Made by a program: the position numbers and the translations under genes | Notes under the pieces: model-generated | What the model saw: only the letters and a program-made list of their open reading frames with translations | Databases searched by the model: none | What the model was told of the DNA's origin: nothing | Source of the DNA: Lepisosteus oculatus | Lineage: Eukaryota; Chordata; Actinopteri; Semionotiformes; Lepisosteidae | DNA: 64,000 bases | Direction: 5' to 3' | NCBI RefSeq assembly: GCF_040954835.1 | Contig: NC_090697.1 | Location: 4,290,501 to 4,354,500, forward strand | In this document: positions 1 to 64,000 of the stretch, one piece after another | Position numbering within the stretch: the first letter of the stretch is position 1 | Layout of the letters: each line of letters begins with the position of its first letter

Positions 1-240
1 GGTCATCGTGGGTCAGTTCCTTGGATCTCTGTAGCTAAAGTAATTTCTTCATGATCAGGGCTTCTGCATTTTGTATCTTTAAAGATTTTTTGTTACCTGC
101 ATGTAAAACTCTACACTATCTACATTATTTTTTATCAGCCAGTTCTTCAGATACCAGATCTGTTCCAGATTAGAATTATAGTTTTTATAGTGTTTGGTAC
201 TCCTCGTGTTTTGGTATGTGCTTCACTAGTTTCCTACATA
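1..240. other. Unassigned AT-rich sequence
   Basis: No coding potential, family-specific motif or repeat with a second copy in the window was recognised here. Confidence 0.3.
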
Positions 241-345
241 TAGTGCCTTGCAAAAGTATTCACCAGTTCTAGTGATGTTCTCATTTTGTTGAATTATAAA
301 TGATACAGTATATACTGTTATACAGTCATCAGTTACTACGATGGC
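241..345. mobile_element. Tc1-like transposon terminus fragment
   Basis: The stretch beginning ATAGTGCCTTGCAAAAGTAT resembles the terminal inverted repeat common to a Tc1/mariner family of fishes. Only the end is present; no transposase follows. A decayed Tc1-like transposase occurs separately at about 31560-32270. Family identity is from memory of the terminal motif. Confidence 0.55.
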
Positions 346-405
346 TCTGATATCCCTGCCATCTGGCCAGTTGGCATGATTCTGTACATGCCAACTGTAC
401 ATGCC

Positions 406-2000
406 CTAGTTGTCTCCTAGGGCGTTCTGGTTTAAGGTCCACTGTTGTCGAATGAACTTCCCTCCCATGGAAACCACCAGATCATTCTGGGTCCCCCCAT
501 CCAATCCCTCATTATCCGATCCTTTATCATCATGTTTATCAGAGGCCCATCTTGTCCTGGCTCTGTCTTCTTCCAGAACCTCTGGGACAAAGTTGCACTG
601 CATCAGAAAATCCATGTGTATGTGTTCATTGTGTTTTTCTCCACCTCTTTTAAGGGCAAACCACATACACAGGTAGATCTTCTTATCGCTCGATCACCCT
701 ATAGGGTTCCCCTTCCATGCAGTTGGTGAAATTCAGTTTGAGTCACTGATTCATACTTAATCTGAAAACCCTCTGTATCTAAGGATCTGTGCCTGTGGCT
801 GGAAGGCTGCTGAATCCTGCGGCCAGCAGAGGAATCCTACTCTGTTGGACCCCTGAGCAAGGCCCTTAACCCCAACTGCTCCTGGGGCGCCATATAAGTG
901 GCTGACCCTGCACTCTGACCCCCAACGTCTCTCCCTGTCTGTGTGTCTCATGGAGAGCAAGTTGGGGTATGCAAAAAAAAAGACAAATTCCTAATACAAG
1001 AAATGTTATATGGTCAATAAAGTGATCTTATCTTAAACCCAGTTGCCTAGTTGTAACTGGAACTCCTGGACCCTCTGATTGTACTTCTACATCTACTAAG
1101 TACTGACTGTACTGCTTCCTTGGTATTTAAGGCAGCTTTTTGGAGCATGCCTCCCAGTGTGAAACCTAGAGCTGGGTCACATAGCTCAGGATTTCATCCT
1201 GTATTGTTCTTCACATGGCTCTTCCAGTCTGCCTTCCAGTCCAGCCTCAGCATGCATAGTATATGCTTCTTCTCTGTGGGGCATCCTGGATAAGCCATCA
1301 GAATTGGCATTGCTTCGCCCTGACCTGTAATGGATCTCAAAGTTGAGATCCAGCTGCTCCACCCATTTTTGTTCTGATACACTGAGTTTACTGTGCTGGT
1401 CACATATAGCAGTGGATTTATGTCTGTCAAGACTCTGAACAGACAACCTGTCAGGCAGTCCCAGAACTTCTCCACATTGCCCATTTCAGAGCAAAGAATT
1501 CAAGGTTATGGCCAGGGTACCTTTTCTCCCCTGGGGATGCACAACAAATCAACCTTTCTTTTTCCCTTTGTTCAGCTCTCAGTCCCTCCAGTGACGCATG
1601 TTCACATAACTCAATAGCTCAGTTGCTGTAAGCTTCTGCTTTGGTCTCTGAAACACATTTTTCTGACCATGTGAATGGAGGTAACTTTGGGTATCCCAGT
1701 TTCCTCTTTCCCTCCTGTGAACAGGAAAAGGGGACTTTCTGTGAGTGGGAGTCGGCCATGTCTGTATCCATTGTATATTTTCGGGGTCTCTCACTATCTC
1801 CTCTTCTGAGACTGGTTGGCCAAGATACCTGACTAACAATGAGATCCTAAGGGCTGTCAAACATGGCTCACACAGAACCAGGGGGATGCCGAGATTCTGG
1901 ACTCTTTGGAGGTCCAGGACATTCCCCGAGGCTCCAACAGTATGTCGACACAAGCCTCCAGGATGATGTAATGGATTGTGGGTGGAGAATGCATCATTCC
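406..2000 (-). pseudogene. Degenerate Ty3/Gypsy pol remnant
   Basis: Several minus-strand reading frames read as pieces of one Ty3/Gypsy polyprotein in the expected order. At about 1790-1880 the peptide YLGQPVSEEEIVRDPENIQW resembles the end of the reverse transcriptase. At 1190-1480 two overlapping frames contain FRVLTDINPLLYV and VEQLDLNFEIHYRSGRSNAN followed by DGLSRMP, the RNase H end. At 406-760 a frame with CPKRGGEKHNEHIHMDFLMQ resembles the integrase C-terminus. Frameshifts, stops and missing segments separate the blocks, and a SINE sits inside at about 770-1036. No LTRs were recognised. This is a dead retrotransposon, not a host gene. Confidence 0.7.
770..1036 (+). mobile_element. tRNA-derived SINE, 5'-truncated copy
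   Basis: This copy is closely related to the SINE at 6303-6590, sharing AAGGATCTG, CTGTGGCTGGAAGG, ACTCTGTTGG, GGCTGACCCTGCACTCT and the tail AAAGTGATCTTATCTTA. It lacks the first 35 or so bases of the other copy and its B box is damaged. It lies within the Gypsy remnant and so arrived later. Confidence 0.75.
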
Positions 2001-2099
2001 ACTTTAAAATTACCAGGTGGCGTAGTCAGCTGAAAAGTCTAAAGTATCCTGTGTGAGGTCACCATCCATAGCGAGCCCACGAGAAACTAGGCAGGAACA

Positions 2100-3679
2100 G
2101 GGAGAGCCATTCCCATCACAAAAAAGACAATTAGCTATTTTAAAAAATGGTGCCTGTGTTTGTACAGTGTTGAAAATACCTATACGGTACGTTGAATCCC
2201 TGTTTGTTGCTGTACAAAATTACAGAATAGGGAAAAGGTTTTCCATTCATTTCACATCCATTTAAGACAGGGAGTTAATTCTGGGTAAGATACTTGTTTA
2301 ATAGGCTGCAGATTCCCCCATTGCCCATTTAAGGTGTTTTGTGTCTACATTTCAAGTATAATTTTGCATTTTCTATAGAACTGTTGTCATTTCTGAGTGA
2401 GCTTGGGTGATCAGTCCCACATACTCATATAGTACAGCACAAGTAAGAATACATTCAGTCAGACCTGCTCTCAGTCTGTGAGCTTTAAGTCAGATGTGGC
2501 TATTTTTCACCTCGCTGCATCTTTACAACAGTGGGATGCAAAAGAATGGACTCCGATATTCACAGAATTGTTAATGTGTATGTACAGTTATATCATCAAA
2601 CATTTAATGTGTAATATTTCACTATACTATATATGTCTAACTTATTGTAAGATTAGTCCTACAGTGTTACCAAGATTTGCTGAACAAAGAGCATGCATGC
2701 AATGCACTCAGTTTTATCTGACTATAAAGGGTGTAATTATTAATTTTACTGTTTGCTTGTATACGAAGGTAGTGTCAGGATAATATTTGATATTTCTGAA
2801 TTTAAATCATTAGTGTATCACATATTTTCAAATATCTACATCTTTAAAGTGAATATTTTGATCAAAACTTAAATGCTCCAACTGACCATTTTTATGGATT
2901 AAAAAAGTTAAATGTCAAAATAAACAACGGGAAGTAAAATATGCTGATGTGTTTTTAATTCACTATACCAAAACTAAATTAGTTGCATACAATTGCTTTC
3001 ACAAGTTGCACAATTAGTTGAATGGCCAGTGAAATGATTAAATTTGTGCTTAATAATATTTTACTTGATGCACCTGTCTCTTTAATATCCTATAGTTAGA
3101 AAGTTAATTTAATCAAGAGATTCAACCATGTGATCCAGAATGCTTCAAGAATTGATAGAGAAGCTCGGATCAGGAGTAGTACAGTATAAAAAAAATCAGA
3201 CACCCTGAATATCCATTTTATTTTTTAAGAAGGTAAATATGCTTTCTTGATATGCTCAATAGAGTATAGTTTTATTGCTTTCGTAACAATAATTCATTTA
3301 GATTGTCCTTGTCATCCTATAGTTCATTCCAGTTTAATCAGTTTCACCACAGAGTGTTGGTGATCTGATTAACCTTCTTATGCTGCTTTTCCTGCTCAAA
3401 CGAATCTGATGCTGGGAGCTGCTCACTAGGCAGTTCACATGATCTCATCAGAAACATAATCTGTGACGTCAAAGCACAACTATCCTATAATAAAGAGTGA
3501 CAAATCACAGCTTATACCTCAAATGGAGAAACAACTGGCGACTGAGTACGCTTTGATATTTGGTGTGATATACGTACTGCTTTATGGCAAAAGTGATGAA
3601 GTAGGTTTTCTTTAAGATATCTGATTGCTATACTATTATTTTAATTGTGACCTTCATTTCACTTTTCTATTCCTTTGAA
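2100..3679. other. Intergenic interval upstream of the first TAAR gene
   Basis: AT-rich DNA with no supported gene. CCTATAATAAAG at about 3484 could be a TATA-type element for the receptor gene that starts at 3680, but no matching element is shared with the other TAAR upstream regions, so this is weak. Confidence 0.4.
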
Positions 3680-4699
3680 ATGGAATTAAGTGATTTGCAT
3701 TGTTGTCATGCTATAGAGTATTGCTTTCCATCGAACAATGCATCTTGTCTTAAAGAAATTCGATCTACAGCAGTCTATGCTATTCTCTACACAGTGCTGG
3801 TTGCAGCGATTTGTGTAACAGTGTGTGGAAACCTGGTGGTAATCATTTCTATCTCTCACTTCAAGCAGCTTCACACACCAACAAATCTCCTCTTACTCTC
3901 CCTGGCTGTTGCAGACTTTTTAGTAGGTACGATGGTGATGCCTTTTGTTTTTAATCTTTTCATAGAAAGCTGTTGGTATTTTGGTGACATACTATGTTCT
4001 ATCCTGAAGTTACTTGATTCTGTTTTAATTTCTGTATCTCTGAGTAATCTGGCATTTATAGCTATTGACCGCTATTTTGCTGTGTGTGACCCATTGCTTT
4101 ACTCCACTAAAATCAATTTTAAAATGATGCGCTTATTTATTCTGTGCAGCTGGTTACTGTTTCCGCCCTACAGACTGGCTCTGCTGTACTTTAATGGAAA
4201 TTTTGATGGCCCTGATACCCTGAGTATTTGTCTTGGACAGTGTTTTTTTGTAATGTCTGCAAACTGGAGAATTATTGATCTGATAGTTACATTAATTTTG
4301 CCTTGCTCTATTATGATAGGTCTGTATGTAAACATCTTTATAGTTGCCACAAGACAAGCAAGAGTAATCAGTTCTATTACACAACAAATATTATCCATGG
4401 ATAAAAGGAGAAACAAAATCTCTAAAAAATCAGAACGAAAGGCTGCAAAAACATTAGGAATTGTAGTATTTGTTTTTCTATTTTGTTGGGTACCATATTA
4501 CCTATGTGTCCTCATAGAAGAAGAAATGCATACATCTTCTGGGGTACTTTACTTTCTAGGGTTTATAGTATATTTGAACTCTGCCATGAATCCAATCATT
4601 TATGCTTTGTTTTATCCCTGGTTTAAAAAATCAGTTAAATTGATCATTACTTTAAGAATATGTAACCCAGATTCTTCTTTGATTAGTCTGACTATGTAA
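3680..4699 (+). CDS. Trace amine-associated receptor with both D3.32 and D5.42
   Basis: A 339-residue class A G-protein-coupled receptor of the TAAR family, expected to sense amines at the surface of olfactory neurons. Visible landmarks: N-glycosylation sequon NAS at 20-22, N51 (1.50), D79 (2.50), C106 (3.25), DRY at 130-132, W158 (4.50), ECL2 CLGQC at 184-188, P208 (5.50), CWVP around W270, and NSAMNPIIYALFYPWF in TM7, matching the TAAR signature. The frame is open upstream to a GTG at 3647, but the first ATG at 3680 aligns with the starts of paralogues and is preferred. D113 (3.32) and D200 (5.42) are both present, the di-acid pattern that in zebrafish TAAR13c binds diamines such as cadaverine. 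A diamine ligand is therefore inferred. TM4 is odd, with FPPYR introducing two prolines and an arginine. AATAAA follows at 4795. Subfamily number unassigned. Confidence 0.93.
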   Translation: MELSDLHCCHAIEYCFPSNNASCLKEIRSTAVYAILYTVLVAAICVTVCGNLVVIISISHFKQLHTPTNLLLLSLAVADFLVGTMVMPFVFNLFIESCWYFGDILCSILKLLDSVLISVSLSNLAFIAIDRYFAVCDPLLYSTKINFKMMRLFILCSWLLFPPYRLALLYFNGNFDGPDTLSICLGQCFFVMSANWRIIDLIVTLILPCSIMIGLYVNIFIVATRQARVISSITQQILSMDKRRNKISKKSERKAAKTLGIVVFVFLFCWVPYYLCVLIEEEMHTSSGVLYFLGFIVYLNSAMNPIIYALFYPWFKKSVKLIITLRICNPDSSLISLTM

Positions 4700-4799
4700 A
4701 TTTTATGTATTTTGTTTGAGTGTACAGGTCATGGTGGAAACATGCTGTGGATTTGTCTTTATTCTAATGAAATCTTCATGCCTGCATTATAGGAAATAA

Positions 4800-5195
4800 A
4801 AACTGAATTATTTGTATCAACCACAGCAGCTCATTTTCATGTGGTGTTTCATTTAGAAAAGTCATGACTGGGAGAATTTTATTTGACAAGATAGAGAAAA
4901 AGAATTATAGTATGTACATTACTTCATTGCAGGTTTTGTCAGTTTTCACATTATTACGTTATTTTAGTAAGGCTCTAAAGGAAAAATAAACATGTTCAAG
5001 ATCTTTGAAATATTTGAAAATAAAAACTGTCAATGCATTGTAAATTCATTGTCTATATCATCTCTATCTTAATAACTGTGAGAAGATTAACATTAAAAAA
5101 ATCTTTAAACAACTTTAATCACTGTGTATTTGTGTGAATGATTAATACAATGTACCCCTTAGTCACCCATCCCTTTCCTAACTACTTTGTCCAAT
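4800..5195. other. Intergenic AT-rich sequence
   Basis: AT-rich DNA between the first TAAR gene and the SINE at 5196. I see no gene or recognisable repeat. Confidence 0.3.
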
Positions 5196-5398
5196 TCAGG
5201 ACCTAAAGCCTGTCACAGTGCATTCCCAGGACATTTAATGTACCAGTATGTCTTTGGACTGTAAGAGGAAACCCACAAAAACACTGGGAGAACATACAAA
5301 CTCAACAGAAATAACACAACAGATCTGAAACTAAATCCAGGGACCCCAGGACAGCAATGAGGCAGCAACGCTAACCACTGCATCACTGTGTCACCCCA
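5196..5398 (-). mobile_element. tRNA-derived SINE (HE1/DANA-like), minus strand
   Basis: Read on the minus strand it begins GGGGTGACACAGTG and continues with GGTTAGCGTTGCTGCCTCAT, a tRNA-like A-box region, then the body with GTATGTTCTCCCAGTG and GTCCAAAGACATACTG. The arrangement matches the widespread fish HE1/V-SINE type. Related copies are at 27690-28000, 48395-48455 and 63640-63915, all on the minus strand. Family name is inferred. Confidence 0.72.
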
Positions 5399-5399
5399 A

Positions 5400-6302
5400 C
5401 CTGTAGATATTTCAGTTTCTAGTCATAAAAGTCTGTTTGAACCTGTCCTAACATTTAATGTATGGTATGCTTCCCAGTATACTGCAGTCTCGTTATATTC
5501 TTCTCTTTTTGTTTTCATATAGAAACATGCAGTTTTTATAAATTTTTCCAAGTTAATACTTTCAATTTCTTGGCATTTTCCAGATCTCTTCTATATTATT
5601 TAATTCCTACCTATAAGAATACAAGTTTTGAGATTTTACTATAGCAATGACAAAATCTCCAACAAGGTTTGAAAGAGATCATTGTTAACACTTCGGTAAC
5701 TGTATAGGATAAAATATTAAATTAAGCACCTTAACATCCTATTAATACCTAAGGTTTGAAATTACCTATTACATTTACTAGGACCCATAAAGTTGTGGAC
5801 ATTTGTTTAAATCTTCTGAACCACATGTTTCTCGAGCAGTAAGGGACTTGAAAATTTCAGTACCTTTCAGGAAGTTTCCATTTAAGCATGCATTATGTTG
5901 ATCATTTACTAAGGACATTAAATTGATAAAGCACAAACCTTAAGTGTAGTTCATAATGTACTGCATGTTATTTCTCATATTAACCACAATATGTTATCCA
6001 ATATTTTACAATATTTTATCCAAGCCCAGACATTTGTCAGCTACATAGCCCTCAGTGGCAGGCCATACTTGTTTTAAGGCCTCTGCATTATTTTTTACTA
6101 CCTCTGGGATTATGTTTGAGGTTAGCACAGAGGTACATTAACTCTTTTTGCTGTTGTACATCTGGTCCTTCACTCACAGACTCAGGGTATTGGGTTATGG
6201 ACTGCTGTGTCTCACATGGGTTGTAGCAGTGGAACTCCATTTCTCTGTTGTTCTGGTTTGGCCGTCATAAACCTAGGAATGCAATAGAAAACCAAAACCC
6301 CT
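5400..6302. other. Intergenic AT-rich sequence
   Basis: No gene or recognisable repeat. Short reading frames here have no family resemblance. Confidence 0.3.
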
Positions 6303-6590
6303 GAGGGGTGGAGCGGTGGCACTGTTGTTAAGGATCTGCGCCTGTGGCTGGAAGGTTGCTGGTTCAAATCCTGCAGCTAGTACAGGAATCCTACTCTGTT
6401 GGGAGGCTGAGCAAAACCCCTTAACACTAACTTCTCTAGGAGTGCTGCATAAACGGCTGACCCTGCACTCTAACCCCAATCTTCTCTCTCCCCATCTGTG
6501 TGTCTCATGGAGAGCAAGCTAGGGTATGTGAAAAGACAAATTCCTAATGCAAGAAATAATATATGGGCTAATAAAGTGATCTTATCTTAT
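6303..6590 (+). mobile_element. tRNA-derived SINE, near full length
   Basis: The head GGTGGCACTGTTGTTAAGG resembles a tRNA A box and GGTTCAAATCC at about 6361 is a good B box. The body is shared with the copy at 770-1036, and the tail ends in repeated ATCTT units, as expected for a SINE copied by target-primed reverse transcription. No open reading frame is expected. Confidence 0.78.
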
Positions 6591-8847
6591 CTGTACTTCC
6601 TTCCTTACCTTACCAGTGGGCTGACAAGGCAATGACTGAGTCTACTACAAGAATAGGAAGCTTTCAGCTGCCTGAGATTTTAGAGTTATGGCACTGGATG
6701 TGTGCTTCTCTTAGCAGTGCCTTTGTTTGGAGCCTCAACTCTGCGATATATTCTGGCATCTTAGCAGTGCCTTTAATCAGTGTCCTTAGCTCTGTGAAAG
6801 GTTAATTTGGGCCACCTGGTGTAGTTATTTGATTCTATTTGGTGCCATAGCTCCATGATGTAACTAGACTGCCTTAGCAGCCACATGCATGCCTGTTTTT
6901 TTGCCACACTGTCCTCCAACGTTGTGTTGTGTTGGCTCTCCAACCCAGCATCACACATAAACACATAAGAAATTTCTTGGAGTATTGGCTCCATGATGTC
7001 TTTATGTCTTTACACATTTAACACTTAGAACCATACTCCATGATGTGCTCTGTGCTTGGTCAGTCTGCCCTTTGACCTGAGGCAGCACACGGCTGCTAGT
7101 GTCCTTCTTCTTCATCACAAGTCCCCCAGTGCCACTGATCTGCAATCTACAACTAGATCTAGTAATCCCACAGGCAGGTACACATCTCAACAGCAGTCTT
7201 TCCTCCACTGTTCCTTCGGCACGCCACTGGAACAGGCTGGGTTTTTAAACTCCCAGTTCCCCATGGATTTGTGGCTTTAACTCCGGTCCCTTGCGGGAAA
7301 CCTAAAGAGTAATTAAAATCTTTTACATCTGCTGGGTTCCCTTGTCATACACAAACCTAGCCTAGCTGATTACCTGGTACTTAAAACACTTGCACACAGC
7401 AGCCATCCTTGCTGATTACTGCCAACTTCTAAAACACATGCAACAGCAAGCCTTGCTGAATAACTGGCTGTCTAAAACTAAATCACGGCCTGCAGCATAG
7501 CACTGTAGGTGCGCACTCAATCTTTCTGTCATAATCACGTCTATCTCACTCTCTGGATACTGGCATGTGAATCCTACTTGTAATGCTGCTTGTAGGACCA
7601 TCAACAGCTAACGCTTCTCATGAACTGCTGGCAGCTGCAGGCCTTTAAAGGTGCAGTCTCTAAATGAGACACTCTGCCATCATCATACCACACCTGGGGT
7701 CTTACAGCGTCTGAAATCAATGTTTCATTAACCAGTTCTCTGTAAGAAAACACTCTGCTATTTTCCCCAAATCTTTAATTTCCAAGTTTTATTTCTTTGT
7801 TCCTATTTTATAAGACAATAATTATTAAGGTAAATGGTATAAAGGAAATTAAAGGTAAAATGTAAATCCCCAAATGTATTTCCAATGAACACTGCAAATG
7901 TCAAATGATAATACAATCCCTCAGAGCTAGTGAGCACTTTAATTGTCACAATGCTGAGTTTGAGGTGGGGGCTTGGAGGCTCCATGACGGGCAGTTTTCA
8001 GGTGGGCACCTTCCATCATCAGTATATCACTGATGACCTCCACAACCTCTGCAGAAGGCACAGGAGTGGTTCTGGTGTTCCAGAACCATCCCCCTCTATG
8101 CCTCCACACTGTTCTCACATCTGACTTGTTGTCCCAGCTGGGGGTCTCTCTTCTTCAGTCATTGGAGTGGAATACACTTCCACTACCAACTTATTATTAT
8201 TAATAAATTAATAAAATTAAATTAATAAAGTTGGGCTAGGGCCGACTTGTATCCTGCTGCTCCTGTCAACAGCAATATTCCCATGAGCACTCAACCTGTC
8301 ATTCAAACTAGGTTGGGACGTCTTTTAATTAAACCTTCATTCTTTCAGTCAGGCTCCTGACCTCGTTCCCAATCACACTAATTGGCTAACGATTTAAGTC
8401 TGTTCAGAAAATTGGATATTTGCTCCGTCATTAGAGGTAAACCATGCAACCCTAGTGATCACATTCCTTGTATAGTGAAGTTCATAACTTAGTTATTCTC
8501 TTCTCTTTCTCCTTATTCTTCATTCCTGAAAAAAATTCTCCATTTTAATTTTTCCCTTCTTTGGTGCTGACTCGCCAGCCTCTCTTTTCTTTATTTTGTC
8601 TGGGAGCCAGGTGTACCTTTTAATTTTGTTTTCCTTTTCTTTCCACTAGCCCTTTTAAATCAGCCCAACCTTATTTAGAAGCCTACTATTGATCACTTTT
8701 TAATTCCCTGATCAGTTAAATAACCTTTGAAAGTACTTCAAGTCCTGCTCTTGGGCTTCACCTATATCTCCTGCTGCATAGCTATATTCTCAACTTTCTG
8801 CAGCATTACAATTCAGAAAAGTATTTCTATTTATATTAAGTGGATCT
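6591..8847. other. Anonymous interval, probably old repeats
   Basis: Moderately GC-rich stretches (6600-7650, 7900-8150) alternate with AT-rich DNA. Between 7380 and 7480 the phrases AAAACACTTGCACACAGCAG and AAAACACATGCAACAGCAAG repeat imperfectly, which suggests a degenerate tandem or LTR-type repeat. No reading frame resembles a known family. Confidence 0.35.
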
Positions 8848-9127
8848 AAAAGAGTACGGGTGTATCCCGGCGTCCCGGCCAAATTTCCCATTGATCCTTT
8901 CCAATCATGGCCTCCTAATAATCCCCATCTATGAATTTGCTTTATTACTCTGCTCTCCTCCCCACTGATAGCTGGTGTGTGGTGAGCGTTCTGGCACGCT
9001 ATGGCTGCCATCATCCAGGTGGGGCTGCACATTGGTGGTGGTGGAGGGGAGTCCCCATTACCTGTAAAGTGCTTTGAGTGGAGTGTCCAGAAAAGTGCTA
9101 TATAAGTGTAAACAATTATTATTAATT
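8848..9127 (+). mobile_element. LINE-mobilised repeat with UnaL2-type 3' tail
   Basis: The segment running from GTATCCCGGCG through CCATCATCCAGGTGGGGCTG to GTCCAGAAAAGTGCTATATA and a run of ATT units matches the segment at 42333-42590 in reverse orientation. The hairpin-like tail and short tandem repeats at the 3' end are typical of L2/UnaL2-clade retroposons or SINEs that use their machinery. No coding region is present. Confidence 0.7.
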
Positions 9128-11151
9128 ATTAGTAAAGAAGTAGGACAGTAGATTAAATTAAGTTAATGTTTTCACTAACATCTAACGCACCACAAGACCA
9201 AAGTCTTCGGTGCAGTTCAATTCATTGAAAATTCTTTGGGCAGTGTAACGCAGCATAGCAAAGTCATTTTGCTGCAGCAATGAGATTTGATGAGCGATCT
9301 GAGTGGCTTCGCTTTCACAATGAGCCTACTGTCCTGCCCTTGCTCTTACATGGAGACTCTAGCTCCCTGCTGTACGCATGTGCGCGTAACTCACTCACAA
9401 CTACTGGCGCTATCAGTCTCTGCCAGTCAGCACTTGGTATTCAGCCATGGTCTCTAGCCACTGACGTCTCCACTCTATGCCATTCTGCTGCGTCTCACAC
9501 TCTCAACACGCAACTCAGCGTCTTTAGTGTCTCAACCTCATACCAAGACTCACATTACTTACAAACTTCAGCCTTGCATTCCAGGTTGTACGTTTGCAAC
9601 TGTTGTCACATCTCTCTCTCATTCCCAACGACTACTGCCTTTATTCACAACTCCAATCCAACACACAACTCAACACAGACTGCCCAGACTCATGCTTTGC
9701 CAGAGGCTCACAATTATTCTGCACCTGCTGTACAGAACGAGAGCCCCTCTATTGCCTTCCTGCTCTCTGAACTTCGCTGCTGTCTCACAGCCTCCACTGC
9801 AACCCTCTCTCTTACAAATCACAGCTTCTGGAGAAATTTCCTCATGTGCAGACCTTGTTGACTTCACATACATTAGCATCAGAATCAACACTCATCTTGT
9901 TGCCACTGCAAACCTACAACCTAGACAGCATCCCACCGACACCCTGCACTGTACTATTTCTGCTTACATGCTGCATACAAATGATGACGATTTTTTTTTT
10001 AAATAAATGTAATAAAGATTGCATAAACCTACAGTATCTAGAATTTCGTCAGTTGGGAGTTTTGTTGGAATACACACATCATTTGAGATGAATTAATTCA
10101 TGTCGAGTATTCATTATTTATTTTATTTGTTAATTTCAGGAGACTGTGATCCCCTGAAGAGCTCCAGTACTCCTGCATCAGCAGCCTCAATCACCATGGC
10201 GCATTCCACACATGCAAGGAGCTCATCAGGGCCATCTCTAACGAGATCAGGCCCGGCTTATGAACATCGTTCAGAACCTCGATATTTAAACCCTGAGCCC
10301 AGATCCGACTGCTCCCACTGCGCATCACAGCTGCCTGACCTTCTCCTTCTGCTTCCCCTTCGCACCTCAGCTGCCTGACCTGCTCCTTCTGCTTCCTCTG
10401 CGTGGCGTAACAGAGACAATTTTATTTGGAAATCATTGTTTCATCTAATCTAGCTTCTAGCTAGGATATAAAAAAATATGAAAGTTCATGTAAACCATAT
10501 AAACAAAGTTTGAGTATTTGCCATTGTAAAACAAGCTGACCTGGTAACTTCTCTCCAAGTCAGCTTACAGCAAATAAGAATTTCAGGGCAAGTTGGGTTG
10601 TGAATTACTTTCACGAGTTTGCTGGTTTTTTTAGAAATGTAAACAATTTTTTGGGAAAGTGATATTTTTTCAAATTCTAGTTTTAAATAAAATTATGTAT
10701 TTCAATACTTTGCTCCACAACCAAACGATATTTACTGTATAACAATTTCAAACACTTATTAACATAATAAATCAAGTGTTCCATGAAACAAATACAAGTT
10801 ACAGCTGTTTCTTTAATTTTCTCCTTTTCTGGGTTCAAACAACAAAAAAAGAGAATAAAAAAGGCAACACAACCAATGCACATTCCACCCAGAGCATTGT
10901 CGCTTGTCTCAGGAACTTGGTAAGACTTCTTCCCACAGATTTTGTTGTGAAAAAAACACTATCCTTCTTTGTTCATCATTCATTCATTCTTTGATCATCT
11001 TTAAGAAGGTGTCCATTAAACTGCATATCCATAATAAGGAAGCTACTTACTTTACAAAAAAAGTACAAAGTATTTTCAAGGAATGAGGTTTACTGTAGAT
11101 ATTTCCCACTTTTCTAACTGAACTGTATCCCTGTTTTATTCTTCGGTGGTA
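9128..11151. other. Anonymous interval with a 193-codon frame of doubtful meaning
   Basis: A frame at 9280-9861 is open for 193 codons, rich in Ser, Thr, His and Leu, and resembles no family I recognise. An overlapping frame (9527-10006) is also open, which suggests compositional chance rather than coding selection. An A-rich stretch with AATAAA follows near 10000. At about 10320-10400 a 45 to 50-base phrase built around CAGCTGCCTGACC repeats twice. The stretch 10540-10640 resembles 24090-24140. Most likely old repeat DNA. Confidence 0.35.
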
Positions 11152-12060
11152 CAGATCCAGCCATTCAAAAAGATACGCTGCGTTAAAACACGGTGGATGT
11201 GGCGCAATATACCATAATATCATAATTGAATATGATAATAGTATCTGGAAGCACCTTATAAAACTGCCAGGTGGTGATAATAAAGCTTAACCTCTCATGT
11301 ACAGCTGAAATGGAAATCTAATAAGTAAATTGATTCTTAAAATGTAGAGAGCTTTGCAAAAAATATATTGGTGCTTTTAGAAAATATATTTCAAGGATGT
11401 AACTGCTGTGCTACGGGCAGATTTTTAGAAAACAGTGCGTCAACAAAGTACACACTGTTTAGGTTACTTTAGAAGACAATGTACCAAAACAATATATGCT
11501 GTCTGGGTCATTAGATTAGCCGAAAGTAACTGATAAGCTTTGAAAAACAAATCTAGTGGTGCTTCTTCTTTCGTTTTTATGATGTAATCTGTTTTGTCTT
11601 AGAAGGGACAAAGTGTTGAGCTTTCTCTACAGCGCAACATCTTATAAAAACCCTGTACTGCTTGTAACAAATTGAGTCTCTGATGCACTTTGCAGAGTGG
11701 CAACTGGGCTCCCAATATTGCAATATTGAAATAAAGACCTTACTCAGGTGAGAGCTCTGTCTTGTGGCTTCCTTGATAGTTATATTTCCATGACAAGCAT
11801 TTGAGCTGTCACCAGAAAACACCTGGTTTCGAATCCCAGTCACTGCTGAGGGACAATCTTTTTCCAATTAAGAATTTGTATACTCTTTAGACTTTTAATC
11901 ATTTTAAACTGCATATTACAGCATGTTAAACATTAAAAAGTCAGTATATGTTTTAAAAGCAAGATTGCTCAGTTGGACATTAGTACACAACATTTATCAT
12001 ACATTAATTATGCATAAATATTTTTTGCATCAAAGTCTTTAAGTAACTTACGCTGGGTTT
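11152..12060 (+). mobile_element. TA-flanked fold-back element, partial, interrupted
   Basis: After a TA at 11150-11151 the sequence starts CAGATCCAGCCATTCAAAA, the terminus of the dominant element family of this window. The next 130 bases match the left ends of the copies at 30472 and 48548. Homology then stops near 11300 and resumes near 11795 with CATTTGAGCTGTCACCAGAA and continues to about 12060, so roughly 490 bases are inserted. The resumed part has a tRNA-like B box (GGTTTCGAATCCC, about 11823) followed by five Ts. The opposite terminus was not found. Confidence 0.72.
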
Positions 12061-13509
12061 GGTTTTAACATGCTTGTTCTAATATTATTAAGCTTATATT
12101 CTGTACTCATAAAAAGGTATGACGTTTTATCCTTTTCTTAGAATAAAAACAGTAGTTAGAACACATCTTGCTGTTATTTTAAAAAGTTAAATGTTATAGT
12201 GATTTAACATCACTTGATAGTGATGGTCTTTCTCACACCTGAAGAAGGCTTCACAGCCAAAATGTTGTTTTCTCTCTTCTCTTTTCAGCAGGGAGTAAAC
12301 CTGTTACTTGTTCATTTGCAGATTACACATGCTGACGCAGCTACCCACCTGAATCACTTGATAGTTATATTAATATGGAATCGTGTAACTAAGCAACTAA
12401 AATATCACAAGTGGACGTTTTGGCATTCGTTTCTTTTTTTAAAAAAACTTCTATTGTCCTTTGTAATGGTAATGAGCACTGTAATGTTGCGAGCTGCACC
12501 CAGGCGGTTCAAAGCACAATCAGTGCATTAATTTTGGTTTGTTTCTCATAGAGCCGAATGCATAAAAATAGCTTATTATTATTATTACTATTATAGCTTA
12601 TTGTGAACATGATGTGTCTCTTTCAGGTTTACACCCGAATTGAGAAAATCTATATTTTGTCTTAATCCAAATGTCAACAGCTAGTAATCAGCCAACAATT
12701 TAACTTGGAATGTAAAAAAAAAAGTTTAAACTGAGGGACATATAGTACACCGCCTGGAACTGAACCTTGTCCATCAGCGTCATTCAACAGGGAACCAGCT
12801 GAAAGAATTATTATACGTGACGGTTTTGTGTTTATGGATTTCTTCACGGAAATCTTTAAATTAATAGGGGGAGGGATTATTTCTTACAATTGCTAGTAAT
12901 CGGGGAATAGTTTATCAACACGATGGGGAAAAGATTTTTTTATTTTTAAAAAATGAAATAAAAAATAAGATACAATGACTTGTTCCTGCCTAACTCAAAC
13001 ATTGCATGACTGTAAAAGCTGTAAATAACTGGTTTAAATAGTTAAAAACTACTTTTTATGCGTGACAAACAGGTGATTTTTCATTCTCGTGATCAGTTTA
13101 GAATTTTTGTGTACGCTGTAAGATATTTACTTTTTAATTAAACGTTTGAAATACTTGGGTTTCATAAAAGTTGTTCTGATTTAATACCTCTTGATAGTAA
13201 TATTAATATGGAGTCGTGTAACTAAGGAGCTCAAATATCAGAAGGGGATATTTTGAACTGTACCGGGGTAAAGTTAGCTTGAAGTTTGAAAATGATTTTG
13301 GCACGTCTGTAGCGTTTTCACGAAACCTAGAGTTACGAAAACACTTGCTGTGTACATTGTGAATGTTTTCACAGCCTTCACTATGTCATTTTTACGCCAT
13401 TTTTTTTTACCATGAACGAATATTCTTACGTCCATATCTTTGCAAGGGAAACACAGAAAGCCAAACGCATTTTAAAGACCTCGACATGTGAAAATTGTCA
13501 CAGCCTCTA
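12061..13509. other. Intergenic AT-rich sequence
   Basis: No gene. At 12235-12310 the phrase CACCTGAAGAAGGCTTCACA followed by CAGCAGGGAGTAAACCTGTT is a repeat fragment related to the centre of the fold-back element at 52680-52735 and more distantly to 35435-35500. Confidence 0.35.
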
Positions 13510-14064
13510 CAGATGCAGCCATTCAAAGTGCGCGGTACAGACACCGGAGTACCGGAGGTAATTGGCTACGGCGTCGTGCATCGTGACGCGCGATGACGAA
13601 AAATACCGCGGTACGTGATTGGTTGACCGACAGGGGCACTCGTGGTCCGTTGGTCTTTCGTAGAAAGACTTACTGTAAACGTCTTTACTGTGCCCGTTGT
13701 AGATATTGAATTTTACCACTGAAGGGAAATCTTAGTAGCTGAGCATAAAAAGAATAGGAGCATACTGTAACGCGTGTGAAGGCCATAAACGATATTAATT
13801 TTGGAACATAAACATACAGTATATAGCTGGTCTTGGTACTTTAAAGAAAAAAATACACACCAGTATTCCATTTCTCCCTAAACATTGTAAGCTTCGAAGT
13901 CTTTAACGTGATACCGGAGTCAACAAGCATACTTTTAGAATTTGATTAAAAGGGAATATAATATGGAATCGCGTATCTCAAGAATTTAATAACGGTATGA
14001 TTATATCCGTGTACTGCGGCAGGGCTGTGTAGGGCTGTTTCGCCTGCCTGTTCATGTGAGCTGT

Positions 14065-14142
14065 CTTGTAGCCTACTGGTCTAGGTGCGTGACTACCAAC
14101 TGACAGGTTGTGTGTTCGAATCCAGCTGGTGCTGGACTTTTC
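14065..14142 (+). ncRNA. tRNA-like module inside fold-back element
   Basis: TAGCCTACTGGTCTAGG fits a tRNA A box and GTTCGAATCC at about 14114 fits a B box, spaced about 40 bases, followed by a TTTT run at 14138. It sits about 130 bases after GGGAATATAATATGGAATCG, a phrase that also precedes tRNA-like modules at 51717 and, inverted, at 50610. The cloverleaf stems pair poorly, so it is a tRNA-derived or promoter module rather than a working tRNA gene. Confidence 0.5.
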
Positions 14143-14265
14143 ATTTTTATTTATTTATTTTTTAATCGCGTAACATAAACATATTACCGTATGCAAACTG
14201 TACTGTATACAGTATGTATATGTATATTTAATGTCTTAACTGTGCCCGTTTAATTGAATTTAAAA

Positions 14266-14590
14266 AAATTATTTAACACGAACATTAAGCTGTTTACATC
14301 TTCCGCCTGAGAACAGTCACCCGTTGCTACCCAATGCAGAAACACAGCCACTAACTAGCAAAGAGAGGACATTAGCTACCCAATATGATAAAGAAATAAA
14401 TGATTATTTTGTTTATTTCTTTTGCACATTTATTTGAACATTTCCATCGATTGTACAAGCACTTGGAAACTGTCCAATCCCTAGTTCATCAGGCATTTTA
14501 CCGGTCTGGCGCCGGTCTGTCTTCCAGGATATAATGCCAGCGAACTCTTGTTTTTATGTCCACTATAACAGACAATCTCCTTTGCTTTTA
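14266..14590 (+). repeat. Fold-back element internal segment, copy 1
   Basis: This segment matches 25670-25980 almost base for base, including CCGTTGCTACCCAA, ACACAGCCACTAACTAGCAA and CCGGTCTGGCGCCGGTCTGT. It links the element at 13510 with the partial element starting at 25200. Confidence 0.8.
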
Positions 14591-15060
14591 ACCGAGCGTT
14601 TAATAATTTCCTAAAATGAAAATGATTTACTTTATTTCCCTCACGGGATCAATAAAAGTATCTATCATCTGTCTAAACTATGGGACAGAATTCTGGGGTC
14701 TCCCCATACCAGAGATTATGGTAGGGCTTCAGAATGGTGATTGGCTGACACCATCTGACACCCCTCTGATTGGAGAAAAAAGACGTGCTGGTTTGCTATA
14801 CATACTGTACCAGGAAGAGGATTTCTTTCTATTCAAAACGTGTATTTTAAAAGTTTAAGAAGTAAAAACCTTACAGCGTACACAGATTTCTAAACTGATC
14901 AGGATCGTTATCTTTGTCTTATGCATAATAATGTTCACCGCTCTGTCCAGCAAATTAATAATAAACTTTATTTTATATAGCGTTTTAAACGAATAAGTAA
15001 TTAGATTGCTCATAAACCTAATCACTTGCTTTTTCTTTTTATTTAGGCTCAGATTTCAAC

Positions 15061-15450
15061 TATAGATCGTATTATTAATAACCATAATAACAACCAACCA
15101 ACAAAAACAACCATATAAACATAATACCAACCAAAAACATAGATAACAACCACAATACAAAATCAAATAATCAAACCATTTTACTCTCGCAAAGTCCTCC
15201 AATTATCATAATCCCGCCCCTTATGCAAAACCAAACCTTCCTCCCATCCTAGTTTATCCTGTTTATCATAAACAAAATCCACCTCAATTTTCAACATAAA
15301 GCATTACACAAAATCAATACCTCAACACTCCATAATCAACAACGATAATTCACAAACAGCCAGAACATGTAACTACACATTCCCAAACAGACCTAATTTC
15401 CATAGCCCAGCCCCTTATGCAAAACCAACATCCCTCCCCTGTTCTCTCTC
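15061..15450 (+). repeat. G-depleted strand-asymmetric tract with a 193-bp repeat
   Basis: The plus strand has only about 18 G in the 360 bases 15061-15420 by hand count. The phrase GCCCCTTATGCAAAACCAA occurs at about 15215 and again at about 15408, roughly 193 bases apart, both flanked by similar C-rich sequence. No coding frame is evident. The tract ends where the LINE coding segment begins. Confidence 0.7.
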
Positions 15451-15460
15451 TCCCCTGGCG

Positions 15461-16456
15461 GTGGACTACAGTTCAGCATTTAATTCCATCATACCCTGTC
15501 AACTGGTGACAAAGCTCAGGGGATTAGGTCTGTGCAACTCTGTCTGCAACTGGCTGCTGGACTTTCTTATCGAGAGACCACAGGTGGTGCGGATAGGCAA
15601 TAAAACATCAACACCACTCACCCTGAGCATTGGAACCCCACAAGGCTGCTGTCTGAGTCCAAGGTTGTACTCCCTATTTACTCACGACTGCACAGCAAGA
15701 CACAGCAATAACCGCATCATCAAGTTTGTCGATGACACCACTATAATAGGACTGATCAGTGATGATGACGAGTCCACTTACAGGGATGAAGTTGTACAGC
15801 TGCTTAGGTGGTGTCATAGCAATAACCTGGACTTGAACATAAAGAAAACGAAAGAGCTAATAGTGGACTTTCGGAGACAGAGGCCACACACTCACAGCCC
15901 ACTCAGTATTGATGGAACGGAAGTGGAAACAGTCACCAGCTTTAAGTTTTTGGGAATTCACATCTCTAAAGATCTAACCTGGACTGTGAACACTGACTCT
16001 ATCATGAAGAAGGCTCAGCAGCGCCTTTATTTCTTGAGGTGCCTCAAGCGATGGGGGATGCCAATACATGTGTTGGTGAACTTCTACCGCTGCGCCATCG
16101 AGAGCGTCCTCACCAACGGGATCACCGTGTGGTATGGCAACACCTCTTCGCGAGAAAGAAAGGCACTGCAGAGAATGGTCAATATGGCCCAGAAGATCAT
16201 CGGCTGCGGTCTCACCGAGATTAAACAGCTCTATGAGGACCGCTGCCGTGGTAGAATTCTGGCCATCACAGAGGACAGTCACCACCCAGGGCATGAGCTC
16301 TTCACCCCACTGCCCTCAGACAAGAGATATAAGAGCATACGGACACTTACCACTAGATTCTTCAATAGCTTCTATCCACAAGCAGTGAGACTGGCGAACA
16401 CATTTAGCCATCCCCCTCGGACCACACCTACACCATCACCATCTACCTCATTGTAA
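15461..16456 (+). pseudogene. LINE reverse transcriptase fragment (Rex1-like)
   Basis: An open frame of 331 codons covers the reverse transcriptase and C-terminal part of a non-LTR retrotransposon. Motif A is [11 protein letters not shown] at residues 2-12, with the catalytic aspartate at residue 2. The primer-grip region [15 protein letters not shown] is near 60-75, and the catalytic FVDD lies near 88-91 in place of the usual FADD. The C-terminal domain includes RGRILA and [14 protein letters not shown]. The frame is open throughout, so the insertion is fairly young, but it lacks the N-terminal fingers and endonuclease and cannot transpose alone. The YSSAFN motif suits Rex1/Babar elements; the name is inferred. 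Confidence 0.85.
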
Positions 16457-16570
16457 TTTATTTATTATACGTCTCCAGTCATTGTTTACACGTCTGTATT
16501 GTTTACATTCAAACTGTCTGCATGTTTACTTGCACATTGTCTATTGTTTGTTTGTACATTGTCTTGATGC

Positions 16571-18017
16571 TGTAGTGATTCATAGCCGTTCAGGGACGCC
16601 AAATATGTAACGTTGCCATAGCCAAAATGTAATGTAGTGGCTCTCTGAAGGCACCAGTTCTGTAAGGTTTGTGCATTTACTGAGACAATTATTAATTGTA
16701 GCAGTAAATCACAAAGTTGATTCTTTTGATGGCTTTAGAGTCCAACCATGCGACATAACTCAAACAACGCACACACACAGGTACTAATACACGAGGATAC
16801 ATTTATTAATACATAGAATATGCCTTAAACTAACAGATCTTATCGAGAGGGTTATCAGAATACAAAAGATATATATTCAATCAGTTACGAAGTGTTACAC
16901 ATATCAAGAGGACATACGTTCAGTATATCATTCATTAAGACCGTTTCGTAAATGAACTTAGTTATAACTTCTACATTAGATACTCAAACAAGTACATAAC
17001 TCTTAGGAATTAAATTGATATCAACTGGTTGGGATAACAATTGAATTCTGGAGCTGTAATGCATTGAAGTTGAATACTCATCCAATCTCTGGGGATTCAG
17101 ATCTCCTGCGGGCACAAAGAAACAGTTGCAGGCTGTTGCTGTCCAATCCGCGCTCTCTGGCTCGGTGCCAGGCTGTGCTGTGCGGCTTGCGACGGTGTGT
17201 TGCTGATGCTCACTGGCCTGCTAGTTAAGTTTGTGCACAGGAGAAAAGATGACTGTGGGTCCCAGCAAGTCAGGAAGAGGACCAGTTCATTTATGATGAA
17301 GAGCTAGTTCTGAATAGTGATTCAGCTGTCCACAGTTCCGACCTGTTCACGAGGCCTGCTGCTGGTTACTCTCTGGCAACCTCCACTCTAGACTCTTAGA
17401 ACAAAGGAAAGTTCTGGCACTCGGACACACTGGCCGTTCCGTGGTTGTCCGGGCTGAGTCTCAGGATGGTCAGGAGGCGCGCTGCGAGAATGTCCTGCCC
17501 TTGGGAGCCTTCTGCTCCTGGGCCGTCCTGCCCTGGAATTCTCCTTTGAATTCCCTTTAGAACAGTCCACAGAATCCTCTCCAGAATCCCTTCTGAATCT
17601 TGTTGAATCTCTGTGTTGCCTGTTTTTACCTGGAGGAACTTCAGCTCATTGATTGGCTGAAAGTTCCATGGGCATCAGAGTCCCACGTGGGTTACTCGGC
17701 CCTACCAGTCCCTGATTGGTTGATCAAGGTGAGATATGAGTCACTTACTCCTGACACTTAGGAATGCAATCCAGATGTCCAACTCGCACTCCCTAGACAG
17801 ATAGGCGCCAATGGAGGACCATTGATCATGATAGCCAGGCTTAGCTAAGTGCATCCCCCTTTGGGAGCTGGTTTCTTATCACAAGAAAACATCTTAAATC
17901 AGCTTGCATGAATTCTTTCTCTGTGGCTGCACCACAGAGATGAACAGAGAAATTAGGCCTCATTTGGGAAGCTCAGAAACGCTTAATTCTGCATTATTAT
18001 TAAGCCTCGCCGCTACA
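16571..18017. mobile_element. Solo-LTR-like insertion with 4-bp target duplication
   Basis: The insert starts TGTAGTG and ends CGCTACA, an imperfect inverted repeat with TG...CA ends. It is flanked on both sides by ATGC (16567-16570 and 18018-18021). Removing it restores the typical LINE 3' untranslated region. A reverse-strand fragment related to its part at 16920-17110 lies at about 43085-43270. No coding frame, primer-binding site or second LTR was seen, so a solo LTR is the best reading. At 1447 bp it is long for one. Confidence 0.72.
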
Positions 18018-18399
18018 ATGCACTGTTTGCACTTTGTTTTGTTTTTTACACTTGTTTTATAATCGAGAGACTTTCTGTAAGTAAGAATTCCATTGTACCA
18101 GTACCAGTTACATATGGCAATAAAGTTCAAGTTCAAGTTCAAGTAATTGTTTTTATTTTCAAATAAATTTTAGCAAAGTCATGTATTTTAAAAATCTTAA
18201 GATTTTTATATTTATGTCTTTATTTAGTGGTTTCATTAGTGACAAAGGCTAAACTTTCTTGGAAAAATGTCTTTTATGTAAACCATGTTTGCTATTAATT
18301 CATTCAGGGCTAAAATATGTTCATTGTCTTCTAATGAAAGAAGGGTTCCTTTTGCCATAGTCGGGAGCCTAGCCTTTAACTAGTAAGTACTGTACTTAC

Positions 18400-18720
18400 T
18401 GGGTTTTTGAGGGGGGGGGGGAGGTGTCTTTCGCTGGAAATCTCGCCTCCTACTTTGAAAATACCCGTGAAACCGGTTCAATTTATCATAGCCAGCACTC
18501 CTGCAGAGAGGGGGGGTTGTACTTGCAGTGTAAACAGTACACGCGTTATGCTCTTCGTTAATGTCTGTGAAGTTTTATTTAATCTCTGAGCCATACTGAT
18601 TCTTCTGGAAGCCAGTTTCCGCCAGGGAGTAAAAAAAAAAAACACACTATGGTATTCTCTCCAATGCAGTGCAGTTAAAAACATACCTCTGATGCTGCTC
18701 CTAAATGAATATCGTTTATG
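18400..18720. repeat. Rearranged fold-back interior with local inversion
   Basis: GGAGGTGTCTTTCGCTGGAA at about 18420 matches 28815 in the same direction. The following GTGAAACCGGTT to GGGGGTTGTAC at 18467-18522 matches 28850-28915 in the opposite direction. The two halves have therefore been inverted relative to each other. A run of at least nine G lies at 18411. Confidence 0.65.
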
Positions 18721-18757
18721 ACCATCAGAAGCTTTATGCTCCTTTTCTTTTTTCCAG

Positions 18758-18900
18758 TGGATTGAACACGGAGAGGCATTTCATGATGTACTTTTCACTG
18801 ATGAAACAACAGTGGCTCTGGAACAGTTTTCAACCAAGTCGTTTTATAAAAAGGGGAGATATGTACACGTTACTGAAGCTAAAAGTTTAGCCTTTGTCAC
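18758..18900 (+). pseudogene. DDE transposase remnant (IS630-Tc1-mariner type)
   Basis: In frame from 18758 the peptide WIEHGEAFHDVLFTDETTVA, then LEQFSTKSFYKKGR, resembles the stretch of Tc1-type DDE transposases around the second catalytic aspartate (FTDE). It is directly preceded by a pyrimidine tract ending in CAG (CCTTTTCTTTTTTCCAG), which looks like a splice acceptor. After about 45 residues the frame enters repeat sequence found elsewhere (compare 18200-18290, inverted). It fits the TA target duplication of the surrounding element and could derive from its autonomous relative. Confidence 0.55.
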
Positions 18901-19399
18901 TAATGTAACCACTAAATAAAGACATATAGAAATCGCTACGTTACAGACTGTATATGGCTGGTATTGGTAGTTTAAAGAAAAAATACACACCAGTATTCCA
19001 CTTTCTCCCTAAACATTTTAAGCATCAGAGTCTTACATGTGGTTATTTCGGAAACGTTTGTACGTGCTCCTTCTGACCATGTTACTATTTACCGTTACTG
19101 ACCATATTAAGTTTAAGTGCCTGTCTGCACTTTTCCTGTCCGTGGGGGGTGGACCGTCTTTCATTAGAAGGTTAGTCTGTTCTACTCTGAGAATGTAGAA
19201 GGGGTGGAAAGTGCCCGCGGTCATTTAATTAGTATTAAAATTCACACTGATTCCCTTGTGAAGATACGGACATAGGAATATTCGTGCGTGGTCAAAAAAT
19301 TGGCATAAAAACAACAAAGTGAAGGCTGTGAAAACATTCACAATGTACTTTATACACAAAGCAAATATACCACCCCCCCTCTCTCAATTCAATTCAAGC

Positions 19400-19950
19400 T
19401 GCTTTATTAGCATGACAGATGGGTACAATCAGTGTAGGGTATTTACTTTGATCGAGATGCCACTTTTAAAGGTGATATATAAAATCAAGGCTTTAACTTG
19501 CTTTAACTCCGCAAGTCTGAGTTCTTGTGTCTGTCCTATCCGAACCCGAAAGTATTACAATATGTATCTTTATAGCAGGTGGTGTACAGCTTTTTAGTAT
19601 AGATTACACTTTTCTAAAATGTATTTAAAAAATAAAAACGATTACAATCTAATCTTTGCATGTTTGATCCCAAAATAAATCTAAACGGGGAGAAAGCTAT
19701 GCTGAAAGTTTATTAAGATACTTAGAAGACAATTTACGTTGTATTTGTCTGATTGTGAATCAAAAAACACATATATTTAAACCCGCATTTGCGATTTAAA
19801 TCAAAATGTTATTTAAATCAATATAAATGTTTATATTGTAACGCCTAGGTGACTATTCATTGTTATTAAAATGACTTAAATTCGATCATGTTGTGATATT
19901 TAGAAATATAAATTTGTTTGGTGCGAGTGAGGTTTTATTTAATCTCTGAC
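19400..19950 (+). repeat. Fold-back interior segment, inverted relative to 51843-52400
   Basis: Blocks such as GTGTAGGGTATTTACTTTG, CTAATCTTTGCATGTTTGAT and AAGTTTATTAAGATACTTAG recur as reverse complement at 51843-52400 and in the same direction at 53268-53560 and 60180-60410. This ties four loci to one element family. Confidence 0.78.
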
Positions 19951-19951
19951 T

Positions 19952-20407
19952 CAGTGGTGGCCTGGCACGGTGAGGTGCGCTGACAGCTGTGTGGTGTGAC
20001 GCAGTGGTGGCCTGGCACGGTGAAGTGCGCTGGCAGCTGTGTGGTGTGACGCAGTGGTGGTCGGGCACGGTGAGGTGCGCTGGCAGCTGTGTGATGCAGT
20101 GGTGGCCGGGCACGGTGAGGTGCGCTGACAGGTGGGTGATGCAGTGGTGGCCGGGCACAGTGAGGTGCGCTGGCAGCTAGGTGATGCAGTGGTGGCCTGG
20201 CACGGTGAGGTGCGCTGACAGCTGTGTGGTGTGACGCAGTGGTGGCCTGGCACGGTGAGGTGCGCTGGCAGCTGTGTGGTGTGACGCAGTGGTGGCCTGG
20301 CACGGTGAGGTGCGCTGGCAGCTGTGTGATGCAGTGGTGGTCAGGTATGTAGAGGTGCACTGGCAGCTGTGTGTTGTGACGCAGTGGTGGCCTGGCACGG
20401 TGAGGTG
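19952..20407 (+). repeat. Minisatellite of 50/45-bp units
   Basis: The unit begins CAGTGGTGGCCTGGCACGGT. Starts at 19952, 20002, 20052, 20097, 20142, 20187, 20237, 20287, 20332 and 20382 give nine full units of 50 or 45 bp and a partial tenth. The 45-bp form has TGATGCAG where the longer form has TGGTGTGACGCAG. Reading frames stay open on both strands only because of the repetition and should not be taken as proteins. Confidence 0.95.
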
Positions 20408-21310
20408 ACTAACAACTGTGCCATCCTACTCCTTAGTTAATACATTTTATTATTCATAAACAGTTAACATTGTTAGCAAAATATTTTGAATTATATTTAA
20501 CCCTATTTTTTCTTTAGTTTTGTATTTAACTTATTATATGATAGTCAGACTTAATGTATATTTGAACAATGAAAATATATTTTTACAAGATTTTACATTA
20601 AGGACTAAAAATTAATATGGTTAATAATAGTAAACTGTAACATGCTGTAACAAGATCGGTTAAACTGCGAAGAAAATGCTTTCAGAGAAAATGTTTCAGG
20701 TGTGAAGAACATAGATCTCCAATGCAATTTCAACCAAACCTGTTCCCACACACCCTGCCCCCACTACCATTAGAATATACACAAACATTTTAGCGTTTCA
20801 TTCTGAGCAGAAGACCCTCACACCTGAAGAGTGCTGGCTGTGACGAATTAAACCGGTTTTACAGGTTTCAATCACAGACCATGTGACATGGGACTCAGTA
20901 AACTAACACACAGCGCCACTGGATTTGATAATACCTAACCAAAATCCGCAATATGGAAACAGAACCTGTGTAATTGTTGATAGATGATGTACTCGTAACA
21001 TTTTTTCAAGACGAACTACAACATTTAAAAAATGACTTGTATGTACTTGATATCTCTAATCAATCCACGGGTCCCAGCACAAAACGAAACTAAAACACAT
21101 ACCGTTTCGCGCTTCTTATTAGTTGCTCAAAAGTAATTTGACCGTATGAAATGCATACTATAAACCTAGAAACATATACGTGAGCAGTACTTAAGCACTG
21201 TAGTATCGGTGTTAAGACATACCTCTCAAATGCTGTAAATCAAGTTAAAAATATCTCAAGACCGATTGTGGTCATAATGAAACCATGTTTCGTGTATGTT
21301 TTCTTTTTCA
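20404..21310 (+). repeat. Fold-back interior segment, near-identical to 28112-29815
   Basis: From CTAACAACTGTGCCATCCTA to CATGTTTCGTGTATGTTTTC this stretch matches the later one almost base for base. Three segments are missing here relative to that copy (its 28500-28768, about 28805-28880 and 28982-29446). A minus-strand tRNA-like module lies at about 20865-20940. Confidence 0.88.
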
Positions 21311-21844
21311 TCTTGAAAAAACTCATTTCTAAATACCTTTTTCACTGTTAACATCTTGCAGCAACTCTGCCACAAAATATACACTCTGACAGTTCATCCT
21401 GCTACCAACATTAAATAAAACAAATCTTAAGATTTCTATATTTATGTCTTTATTTAGTGGTTTCATTAGTGACAAAGGCTAAACTTTCTTGGAAAAATGT
21501 ATTTTATGTGCTGCGGATAAAACTGACTTGCTTTAACAAAATATGTTTACAAATCCTTTCACCTGGCATTTTCGTAGTTAGAAATTATGGAACGCTCTGT
21601 TAAAAGCAAGGGAGTTTTTATGTCCGTTGCAGTTCTTTTGCAACATGAATATAATTATATCGTTATTAATTTCTTGAGATACGCGATTCCATATTATATT
21701 CCCTTTTAATCAAATTCTAAAAGTAGTTTTTACAAGGCGACGCCGGATAGTTAGTCACGTGACACACGTGAACTGCGTGATACCCCGGTGGGCGTGTCGC
21801 GGTATGCCGCGAAATACCTCACCCATTTTGAATGGCTGCATCTG

Positions 21845-22234
21845 TACATAAAACTATCAGTGAGCTAATTCTCTTTTTGTAAACCTCAGGTGTTTCATTG
21901 ATGAATAATTATGCACTAACTGGAACAGTCTTTGGCCAGTGAATCACAACAACAAAGTACTGTATGCCACGGTATAGTGAAGCAGCCCCTGTAACATGCT
22001 TTAACACACATCCTAAATGGATACATCTGTGAGTTCACATTTTTCTGAATTATTAATTACTGTAAACATGAATGTAGAAGGTAATTTTAAGTAATTTTGT
22101 TTAAAAAACCTGTAATGATCAAACTGAAATGTTATTCATCACCACAATGAATAACTGTAGGGAAAATAAACACTTAAAGTTAAAGATTTCAATGCTTATT
22201 AACCTTATTGTTATAAATCTTTTTTGGACTGACT
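21845..22234. other. Intergenic sequence before the second TAAR
   Basis: AT-rich DNA with no recognised gene. A short phrase near 21925 (CTTTGGCCAGTGAATCA) recurs inverted near 24245. Confidence 0.35.
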
Positions 22235-22591
22235 TTTCAGGACTATTAATGAAGACTTTACAACAATACCTGTAACTCAGGATTATAGTAAAGAAGAGTA
22301 GCAGATGTGATGAGGTCTAATGAGATCCCTAGGCTCTTCACAAATCCCCAATTTAACCAAATCAAATACATTCATAAACACACACAAGCACAGAAGCAGG
22401 AGGAGCTCAGAGAAACAAGTTATAAAACCAAGGAGAAGCAAAGAGGAGAGTTGCAATACTTGAATCTTTGAATCTTTAAATGGCCTTTTTAAGTAAGACT
22501 ATTGCATTTTTAAGGGTACAGAGTGGAATTTTGAATTCCTCATCTCAATTTCAAAATCAGTTTTTGGATTAATAATTTTCTTTCTGGGACA
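22235..22591 (+). promoter_or_regulatory. Conserved upstream block of TAAR gene 2
   Basis: This block aligns with 38655-39004 upstream of the paralogue at 39005. Shared phrases include ACACAAGCACAGAAGCAGGA, ACCAAGGAGAAGC and GGTACAGAGTGGAATT. TTATAAAACC at about 22422 is a TATA-box candidate and aligns with TTTAAAAACC in the paralogue. GATCCCTAGGCTC at about 22325 is a weak match to an Olf1/EBF site; the paralogue has a changed base there. Confidence 0.6.
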
Positions 22592-23626
22592 ATGGACTTA
22601 ACTAAGATGGAAGGACATCAAATAGTGCAGTACTGTTTTTCTTCTGACAATACATCATGCCCAAAAGAAACTCAATCCACAGTTGTTTATGTAATCCTGT
22701 ATATTTTCTGTATATCAGTGGTGATGCTGACAGTGTGTGGAAACCTGATGGTGATCATCTCTATCTCTCACTTCAAGCAGCTCCACACACCAACCAACCT
22801 CCTCCTGCTCTCTCTGGCTGTGACAGACTTTCTAATTGGGCTGATTGTGATGCCTTTTGAGATGATTAGATATATAGAAACCTGTTGGTATTTTGGGAGG
22901 ACATTTTGTATGATTTTCTATTTAGTTCTCGGCATTCTTACATTTGTTTCTCTTATTAATGTTGTTTTCATAAGTATTGATCGGTATGTTGCTGTGTGTG
23001 ACCCACTGCGATATTCTAACAAAATAACAGTTAATGTTACGTGCTTTTGTATAACATTTATATGGTCATTCTCTGTACTTTATTTGTTGATGATTATTAT
23101 TGGTAATATTAATTTTATCATCTCTGAAGGTGTAAAGTCCTGTCTAGGAGAATGCGTTTTTGAAATGAGTGCACCCTGGGCGATTGTTGACATGTTAGCT
23201 ACTTTTATTTTGCCTTGCTCTGTTATGATGGTTCTATATATGAAAATATTTATTGTTGCCAAAAGGCATGCACAAGTCATCGGTTCTGTTACTGAGCAAC
23301 TGAAGTTTAAGGATATAAGCAACAGTAAACTTTCTAAAAGATCTGAAAGAAAAGCAGCCAAAACTTTAGGAACTGTAGTGGCTGTATTCCTTCTATGTTG
23401 GATGCCATATTACATTGGCAGTATAGTTGAAGGAAGCCCTAACGCCTCTTCTTCAGCTGCAGTAATTAATGGTCTAATTTGTCTTGCAAATTTAAACTCT
23501 GCAGTGAATCCAATTATTTATGCCTTGTTTTACCCCTGGTTTCAGAAGTCAGTTAAAGCAATATTAACATTCAGGATATGTGATCCATCATCGGTTCTAA
23601 ATAATTTGTTTCCTGAAAATCATTAA
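22592..23626 (+). CDS. Trace amine-associated receptor lacking D3.32, with D5.42
   Basis: A 344-residue TAAR-type receptor with seven membrane segments. Landmarks: sequon NTS at 20-22 followed by C23, N51 (1.50), D79 (2.50), C106 (3.25), DRY at 130-132, ECL2 CLGEC at 184-188, P208 (5.50), CWMPYY in TM6 and NSAVNPIIYALFYPWF in TM7. The canonical amine-binding position 3.32 (residue 113) is leucine, while D200 falls at 5.42. Loss of D3.32 with an acidic residue in TM5 defines a large fish TAAR group reported to recognise amines in a non-classical way. The nearest paralogue is the gene at 39005. The ATG at 22592 aligns with that gene's start. AATAAA lies at 23706. An amine ligand is inferred; subfamily number unassigned. 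Confidence 0.93.
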   Translation: MDLTKMEGHQIVQYCFSSDNTSCPKETQSTVVYVILYIFCISVVMLTVCGNLMVIISISHFKQLHTPTNLLLLSLAVTDFLIGLIVMPFEMIRYIETCWYFGRTFCMIFYLVLGILTFVSLINVVFISIDRYVAVCDPLRYSNKITVNVTCFCITFIWSFSVLYLLMIIIGNINFIISEGVKSCLGECVFEMSAPWAIVDMLATFILPCSVMMVLYMKIFIVAKRHAQVIGSVTEQLKFKDISNSKLSKRSERKAAKTLGTVVAVFLLCWMPYYIGSIVEGSPNASSSAAVINGLICLANLNSAVNPIIYALFYPWFQKSVKAILTFRICDPSSVLNNLFPENH

Positions 23627-23711
23627 ATATTGTTTACATTATGAACCTCAGCATGGTTTAACTGAATGTACATTCAGATGATCAATGTTCAAAATTTAAA
23701 AATGAAATAAA

Positions 23712-25199
23712 ATTTACAGGATGTGGAAACATTTTATTATAAATATTGTATGCTTTCATAAGTGAAATTATGTTTCCTTCTAATAGCATGTTGTTTTTAC
23801 ACTTACATTTCATTAAATGTTAACATGGACATGATTCATTCACTATAATTTGCTTTTAGAATGTAAATGACAGGCTACTGACAACACAAAATAAAACAAT
23901 TGTCACATTCCTTATATTTTACATTTTATCTATCACTATATATATATATTTCAAGATTTTTGTTTCCAATTGTGCAATTAGATTAGATTAATCTATTAGA
24001 TTAGTTGGCCATAGGTGAGAGTGTTTGTGTATCTATATTTGTGTGTGTGTCTATCCTGTGACTGTCTTGTATCTCATCCAACCTGATAACTCTTGTCCCA
24101 GTCAGCATACAGCAAAATAGAATATTGAGTTAAGTAAGTTTCTGCCATATATTCTCACGTTAGTTACTCTGGAAAAAAGATACAGATGCAGCCTCTCAGA
24201 ACTTGCATTATGTCTTTGAAACATGGTACCTGTAATCCCATGATTCACTGGCCAAAGATGATCAATAGATGGCACTTGTGCTCCTTTGGATGTTAATGAA
24301 ACGTTAGCCTCATTTAATCTGTTTTTTTTTTACTTTTTATCATCTTTAAATCCACATTACATGGAATATTAATATGTAAGTTTGTAACTAAAAGTAAATT
24401 TTGGTATCTGACAATAAAAGTAACACGCATAATATCTCTGTACATCATAAATAATATTGATTTAGGAATGGAAATATTTTATACACACTGTATATGGCTT
24501 TTTGTTGTAGCTAAAAATAATAAAAAAAACTACTACTTGTATTTTGTTCTAGGAGGATTTGTCACTGTTTTCACAACCTTCTCTTGCCCATCAAAATGCC
24601 TCTTTTTGAGACACAGATGTCAATAACACAGTCTTCAAACCACTAGGATTTTAAAGATGGAGTTAAGTGAAAAAGATTACAACTATTAAACATCTAGTAC
24701 CTGGTTGCATTTTTAGAATTCTTAGTTTTTTTTTTTAGTTTTTAGTTTATGCTTGAATAAAGCTGATCCCTGGTGTAAGTTCATAACACGAGAATTAATA
24801 TCCAAAAGCATGTGAGACACCTCACCATATACAGTAAAGCAGATTAACACAAACTTACAATACTGTACAATTATGCATCTTGTGTATTAAGTTTAACCTC
24901 TCTTTAATTTGTGAAACGCTTTGGGTATTTTCTGTTTTTAATCAGATAAGAATATACTACATATGCAATTCTTTTGAAAGGAGGAAAGATGTTCTGTGCT
25001 CAATAGCTTTTTCACCACAGTATGTATTATATTACATTTTTTTATGCATCAGTCAAAGCGTTCTGAAGACTGACGACTGAAATTTGTAGAAAATTTAACA
25101 TAATATTGTAGGTCATACCCCTATCCTAACAAAGCCAATAACAAAATAAGACTGTAAATACATGGATCTGTGAACAGCTAAAAATAAAAAAATAAGGTA
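23712..25199. other. Intergenic sequence with a degenerate fold-back terminus
   Basis: Mostly AT-rich, with a short TA repeat at 23937-23950 and a GT-rich patch at about 24040. At 24183 CAGATGCAGCC follows TA, a degenerate end of the fold-back family without a matching partner. No gene seen. Confidence 0.45.
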
Positions 25200-26000
25200 C
25201 AGATGCAGCCATTCAAAATGAGCGGTAAAAACCCGCGGTACAGTAACCAACCCGCAGGGCACCGTAGGGCACCGCAGGGCAAGTGATTGGCTGGCCAAAA
25301 TGACCGACAGGGGCACTCGTGGTGCATTGGTTGGTAGTGAAAAGATTTAATCATTTAATGTCTTTACTGTGCACATTTCAATCCGCTTAGTTTTGAATAT
25401 TATATGGAATTTTACCACTAAAGGGAAATTTTAGTAGCTGAGCATAAAAAGAAGAGGAGCATAACGCATCTGAAGGTCATAAACGATATTAATTTAGGAA
25501 CATAAACATTACTGTATGTACATAAACTGTACTGTGTATGGCTGGTCTTGATAGTTTAAAGAAAAAATACACACCAGTCTTCCATTTCTCCCTAAACATT
25601 TTAAGCATGAAAGTTTTATGAAACGGTACCCAAATATGTGATTGCTGTATAGAATGAATTTCAATTTTCAAAAATTATTTAACACGAAAATTAAGCTGTT
25701 TACATCTTCTGCCTGAGAACAGTCACCCGTTGCTACCCAACGCAGAAACACAGCCACTAACTAGCAAAGAGAGGACATTAGCTAGCCAATATGATAAAGA
25801 AATAAATGATTATTTTGTTTATTTCTTTTGCACATTTATTTGAACATTTCCATCGATTGTACAAGCACTTGGAAACTGTCCAATCCCTAGTTCATCAAGC
25901 ATTTACCGGTCTGGCGCCGGTCTGTGTCTTCTAGGATATAATGCCAGTGAACTCTTGTTTTTATGTCCAGTATAACTACGCTGGGCAAACGTTCTGAGGT
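25200..26000 (+). mobile_element. TA-flanked fold-back element, left part
   Basis: After TA at 25198-25199 the terminus CAGATGCAGCCATTCAAA begins a segment like that at 13510, with GACCGACAGGGGCACTCGTG and AAAGAAAAAATACACACCAG. It joins the block at 25670-25980 shared with 14266-14590. A further short match, inverted relative to 14990-15070, lies at 26500-26730, so the element probably extends to about 26730 around the CpG-rich block. The right terminus was not found. Confidence 0.72.
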
Positions 26001-26470
26001 CAAATTCTTCCAGCACGGGGGTACCTTTAAAGCGGAGACGACGGCACCGACATTTTTTGGCGCACCTTCTCTTTAAAGCCCTGGCCAAATATGAAGACAG
26101 TACGTACAGTTATAATTCAAACGGAATTAAAAACTACACATCCCAGTTACCATGGTGGTGCTCGTGATCATTGCGTTTAACCAACGAAACAGGGCGAAAA
26201 ATCAGTCACATGACTTTGGGGCAGAGTTTCGAAAGCTTAACCTATCAGCAACAAAGCGAAATTTACACGATAGGCTACCTCAAACTGTCAGTTACACGAC
26301 TGTGTATGTCGCTTAAGCCACTCCTATTTGGCATTTTAGTTATGGAGGCGAGAAGAGGCCCCCCCCCTCTCTCTGGGTGTCTGATTTGCCGCCATCTTTT
26401 ACTGTTCGGTGTCCGAATCGGAGTTAATCCCAACTACAAAACATATTTTTGTGGTAAGAGGGCGCAAAAC
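25980..26470 (+). promoter_or_regulatory. CpG-rich promoter-like block with YY1 and ZNF143-like motifs
   Basis: This block is richer in CpG than its surroundings. It contains GCCGCCATCTT at about 26388, a perfect YY1 core on the minus strand, and AACTACACATCCCAG at about 26133, a good match to the ZNF143/THAP11 motif. TTGTGGTAAGAG at about 26450 could be a splice donor. These are typical of a broad promoter plus first exon, or of a retrotransposon 5' region. No downstream exon was found, and the block sits between fold-back element pieces. Confidence 0.4.
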
Positions 26471-26739
26471 ATCAGTATTTACTGCTAGTAATTACTGTAC
26501 GATTTATAGTTGAAATCTGAGCCTAGATATAAAGTTAGATATAAAGTTAAAATCTCGACAAAGCAATGTAGGAAATACAGAGAAAATAAATCCTTTCTGA
26601 CATCTAAAATCAGTTTCGATCAAGGTCTCTAAAACGAACAAGAAAAAGAGGATTTTCGGAGGGCAATTACGCTGTGTTTATATAGAATAAGTGATTTATG
26701 AGCAATCTAATTTCTTGTTCGTTTAAAACAGTGAAATGT

Positions 26740-27689
26740 CAGCTGCAAAAGATCGCACCAGAAACAGCACTCTCTCTGCCTGTCATAGACGTTCAGGAAA
26801 GGCTGAATGAAGTCATGTCAAGTACAATAATTCGGTGATCAATAATAACAGTTGTAGGACAGTATATAAGGAGGATAAGGATTTTGAAGTTGACTCGAAA
26901 TCTGATAGGTAACCAGTGCAAGGACTTGAAAACAGGTGTAATGCATCCCTGATAGGATTCTTGCTGTCATATTCTGAACATATTGAAGATTGCTCAGTGT
27001 GGATATAATTTCCCCAGTGAATAGGATGTGCATTTATTAATTCTAGAAAAAAAGCCTTTCTTGATTTCTCTAGTTCTTAGTTTCTCTAGTTCCCTTTAAA
27101 ATAAACTATTATTCCACAATGCAGTGTATTACATGGCCAGTATTTACACATGATATTTGTGATTTAAAGAAATTAACACAAGCAGCTTTTGGAGATTTAA
27201 GTGTTGGCTGAGTTATTGCAGGATAAAAGACTAGAGATGTTGGCAAGAAGAAGATAATTTGGGGAAAGCTGAGGAATACACTTATAACAAGAACACTTCC
27301 TAATGGGGTTAGGCATACTTTTGATGAAGATGATGAAGTTAACAGACTATATGTTTACATAGATACTGAAATAAGGATTGTATTTTAGATTATGTGTAGT
27401 TGCTGGCATTGAACTGTGTGTTGGATGCACATGAATTGAAGGAATGGGCAAACATAGCTGATACGGATCCACAGAGCCAGCATATTAAGATGTTTATAAT
27501 TAGAGGCAATTTGTTTAAATAACTAGGTATGGATACTGATGTGCAAGAGAGGTGGAAAGGCTGTTTCCTTAAGCCAGCACTATAAAATATTTTATTCTCA
27601 GTGAGATGCTGCCATTTCATAGTGGGTTTCTAACACTGTGTATAGTTCCATCCACACAGTGCCTTTACTTCCATTTCTAATCTCTTTAT
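26740..27689. other. Intergenic AT-rich sequence
   Basis: No gene or recognised repeat. Short frames lack family resemblance. Confidence 0.3.
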
Positions 27690-28000
27690 CCAGTACAGAG
27701 GATTTGGAGCCTATCCCAGTAAGCAACAGACACAAGGCAGAATACACCCTGGACATAGCGCCAGTCCATCACAGGACAGACAGACACAAACACACACACA
27801 CCAGGGCCAGTTTTCCCATAAACCAATTAACTTACCAGTATGTTTTGGAGTGCGAGAGGGAGTCATATCACACATATGGAGAAAAACCATGTAACCCAGA
27901 GAGAACATGTAAACCCCACACACACAGGATGGCAGGAATTGAACCTAGGACCCCAGTGCTGCAAGATAGCAATGCTAACCACTTCGCCACCATTATAAAT
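27690..28000 (-). mobile_element. tRNA-derived SINE (HE1/DANA-like), longest copy
   Basis: On the minus strand it opens with GGTGGCGAAGTGGTTAGCAT (A-box region) and GGTTCAATTCC (B box, about 27935). The body contains TTTACATGTTCTCTCTGGGT, and the distal part GTGATGGACTGGCGC leads to a GGATAAAGAGATT-type tail. This is the most complete of the four copies. Confidence 0.8.
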
Positions 28001-28111
28001 GGATGGATATCTTAGTTATCTTTCTAGTTCACAGGTTTGCATGCATAATTTAATTTTGAAAGCCACTGAGACATCAGGTACTAGTGTTGTATTTATGAAA
28101 AAGAAACAAAA

Positions 28112-29815
28112 CAAAAAACATACTAACAACTGTGCCATCCTACTCCTTAGTTAATACATTTTATTATTCATAAACAGTTAACATTGTTAGCAAAATATTT
28201 TGAGTTATATTTAACCCTATTTTTTCTTTAGTTTTGTATTTAACTTATTATATGATAGTCAGACTTAATGTATATTTGAACAATGAAAATATATTTTAAC
28301 AAGATTTTACATTAAGCACTTAAAATTAATATGGTTAATAATAGTAAACTGTAACATGCTGTAACAAGATCGGTTAAACTGCGAAGAAAATGCTTTCAGA
28401 GAAAATGTTTCAGGTGTGAAGAACATAGATCTCCAATGCAATTTCAACCAAACCTGTTCCCACACACCCTGCCCCCACTACCATTAGAATATACACAAAG
28501 CACTGAAATCTTTCGAGCTAATGATCAGGTGACCCGAGAGAGAGCGAGAGAAACACCAAGGGGTGTGGAACCAGGGAACTATTTACATGGAAAACGGGCG
28601 ATCTCCCCAGACTGTCCGCCCGTTTCACTGTTACCTGGATACCTCTTTATTTAGAACTCACTAACACTGATTTTTAGTTTAGAAGGATTCAAGTAGGGTT
28701 TTAGATGAAAGGCAGTGACCTTAATCAAGCCCAAATCATAATTGAACCTATTCAGATCCTACATTACATTTTAGCATTTCATTCTGAGCAGAAGACCCTC
28801 ACACCTGAAAAAGGGGGAGGTGTCTTTCGCTGGAAATCTCGCCTGCTTCTATTTACGAGTACAACCCCCTCTCTGCCGGAGTGCTGGCTGTGACGAATTA
28901 AACCGGTTTCACAGGTTTCAATCACAGACCATGTGACATGGGAGTCAGGAAACTAACACACAGCGCCACCGGATTTGATAACGCTATAAAAATGCTATAA
29001 AATAATGTGACTAGGCACAGAACAAGTTTACAGCACAGTACAATAATAAATGCTGACCATGACTTTAGAAGCATAAATTGCCTTACACTCAATTTAAACA
29101 CAAGCTGTCTTTAGCGCTCTAAGCTGGTTCATACAGAAATGTAGAGATCCAGGCTCAGAACACACAGCTTCATTAGCGAATACATATGCAGGACAACTAG
29201 AGAAGACGTTTTACAGAGGATGGATTTTTAGAAACATCCCATCAGTGACATCACTGAATGTCAACTCCTAGGTACTGTAACTGTCGTGTGGATAGTTTCA
29301 CAAGAATCAGACAAAGGTTTAAGCATCGCTTGTTCTAGATAAAACTGCAAAAAAAAAAACAACAACCCATAATGTACTTCTTTGCGGCTCTGTTTGCCCA
29401 AATCATATATTCACAACGTGAAATCTAGAAAATAATATTACGTAACCAAAATCCGCAATATGGAAACAGAACCTGTGTAATTGTTGATAGATGATGTACT
29501 CGTAACATTTTTTCAAGACGAACTACAACATTTAAAAAATGACTTGTATGTACTTGATATCTCTAATCAATCCACGGGTCCCAGCACAAAACGAAACTAA
29601 AACGCATACCGTTTCGCGCTTCTTATTAGTTGCTCAAAAGTAATTTGACCGTATGAAATGCATAATATAAACCTAGAAACATATACGTGAGCAGTACTTA
29701 AGCACTGTAGTATCAGTGTTAAGACATAACTCTCAAATACTATAAATCAAGTTAAAAATATCTCAAGACCGATTCTGGTTATAATGAAACCATGTTTCGT
29801 GTATGTTTTCTTTAA
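28112..29815 (+). repeat. Fold-back interior segment, longer copy
   Basis: This is the second copy of 20404-21310, near-identical where aligned but with three additional stretches (28500-28768, about 28805-28880, 28982-29446). The minus strand at about 28895-28980 carries a tRNA-like module with GTGGCGCTGTGTGTTAGTTT and GTGATTGAAACC, related to the one at 51717. No fold-back terminus is adjacent, so it was carried or copied without its ends. Confidence 0.82.
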
Positions 29816-30471
29816 AGTACAGAGACCAGCCATATACTGTATGTTTATGTTCCAAAATTGATATCGTTTATGGCCTTCTTTGTGTGGGCCTGTACAAAAG
29901 TGGGTGGCCCGGGTTCCTGCCAGCATAGGGAACCTCCTCCAATTTACAATCCAATTCTCAAGCGGTAAAATCAAACAGTGGAAATAGCGGAACCTTATAT
30001 GTATATACATACTGTCTCTCTCTCACACACACACAGAGGTTAAGGAACAATTACCTAGGCTGCCGAACGCTACACTGCCACGGTGGACAGACACAGAAAA
30101 ACAATCAGTGCCTACCTCTGTTATGAGGTTTTGGCCTTCTAGACCAGATGCAGGTTTGGAATTGAATATGGTAATAATCTGATCACTGTCTACAGAGCCG
30201 GCAAATTCCCTTTCAAATGACAGCTAATTTGCAAAGGTCTCTCATATGAGAACTTTGTCTTTATCTAAAGAAAAGCTGAAAGAACTAATTTTCACTTGTT
30301 GCTTTTAACAGTTCTAAGTATCTTGTATGCCTGCTTTTAGATTGTTTAGTAGTTTTACGAGTTACTCTAAAGTTAATATTGTAGTTAAAATACCATGCAC
30401 CTCATGTGTCTAATTTGTTTTGGGACTGAAGCTGGTCATCTACAACCGGCTTTTTGAAAAACATAGATATA
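29816..30471. other. Intergenic sequence
   Basis: No gene. A CTCTCACACACACACAC patch lies at 30015. The first 60 bases (AAAGTACAGAGACCAGCCAT) resemble the inverted fold-back segment near 13830. Confidence 0.35.
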
Positions 30472-31264
30472 CAGATGCAGCCATTCAAAACGAGCAAGGT
30501 ACGCTGTAGTAAAACACGGTGGCCGTGTCACATCACATCATATCGCGTTATACCATATAATACCTCAGTTATGAAAATAGTATCTGGAATCACCACCAGG
30601 TAGAACTAATAAAGCTTTACCTCTCATGTACAACATTTGAGCTTTCGCCAGAAATACCTTCCTTCAAATCCTGGTCACTGCTGAAGGACAATCTTTTTCC
30701 AATTAAGAATTTAAGTTGTATACTCTTTAAACTTTTAATAATTTTAAACTGTGTATTACAGCATGTAAATCACTAAACATTAAAAAGTTGGTATATTTTA
30801 TAGAAGCAAGATTGCTCTGTTGAAAAAAGTGCACAACCTACCACCTTTATCATAAATATCTTAATTATGCAGAAATATTTTATTTACGGAAGATATTACT
30901 AATAGTATTAATAACGAATGACCTTGAACAAGCTGTAAACTCAAAGTATTACCATGGTCCACTTTCTTTGTAACTATCTTTGTAAATGAAAATACTTTTT
31001 TTTTCATTGACAAAAAGTAACACCACAGCATTTCGTTGATCCGATTACCTATCCGTTTCCAATAATACAAAGTAAGTTTTGAGAATCTCAGCAGTGATCA
31101 GGATTTGAAACCAGGCATTTTCTGGTCACAGCTCTAATGCTGTACATGAGACAGTAAGCTTTATTAGCTCCACCTGGAGGTTTGACCAGGTGATTCCAGA
31201 TACTATTATCATAACTGCGGTATGACCGCAGCGTACTCCGTGCGCTTTTGAATGGCTGGATCTG
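30472..31264. mobile_element. Complete TA-flanked fold-back element, 793 bp
   Basis: The element starts CAGATGCAGCCATTCAAAAC and ends in the inverse TTTGAATGGCTGGATCTG. TA lies on both sides (30470-30471, 31265-31266). Both ends are of the same type: about 200 bases at each side are inverted copies, including GAGCTTTCGCCAGAAATACC on the left and GGCATTTTCTGGTCACAGCT on the right. It encodes no protein and must move in trans if at all. Confidence 0.85.
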
Positions 31265-31559
31265 TATATCATCCATTAGATCACTAGTGATTTAAAGGGA
31301 AAATATTCAGACATTCAACGTTTTATGTGTTAATAATGACGCTTCATAAAAGTTAAAAGCAGTCTTTAAAGTATTATTTAAGTGTTTCAGCAGTGCATAC
31401 CTCAACAGTACAAGAAGAAATCTCAATATTAACAATTTCAGTTGTTTTAATTCGTTTATAGACACTCCATGATATTCCTTGTTTTTGAGAATTCCCATGA
31501 AGCAAGGCATATTTCTGTAACATCTAATATAACACTATCTATCTGACAGTTTATCATCT

Positions 31560-32270
31560 GTGTTACACCATTCCTATCATTATGCATGGTCTTGACAACA
31601 TCATATTTTCAGTACCAGGCATTCAGGTACTTTTCAGAGGGAACAATGAATGAGAACCTGCTTCGATCAGCAAAAGACCCATGATCATGAATTCAAAGCA
31701 CTATGCCTAGTGCAAGTCGAACACAACTCATCACTCATGTAACATCATCCCTACCATGAAGCATGCATAATCTCATGGGGATGCTTTTCAGTGGCAGGGA
31801 CTGGGGAACTTGTCAGCATGGATTGAACAATGAATGGAGTCAGCTACAGGGAAATACTTGAGGAGTACCTGCCATAGTGGATTCAGCTCAAGAAGGTCAA
31901 TGTAATGTGCTTGAGTGGCCCAGACAAAGTTCAGACTTGAATATCATTATGAATCTGGGGTTTGAAGATTTGAAGATTGTGGCTCTTTGACACTCCCCCT
32001 CCAACTCGACAAAATATTAAGCAAATCTGCAAGGAAGAATGGGTAAAACTTTCTCAAACACAGATGTGGAAAGCTGATAGAGACATAACCAAGAAAATTG
32101 TAATTGCTGCGAATATAAAAGTTTTGGGTAATCGAAGTGAAACTTGTCATTTTTGCTGTATACTAAGGGCATTTGTATTTTATGTCAAAAAATGAATATG
32201 AAGCAAAAGTACAGAATTATTTTTACTACCTCTATAGTACATTAATCACAGTAGGAAGGTGTGAGGTTGC
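31560..32270 (+). pseudogene. Tc1-like transposase relic
   Basis: The stretch CATGGGGATGCTTTTCAGTGGC, read with frameshifts, resembles the central part of Tc1-like transposases. GAGTGGCCCAGACAAAGTTC followed by GACTTGAATATCA corresponds to the conserved EWPxQSxDLNP region ahead of the third acidic residue. Further decayed sequence reaches about 32200. Multiple frameshifts and stops make it inactive. The family may be that of the terminus at 241-345. Confidence 0.65.
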
Positions 32271-32936
32271 ATTTTTCCTTAAATCAATATTTTGATGTGT
32301 TAAAATGTAATGCCTTTACACCATTTAGAAAAGGTCCATGTTGATTTTCTGGATCCTTTAATAAGATGGCCAGGGTGAGGTCAACAGCAATCTTAAGATA
32401 CCTGTCTGTGTGTTTATTCTTACTATCATAAGTGTACATAATGTAAAATAGGGGAGACAAGACCGCCCTGTGGTGATCCAGTAGAACTGTAGAATATATT
32501 GGGTAACCAGAGGTGCTTGTTGGCACAGTGGTTATAAATGCCGTTTATTTTGTTGTTTTTGTTTAATCTTTTATTTGTTTAGTGTTTTCAAAAAATGCAT
32601 TACCTCTTCATTGGAATTAATTCTAAAATTTTCCTGATATAAGTGAAATAATATATAAAAGTATCAAAGCAAATCGTTTTCCTAGATTAAAAGAACTGTG
32701 AATTTACTAATATTTGTCAAATTACCAAATGTAAAACTTACTTCAAAAAGTTAAATTGTTTATCTTTGCTGCTTGTTTACATTAACAAAAACAGAATCAT
32801 ATTGAAGGTGACAAATTTTCTGATGATCATGGAAATGGAACCTCTGGGGTCTAGTTAAAGTCTTCTAGTTATATTATTCCTTGTGGATAATAATACAACA
32901 GACACAGGCACAATTTCAGTTTGTTGGAAACTACTG

Positions 32937-32944
32937 TATATAAG
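32937..32944 (+). promoter_or_regulatory. TATA box of the TAAR1-like gene
   Basis: TATATAAG lies about 85 bases upstream of a strong splice donor, a suitable position to start a short untranslated first exon near 32968. No other gene in the region could use it. Confidence 0.5.
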
Positions 32945-33020
32945 CTTAGTCGCCAGGCAGTATGAATAAGGAAAGAAAGAAGACAACTGTGAAGTCTGTT
33001 TAGGAAGAACATGTTTTAAG

Positions 33021-33584
33021 GTAACTGCAATATTATATAAAAGTAAACATACTACTGTTTAATAAGAGAGGTGAATGAAGCACAACTAACAAGCAAAATG
33101 TTAAGATTTAATGGAATATGAAAGTATTTTTGTTTCTTAATAAAACAATGTGACACAATATTATACTGTATTGCATATATAGGCATCTTTTTTCACAAAT
33201 TAGCTTGGTTATATTTAATTAAATACAAGTAACAGTAAAACTACGTTCAATGTCTGATCAGTAACTGAGCTATAATTGAAAAATATATATATATAAAGAA
33301 TTCAGTCATGAAATTAAAGTAATTTTTCTGATGTTCGCCCGGAATCTTTTTTTCATATTAAGTATTTTATAAAGAACTGAAAAGACTTTTATGATGCCCT
33401 ACAACAATAGCCATGTGTTATACCAGATTTATTGTACAGTATGTATTTGAGAGAATGTATTGTTGTATTAGTATTTTTATCTGCCAAAGCTGTGCTTCAC
33501 TTCACAATGTTTCTGTTTTTAATTGTTGTGTTTACTACTACTTTTCTTATTAATATTGCTTACATTATTACATTATTCTAACAG
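33021..33584 (+). other. Probable 5' UTR intron of the TAAR1-like gene
   Basis: The donor TTAAG/GTAACTG at 33021 and the acceptor ATTATTCTAACAG at 33584 fit the GT-AG rule. The acceptor is preceded by a T-rich tract and lies eight bases before the start codon at 33593. The first exon (about 32968-33020) would be untranslated. Predicted from sequence only. Confidence 0.5.
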
Positions 33585-33592
33585 CCATCAAG

Positions 33593-34621
33593 ATGAAATC
33601 AACAGACCTGGAAATTAATTTGTTGGAATACTGCTTTGAAAATATGACATTGTCTTGTATAAAAGTTGTCAGATCTCCGGCAATTAAAGTGATTTTGTAC
33701 TGTGTTTTTTTACTGACTGTACTTATAACAATCTTTGGTAATCTGGTTGTGATCATTTCCATTTCTCACTTCAGACAACTCCACTTGCCAAGTAATCTGC
33801 TTATTTTGTCACTTGCAACTGCAGACTTCCTGCTTGGTTTATTTGTGCTTCCCTTCAGCATGATCAGGACGGTTGAATCCTGTTGGTATATGGGCTCTTT
33901 CTTCTGTAAATTGCATACGTCTATAGATCTTCTGTTGTGTTTAGCTTCAGTTTTTCATGTTTTCTTTATAGCTTTCTATCGTTATTATGCAGTCTGTCAC
34001 CCTCTTCACTACACTAGTAAAATGACCACTCAGGTGACTTTCCGATTCATAGTGGTCGGCTGGGTCTTTCCAACAATCTGTTCTATTGCTTTTATTTCCT
34101 TCCATTACCAGGACAAAGAAACTGAAAATACAGGCAGCAAGGTTGGATGTGAGGGCAGCTGCATATTGTTGTTCAATGAAATATTTAATTTTATGGATTC
34201 CCTGACATTTTATGTGGCATGCCTTATAACGCTTCTAATGTATGCTAGGATTTTTACTATTGCAAGAAAGCAAGCAAACCATATTAGTATGGAAGCCAGG
34301 ACCACATATCTTGAGCACAATAAAATACATTTCAAAGGAGGAAATGACCGCAAAGCTGTAAAAACATTGGGAATAGTTGTGGGTTGTTTTTTGTTTTGTT
34401 GGCTCCCTTTCATCACTGATAAGACAGTTGACCCGTATGTTAATTTTGATACTCCAGCTGTTGTGTATGATAGTTTCATATGGCTAGCTTATTTTAATTC
34501 CACTTTTAATCCATTTATATATGCTTTCTTTTTTCCATGGTTTCGAAAGGCACTAAAAATCATTGCAACATGTAAAATATTTAGACCGAACTCTTCTAGA
34601 ATACAGATTTATACTGAATAA
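33593..34621 (+). CDS. taar1: TAAR1-like receptor with altered DRY and TM5
   Basis: A 342-residue receptor closest to TAAR1. The match is clearest in TM3 (CKLHTSIDLLL), TM7 (NSTFNPFIYAFFFPWFRKAL) and the tail (KIF...NSSR). TAAR1 senses trace amines such as tyramine and phenethylamine and acts through Gs outside the olfactory system. Landmarks: sequon NMT at 17-19, C22, C105 (3.25), D112 (3.32), CEGSC at 186-190 in ECL2, and CWLPF in TM6. Odd points: the DRY motif reads YRY (129-131), CDP after it is CHP, P5.50 is replaced by alanine (A209), and there is an extra acidic residue D202 at 5.42 or 5.43. The frame is intact, so it is probably expressed, but G-protein coupling may differ. The stop codon overlaps an AATAAA; another is at 34737. 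Orthology to TAAR1 is inferred by eye. Confidence 0.85.
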   Translation: MKSTDLEINLLEYCFENMTLSCIKVVRSPAIKVILYCVFLLTVLITIFGNLVVIISISHFRQLHLPSNLLILSLATADFLLGLFVLPFSMIRTVESCWYMGSFFCKLHTSIDLLLCLASVFHVFFIAFYRYYAVCHPLHYTSKMTTQVTFRFIVVGWVFPTICSIAFISFHYQDKETENTGSKVGCEGSCILLFNEIFNFMDSLTFYVACLITLLMYARIFTIARKQANHISMEARTTYLEHNKIHFKGGNDRKAVKTLGIVVGCFLFCWLPFITDKTVDPYVNFDTPAVVYDSFIWLAYFNSTFNPFIYAFFFPWFRKALKIIATCKIFRPNSSRIQIYTE

Positions 34622-34744
34622 AAAATCAAGTAAGAAAATAATAATGAAAATTTCACATCTGTAATATTGTAAAAAATATCAAGCCAAGAAAATATGCCTT
34701 CGACAAAAGTCCGAAAATGATTTTCATTATGCTTTCAATAAACA

Positions 34745-36104
34745 TTTAAAGTTTGCACATATGAACCAAGTTTTTATTAACACCACAAAGAATGATGCTT
34801 TTCAAAGAGGTTTTCAAATCACTCAGAATACACACAAAAACACTGCATCTGTATCAATAAGTAGAACACAGAAAAGTAATAAGCCTCTCAGCTCAGAGAT
34901 CAATGCTTTAGATTATCCTGGCAATTCTTATATTTTAAATTTACTGTGTAACCATTTAATTGTGAGTCTTTTGACATATTGTATAAAGAGAAGCTAAAGA
35001 GACGCATTTAGATGATGTAGATATTGTTATAACCTGGTTAGTAAACTTACTAGTTTTAGTATTTTCTATTGATTTATGAACACCCTAACAGCTTTATCAA
35101 CTTTGAACAGATTACTGTACAAATTTTTTTTCTTTTCAACAGATAAATTAATACTATCATTAATTAAAACAGATAGTTACATGTGGGGCTTCTTTATTCG
35201 AACACTGATGGTTATTTTTTCAATTAAAAATGCAGATGATTTTTTTATTATTGTTATTGTTGTTGTTATTATTATCTTTTGACAAAACTACCATAATGTT
35301 CTACACAACAGTTTGAATTAAAAATTAGCTGCAATAATATGACAATGATCGAGTAGGTGGCTGCAAACAAAGAGGTAAAGTTTTATTCCATGATGTCCAT
35401 GATGAAAGGGAAAGAAAAGAAACACAACATCTCTTCACACTTGAGGGAAGGTTCCACAGTCGAAACATTGTGTTGTTTTTCTTTTCCTTTCGGACAATTA
35501 ACTGATAATATATGAGTGGTCATTTACAGAAGATGTTTTGTAACAGATTGTGAAGATGAAAATTAACAGAAGGCAAAAAATTAACAAAACAATTAAATGA
35601 AATGGAAGATGATCAAACAATGTTTACAAAAATTGTATAAAGTGGGGATTACAATGTTAAAAGAGAATTAAAATGTTTTAAATTGTAATCAAATATGTTT
35701 TGATGAATAAATAATATTATTATCAGCAATACCCCATAAGTAATTTCAAAGAACACACACAGCCAGCTTTGATGTTGTACTCAGTAACTAATCTACTGGA
35801 TAATCTTATCTACAAATACTCAGATACCTCTTTACTATTTCACTTTTCTGAAACCACTTTTCCGATAGCTTAAATAAGTATAATGATTCATAAAACATTT
35901 CCAAACAAAAAATATATATAAATTATAAATACGTCCATAATCAAAACCATCAAATGCATTAAATTGATTTTTATTATTATTTCCATTAAATGAAATTCCA
36001 CTAATTGAAACAAAAAACCCATGAATGTCTCATTTATTAACACTACAGATAACATTGTTTGTTATATGAATCGAATACTGTGTATAAAGCATTGTTGAAA
36101 CATA
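34745..36104. other. Intergenic AT-rich sequence
   Basis: No gene. A repeat fragment at about 35430-35500 (GAGGGAAGGTTCCACAGTCG) is distantly related to the one at 12235. A TTATTG-type microsatellite lies at about 35245-35278. Confidence 0.35.
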
Positions 36105-36330
36105 CAGATGCAGCCACTTAGATTTATTGGGTTGTAACCATTTAATTGTTGCGGCAAAGAACATAAGACAGTATCTTGAAAGATGCCGCCCAACAGCTTT
36201 TTATTTTTCAAATAATCTGTTGCAAGACTGCACTACTTTTAAAAGCAGCCAGGTGGCACAGTGATTTAACATGTAATGTGGAAGAATTGTGGCCTTCTGA
36301 GCTGAATGTATATAAAAAAGACCACTACTT
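36105..36330 (+). mobile_element. Fold-back family fragment
   Basis: CAGATGCAGCCACTTAG follows TA at 36103-36104. About 145 bases on, CAGGTGGCACAGTGATTTAA gives a tRNA-like A-box region. The rest diverges from the other copies and no inverted partner was found. Confidence 0.5.
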
Positions 36331-36399
36331 GTGATTTCACGAGGAATGACAGCAGCTGAAAGCTTGGGAGAAATTAGAATCGTTTATTGTGATGTGGAG

Positions 36400-36640
36400 A
36401 TTTGGCGTAACCCGCTTGGCTGAGGGCCAACCTCCCGGCCGTTGGACGGGGAGGATAGGACCCCCATGCGACCAATGGGGTAGCTGCAAAGGTGGAGAGG
36501 GGGTGGAGGAGGGATGCAGAAAACGAACGAGGAAGAGGAGAGGGTGACGTTTGATATTTATGGAGACCGGTTGCTTACGTCGGGATTAGTGAGAATTGCA
36601 GCAGCTGTGTCGAATGAGCGCGGCTGCCTTCATTCCTCCC
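36400..36640. other. GC-rich anonymous block
   Basis: A patch with GGGCCAACCTCCCGGCCGTT and several CpGs stands out from AT-rich surroundings. The frame at 36514-36831 has no recognisable family. Probably a repeat fragment. Confidence 0.3.
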
Positions 36641-37164
36641 GAACTTTCATTAAAAACTCCATTTATTTTCACAAAAATTACTTAAAATATCTGTTACCTA
36701 ACTGTATTTTCAGAAAAAAAACAGTTGAGCTTTTTATGCACATTAATGCACAGGCAACATTGCAGTTTTACTGTGGCATACAGTACATGGGTTCATATTA
36801 TAAAAACGTAGTAAATAAATTAAAAACTTAATAAATTTGGGAAAGTAACTATTAGTCTAATAATGACAACTAACGTATTCCACATGTGGATTTGTGACAG
36901 ATTACTGGGAAAAGGTAGAAATGAATGCTTTGTTTTTTTCCATTGGTTTCTATAGTGGTTTGATCAAAGCTAGCAACAGTATACACATACTATACTAATG
37001 GCTTTAAAATCATACAGTATCATACTCTATTTACTGTATGTACAGTATATTTATATAGTATACTGATCATATTGGATTTCATTGACTTGTATGCTACTGT
37101 TTCTGGATATTTGAAGAAATGACTTCATATGATTTGCATGTATTGGTGAAATTGTCCCACTTCC

Positions 37165-37400
37165 TCTCAAAAGACAGTCAGGAGTCTGTCTCAGAAGTTA
37201 AAAGAAGTTTTTATTTCATGAGCATCAGTGCGGAAGAGATTAAATTAGAACAGTCCTTAAATATTTTTCTGTTATCTCTCACACTTCCCTGTGCTGATCA
37301 GATTGGCAGCATTCCAAGATCACACTCTTCTTCCTCTTCCCTATTTGCCAAAGAGAACTTCTTTTTAACACAATTGGTTACTTGTGGTAGTTTCGTAGCA
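37165..37400 (+). repeat. hAT-related repeat fragment
   Basis: GGAGTCTGTCTCAGAAGTTA and AAATATTTTTCTGTTA match the minus strand of 45020-45295, a region inside the hAT element at 44779-46058. No hAT termini were seen here, so this is an internal fragment of a relative. Confidence 0.65.
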
Positions 37401-37732
37401 CTTATTCCCATATTACACAGTATAGATTACATAGTAGCCCCTGTGTCCTGCATTCTTTCATTCCAGTTCAGACTAGTTCTATAAAATACTGCAGATTCAG
37501 CAGGAAAAGTATCATACTGCATTTCATTGACTTGTTTACAGAGTCCCTCTCAACACATATGGCACGTTGTGAATTGCACTCCCTGTTCACATATTTGATT
37601 CATGTGGGCGACATTTTACAACTGCAGTACACGCTGTGATGCAAATATGTTAAAAGAGACCATACCATTCTACAGCACATTGATTACGCCACTTAAATGT
37701 CCTGTCCAGCTTCTATGACAGGGTTTGCAATA

Positions 37733-37981
37733 TTCCGTAGCGCTTTCGGGTTCACATGGGTATGCGCCCTCGCCGCTGGTGCCTCAGGTCGGCCCCCCAC
37801 CGCTGGGGACTCAAACCCAGGCCTCCGGCATCACTCAACAGGGACCCAACCAGCTGAGCTAAAGGGAAATCTTCCCTCAGCCCGGCGGCTGCGGTCCCTG
37901 CTATTCACAGGGAAGGGCGGTGACGTCACCGCGCTGGTAAACCAGCTCGCACAACCTGCAATGTCGGCCGTATGCGTTACA
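37733..37981 (-). mobile_element. Short LTR-like repeat with tRNA-like promoter, copy 2
   Basis: Read on the minus strand it begins TGTAACGCAT and carries GTGACGTCACCGCCCTTCCC. It then has TTAGCTCAGCTGGTTGGG, a near-perfect tRNA A box, and GGGTTTGAGTCCC, a B box, about 40 bases later. It is a relative of 57592-57825. Its far end is mutated (CCGTAGCGCT). Possible duplicated flank ATAT/ATAC with one mismatch. Confidence 0.65.
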
Positions 37982-37989
37982 ATACAGTT

Positions 37990-38654
37990 TGTGTTGATTC
38001 CATAGAAGAGATGGAATATCTCACCAGAAGTTAGAGTGAAACACCACCTGCTGCAGGCTGAGTATGGTATTTTTAAAATGAAAAACATAGTGAGGTTGTG
38101 GTGTTTGTGTGAGAGAACAAAAAGATGAAGTAGTTTCAAAAGAGAGAGAAAGTGATTGTAAAGTGAGCTATATGAAAGTCAGCGATCACGTACAAACCAG
38201 CCCACAGAGGGTGAGGCCTGGGTGTTTTACAAAGATTTTTTATATAAAGTGGAATTTACATACTGTATGTCAGGTCTTAGGTTAGCTTGGATGAATGTGA
38301 CTTGTAAACATATCTTAATACATTATTTGTGATTGATTTTCTCTTAATTTGCTTCCCCATTTATTAAAATACTACATCACAGTGATGGGGACACAGAAAA
38401 TCATCTACCTATAAATGTTACTGGTCTATATTCCCTTGCAATTATAGGTGTGAAATTGTTCACTTTTATTATTTATTCACAAGGTAAGCTTGTGGCAGGA
38501 CCTGACTTTATATTTATATTTTTAACCATATTTATTTGATTACTCAACCATCCCAGTTTACTTTATATATTCATGTTTATATTAATTCAGATCAAGCTAT
38601 ATGATTTCAGTGGTATTCAAATGTATTAATATAGTTCTTTTGTTGCATTAACTT
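37990..38654. other. Intergenic AT-rich sequence
   Basis: I see no gene or recognised repeat between the LTR-like repeat and the TAAR upstream block. Confidence 0.3.
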
Positions 38655-39004
38655 TTTTTGGGATTTTATTGAAGATGTTACAACTATACCTATAGTTCAG
38701 GATACGAGTCAAGTAACAAAACAGGTTAGCTCTAATGAGATCTCTAGACTCTTCACACCTTCTCATTTAATCAAAAACAAACATACTCATACCCACACAC
38801 AAGCACAGAAGCAGGAGGAGTTACTAAAATCTCTTTAAAAACCAAGGAGAAGCAGAGACAAGATTTACTGTATATTACTCGAATCCTTAAAGTTAGAGCC
38901 ATTTTAAGTTGGGTTAATATGGTACTTTTAAGGGTACAGAGTGGAATTCTGAGTTTCTTTTTGCAATTTCAAAGCCATTTTTCGATCATTTTATTTCTTG
39001 TATA
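38655..39004 (+). promoter_or_regulatory. Conserved upstream block of TAAR gene 4
   Basis: This is the counterpart of 22235-22591, alignable almost to the start codon. TTTAAAAACCAAGGAGAAGC at about 38834 holds the TATA-like position. Conservation between paralogues may reflect recent duplication rather than function. Confidence 0.58.
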
Positions 39005-40039
39005 ATGGAATTAAAAGAAGTGAGAGGACATCAAATAGTGCAGTACTGTTTTCCATCTGACAATACATCTTGCCCGAAAGAAACCCGATCCACCGTTGTT
39101 TATGTAATCTTATATGTTTTCTTTATATCAGTGGTGGTGCTGACAGTGTGTGGAAACCTGATGGTGATCATTTCTATCTCTCACTTCAAGCAGCTGCACA
39201 CACCAACTAACTTCCTCCTGCTCTCTCTGGCTGTGGCGGACCTACTAGTTGGGCTGATTGTGATGCCATTTGTGATGATTAGATATATAGAAACTTGTTG
39301 GTATTTTGGGAGAATGTTTTGTATTATTTTTTACTCAGTTCTTTGCATTCTTACAGTTGTTTCTCTTAGCAATGTTATATTTATAAGTATTGATAGATAT
39401 TTTGCAGTGTGTGACCCATTACAATATTCTAATAAAATTACAGTTAATTTCACATGTTTTTGTATAATACTCAGTTGGACATTCTCTGTACTTTACGTGG
39501 TGGTTGTTGTTAATTTTAACATTAACTTTAAAAGCACAGAAGGCCTCAATGCCTGTCTAGGAGAATGTTTGTTTGAAATTAGTGCACCCTGGGTTATAGT
39601 TGACATGTTAGTTTCTTTTATTTTGCCTTGCTCTGTTATGATAGCTCTTTATATAAAAATATTTATTGTTGCTAAGAGGCATGCACGAGTGATCAAAACT
39701 GTTACTGAACAACTGAAGTGTAAGAAGAGAAGCAACAGTAAAATTCCCAAAAGATCAGAAAGGAAAGCAGCCAAAACCTTAATAAGTGTAGTGGCTGCAT
39801 TCCTTTTATGTTGGATGCCTTATTACATTGGCAGTATAGTTGAAGGAAGCCTTAGTGTCTCTTCTTCAGCTCAAGTAATTAATGCTCTAATCTTTCTTGC
39901 AAATTTTAACTCTGCAATGAATCCTGTTATTTATGCTTTGTTTTATCCCTGGTTTCAGAAGTCAATTAAAGAAATATTAACATTCAGAATATGTTATCCA
40001 TCATCCACTTTAATTAATCTGTTTACTGAACATCATTAA
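39005..40039 (+). CDS. Trace amine-associated receptor lacking D3.32, with D5.42
   Basis: A 344-residue receptor, closest to the gene at 22592 and parent of the pseudogene just downstream. Landmarks occupy the same residue numbers as in that paralogue: sequon NTS at 20-22, N51, D79, C106, DRYFAV at 130-135, CLGEC at 184-188, D200 (5.42), P208, CWMPYY in TM6, NSAMNPVIYALFYPWF in TM7. Position 3.32 (residue 113) is leucine. Most differences from the paralogue lie in TM3-TM5 and ECL2, the ligand-facing parts. It should be a membrane amine receptor of olfactory neurons using the TM5 aspartate; the ligand is inferred, not shown. The ATG at 39005 aligns with the paralogue's start. Confidence 0.93.
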   Translation: MELKEVRGHQIVQYCFPSDNTSCPKETRSTVVYVILYVFFISVVVLTVCGNLMVIISISHFKQLHTPTNFLLLSLAVADLLVGLIVMPFVMIRYIETCWYFGRMFCIIFYSVLCILTVVSLSNVIFISIDRYFAVCDPLQYSNKITVNFTCFCIILSWTFSVLYVVVVVNFNINFKSTEGLNACLGECLFEISAPWVIVDMLVSFILPCSVMIALYIKIFIVAKRHARVIKTVTEQLKCKKRSNSKIPKRSERKAAKTLISVVAAFLLCWMPYYIGSIVEGSLSVSSSAQVINALIFLANFNSAMNPVIYALFYPWFQKSIKEILTFRICYPSSTLINLFTEHH

Positions 40040-40266
40040 AGTTTGCTTACCATTTGAACTTCAACAGCTTTTATGTTTAGGAATTTCTTTTGATCAAGAT
40101 TCAGTAATGAAAAATGAAGCACAGAAATTATAGGACATGGAAACAGTGTACTGAAAACATCTGCATGTTTTCATTAGTGGAATATTTTTTCCTTCTAATG
40201 ACATGTTCTTTTTTCACTTTTATTTAATTAAATGTTAACAAAAACATGATTAATTATTTATCATTT

Positions 40267-41216
40267 CATACATCTTGCCCGAAAGAAACCCGATCCACTG
40301 TTGTTTATGTAATCTTATATGTGTTCTTTATATCAGTGGTGATGCTGACAGTGTGTGGAAACCTGATGGTGATTATTTCTATCTCTCACTTCAAGCAGCT
40401 GCATACACCAACTAACTTCCTCCTGCTCTCTCTGGCTGTGGCAGACTTTCTAATAGGGCTGATTGTGATGCCTTTGGCAATGATCAGATATATAGAAACC
40501 TGTTGGTATTTTGGGAGGATGTTTTGTATTATTTTTTACTCAGTTCTTTGCATTCTTACAGTTGTTTCTCTTAGCAATGTTATCTTTATAAGTATTGATA
40601 GATTTTTTGCAGTGTGTGACCCATAACAATATTCTAATAAAATTACAGTTAATTTCACATGTTTTTGTATAATACTCAGTTGGACATTCTCTGTACTTTA
40701 CGTGGTGGTTGTTGTAAATTTTAACATTAACTTCAAAAGCACAGAAGGCCTCAATGCCTGTCTAGGAGAATGTTTGTTTGAAATGAGTGCACCCTGGGTT
40801 ATAGTTGACATGTTAGTTTCTTTTATTTTGCCTTGCTCTGTTATGATAACTCTTTATATAAAAATATTTATTGTTGCTAAAAGGCATGCACGAGTGATCA
40901 AAACTGTTACTGAACAACTGAAGTGTAAGAAGAGAAGCAACAGTAAAATTTCTAAAAGATCAGAAAGGAAAGCAGCCAAAACCTTAGTAAGTGTAGTGGC
41001 TGCATTCCTTTTATGTTGGATGCCTTATTACATTGGCAGTATAGTTGAAGGAAGCATTAGTGTCTCTTCTTCAGCTCAAGTAATTAATGCTCTAATCTTT
41101 CTTGTAAATTTTAACTCTGCAATGAATCCTGTTATTTATGCTTTGTTTTATCCCTGGTTTCAGAATATGTTATCCATCATCCACTTTAATTAATCTGTTT
41201 ACTGAACATCATTAAA
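40267..41216 (+). pseudogene. TAAR pseudogene, tandem partial copy of the 39005 gene
   Basis: This copy starts abruptly within the coding region, at the equivalent of residue 21 or so (CATCTTGCCCGAAAGAAACC), fused to what matches the parent's 3' flank. It lacks promoter, start codon and N-terminus. Two further lesions are visible. TTA after GACCCA has become TAA (40624-40626), stopping translation after the DRY region. A 29-bp deletion near 41167, between two TTCAGAA repeats, shifts the frame at the C-terminal tail. Otherwise the sequence is nearly identical to the parent, so the event is recent. The duplicated unit is about 1.2 kb, in direct orientation. Confidence 0.93.
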
Positions 41217-41449
41217 GTTTGCTTACCATTTGAACTTCAACAGATTTTATGTTTAGGAATTTCTTTTGATCACTATTCAGTAATGAAATAGTACAGAAAT
41301 GATAGGACATGAAAACAGTGTACTGATGTTTTCATCAGTGGAATATTTTTTCCTTCTGATGACATGTTCTTTTTCACTTTTATTTAATTAAATGTTAACA
41401 AAAACATGATTTTTTCTTTAGGATTAATTTTGATTAATTAAAAACATGA

Positions 41450-42332
41450 TTAATTCTTAATCATTTCATTATAGAAAATATATCAATCAATTGCTCTGCA
41501 CTGTTAATGCTTGAATGGTGAGTGTTTTTATCTGCAAACATAATTTTACAATTCATTTATACTACAACGTTGCCCAGTTTGTGTAATCTATCATATTACA
41601 TTTGGTTTATTGAAAAAAAAAACATTTTTATTGTCATACCTGGATGCCCAATGAAGTGGCTTTAATTTGCAATTAATAATAGTAAAAATTGTATATTTCT
41701 AAACAATTACTAAATGTGTGGGTTGTTTTTATTGCCTGTTGTCTATTATTCCAAATAATTATAAAATAAAAGTTATTTTCTTTTTCCAAAACTGAGCCAG
41801 TTCTGAAATGTTTATTATGATGTTGATGCATTACAATTTTCATCTCATGACATGAATATTATTTCGGATTCAAGTCAGGGCTTTGGCTGGGTTACTAAAG
41901 GTAATTTAATCTCTTCTTGTCAAGTTTCTCCAGTATGGGTCTGGTATTGCACTTCAAGTCATTGTCTATAAACAAAAAAATTGACTTTAAGAACCAGTTT
42001 TAGATCTCGAATAACTGAAATCATTTTTCCTATAGTTAGCTGAAAATAAAAACAGCAGTATAACGTAATAAATACCTAATGTATACAATGTATACACAGT
42101 AGATGGTAGTGGTAGCTAAATATAAGTACACAACAGTATTTAGCCTTTTTCATAAATATTTTATGCATCAAAGTAATGGTAATTTACAGTGAGTTGTGGT
42201 TTTAACATCCGTGTTCTAACATTATAAGGTATATACAGTATTCTGTACTTCATAAAAAGTTATAATGTTTTATCCTTTTCTAAGAATACGTTGGAATATA
42301 TTGGAAAAAAAGTTGTACAGATTGCTTACACT
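41450..42332. other. Intergenic AT-rich sequence
   Basis: No gene or recognised repeat. The 41217-41450 stretch before it repeats the 3' flank of the 39005 gene as part of the tandem duplication. Confidence 0.4.
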
Positions 42333-42590
42333 TACAGTATATAGCGCTTTTCTGGACACTCCACTCAAAGCGCTTTACAGGTAATGAGGATCCCCTCCAC
42401 CACCACCAGTGTGCAGCCCCACCTGGATGATGCGACGGCAGCCGTAGCGCGCCAGAACGCTCACCACACAATTCATAGAGGGGGATTATTAGGAGGCCAT
42501 GATTGGTAAGGGCCAATGGGAAATTTGGCCAGGACGCCGGGGTTACACCCCTACTCTTTTCGAGAAACACCCAGGGATTTTTAATGACCA
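42333..42590 (-). mobile_element. LINE-mobilised repeat with UnaL2-type tail, copy 2
   Basis: The reverse complement matches 8848-9127, ending in GAGTGTCCAGAAAAGCGCTA. Its 5' side gives way abruptly at about 42592 to telomere-like sequence. Confidence 0.7.
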
Positions 42591-42600
42591 CAGAGTGAGT

Positions 42601-42640
42601 CTAACCTAACCCTAACCCAAACCCTAACTCTAACCCAGAT
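42601..42640 (+). repeat. Interstitial telomere-like tract
   Basis: Imperfect CCCTAA units (CTAACCTAACCCTAACCCAA and CCCTAACTCTAACCC) run for about 40 bases on the plus strand. The array is short and degenerate, directly after the retroposon at 42333-42590. Confidence 0.8.
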
Positions 42641-42649
42641 CTGCCCCAG

Positions 42650-43275
42650 GCCTAGACTGCAGCAAAAGACCTCATGAATTCGCTGGCGCAACTGTGAACG
42701 CCTGTGTGGTCACCACAGCGACATACAGTTGGACTCTTGTCAACAATCTGAAGAATTTCTATTCATCAGTAGTGCCAGGCTGGGAACGAACAAGTCTTCT
42801 TCCTGTTTTAGAGTGAGTTGCCCTGGACCACATAGTCACTTTTCTGTGCACAGACTTTATTTTTCCTAGCCCAGCCAAGATGCTAGCAAGAGGGTGGTCC
42901 TTGGAGAGAATGCTGTCTAGCGTGCTGCAGCAGCAGAAATTTCTTCTTCCTTCTTCCACGACTTGGAGCTGCACCAGGATTGGTTTGGCCCCAAGCCAGA
43001 CCTGAGCCCAATGATGCTGGTTGAACGCCTCTGCAACAGAGCCTGCCAGCTGGTCTTTTGTGTCCGTTCCCTGGGAAATCCAAATCCTAATCTGGATAAG
43101 TAACTCAATATTCTACATTGCATCTCGAGAATTCAGTTGTTACCTCAAGACAAGTTGATATCAATTTAATTCATATAAGTAATGTATTTACTTTTGAGTA
43201 TCTAATGTAGTTGTATTCATGAGACTAAATTAACAAAACGGTATAGTTGAATGGTATACTGAATGCATATTACTT
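42650..43275 (-). mobile_element. Reverse-strand fragment related to the solo LTR
   Basis: The minus strand of 43085-43270 aligns with 16920-17110: shared phrases include CTACATTAGATACTCAAA and GAATTAAATTGATATCAACT. The adjoining 42650-43080 is GC-richer and may be the diverged continuation of the same LTR, but I cannot align it with confidence. Confidence 0.6.
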
Positions 43276-44009
43276 GTTTGTATTTCTTTCTGTTTTGTAT
43301 CTCGTCATTATTATACATCTTGCATTTTTGTGCCATCTCTATACAGGCTGACTGATAAATTTTTATATGCATAGTTTTATGTATTATTTATGTGATTATG
43401 TATCACTTCCGGTTCTAGTCGAGAGGGAACGCTAGCGCATTTGGCTGCCACTCCTCTCACCAGTTTTTCATGTTTTATTTACTTACTTATTTACTTTATC
43501 TACTTATATATGTTTTTTTTCCTTTTTCTTCTCGGCAACACTGATTTCTAATTGATCTGTTTTTATCCGCTTCACGTTATCCGCTTCACGTTACAAATTT
43601 ACAAATGCGACCTCCACTTGCGTTGTGAATTTGCTGAAGACCTTCACCACCTGCTATCGCCTTACTCTGGATTTCCTTCCCGTCTTGTTACACCGTCTTG
43701 ATTCATCGATCATGTCTCTGAGGTACACTGCACTGCAACTTCTTCAACTAAAACAAAGCTACTTCTTGGTGAAAGACACATTCGATTCTTGCCATATTAC
43801 TGGGATTTTACGACCGAGTCGCTACATCCATCACAGCAAAGGACGACGTTTCTTTCAGTCGTCTGACAGCGGAGTCTCTATCCCTGCCTTTCGGTGCATG
43901 ACTGTTAAGTCCATCTTGTATCGGCTCAGACCTCATAAATCTTCTCTTACTACTGCACCTGGAGAGCACTCCGCTTCCCCCTGAATCCCCGAGACTGGCT
44001 AGATCAGCG

Positions 44010-44640
44010 CTACTCAATTCCTGCTCCATAAACATCAAGGCTCTTCTTTTATGTGACACTATCAAAGAAAAAAAGCTGGACCTTCTGTGCTCAACCGAAA
44101 CCTGGCACAAATAAAATGATGGACTCTTGTTTAACCAATTAGTCCCTCCTGGGTATGGTTTGTTTGACCTTCCGCGTCTTTCAGGCAGAGGTGGGGGCAT
44201 CATTGTTATTTACAACCTTTTTTACAATCTAAGTCCTATTACTATACCTCCTCCCTCTTCTTTTGAGTGCCTTGTTTTAAATGTTTCTATCCCCCAATCT
44301 ACTATTATTGCCACAGTTTATAGACCACCCAAACCCAGTGAAGCCTTCTTGGGTGAATCTGCTGATTTTCTCTCATTGTTATGCCTTAAGTTTAAAAGGA
44401 TCCTTATTCTAGGGGACTTTAATACACACATCGATTCATCGATTCAAGGTCTTCCAGTCTGGCTAAAGACTTCCTTTCTCTACTGGGATGTTTTAATCTT
44501 ACTCAGTTTGTTTGTACCCCTACACATAACATCTAAGGACACACCTTAGATGTAATTATTGCAAATGGATCTTTTGTCTCCCACTGCTCTCCCCTTGATC
44601 TAGGCCTCTCTGACCACTTAGCCATTCTTTTAGCTTAGCT
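44010..44640 (+). pseudogene. L2-like LINE endonuclease region
   Basis: Broken frames carry the motif order of the apurinic-like endonuclease of LINEs: CSTETW near 44090, then a stop (TAA after CACAAA), GRGGGIIVIY near 44190, ATVYRPPKPSE near 44310, ILGDFNTHID near 44400 and, after a frameshift, SDHLAILL near 44610. This enzyme nicks target DNA to start reverse transcription. At least one stop and one frameshift disable it. Confidence 0.8.
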
Positions 44641-45292
44641 ATTCTGGAATTACTCGTTTCTAACACTTCAACCCAACGCTCTGTAAATTTCCAAAACTGG
44701 CGATCAATTGATTACCCAAGGTTTGAAAATTCTGTTCTGCCCTCCTTATCTTGTTTCTCTTCCTCTGACCCTCTAGAGCAGTGGTTCTCAAACTGTGGTA
44801 CACGTACCAGAAGTGGTACGCGCAACGCCACCAGCTGGTATGCCATATGACCCTGGTGTGTGCGTTGAAAAATCAGGACGGGTTTTCATATTTTCTATTT
44901 TAAGACATCGAATATGCAGCCTACGTACTACGATACAGCACGCATTAATACTTGAGTGGACAAAGAGCTACAATGTAATTCTATTCCATTCTATAGGAAT
45001 GTGTGCTACGAATGCAAGTGACCAATTGTATTTAAAAAAGCTACCTCCAGCAAATAGAGGGGTAGGAGAATGTGTGTGATTTTGGAACAATGCCAATGTT
45101 GTAAACACAGGAATGCATAGAAATGGGTGCTACAAAAGCTGGTAATCTTGTGAGCACAGGAAAGTGTAATAGGTAACAGAAAAATATTTAAGAACTGTTC
45201 TAGGTTAATTTGAGAAAAATACACAGCGTCTCTGGGTGTCGCTCCCATTCGCATGAAGTAAAAACTTTTAACTTCTGAGACAGACTCCTGAA

Positions 45293-45583
45293 ATGGAAAT
45301 TGCAAGCTTGCAGATTGCTAAAGCAGATAGGCCCCACACTATTTTTGAAGAACCTTATTTACCATTGGCAAAAGAGCTGACACATATTATGTGTGGAGAA
45401 AAAGCTGCTAAACAGCTCGACCTGCTGCCCCCTCTGAAAGACACAGTCACTCATAGAATTATTGAAATGGCGGATGATATCAAAATTACGCTGATAGAAC
45501 GCGTTAAGATGAGCAGATGCTTTTCACTGCAATTAGATGAGTCTGTAGTCGATTTGGCCAATTACCTCGTTTACGTTAGATAA
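45293..45583 (+). pseudogene. hAT transposase fragment
   Basis: A 96-codon frame resembles the N-terminal to central part of hAT-family transposases of the kind found in ZBED5, FAM200 and SCAND3: IASLQIAKADRPHTI, then MCGEKAAKQLDLLPPLKDTV, IEMADDIK and FSLQLDESVVD, where LDES corresponds to the first catalytic acidic region. The usual LDESTD reads LDESVV here. The rest of the catalytic domain is missing. Confidence 0.75.
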
Positions 45584-45829
45584 GAGTTTAAGGGCATGTC
45601 CCATGAGGACTTTCTGTTCTGTAAGCCGCTACCAACAGGAACTACAGGAGAGCACATATTTCACCTTTTGCCGTCAAGAAAATGCTGACAATTTAATATC
45701 TGTAAGACTCTGTTGTGAATTGTATCAAGGCTCAAAAATGACTTCATAACTGCTTTGCTCAACTAAACAGGCTCACCCCTCTCACTGAAATGGTGCTTTT
45801 TTATTGTTTATTTGTAATTGTTGTTGTTC

Positions 45830-45905
45830 CTGCTTTTTTTCTGTAAAGCGCTTTGAGAAGCCACCTTTAAAGGTGCTATATCAAATAAAGTTTATTATTA
45901 TAATA
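45830..45905 (+). mobile_element. L2 3' tail nested in the hAT element
   Basis: TGTAAAGCGCTTTGAGAAGC, then CACCTTTAAAGGTGCTATAT and AATAAAG followed by TTATTA units, is an L2-type 3' end like those at 48180-48240 and 52619-52660. It is a heavily 5'-truncated insertion inside the hAT. Confidence 0.75.
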
Positions 45906-46186
45906 TTTATTATATGTGTATATGAGTGTGTACACACACGTGCACTCATGTTGGTCATTGAGATTTTCTGTGGCTCCTCAGAGAAGGTGACTTGTAGTAC
46001 TTGGATGCTTTGGTTTTATCAGGGGTGGTACTTGGTCGAAAAAGTTTGAGAACCACTGCTCTAGAGGACAAAATACAGTTACTTGATAGTTCTCTTTTAT
46101 CTACCCTTGACACCTTTGTTCCTTTAAAAACTCGAACCATCTCCTTCTCTCACCCTGCCCCCTGGTACAACGACCATCTGTGATCT

Positions 46187-48050
46187 ATGAAGGCAGCCTC
46201 TCGCAAACTTGAACGTAGCTGGTGTCTTTCTGGCCTAAATGTACATTATCAGGCTTGGAGAGATTACTTGTCTGAATATAAGGTTACTGTAGAGCCTGCT
46301 AGATCCACCTTCTTCTCTCACATCATTGAAAATCACCAAAACAATCCCAGACATCTTTTCTCCACCATCAACAGACTGCTCAAGCCAAACTGCCCCACCA
46401 CATTACCTGCCTCATCGCAACTTTGCAACACATTCTTAGATTTCTTTAGTTCTAAGATCGACAATATCCTGCATCACATTCTCTCCACTACGCATATCAT
46501 TTCCATACTTCCTACCTCCTCATCCAACTTTTCTGGTTCCCTTCTCTCCAGCTCCTCTCTTTTTGACTCAGCATCTCCCAGTAAACTAGTTACACACATG
46601 AAACCCACCACATCTATTTTAGATCCCATTCCCACCACTTTATTTCAGTCCTGCTTCTCTTCTCTCTGTCCCATTGTCCTCAATATTATACATGAATCCA
46701 TGAGCACTGGCATTGTACCAACGGTCCTCAAAACTGCTGCCATTACCCCCGTGCCAAAAAACCCTAACATGGCTCTCGACGACTTAACAATTTTTGCCCC
46801 ATCTCCAACTTACCCTTTCTTGCTAAACTTCTAGAAGTGCTTTCACACTCCGGTTACATAACCACCTCATGACAAACAACCTTTTCGAACCCATCCAATC
46901 TGGCTTCCGTCAACTTCACAGCACAGAAACTGCCCTGGTCAAAGTCACTAACGATCTTCTAATAGCTTCTGATTCTGGTTCTCTCTCTATACTCATCCTT
47001 CTTGATCTCAGTGCTGCTTTCGACACTGTTGACACTTTTCACACTGTGGACCATAACATCTTACTTTCTCGTCTTGAGACTGTGTTTGGAGTTTCTGACA
47101 CTGCTCTCAAATGGTTGAAATCTTACCTCACTGATCGCTGTCACTTTGTCTCTCTTAATGGGTATATGTCTGCAATTGGTCTTGTTAAGTCTGGTGTTCC
47201 TCAGGGCTCGATACTGGGCGCCTTGCTCTCCAGCATTTACATGTTTCCACTTGGTCAGCTTTTAAGAGCACATGGCCTCAGCTTTCATTTCTACACTGAC
47301 GATACTCAAATATACATCCATACCAAACCTGACACTGATGTGGCTGTCTCTATTCTATCTAATTGCATCTCTGACATAAAAATTTGGATGACTCAAAACT
47401 TCGTAAAGCCAGTCCTGTAATCCTATCTTTGGATGGTTCTGTTCTTGAGCTTCAATCTAAAATGAAAACCCTTGGGGTTATATTTGATTCTGGCTTAACA
47501 TTCGACCCACATGTGCAGTATATTGTCAAAACATCTTTTTTTCACCTCAGAAAAATCTCAAGACTACGCCCTATGCTATCACTAACTGTGTCTGAAAAGC
47601 TGATCAACACATTTGTGTTCTCTCGAATTGACTACTGTAATGCTCTACTTGCTGGGTTATCTAAATCTACTTTGAACAAACTGCAGTATTTCCAAAATTA
47701 AGCAGCCAGGTCTAGTGCAAATGATCACATTATTCCTATTCTGGAGTCCTTGCACTGGCTTCCAATCAAATTCCATCTAGACTTTAAAATCCTCATGCTC
47801 ACCCACAAGGCTATGCATGGCTTGGCACCTCAGTACCTGTCTGAAATATTATCGCCCTACTCCCCACCTCGCAACCTTCGCTCTTCTAACTCTGGTCTCC
47901 TTACTGTCCCCCAAGCCCATCTACATTGTATGGGTGACAGGGCCTTCTCCTGTTATACCCCAAGCTCTGGAACTCTCTCCCCAAGGATATCAGAGAGTCA
48001 CCTTCTCTAAACTCCTTTACATCCAGACTCAAAACCCTCTTCTTTAGAAA
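46187..48050 (+). pseudogene. L2-like LINE reverse transcriptase region
   Basis: Successive frames give the reverse transcriptase in order: ATRSTFFSHI-like lead (46300), KTAAITPVPKNPNM (46730), PIQSGFRQLHSTETALVKV (46890), LLDLSAAFDTVD with the motif A aspartate (47010), SGVPQGSILGALLSSIYM (47190), FHFYTDDTQIYIH with YTDD in place of YADD (47290), and LGVIFDSGLTFDPHV (47475). An HWLP motif follows at 47750. Frameshifts near 46835, 47400 and 47700 and a short duplication at DTVDTFHTVDHN disable it. Confidence 0.85.
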
Positions 48051-48394
48051 AGCCTTTACTTAACTGGTTCCATTCTTCACCCCTCTGCTCTTCTTAGTAC
48101 CACCATCCACGGTCTCCTCTGTGTATTACTTATGTGTTTTATCTTGTGTATTTTTTTAATTTATTGTTGTTGTCAATCTGTAAAGCGATTTAAGAATCCA
48201 CCTTTAAAGGCCCTATATAAAATAAAGTTTATTTATATTTATTATTCATAATAAATGTATTCTGTGTATCTGAATCCTTGTGTGTGAGTGTTGCTGATTG
48301 TTCTAATGACTGATTTTCTAATAGCCATAAAAGAATCACCTTCTGATTTACTGTTACAATTATTAAAATGCTCCAGTAAATTCACAAAACCCCT

Positions 48395-48460
48395 ACGACA
48401 GGGAGAACACAAACCTCCACACAGATAACACCCCAGGTCCATAATTGAAACCATAATTGA
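48395..48460 (-). mobile_element. HE1/DANA-like SINE fragment
   Basis: AGGGAGAACACAAACCTCCA followed by CACAGATAACACCCCAGGTC matches the central part of the SINE at 27690-28000 on the minus strand. Only about 65 bases remain. Confidence 0.55.
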
Positions 48461-48547
48461 AATTTTTAACTGCGATAATGACATTCATGTAAATGAGGAG
48501 TAAAATATATAATTTAATGATATGTACTGTATATAGATGTCCATGTA

Positions 48548-49173
48548 CAGATCCAGCCATTCAAAATAAACAGGGTATGCTGCTTTAAAATGCAATGGAT
48601 GTGGCGCATATATACCGCATCCTACCGCATCTTTATTGAAATAGGTAATAGTATCCAGAAGCACCTTGTAAAACCACCAGGTGGAGCTAATTAAGCTTAA
48701 GGTCTCATATACACCATTTGAGCTGTGGCCAGAAAATGCCTGGTTTTGTATCCCGGTCGCTGCTGAGGGACAATCTTTTTCCAATTAAGTATTTAAGTTG
48801 TATACTCCTTAGACTTTTAATAATTTTAAACTGTGTATTACAGCATGTTACTCATTAAACTTTAAAAAGTCTGTATATTTTATAAAAGCAAGATCAGACG
48901 TGTTATGCTCCTCTTCTTTTTATGCTCAGCTACTAAAATTTCCCTTTAGTTGTAAAATTCCATATAAATATTCAATTTTAAGCAGATTAAAACACGCACA
49001 GTAAAGGGATTAAATGATTAAATTATTAAATCGTTTCACTAACAACAATGCACCAAGAGCGCCCCTGTTGGTCATTTTGGCCAGCCAATCACGTACTGCA
49101 TTACAACGCAGTGAATTGTAGATAATTTCGAGCGGTACGGGGTTGTACTGTACATTTTGAATGGCTGCATCTG
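48548..49173. mobile_element. Complete TA-flanked fold-back element, 626 bp, mixed ends
   Basis: The element starts CAGATCCAGCCATTCAAAAT after TA (48546-48547) and ends TTTTGAATGGCTGCATCTG before TA (49174-49175). The left half is like 11152 and 30472, including the tRNA-like CCTGGTTTTGTATCCCGGTC. The right half is the reverse complement of the left end of 25200 and 51120, including GAGCGCCCCTGTTGGTCATT. The join lies near 48896. It shows that both end types belong to one family. Confidence 0.87.
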
Positions 49174-49175
49174 TA

Positions 49176-50110
49176 AATAAAATACTGAACTAAGTGTGAC
49201 ATTCGGAAAAAACAATCGAGAATAGTCTGTGATATTTGTATAGATGAAACTTATCTAAAATATTTTTAAAAATTAGAAGCTGTAGAACAGTCTTAAGAGC
49301 TATTTTGTCAGAAACCTGCTGATCTGCTTAACATCTGTGGAAAATATGATTTTTTTTTCTGTACGGAATGTGTGTTGTGTTTACAAAATTAAAGTGTTTA
49401 AAATGTTTAATTAAAATTAAAAAGTTAGAAAAACTTACAGCTTACACAAAGACTCTTAGCTGATCACGTGGATGAAAAATCACCTGTTTTTGTGCATAGT
49501 GTTTTTAGCTATCTAAACCAATTTTTATGGATTTTAAAGTCATGCAATGTCTAATTTAGACAGACACACGTTATTGTTTCTTATTTTTTATTTTCTTTAA
49601 AATTTAAATAATCAGTTGCCCATCATGCCATACAATATTATGTTACATTTTTATGTTCTTGAGAGACTTCTGAACGTTTCAACTGATGCATAAAAATGTA
49701 ACCTAATGAGCTCGCTTACACATGGGAACCGCTTTATTCATACTAAGGTTTCTAAAAATGCAACCAAGTACTAGATATTGTTTAAATAAAAGCTGTAAAC
49801 ATTTTCATTAATTGCAATATTTAAAATGTCTGTGATTTGAAGGCTCTGTGTCATTTGTTGGCAGAGTTATTGACTTCTGAAGCGTCCTGTCTCAAAAATA
49901 GGAGATTAAGAAAGCGAAGGTCATCAGTGACAACAGTGACAAATGACCCTGAAAAAACTACAGTTTGAAATTGTTATTATTAATATTTTAATATTGTTAA
50001 TAGTTATTAGATACTTATTATATTTATTATAGTTCGGTTTCAGTGCCATTTTTAATATTACTTTGTTATTCTCGATTTTAATTGTAATATATTGTAATGA
50101 AACAGCCAAC
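49176..50110. other. Intergenic AT-rich sequence
   Basis: No gene or clear repeat recognised. Very AT-rich, with long A and T runs. Confidence 0.3.
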
Positions 50111-50112
50111 AT

Positions 50113-50288
50113 ACATGTTGTACAAGCCGGGTGCAGTGCGAGGATGTCACCACTCTACCCCGCGCATAACAGGGGGATGAGAAGGTATTCTTTAGCTCAG
50201 CCAGCAACACCCCTGTTGAGCGATGCTGGAGACCCAGGTTCGAGCCTATGCAGTGACGGCACAAGCCCAAGAACTCGCGCTCGCTACA
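50113..50288 (+). mobile_element. Short LTR-like repeat with tRNA-like promoter, copy 3
   Basis: GAGGATGTCACCACTCTACC, then TTAGCTCAGCCAGC (A box) and AGGTTCGAGCC (B box, about 50238), with an end GCTCGCTACA. It resembles 57592-57825 and 37733-37981 but lacks the first 25 or so bases. The core was left open as unrelated frames in several directions. Confidence 0.6.
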
Positions 50289-50539
50289 ATATACTATTTT
50301 GTTTTCAGACTTGTTGTAAAGGCTTGTCTTGAATTGCTCCTTTGGGATGCAGTATTTTTTAATTGGATTGAACCAATTGAACTGTTATTTACTCCCATTG
50401 TTGGGAGTATTCATATTTTCAATTTATTTACTGAACACATCGCGATATCTAAACACAAAATGTCAATATAATGTACATACTATAATATTTGCTACTTTCT
50501 TTAAAAAAATAAACTTTTATTGTTGCAAGAAAAAACACA

Positions 50540-50615
50540 TGCTTTGAGTGGGAATCAAACACTGGCCGCTGAGTTCAAAGGTATGCGCCTAATCCACTCT
50601 CCCAAGCAATCACTT
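50540..50615 (-). ncRNA. tRNA-like module of the fold-back family, minus strand
   Basis: On the minus strand AGAGTGGATTAGGCGC (A-box-like) and GTGTTTGATTCCC (B-box-like) are about 40 bases apart, followed by a T run. About 80 bases further, at 50690-50720, the inverted phrase GATTCCATATTATATTCCCT marks the same family junction as at 13960 and 51580. No family terminus is nearby. Confidence 0.45.
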
Positions 50616-51716
50616 TAAGGGGGTGGTGGAACATAATCATGAATGAATGAGTGAAAGAAGTCGATGCAGATGTTTACTTTATATATGCGATTCCATATTA
50701 TATTCCCTATTAAACGGATTCTAAACAATATAGGTTTTTTTTTACTGCGATAACGAGCGCATGTATTCATAGGAAAGGTTAAAACATTACAGCTTTTTAT
50801 GAAGTATATGAACTTAATATTGTCAGAACGAGCATATCAAAACTTTTCCAAAATAACCACAGTAAGTGTTTATAAAGACAGTGGGACTCTGTTGTGTATT
50901 TTTTATTTAAACTACCACAACCAGCCAAATACAGTTTGTATAATATATTTATATTCCTAAATCAATATAATTTATGATGTTCAGAGACATTATGCTCCTG
51001 TTAGTTTTATGCTCAGCTACCCCTCACACTGAGGGAACTTGTGATGGGCTGCATTCTTTTATAATCCTTGATGTGTGAAGAAGCAAAACCACAGGATCTT
51101 TCTGCTGCAAGGTCAGCTACAGATGCAGCCATCAAAGTGCGCGGTACAGACACGTACCAGAGGTAATTGGCTATGGTGTCGCACATTGTGACGCACGATG
51201 ACGCAAAATACTGCTGTACGTGATTGGTTGACCGACAGGGGCACTCGTGGTCCGTTGGTCTGTCGTAGAAAGATTTACAGTAAATGTCTTTACTGTGCCC
51301 GTTTTAGTACTGAATATTTATATGGAATTTTACCACTGAAGGGAAATCTTAGTAGCTGAGCATAAAAAGAAAAGGAGCATACTGTAACGTGTGTGAAGGC
51401 CATAAATGATATTAATTTTGGAACATAAACATACAGTATAAGGCTGGTCTCGGTACTTTAAAGAAAAAATACACACCAGTATTCCATTTCTCCCTAAACA
51501 TTTTAAGCATCGAAGTCTTTAACTAACGTGATACCGGAGTCAACAAGCATACTTTTAGAATTTGATTAAAAGAGAATATTATATGGAATCGTGTATCCAA
51601 AGAAATTAATAATGATATAATTATATTAATGTACCGCAACACAAGAATAGTACACGCTGTACATTGTCTGTTGATAATGTTTCTGTAGTGCTTTTTCAGG
51701 ACTCTGCATGTGACCT

Positions 51717-51800
51717 TGCCAGTGGCGCTGTGGGTTAGGTTCCTGACTCCCATGTCACATGATCTGTGATTGAATCCCGCTGGAGCCCCGACTTTTTTTT
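51717..51800 (+). ncRNA. tRNA-like module with T9 terminator
   Basis: GCCAGTGGCGCTGTGGGTTA and GTGATTGAATCCC give A- and B-box-like elements. CCAGTGG near the start can pair with CCGCTGG near the end like an acceptor stem. A run of nine Ts follows at about 51791. Sequence-related modules are on the minus strand at about 20865-20940 and 28895-28980. Confidence 0.5.
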
Positions 51801-52618
51801 TAACAAACATTTCTTTGAAAAAATGAAATGTTTCCCTTGGTCAGAGATTAAATAAAACCTCGCACCAAACAAATTTATATTTCTAAATATCACAACATGA
51901 TCGAATTTAAGTCATTTTAATAACAATGAATAGTCACCTATGCGTTATAATATAAACATTTATATTGATTTAAATCACGTTTTGATTTAAACCGTAAATG
52001 CGTGTTTAAATATATGTGTTTTTTGATTCACAATCAGACAAATGCAACATAAATTTATATCTTTGTCTTCTAAGTATCTTAATAAACCTTCAGCATAACT
52101 TTATCCCCATTTAGATTTATTCTTCTTGGGATCTTGGGATCAAACGTGGAAAGATTAGATTGTAATCGTTTTTATTTTTTAAATACATTTTATAAAAGTG
52201 TAATCTATGCTAAAAAGTTGTACACCACCTGCTATAAAGATACATATTGTAATACTTTCGGGTTCGGATAGGACAGACACAAGAACTCAGACTTGCGGAG
52301 TTAAAGCAAGTTAAAGCCTTGATTTTATATATCACCTTTAAAAGTGGCATCTCATAGCAAAGTAAATACCCAACACTGATTGTACCCATCTGTCATGCTA
52401 ATAAAGCACCTTGAATTGAATTGAATTGAGGGAGAGAGGGGGGGAGGGCGAGCGAGAGAGCACAGCCAGGATAGACAGGCAAATAAGACACACTCCACAG
52501 ACATTCACAACAGCGACATATCATAAAACGTTTGCACATATAGTTAAGTTATTACTTGGTTTTCAAAGTGCAATGAAATACAATATTGTTGTTGTTGCTG
52601 TTATTGTTGTTTTTATCC

Positions 52619-52666
52619 TGTAAAGCGTTTTGAGAAGCAACCTTTAAAGGCGATATATAAAAGCGC
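52619..52666 (+). mobile_element. L2-type 3' tail fragment
   Basis: TGTAAAGCGTTTTGAGAAGC followed by AACCTTTAAAGGCGATATAT is an L2-like 3' end, abutting the left edge of the perfect hairpin. Confidence 0.6.
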
Positions 52667-52833
52667 TGATTCTTATGGAATGTGTTTTTCTTTCTTCTTT
52701 TTTTCAGCATGGAATAAACCTATTACTTGATTCTTATGGATGCCCGGTTCCACCGGGCATCCATAAGAATCAAGTAATAGGTTTATTCCATGCTGAAAAA
52801 AAGAAGAAAGAAAAACACATTCCATAAGAATCA
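52667..52833. repeat. Perfect 82-bp inverted repeat with 3-base loop
   Basis: Bases 52667-52748 and 52752-52833 are exact reverse complements, with TCC between them. The central part is GATGCCCGGT-TCC-ACCGGGCATC. The arms include TCAGCATGGAATAAACCTAT, related to repeat sequence at 12290. Confidence 0.95.
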
Positions 52834-54459
52834 CGGTTCCACCGGGGATTCAAATTTTTTTTTATTTTTTTTAATCGCGTATCTAAGGAAATAGCAGTAT
52901 AACCTTGTTCATGCACAAACAGTGGCATGTTACATTATTAATTTGGGTGTCTCCTCTTGCCAGAAAGCTCTAAATTGCATTTTGAGTGCGGTTTTTGACT
53001 TTTTTTAAATTGCAACCCATAAATAAAGCTAATACTGTTTAGACTTTGAATTATTTTAAACTGTATTACAGCAGCACAATGCACAATGCAATGTAAATTG
53101 CAAAAATGCACTTGGAATCTGTCCAAGCCCTACTTTGTCAGGCATTTTCTTTTACTGCAACAGACATAAAAACTCCCTTGCTTTTAACAGAGTGTTTCAT
53201 AATTTCTAACTACAAAAATTATTTAAACTGTATACTTTAGATCTTTTTTTCTGAACCGGGGAAAATCTGATTAACTTGCTTTAACTCCGCAGTTCTTGTG
53301 TTCGTCCTATCCAAACCCGAAAGTATTACAATATGTATCTGTATAGCAGGTGGTGAACAGCTTTTTAGTATAGATTACACTTATCTAAAACGTATTTGAA
53401 AAATAAAAACGATTACAATCTAATGTTTCCATGTTTGATCCCAAGATCCCAAGAAAAATAAATCTAAATGGGGAGAAAGCTATGCCGAAAGTTTATTAAG
53501 ATACTTAGAAGACTACACAGCCCAATTTATGTTGCATTTGTCTGATTGTGAGGCAAAACAGCCCTACACAGACCTGTCGCAGTACACGAATATAATCATA
53601 TCATTATTAATTGCTTTAGATACACGATTCCATATTATATTAGCAGAAAAGCTTAAAACTACCACTTTTTTACACGCTATTTCACATGTTAGTTAAATAC
53701 TTCGATGCTTAAAATGTTTAGGGAGAAATGGAATACCGGTGTGTATTTTTTCTTTAAAGTACCGATTCCTGGAATCTGACTGGCTGACACCCTTCTGAAG
53801 TGGTTCCATAATATCTGGTATACAGAAAAGAAAGCGTTGATAAAAAAGCCTGGATTCTCATGTATCTGATACAAGTATCTTTTAATACAGTCTTTGCTGT
53901 GCTCTTGAGGATCCTTATGATATTTTGAGCTCTAGTTGAATGATAAGTGTCGCAGTTTAAATAATTTTCATAGTTAGAAATTATGAAACGCCCTGTTAAA
54001 AGCAAGGGAGTTTTTATGTCCATTGAAGTAAAAGAAAATACCTGACAAAGTAGGGCTTGGACAGATTCCAAGTGCTTGTACAAATGTGCTGAAGAAATGA
54101 TACTTTGAGTATACAGCTTGTCCAAAGTCATTCATTGTTAATACTATTAGTAATATCTTCGGTAAAGGCTTTGATGCATAAATATTTCTGATAAAGGTAG
54201 GTTGTGTACTTTTGTCCAACTGAGCAATCTTGCTTTCATAAAATATACCAACATTTTAATGACTGATGATTAACATGCTGTAATACACAGTTTAAATTTA
54301 AAAGCTCAAATGCTGTACATGAGAGGTTAAGCTTTATTGGCTCCTCCTGGTAGTTTTACAAGGTGATGCCGGAAAATTACACGATTATCCCCGTGATACT
54401 GTATACCCACCTGGGTATACCACGAAATACCCCATCCATTTTGAATGGCTGCATCTGTA

Positions 54460-55310
54460 CATGGCTTTGGAGAAGTTTGCAACCATGTTTATTTTCTTTA
54501 TGATGCCACTTTGAAAAAAAATAACTTATTGTAAATAAATCAAATGCTAGGTCAGCTAGAGAGTTGAAAATAAAAAAAATATATATTCTTTGTTGTTTAA
54601 TATCTGACACCTCCCCAATATGCTCACAAATGCTGCATTGGCTTAGTAACCCATAAAACCCACATAGCATCTTCCTGGCAGCGTCTACTCCACAAGTTTA
54701 AACTTCTGTTGAGGTCCTTAGATACTACAATATCTTCACTAAAGCTTATAAAGTAGACTTTTTAATAAGACAGATTTCGACTTTTATTGTAAATTACTAC
54801 ATTACTAGATACGAACAACTGGATTTATTTATCTTCTCTATCATATTTTTATCTTTATATTTGTTCCTCACCTATCTTTTGTTTCCAGATATTTCCAGTT
54901 TTCTTATCATCATCATCATCATAATTAGATTATTTTTTAGCATTATTATATTTTTCTCAAGTACCTTCTGGTTAGATCTCTATTTCTAATGCATTAGGCT
55001 GTGTTCACTGGATTGCTAGATTTTTTACATATTTTTCAATTATTTAGCATTTATTACATTTTAATCATTTGAATGGACAATGCTTAATGTGTACATGTCA
55101 CTTTCTGTGATGAAAAAAAGATAAGATACATTAGCATACCGTTAGCACTGTACATGTTCTCAAATTAAACATACTGATTAAAGAAGCTAACTTTCATATA
55201 ATATAAGGCTGTTACACCAGTTTCACAGCCTTATGAAACCAAGGGTAAACCACAGAATACATATTCGAATTGGAAGAAAATTACTGATACAAATGAAAGA
55301 AATGCATGAG
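54460..55310. other. Intergenic AT-rich sequence
   Basis: No gene recognised. A short ATCATC microsatellite is at 54905. Confidence 0.3.
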
Positions 55311-56342
55311 TTACACATTTTCTGGAAATAAATTAATCAAAGAAGAAGCTGACTTGCATATCCTAAGTGTTACAATCAGTTTAACCGACTTCTGAAACCA
55401 GGGGTAAAACAAAGCGTAAATAATGGGATTGAGAGAGGAATTAAAAAATATCAACCAAACCAGAAAATTAATAACTACAGTAGAAGAAGATAGATTAACA
55501 TTTGGATAAATGAGAGTGAATGTATAATACGGTGACAAACACAGTTGAAACACAACAACTACAATCCCTAATGTTTTTGCAGCTTTTGTTCCAGATTTCT
55601 TAGATAGTTTTGTAGACGTTTTACTTTCATTCATGGAAATTGTCTGGTCAGTAACAGCACTGATTACTTTAGCATGTCTCCTAGCTACAGCAAAGATTTT
55701 TAAATTAAGTGTTATCATTATAGAGGAAGGTACAAAAAATACAATTAGTAGATCCACTGCTGCTGATGTTTCGTCAATTGAAACTGAACACTCTCCAAAG
55801 CATGTAAACAGGTTCTGTGAATTTGAAAAATTCCCATTGAAATACACGAGAGCCAAAATGTATATTAGTGATAAAAACCAGTTAAGTGATATCATTGACC
55901 ATGCTATATTAACCGTTATTTTGTTGGAATACTGTAAAGCGTCACACACAGCAAAATAGCGATCAATAGCTATACACACAACATTATAAATTGAAACCAA
56001 AGTTAGGACAGCACAAAATAAGTTATAAAGTAAACATAATGTTTCCCCAAAATACCAACAGGTTTCTATTAATACAGCTAAGCGGAAAGGCATTACAGTT
56101 AGTCCTACTAGAAAGTCTGCCACAGCCAGAGAGAGCAGGAGGAAGTTAGTTGGCGTGTGGAGCTGCTTGAAGTGAGAGATAGAGATGATCACCACCAGGT
56201 TTCCACACACTGTCAGCACCACCACTGCTACTGCAGAAATATACATCACTACATACACAGCTGTAGAACGGACTTCCTTAATACAGGATGAGTTGTAAGA
56301 CTCGAAACAAAAATGTGCTGCTTGAAGTTCTGTCACTTCCAT
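55311..56342 (-). CDS. TAAR in reverse orientation, no D3.32, no TM6 tryptophan
   Basis: A 343-residue TAAR-type receptor, the only one on the minus strand. Landmarks: sequon NSS at 17-19 with C20, C103 (3.25), DRYFAV near 127-132, CFGEC in ECL2, D197 (5.42), and NSSLNPIIYALFYPWF in TM7. Position 3.32 is cysteine (C110). The TM6 CWxP motif reads CLSP, so the toggle-switch tryptophan 6.48 is leucine (about residue 269). After DRY the common CDPLxY is CDALQY. A serine replaces the cysteine after P5.50. The frame is intact, so it is probably functional with changed activation, or in early decay. The ATG at 56342 (minus) aligns with paralogues. An amine ligand through D5.42 is inferred. Confidence 0.9.
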   Translation of the reverse strand: MEVTELQAAHFCFESYNSSCIKEVRSTAVYVVMYISAVAVVVLTVCGNLVVIISISHFKQLHTPTNFLLLSLAVADFLVGLTVMPFRLAVLIETCWYFGETLCLLYNLFCAVLTLVSIYNVVCIAIDRYFAVCDALQYSNKITVNIAWSMISLNWFLSLIYILALVYFNGNFSNSQNLFTCFGECSVSIDETSAAVDLLIVFFVPSSIMITLNLKIFAVARRHAKVISAVTDQTISMNESKTSTKLSKKSGTKAAKTLGIVVVVFQLCLSPYYTFTLIYPNVNLSSSTVVINFLVWLIFFNSSLNPIIYALFYPWFQKSVKLIVTLRICKSASSLINLFPENV

Positions 56343-57175
56343 TGATGTTAAAGTCCGTTAAATAATTTTGTTAAATATTCACATTTCAAATGCAAAAGAA
56401 ATATCAAAAAACCAAAATGTATGCAGCACACATGAATTAAACTAACAAAGAAAACACAAAACAAGCATAGCTTTACTGACTTCAGTATCTGAAAATTTCC
56501 TGGTGGTGGAATGACATTTATATCATCAGCAGATTTAATGGTCACACCTGCTGTTAATTAGTCTTAATGATAGCTACAGAATTGTTGTTGTTAAGTAGTC
56601 TAGGGAACAGCTTTCACCTGTTGACTGAACTCAGTGGGGGAAAAGTTGATTAAAATAGAGCAAAGTAAATAACATATTTATAAGAAATAACATGACTGAG
56701 AAATGACATGATTAAAAGAAAATAAGTGATCAAAAGCTGGTGAAAATCAGTAGTCATTACAGTCAAGTATCAATGCATCAAAACATATCCCGACATATTA
56801 TAGTGTGATATAATCATCATGTAGTGTGATTCATGTAGTCCGGATAAAATTGTTACAAAACAGTTTGGGTAAGAAAAAAAAAACTGCTTAAATAAAGTGT
56901 GTAAATATCAATTATGCAAAACAGGATACAAAAATTAGAACAGGATAACAGAACTAAACAGAAACCATAATATAATATGTAGATGCAATCATCTAGAATG
57001 TGTGCCAAAACTTGTATTGGCAGTAAGCACACTGCAGTATTCTGCACCCTGTTTATACAAAGCGAATTTAGCACTTTGATGCTGAAAGTAATTTCACAAG
57101 AGTCACTTATGTTTTGCTAGACATTATTGAAACAGTAGCTTTGTTAAATCTATTTTATTTTAAGTCTACAATACA
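56343..57175. other. Intergenic sequence upstream of the minus-strand TAAR
   Basis: AT-rich; no match to the upstream block shared by the genes at 22592 and 39005. No TATA box stands out on the minus strand. Confidence 0.35.
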
Positions 57176-57240
57176 CAGATGTAGCCATTCAGAATGTGAA
57201 AAAAGCCATTCAGAAACAAAAGTGCGCTACTAGCAATAAC
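57176..57240 (+). mobile_element. Fold-back terminus fragment
   Basis: CAGATGTAGCCATTCAGAAT is a diverged family end. The preceding dinucleotide is CA, not TA. Homology is lost within about 30 bases, close to the Tc1 fragment. Confidence 0.5.
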
Positions 57241-57590
57241 AATATGGCTGCTGAAACCTTCTCTGCAGTCGGGACACAGTGGAGTGGCTCACCCCATAGT
57301 GTCTGGCAATGCTGGCACATGACATGCCTGCCTGCAGCATGCCAATGGCCCTCTCCTTTGGTTCTGGTGACATTCGAGGCATTATGGGATGCACAGAAAA
57401 CTGACTAAGGGTGGCCTTTCTCTTGGAGTGACCTAGGCTTTGAATTAAGACCTTTTTAAAGGTGACCTTATCAGGCTTTGTTCCACCTGGACCGTGTTGG
57501 GTAAAACTGCACCTAACAAGCTTTCGTGTGATTGGCAAGTTGCAATGCCTCACTGCACAAGCTGTATTCCTAGTCAGGGGGCTTAAAACA
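57240..57590 (-). pseudogene. Tc1-like transposase N-terminal fragment
   Basis: On the minus strand (about 57380-57250) the peptide MSPEPKERAIGMLQAGMSCA, then SIARHYGVSHSTVSRLQRRF, is the helix-turn-helix DNA-binding domain of a Tc1-type transposase. The catalytic domain is gone: the frame breaks off about 57245 at unrelated sequence. The open frame upstream to 57652 is noncoding leader and an inserted repeat. Confidence 0.78.
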
Positions 57591-57591
57591 T

Positions 57592-57825
57592 TGTAACGCT
57601 TACAGCCAACAGGCACTGTGTAGGAGCCGGCGTACAGAGCAGGTGATGTCACCGCCCTTCCCTGTGATAGCAGGACTACAGCTACTGGGCTGTAGGGAGA
57701 TCTCTCTTTGGCTCACCGGGCTGGGTCCCTGCTGAGTGACACGGGAGTCCCGGATTCAAGCCCCCGACGGTGGGGGGCCGACCTAATGTGGCAAGGGCGC
57801 CCGCCTGAGCCCCCGTAGCGTTACA
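57592..57825 (+). mobile_element. Short LTR-like repeat with tRNA-like promoter, 4-bp duplication
   Basis: The 234-bp element has ends TGTAACGC and GCGTTACA, eight-base inverted repeats with TG...CA termini. Its flanks are ACAT on both sides (57588-57591 and 57826-57829). Inside, TTTGGCTCACCGGGCTGG and GGATTCAAGCCC form a tRNA-like A and B box. Such ends and duplication suit an LTR-type element; the internal tRNA-like part suits a SINE. Relatives at 37733-37981 and 50113-50288 share the core. Confidence 0.75.
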
Positions 57826-57829
57826 ACAT

Positions 57830-58430
57830 ATTGACAACTTTTAGTTAAAGTACATAAGCTATAACTGTAGTATTCTCATTCCAGAAAATGTTGTGTTTCT
57901 TTTTTCCAACACTATATAAATCCACTGTTCAGATGTCGCAAGTTAAAATAATTTTAAAAGGCCATTTTCTTGTAAATGCCTTTTACTAGCATCTAGAAGA
58001 ATACCTAGTGCAGATCTGTCTTTTGGTTCATTGTGATCAATAGGAAAATATTCAAAATATATAATTCAGAATTCAATATGTATAACTTGAGTTTACTATT
58101 GTAGTAAGGTCTCAGTGTATGAATTGCCAATTGTGCTGTATCTGTGGGCAGGAATAGATTAAATGTGTGAGAGTCTCTACCTGCTCTCATAACTTAACCA
58201 TTTGAAGGAATTCTTTTTTATTTTACTTGTATTTTGGGGCTAAAAAACTAAATTAATCATTTTTATTCCAACAAAAATGTCTCCATGTACAATATTTAAA
58301 TTTGTGAAACTTTGTTGAAATTTGCACATATCCATCCAATTATCACATTTTCATTTTCTTTCTTTTATTTGATATTATATTTCAATTATTTCAATTTGAT
58401 ATTATTTTCACCTGATAACTTTGTTGTTAA
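57830..58430. other. Intergenic AT-rich sequence
   Basis: No gene or recognised repeat. Confidence 0.3.
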
Positions 58431-59470
58431 GGTAAGTCCTACCTGTGTCCCTGACTCATTCGTGTCTCTATCCCTGGCATCCAATTCGGCCCCGGGTTCA
58501 TTCCTTTCATTCTGCCTTGGATACCAAGAGGCTACATGTTTACAGGTTTATATGCCTCAGCATTACACACTCGCTCCATTTGCCCAGGAGACTCTTATCA
58601 AATTCAATGGTTATAGAAGGCCAAGATGTTGCCGTTTACTTCCGTCCCTCATTCTATTCACAGTAAGAGTCTCCAATTTCCATTGCTGTTTTTCGGGGTA
58701 CAATTGAAAACTCGGGCCCTTATCCATTCAGATAACACCGCCATTTTTAGCCAATTTAATAATACCAGTGACTTCCTTTCCCATTTACAAAGTTCTCGCA
58801 AATCTGGAGCTATTGCGAACGTTTCTTCCAACTCAAGACTGCCTCCTTGCTGCTCATGCCTATTTATTTTAATAAGCAAATTGCCTAGGTCTTTGGAAGC
58901 CTTCCTTCTTTACATACAGTAACCCTAAACAAACATTCCCCCAGTTGCTATCCAACTTCTGCGATGACTCACACTTCAAAACACAAATTCTTCTCACTTC
59001 CTCCATGCTTCATAGTTCTGCATTGGTGGTGTGGAGTCCCGCTTGATTCTTTTGGGGGTCCTGGTCTCCTTGTCCTAATGCTGGGAGGTCAGCCCTCAGC
59101 CAAATGGGCTAAGCTACAGTTTAGCTCCATGATGCTTTCATCTTGGGTGTTGTCATTCCTAGTGAAATGGAGTTTATAACAAAAGTTCGGGAGGGATGAC
59201 AACAACCAAGTTGCCCATTTGCAATCGCTCCTGACAATCCATTCCTATTCCAAATGCTATAAATACCTACGATATCCCTATCTCTCTCTCTTGCATGTCT
59301 TTTGCATCCACCCCATCTCCACTTCTACAGCTACCCCTTGGTCACCCTGCATGGGGGTCCTGGTCTCCTTGTCCTATGGCCGGGAGATCAGTCCTCAGCC
59401 AAGTGGGTTAAGCTTGGGTGTTGTCATTCATTGTGAACTAAAGTTGTTTGTGGTAGTAAATGCATATTTA
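58431..59470 (+). repeat. Possible DIRS-type retroelement remnant with split direct repeats
   Basis: A frame near 58700-58800 reads ALIHSDNTAIFSQFNNTSDF, reminiscent of the RNase H region of DIRS/Ngaro-type elements (HSDN). Further downstream GGGGGTCCTGGTCTCCTTGT followed by CCTAATG recurs with few changes at 59052 and 59353, each continuing into CAGCCCTCAGCCAA- and GGGTGTTGTCATTC-like phrases. Split direct repeats near the end suit such elements. Assignment is tentative. Confidence 0.35.
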
Positions 59471-59499
59471 CTTGTCTTTGAGAGCTGAGATATCATTAA

Positions 59500-60000
59500 C
59501 ATATGAGACTGATATAACCTACCAGGTAGACAATAACACATTAAAGTTTATATATTTTGACTTTGATGACATTTGTATCTTTCCTGAATCAATGACCAAT
59601 CATTTGCATTACTTGAATTACAAATAGATCAACAAATATATTACTCTTGTTTGTTTGCTATGCATTTTTTTATTTTATTTTTGTTTTGGGGCAATTATTT
59701 TTTATTTACCTACTTTGATCATATTTTCTAGTATTCTTATTATTATCCTTATTATTATTTATTGTAATATGTATTGTATGATTTGTTATTGTATTGTTAT
59801 TGTTATTGTATAATATTATTTTTGTATGAATTTAATTTGTTTAGTACTGTATATGGTCATGTTTATTGGGTTTGTAGACTGTTTTACATTTTTTCAATTA
59901 TTTTGTCTTTTTTTTACATTTTTAGATTTTGTTTGCACAGACAATATATTGTATTTGTACTTGCAAGAATAGCGATTACAAAAATTAAAATTATACTTGC
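59500..60000. other. Intergenic very AT-rich sequence
   Basis: Runs of TTATTA and TATTGT; no gene. Confidence 0.3.
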
Positions 60001-60625
60001 TTTATTTTGTCCAACTGAGCAATTTTGCTTTTATAAAATATACCAACTTTTTCATGTTTAATGTGTACGATGCTGTAATACAGTTTAAAATAATAAAAAG
60101 TCTAAACAGTATCAACTTGAATTCTTATCTCTATTAATATAACTATCAAGTGGTATTAAATAAATACAGCTTTTTTGTATAGATTACACTTCAAAAAATA
60201 AAAATCGAATCTTTCCACGTTTGATCCCAAGAGGAAGAACAATACGCTCCTGCTTTGTTTAGCAATGGTATGAAAAATAAATCTAAATGGTGAGAAAGCT
60301 ATGCTGAAAGTTTATTAAGATACTTAGAAGACAAAGATAACAATTTACGTTGCATTTTCAGATTGTGAATCAATAAAAACATTTAATTTAACATGCATTT
60401 GCGATTTAAATCAAAATGGGGGTAACGGGGACTTATTATTTCTCTCTTCTCTCTCTTATTATCAAAACTAGTTCAATTGCGGTTCTTTTGGTTTCACGGA
60501 GGGCTTCTCAGATAGTTGGGCATTCAGGTAGATTGCCAGGTGAAAGGATTAGTAATAATATTTTGTTAAAGCAAGTCAGTTTTTTGCGACACATAAGAGA
60601 CATATTGTGGCATTATTAAATAGGA
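60000..60625. repeat. Fold-back family interior fragment
   Basis: CCAACTGAGCAATTTTGCTT at 60010 matches 54216 and, inverted, 11965. CGTTTGATCCCAAGAGGAAG with AAGTTTATTAAGATACTTAG at 60220-60330 matches 19660-19730 and 53440-53510. The end part (GCCAGGTGAAAGGATT to GTTAAAGCAAGTCAG) is inverted relative to 21520-21575. No termini were found. Confidence 0.7.
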
Positions 60626-61627
60626 CGGACACAGTGACTCAGACACAGCACATGTATATTTTATTCATTGGGAAATTGCTGACTGAATCGATGAGTAATA
60701 ATACACTCAACCAACAACACTTGTGTATGACTTGCAACATTAGATAACCAGTAGAATTACAGTTATATTCACCACTGTATTAATAGTAACAATAGATACG
60801 AATTTCACATTTGAAAGATTTAAAAAAATAGTTTATTAGCCTTGCTGTATTTTACATCTGCATGTGAGATCACAGGGTGCCCAGCAGGTGCTTTGTTTCT
60901 GTGGGACAGTGATTAGCTGCCGCCCCCCTTCAGCCAGTCAGTTGTGACAGAAATACTTTGTTCACATTTGCAGACCCAAGTGGAAAGATCATACGAAAAG
61001 CACGTGACTAGGGAAAAACAAGGAGAAAAAAAATAAAAACGGCAAACGAATCGATGTTCTTCAAAACATTATTAACCGACAAAAACAAAACTCAGGTCAA
61101 GTTTGCCAAACTTAAATTTAGCAAAATTGTAAGTTTTATTTTAACTGCATCCATTTCTGTGAACATCAACTCAACAGAGTTGGAATGTGCCTTTTTATGG
61201 GTAGTTTTATTTTTAATCAAGGTACTGTATGCTAAAGTTCCTTTCCTTTCTCTACCATCTGGTTCTCTATCTTCACCTGTAAAACACCCTTCTTAACATT
61301 TTACTTATTTCACAGTAACTTTATTCTTCCTTGTTATCAATTTTATTGAAGTTGAGCTTCATTACTACACTTTACAGTCTGCACACAATTCCCAGTACAA
61401 TAGGAGTAATTAGACAAAAAAGCAGTGATCATCAACACCTGAAAGCTGGAGGCGGGATCACTAAACCCTCTTTTATCATAAAAACAGGAAAGCACAAGAT
61501 AAAAGAAAAGTCTGGAAACTGGTTCATTTCAATCTAGCATGATATATTTCAAACTTTTTACATGTTTTAATAAGTGTCTTCCTTGTTAATATACTGTATA
61601 TACAACCCAGCTCTTTACTTTACTTTG
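60626..61627. other. Intergenic sequence before the last TAAR
   Basis: No gene. No similarity to the upstream block of the genes at 22592 and 39005 was seen. A frame open to a GTG at 61574 joins the receptor frame but lies before the first ATG. Confidence 0.4.
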
Positions 61628-62677
61628 ATGGATTACAAACTAGTGAAATTAGATGAGATGCAACATCTTACATCATTAAATTATTGTTATCCACTGTATA
61701 ATTCATCCTGTTCTAAGGAAGTCCGATCTCCAGCTATGTATGTGGTGATGTATATTTCTGCAGTGGCAGTGGTGACACTGACAGTGTGTGGAAACCTGAT
61801 GGTGATCATCTCTATCTCTCACTTCAAGCAGCTCCACACACCAACTAACCTCCTCCTGCTCTCCCTGACTGTGGCAGACTTTCTGGTTGGAGTCATGGTG
61901 ATGCCTTTCTCTTTAATTGAACTAATAGAAACATGCTGGTATTTTGGGGAAACTTTCTGTAAACTTTATAACATTTTTGTGTTTGTGCTAACTTCAGTTT
62001 CAATCAGTAATTTAGTATTTGTAGCAATAGATCGATATTTTGCAGTATGTGATCCATTGCTTTATTCCACCAAAATAACTATTAAAATAACATGCTTATT
62101 CATACTGTTGAGCTGGTTAGTGTCACTGCTGTACAATATAGCACTTATTTATTTTAATGGAAATATGAGCAAATCTGCAAAATTGAGTGCTTGCCTTGGA
62201 GACTGCTTACTTTCAATTAGTGAACATTGGGGCACAGCTGACTTACTGATTACTTTTGTTTCGCCTTGTTCTATAATGTTAACACTTTACTTAAAAATCT
62301 TTATAGTTGCTAGAAAACACGCACAAGCCATCAAATGTGCTGCAGATCAAATACATTCAACCACTGGGGTCCAAAGAACAATCCCCAAGAAATCTGAAAG
62401 AAAAGCTGCAAAAACATTAGGGATCGTAGTTGGATTTTTTCTGCTCTGCTGGGTCCCCTATTACATCTGTACACTTGTAGAAGCAAACATGAATTTGTCA
62501 TCCTCTTCTGTGCTAATGAATTTCCTCTCTTGGCTAGTGTATTTTAATTCTTTTGTTAACCCTGTTATTTACAGTTTACTTTACCCCTGGTTTCAAAAGT
62601 CTATGAAACTCATTGTAACTTTTGAGATATGTAGTCCGGCATCCTCTTTGATGAACCTTTTCCCTGAAAATCATTAA
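61628..62677 (+). CDS. Trace amine-associated receptor lacking D3.32, with D5.42
   Basis: A 349-residue TAAR-type receptor if started at the ATG at 61628. A second ATG at 61658 would give 339 residues, nearer the usual length, and cannot be excluded. The upstream GTG at 61574 is not a likely start. Landmarks (first ATG numbering): sequon NSS at 25-27 with C28, C111 (3.25), DRYFAV near 135-140, ECL2 CLGDC, D205 (5.42), CWVPYY in TM6 and NSFVNPVIYSLLYPWF in TM7. Position 3.32 is valine (V118). The helix after TM7 and the tail LMNLFPENH resemble the minus-strand gene and the 22592 gene. It is expected in olfactory neurons, sensing amines through the TM5 aspartate; this is inferred. Confidence 0.92.
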   Translation: MDYKLVKLDEMQHLTSLNYCYPLYNSSCSKEVRSPAMYVVMYISAVAVVTLTVCGNLMVIISISHFKQLHTPTNLLLLSLTVADFLVGVMVMPFSLIELIETCWYFGETFCKLYNIFVFVLTSVSISNLVFVAIDRYFAVCDPLLYSTKITIKITCLFILLSWLVSLLYNIALIYFNGNMSKSAKLSACLGDCLLSISEHWGTADLLITFVSPCSIMLTLYLKIFIVARKHAQAIKCAADQIHSTTGVQRTIPKKSERKAAKTLGIVVGFFLLCWVPYYICTLVEANMNLSSSSVLMNFLSWLVYFNSFVNPVIYSLLYPWFQKSMKLIVTFEICSPASSLMNLFPENH

Positions 62678-63639
62678 AATATTTGGTCATTTTTCTCTAG
62701 TTGCAATCTATACTATTAAATTAAAATATTCTTTTTTTTTCCGTTTCCGTTTTTTGTGACTCACATATTTCAGAAAACAATACTGTAAAGAAAGTTGTAA
62801 ATTTGTCATTTAGAAAGTGGAATGCAAGTAGAATGAAAAAATGTATTACAAGACATGAAACTATACTGTATATCTAATCTCTATGACTCTATGACTGTTG
62901 ATTACAAAACTTTAAAATCTACTATAAATCTTCTATACAAAAAGGAAATATGGAATTTTAAAATATGAAGTACTTTACAAAATATGAAGTACTTTAAAAA
63001 ATATGAAGTTTGACATTCACATCGAATTTAATTGTTCGATGTGAAAGGTCACATCTAAGTTAAGATTTGTGTAAAAAACGTCCCAGCCATGTTAATGAAG
63101 CTGTTATCAGGGCTTATTTCAAGAAACCTCTTCAAGAGTTCCTAGAATGAATCACACCTGTAATACCACATTCATGAGAGTATTATTCCATTTAAAATAC
63201 ATTGGTGATAGAATTCTTATGTAAGACAATTTACAGTAATATATATCATTATTTAAACTTAGGCTCTTCAGGAAACCAAAAGGTACTGTATGTCTGTGTT
63301 TATATTTATACTGTACAGTATATCCAGTGGTTATGTATATTGTATGCCAATGGGAGAACTGTTAAATAACAGGAAATAACTTTTAAAAAAAGGGATATTA
63401 CTACAACCAAATTTTATAATCTTTCCCCATTGTTTTATCAAAGAAAATTGTAGGAAAGCAGTGATTCACAGCACAGTACAGTGACGTTTTTAAAGCAAGT
63501 TTATTCTTATGAAAAGGCTCCTTCTGTGAAAATAAAGGGAATACTTAAACATGTATCTTTTTCTGCAATGCTAAAAAATCAATCTCAAAAGCCTTTTATA
63601 ATGCTTGCGTATCCGCAGTTAATCTCTTCTCTTGCATTA
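62678..63639. other. Intergenic AT-rich sequence
   Basis: No gene. A short tandem repeat of AAATATGAAGTACTTTA lies at 62963-63008. No AATAAA lies close to the receptor stop. Confidence 0.4.
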
Positions 63640-63915
63640 CCATAATCATCCTGGATTGGACATCAGTCCATCACAGAGGACCTACAGATAAACTTATATA
63701 GTACACACGCACATCAGGGACACCAGGGACAATTTTTCCAGAACCCAGTTAACCTACCAGTAGATTTCTGTGTGAGGAAACTAGAGCACCCAAGGAAACC
63801 CAGATGAGCATAAGGAGAACATTGAAACTCTAAGCAGATAACATCTCAAGACTTTAACTCAGGGCCCGTGCAGCGTAAGGCTGCAGTGCTAATCATTATA
63901 CCAGCCTGCTGCCCG
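63640..63915 (-). mobile_element. tRNA-derived SINE (HE1/DANA-like), minus strand
   Basis: CATCAGTCCATCACAGAGGA, CCCAGTTAACCTACCAGTAG and GGAGAACATTGAAACTCTAA occupy the same order as in 27690-28000. The tRNA-like head (GGCTGGTATAATGATTAGCA on the minus strand) is at the right end. Confidence 0.75.
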
Positions 63916-64000
63916 AAGCGGATCCTTTATGTTCTTTTCTACAGTGAGTGCAAATCTGAGATCAGTCACTGAGAGATGTATCATTTCTCAGGGAAAAGGA

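Follow-up and report, generated by a model that had tools for sequence, protein, structure and literature searches.

In zebrafish, the amine-binding site of TAARs is proposed to have shifted from TM3 to TM5 through a dual stage, that of the diamine receptors, and mutants of both aspartates lose their amine responses (Li 2015). The locus studied here places TAAR genes that bear an aspartate in both helices beside genes that bear one in TM5 only, and it raises the question of whether a dual-site gene preserves that intermediate. The original prediction held that it does, and its premise of a TM3-to-TM5 shift through a dual stage is well founded, having already been published for zebrafish.

In the window, that is, the whole stretch of 64,000 nucleotides that was analysed, six TAARs are open and a seventh copy is broken. 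We numbered residues by reference to the DRY motif and to zebrafish TAAR13c, in which Asp112 is 3.32 and Asp202 is 5.42. T1 (3680..4699, forward strand) has D3.32 (codon 4016-4018) and D5.42 (codon 4277-4279), together with K3.29 and R5.39. T2 (22592..23626, forward) has L3.32 (22928-22930), D5.42 (23189-23191) and N7.43, and T4 (39005..40039, forward) has the same three residues, with L3.32 at 39341-39343 and D5.42 at 39602-39604. T6, on the reverse strand (55311..56342), has C3.32 (56013-56015), D5.42 (55752-55754), L6.48, N5.58 and F7.43, while T7 (61628..62677, forward) has V3.32 (61979-61981), D5.42 (62240-62242), W7.40 and Y7.43. T3 (33593..34621, forward) combines D3.32 (33926-33928) with an aspartate at 5.43 (34196-34198), YRY in place of DRY, and A5.50. 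All six open frames lie where they had been predicted, with D, L, D, L, C and V at 3.32 in T1, T2, T3, T4, T6 and T7, and numbering against TAAR13c confirmed D5.42 in all five of the genes for which it had been called (T1, T2, T4, T6 and T7). The broken copy, T5 (40228..41193, forward), is a tandem copy of T4, to which it is 96% identical over 906 bases; it has an in-frame stop at 40624, its homology to T4 starts only at about the 20th codon, and near the 3' end it shows a net loss of 29 bases (the repeat spacing falls from 1205 to 1176).

The TAAR TM7 motif NSxxNPxxYxxxYxWF is exact in five of the six open genes (T1, T2, T4, T6 and T7); in T3, F replaces the second Y. The top PDB matches of T1 and of T3 are TAARs. 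T2, T4 and T7 had no NCBIfam match, the window gave no Rfam match and no tRNA, and its relatives were absent from the viral and prokaryote contigs searched. AlphaFold models were unusable, with a mean pLDDT of 45 for T3 and 43 for T1.

The window is part of a tandem array of TAARs with a putative olfactory role; the array in the window's genome (1.2 Gb) holds at least 74 full-length open TAARs. Our comparison set consisted of 64 TAAR frames from this genome. By alignment column, 51 of the 64 have an aspartate at 5.42, 26 have D3.32, and none is missing both; the single exception by counting is g4498300m, which combines G3.32 with a TM5 deletion of its own, so that its aspartate would fall at 5.43. 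This pattern of at least one aspartate across the 64 frames exceeds chance. Asp 3.32 and Asp 5.42 would then be alternative anchors of the ligand amine, at least one of which is retained. TM5-only frames number 38 of the 64, T2, T4, T6 and T7 among them.

T1, T2, T4, T6 and T7 join TAAR13 in one clade that excludes TAAR1 and clade II (52 rows, 100/98). Their assignment to clade III rests on zebrafish TAAR13, the other teleost members (TAAR14-20, 22-26, 28-31) being known by description. A further sequence, which we take to be that of a teleost clade III receptor, also grouped with these five and serves as a lead only. T2, T4, T6 and T7 resemble the TM5-only TAARs of clade III (zebrafish TAAR16 and others, Li 2015) in having D5.42 without D3.32 and in belonging to a clade sister to TAAR13.

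Where in this array might the original intermediate survive? Two genes about 250 kb upstream, outside the window, are better candidates than T1, judged by their sequences: g4032818, which groups with zebrafish TAAR13 (100/97) and is the TAAR13 orthologue, and g4038150, which branches off first in a clade of 47 genes (94/91) and is sister to the other 46. T1 has the D3.32 and D5.42 of a TAAR13-type diamine receptor and is 43-44% identical to zebrafish TAAR13a/c/d/e, but it differs from these diamine receptors in having K3.29, R5.39 and F7.40, in lacking H3.28 and in an EL2 three residues shorter, and it lies among TM5-only genes. Unlike g4032818, it does not group with zebrafish TAAR13.

T1 belongs to a family of nine frames (98/95 in the protein tree, 100/99 in the DNA tree). 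Both aspartates are present in T1, g4111389, g4216227, g4238889 and the broken g4235323; g4076853, g4159324 and g4167416 have D3.32 with N5.42; and g4181724 has A3.32 with D5.42. Loss of D5.42, to N, occurs only in members bearing D3.32. Over the 36 pairs within the family dN/dS is 0.21-0.57, and g4235323 is not set apart by it from the other frames. With the trait columns removed, the family sits inside TM5-only branches in both protein and DNA trees. A single clade of the 37 other TM5-only genes was rejected by the AU test (p 0.0011 for protein, 0.005 for DNA) and appeared in 0 of 1,000 bootstrap trees; when the TM3, TM5 and TM7 (ligand) stretches were left out, the same constraint gave p 0.073 in a quick search. 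Because T1 is nested inside the TM5-only genes and is not their sister, it is probably no frozen halfway stage; the prediction of a preserved intermediate has good candidates in this genome, g4032818 and g4038150, and holds poorly for the dual-site gene of the window. Two placements from small trees were discarded. One, from window genes and PDB TAARs, had T1 branching as sister to the TM5-only genes (51/12) and could not place the root of the five genes; the second, with T3 omitted, joined T1 to T6/T7 in the best tree (36/3), and none of the alternative placings tried was rejected (p 0.445, 0.371 and 0.317).

We infer a change in the direction of gain, by which the T1 family is likely to have regained D3.32 within the TM5-only group. 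Under parsimony, regain takes three changes against six losses for retention, and it needs fewer changes in 1,000 of 1,000 bootstrap trees. A two-state likelihood model with one loss rate also favours regain (dAIC 7.6). In addition, the family lacks H3.28 and W7.40, both of which are retained by most TM3-anchored genes in the same genome. The alternative is that the T1 family keeps the ancestral dual state and that TM5-only genes arose about five times around it, which is possible but unlikely. Under retention, D3.32 would have been lost repeatedly because it is dispensable once D5.42 is present; position 3.32 takes 11 different residues among the TM5-only genes, a high variability that suits a freed site, and D3.32 has also been lost inside the T1 family, in g4181724. 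Treating the T2/T4 group (13 members) and T6/T7 as a single clade is not rejected (p 0.275) and would lower the losses needed to five. If only clades that bear D5.42 are allowed to lose D3.32, the likelihood favours regain only weakly (dAIC 1.4), so that T1 could have kept the ancestral residue. A third possibility is that a dual-site or TAAR1-like gene donated D3.32 by gene conversion, and candidate donors are present in the same array. In the T1 family, however, the part of TM3 that flanks D3.32 is that of its clade III neighbours (N3.42, no H3.28), unlike that of TAAR13 and g4038150 (H3.28, H3.42); any converted tract would therefore be very short, and we regard such a donation as very improbable.

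With D3.32 regained, the amine anchor would have made a round trip in one lineage, from TM3 to both helices, to TM5, to both again and back to TM3, a course to which we give somewhat better than even chances. The oldest state would be the TM3-only one of TAAR1-like genes, and the first dual stage would be retained by the TAAR13 orthologue and g4038150. Loss of D3.32 would then have produced the large TM5-only group; regain of D3.32 would most likely have given a second dual stage, that of the five dual-site members of the T1 family; and the change of D5.42 to N would have made g4076853, g4159324 and g4167416 TM3-only once more. The outward path is the one known from zebrafish. Of the return trip, a regained D3.32 in TAARs, the titles and abstract openings listed in our literature search contain no report. 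One array thus seems to hold all the stages, both candidate first intermediates and a family apparently returning, so that natural receptors could be used to test which way a binding-site change runs and whether it can be reversed. The case also cautions against taking every gene that carries the two residues for a relic. Should the genome be that of a non-teleost, as seems probable, a large TM5-only expansion exists outside teleosts.

Whether the two aspartates of T1 are free to bind amines depends on the basic residues beside them. K3.29 lies one turn from D3.32, which may therefore be neutralised. Among the eight T1-family frames with D3.32, six have K3.29, including all three N5.42 genes; R5.39 is present in T1 and g4235323, and K5.39 in g4238889. 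D3.32 might accordingly be a structural partner of K3.29 (and, in T1, D5.42 of R5.39) and not a free amine site, in which case the ligands of T1 would be zwitterions (amino acids, for example) or a monoamine, and not diamines. The 5.39 backbone is within 5 A of the second amine in the TAAR13c model (Li 2015), and in FFA1 and FFA2 the carboxylate of the ligand is bound by R5.39 (PMC10780892). We nonetheless consider this pairing unlikely: eight frames have K3.29 without D3.32, g4216227 and g4238889 have D3.32 without K3.29, and the zebrafish TAAR13 and TAAR16 receptors tested were not activated by the parent amino acids of their ligands (Li 2015), though these receptors do not have the basic residues. 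K3.29 and R5.39 had appeared specific to T1 among 14 rows that included the broken T5; the array overturned this, with K3.29 in 14 of 64 frames and a basic 5.39 in 3 of 64.

T3, the other gene of the window with two aspartates, had been credited with D3.32 and an aspartate at 5.42 or 5.43. Both aspartates are present, and by counting the second is at 5.43, being 7 and not 8 residues ahead of 5.50 in a TM5 one residue shorter. D3.32, D5.43, the one-residue TM5 deletion and D6.54 are found in all six genes of the T3 family, and this deletion matches the mark of clade II, the loss of one residue at 5.44; a similar deletion also occurs in g4498300m, of another group. The family lies on a branch apart from the TM5-only genes, with mouse TAAR9/7f at modest support (76/81), and joins mouse clade II at 85 in the tree without the TM3, TM5 and TM7 stretches. 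In an earlier tree that lacked the sibling genes, T3 grouped with TAAR1, and a constraint uniting it with clade II was not rejected (p 0.249). Shared substitutions gave no placement: T3 had 5 columns in common with the two mouse clade II receptors and 12 with human TAAR1 only. The family's four features are those of the clade II receptors TAAR6/8 with D5.43, compared here by description, whereas YRY and A5.50 set T3 itself apart. Members of TAAR6/8 tested in the 5.43 state respond to monoamines and not to diamines, and by analogy Asp 5.43 of the T3 family probably holds no amine.

The window contains six open TAAR frames, T1 (3680), T2 (22592), T3 (33593), T4 (39005), T6 (55311-56342, minus strand) and T7 (61628), and T5 (40228-41193), a broken copy of T4. 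A tblastn search of the window with the six window proteins as queries (E 1e-3, 43 hits) gave zero TAAR matches at places other than these seven. The best solved-structure matches of T1 and T3 were zebrafish TAAR13a/c/d/e, followed by TAAR1, mouse TAAR9 and TAAR7f. We numbered residues on TAAR13c (D112 = 3.32, D202 = 5.42), and this alignment confirmed the residues originally read at 3.32 and 5.42 of the window genes. The cadaverine response of zebrafish TAAR13c is reported to depend on both aspartates (Li 2015, PMC4695389).

Searching the entire genome (1,200,105,466 bases, 813 contigs) with T1 as query, we found at least 74 full-length open TAAR matches at 3.72-4.60 Mb of C2, the contig on which the window occupies positions 4290501-4354500. 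This far exceeds the six genes, one of them TARL, listed for spotted gar in Dieris 2021 (PMC8032801); counts given for two Polypteriformes are 497 and 445 (PMC10869828). Among the frames read, groups follow one another roughly in order along the array: TAAR1-like genes at 3.74-3.98 Mb, with one at 4.06; the T3 family at 3.96-4.02 Mb, with T3 itself apart, among TM5-only genes; the TAAR13 orthologue (g4032818) at 4.033 Mb and g4038150 at 4.038 Mb; the T1 family at 4.08-4.29 Mb; and TM5-only genes at 4.11-4.60 Mb. If we equate the names, the clade II-like family of T3 is apparently the subclade B3 that teleosts are reported to have lost, and its presence points to a bony fish outside the teleosts; coelacanth and lungfish are described as also having subclade B4 (2024 paper, PMC10869828), and clade III as including some spotted gar and coelacanth subfamilies (2022 MBE paper, PMC8890504). 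A TAAR1-like gene, L060 (C2:4061045), is separated from its own group and surrounded by clade III genes; it has Q3.28 and E3.29 beside D3.32.

We compared 64 frames: 62 of the 74 in the array, together with g4235323, which is broken, and a TARL-like gene from contig C1. Aspartate was present at TM5 only in 38 and in both columns in 13, seven with D5.42 (g4032818, g4038150, T1, g4235323, g4111389, g4216227 and g4238889) and six, the T3-family genes, with D5.43. The 13 with D3.32 only comprise 10 TAAR1-like or TARL-like frames and three with N5.42 (g4076853, g4159324 and g4167416). By alignment column, none of the 64 lacks both aspartates. An exception to the 5.42 column reading is g4498300m, with G3.32 and a TM5 deletion of its own, whose aspartate is 5.43 when counted. 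L069, the 63rd of the 74 and outside the trees, has L3.32 and D5.42. In zebrafish, according to Li 2015 (PMC4695389), the dual-site receptors are TAAR13 and two of the TAAR14 genes, and 84 genes have D5.42 alone; shark TAARS2 is reported to have both (PMC8890504).

T3, with D3.32 and a TM5 aspartate, lies outside the clade holding the TM5-only genes. Its family of six has support of 100/98, groups with mouse clade II at a modest 76/81, and shares a one-residue TM5 deletion (6/6). Clade II TAARs are described as having lost residue 5.44, so that the aspartate of TAAR6/8 is D5.43; tested members with D5.43 are activated by monoamines and not by diamines (PMC8890504). Because T3 has a long terminal branch (0.65, against at most 0.04 in its five siblings), YRY for DRY, and A5.50, it may be a failing or altered receptor. 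Another family member, L058 (C2:3992615), has Q3.50 (DQY for DRY) and is otherwise nearly identical to g3971326.

The original prediction that T1 preserves a dual-site intermediate beside the TM5-only genes holds poorly, since the T1 family is nested inside TM5-only branches. In a tree of 71 proteins, with columns 3.29, 3.32, 5.39 and 5.42 removed, its nine frames form a clade (98/95) that joins the T2/T4 group at 93/75. A clade of 42 frames (98/91) encloses the family and is itself enclosed by TM5-only branches. Within a larger clade of 47 frames (94/91), g4038150 splits off first, leaving the other 46 at 99/98, and TAAR13 is sister to the 47 (100/98). A DNA tree of 48 frames has the same branching order. 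A topology in which the remaining 37 TM5-only genes group to the exclusion of the T1 family was rejected (p 0.0011 for protein, 0.005 for DNA); with the TM3, TM5 and TM7 stretches removed, a quick search gave p 0.073. Those 37 form one clade in 0 of 1000 bootstrap trees, and the T1 family does so in 979 of 1000. A single clade of the T2/T4 and T6/T7 groups was not rejected (p 0.275), and even then the T1 family is nested.

The order proposed in Li 2015 (PMC4695389) is gain of D5.42 followed by loss of D3.32. By parsimony, regain of D3.32 inside the TM5-only clade requires three changes, against six losses without regain. Two-state likelihood with one loss rate preferred regain (dAIC 7.6), a preference that falls to 1.4 when only D5.42-bearing clades may lose D3.32. 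Overall, we put the odds of regain over repeated loss at roughly two to one; under either, T1 is no relic of a sister lineage. All T1-family members without D5.42 have D3.32; because D5.42 was given up only where D3.32 is present, D3.32 would seem to be functional in this family. We lean slightly towards a complete round trip of the amine anchor within one lineage, from TM3 through both sites to TM5, and through both back to TM3.

Judging by its residues, T1 cannot safely be assumed to work in the manner of TAAR13. Compared with zebrafish TAAR13c it lacks H3.28 and W7.40, and has K3.29 one turn from D3.32 and R5.39 one turn from D5.42. These basic neighbours might neutralise the aspartates of the T1 family, leaving no free amine site. 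We think this unlikely, but the following speak in its favour: in the TAAR13c model no more than 5 A separates the 5.39 backbone from the second amine (Li 2015, PMC4695389), FFA1 and FFA2 are reported to hold ligand carboxylates through R5.39 (PMC10780892), and all three N5.42 genes have K3.29, so that the case for a free anchor at their D3.32 is less strong. Zwitterions are a fair alternative as T1 ligands.

Y7.43 is changed to N, N and F in T2, T4 and T6, all without D3.32. T7 and most TM5-only genes of the T6/T7 group retain it, so the two changes are only loosely tied. The T6 frame is open, yet has neither W6.48 nor Y5.58. Position 6.48 is L, V or some other residue in many genes of the T6/T7 group, which may alter activation.

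Between the TAAR genes are retroelement remains, two plus-strand reverse transcriptase frames (15272-16456 and 46827-47420, Pfam RVT_1). A minus-strand frame at 57233-57712 matches HTH_23 and other helix-turn-helix models, and we take it to be probably a DNA transposon remnant. The window also contains a perfect inverted repeat at 52667-52833 (82-base arms, 100% complementary, 3-base spacer) and a minisatellite at 19947-20407 (50-base unit, 9.6 copies). Two pairs of 300-base direct repeats, 20408-20707 with 28122-28421 and 20928-21227 with 29435-29734, are 99% and 98% identical, respectively, and are thus recent duplications or young repeat copies.
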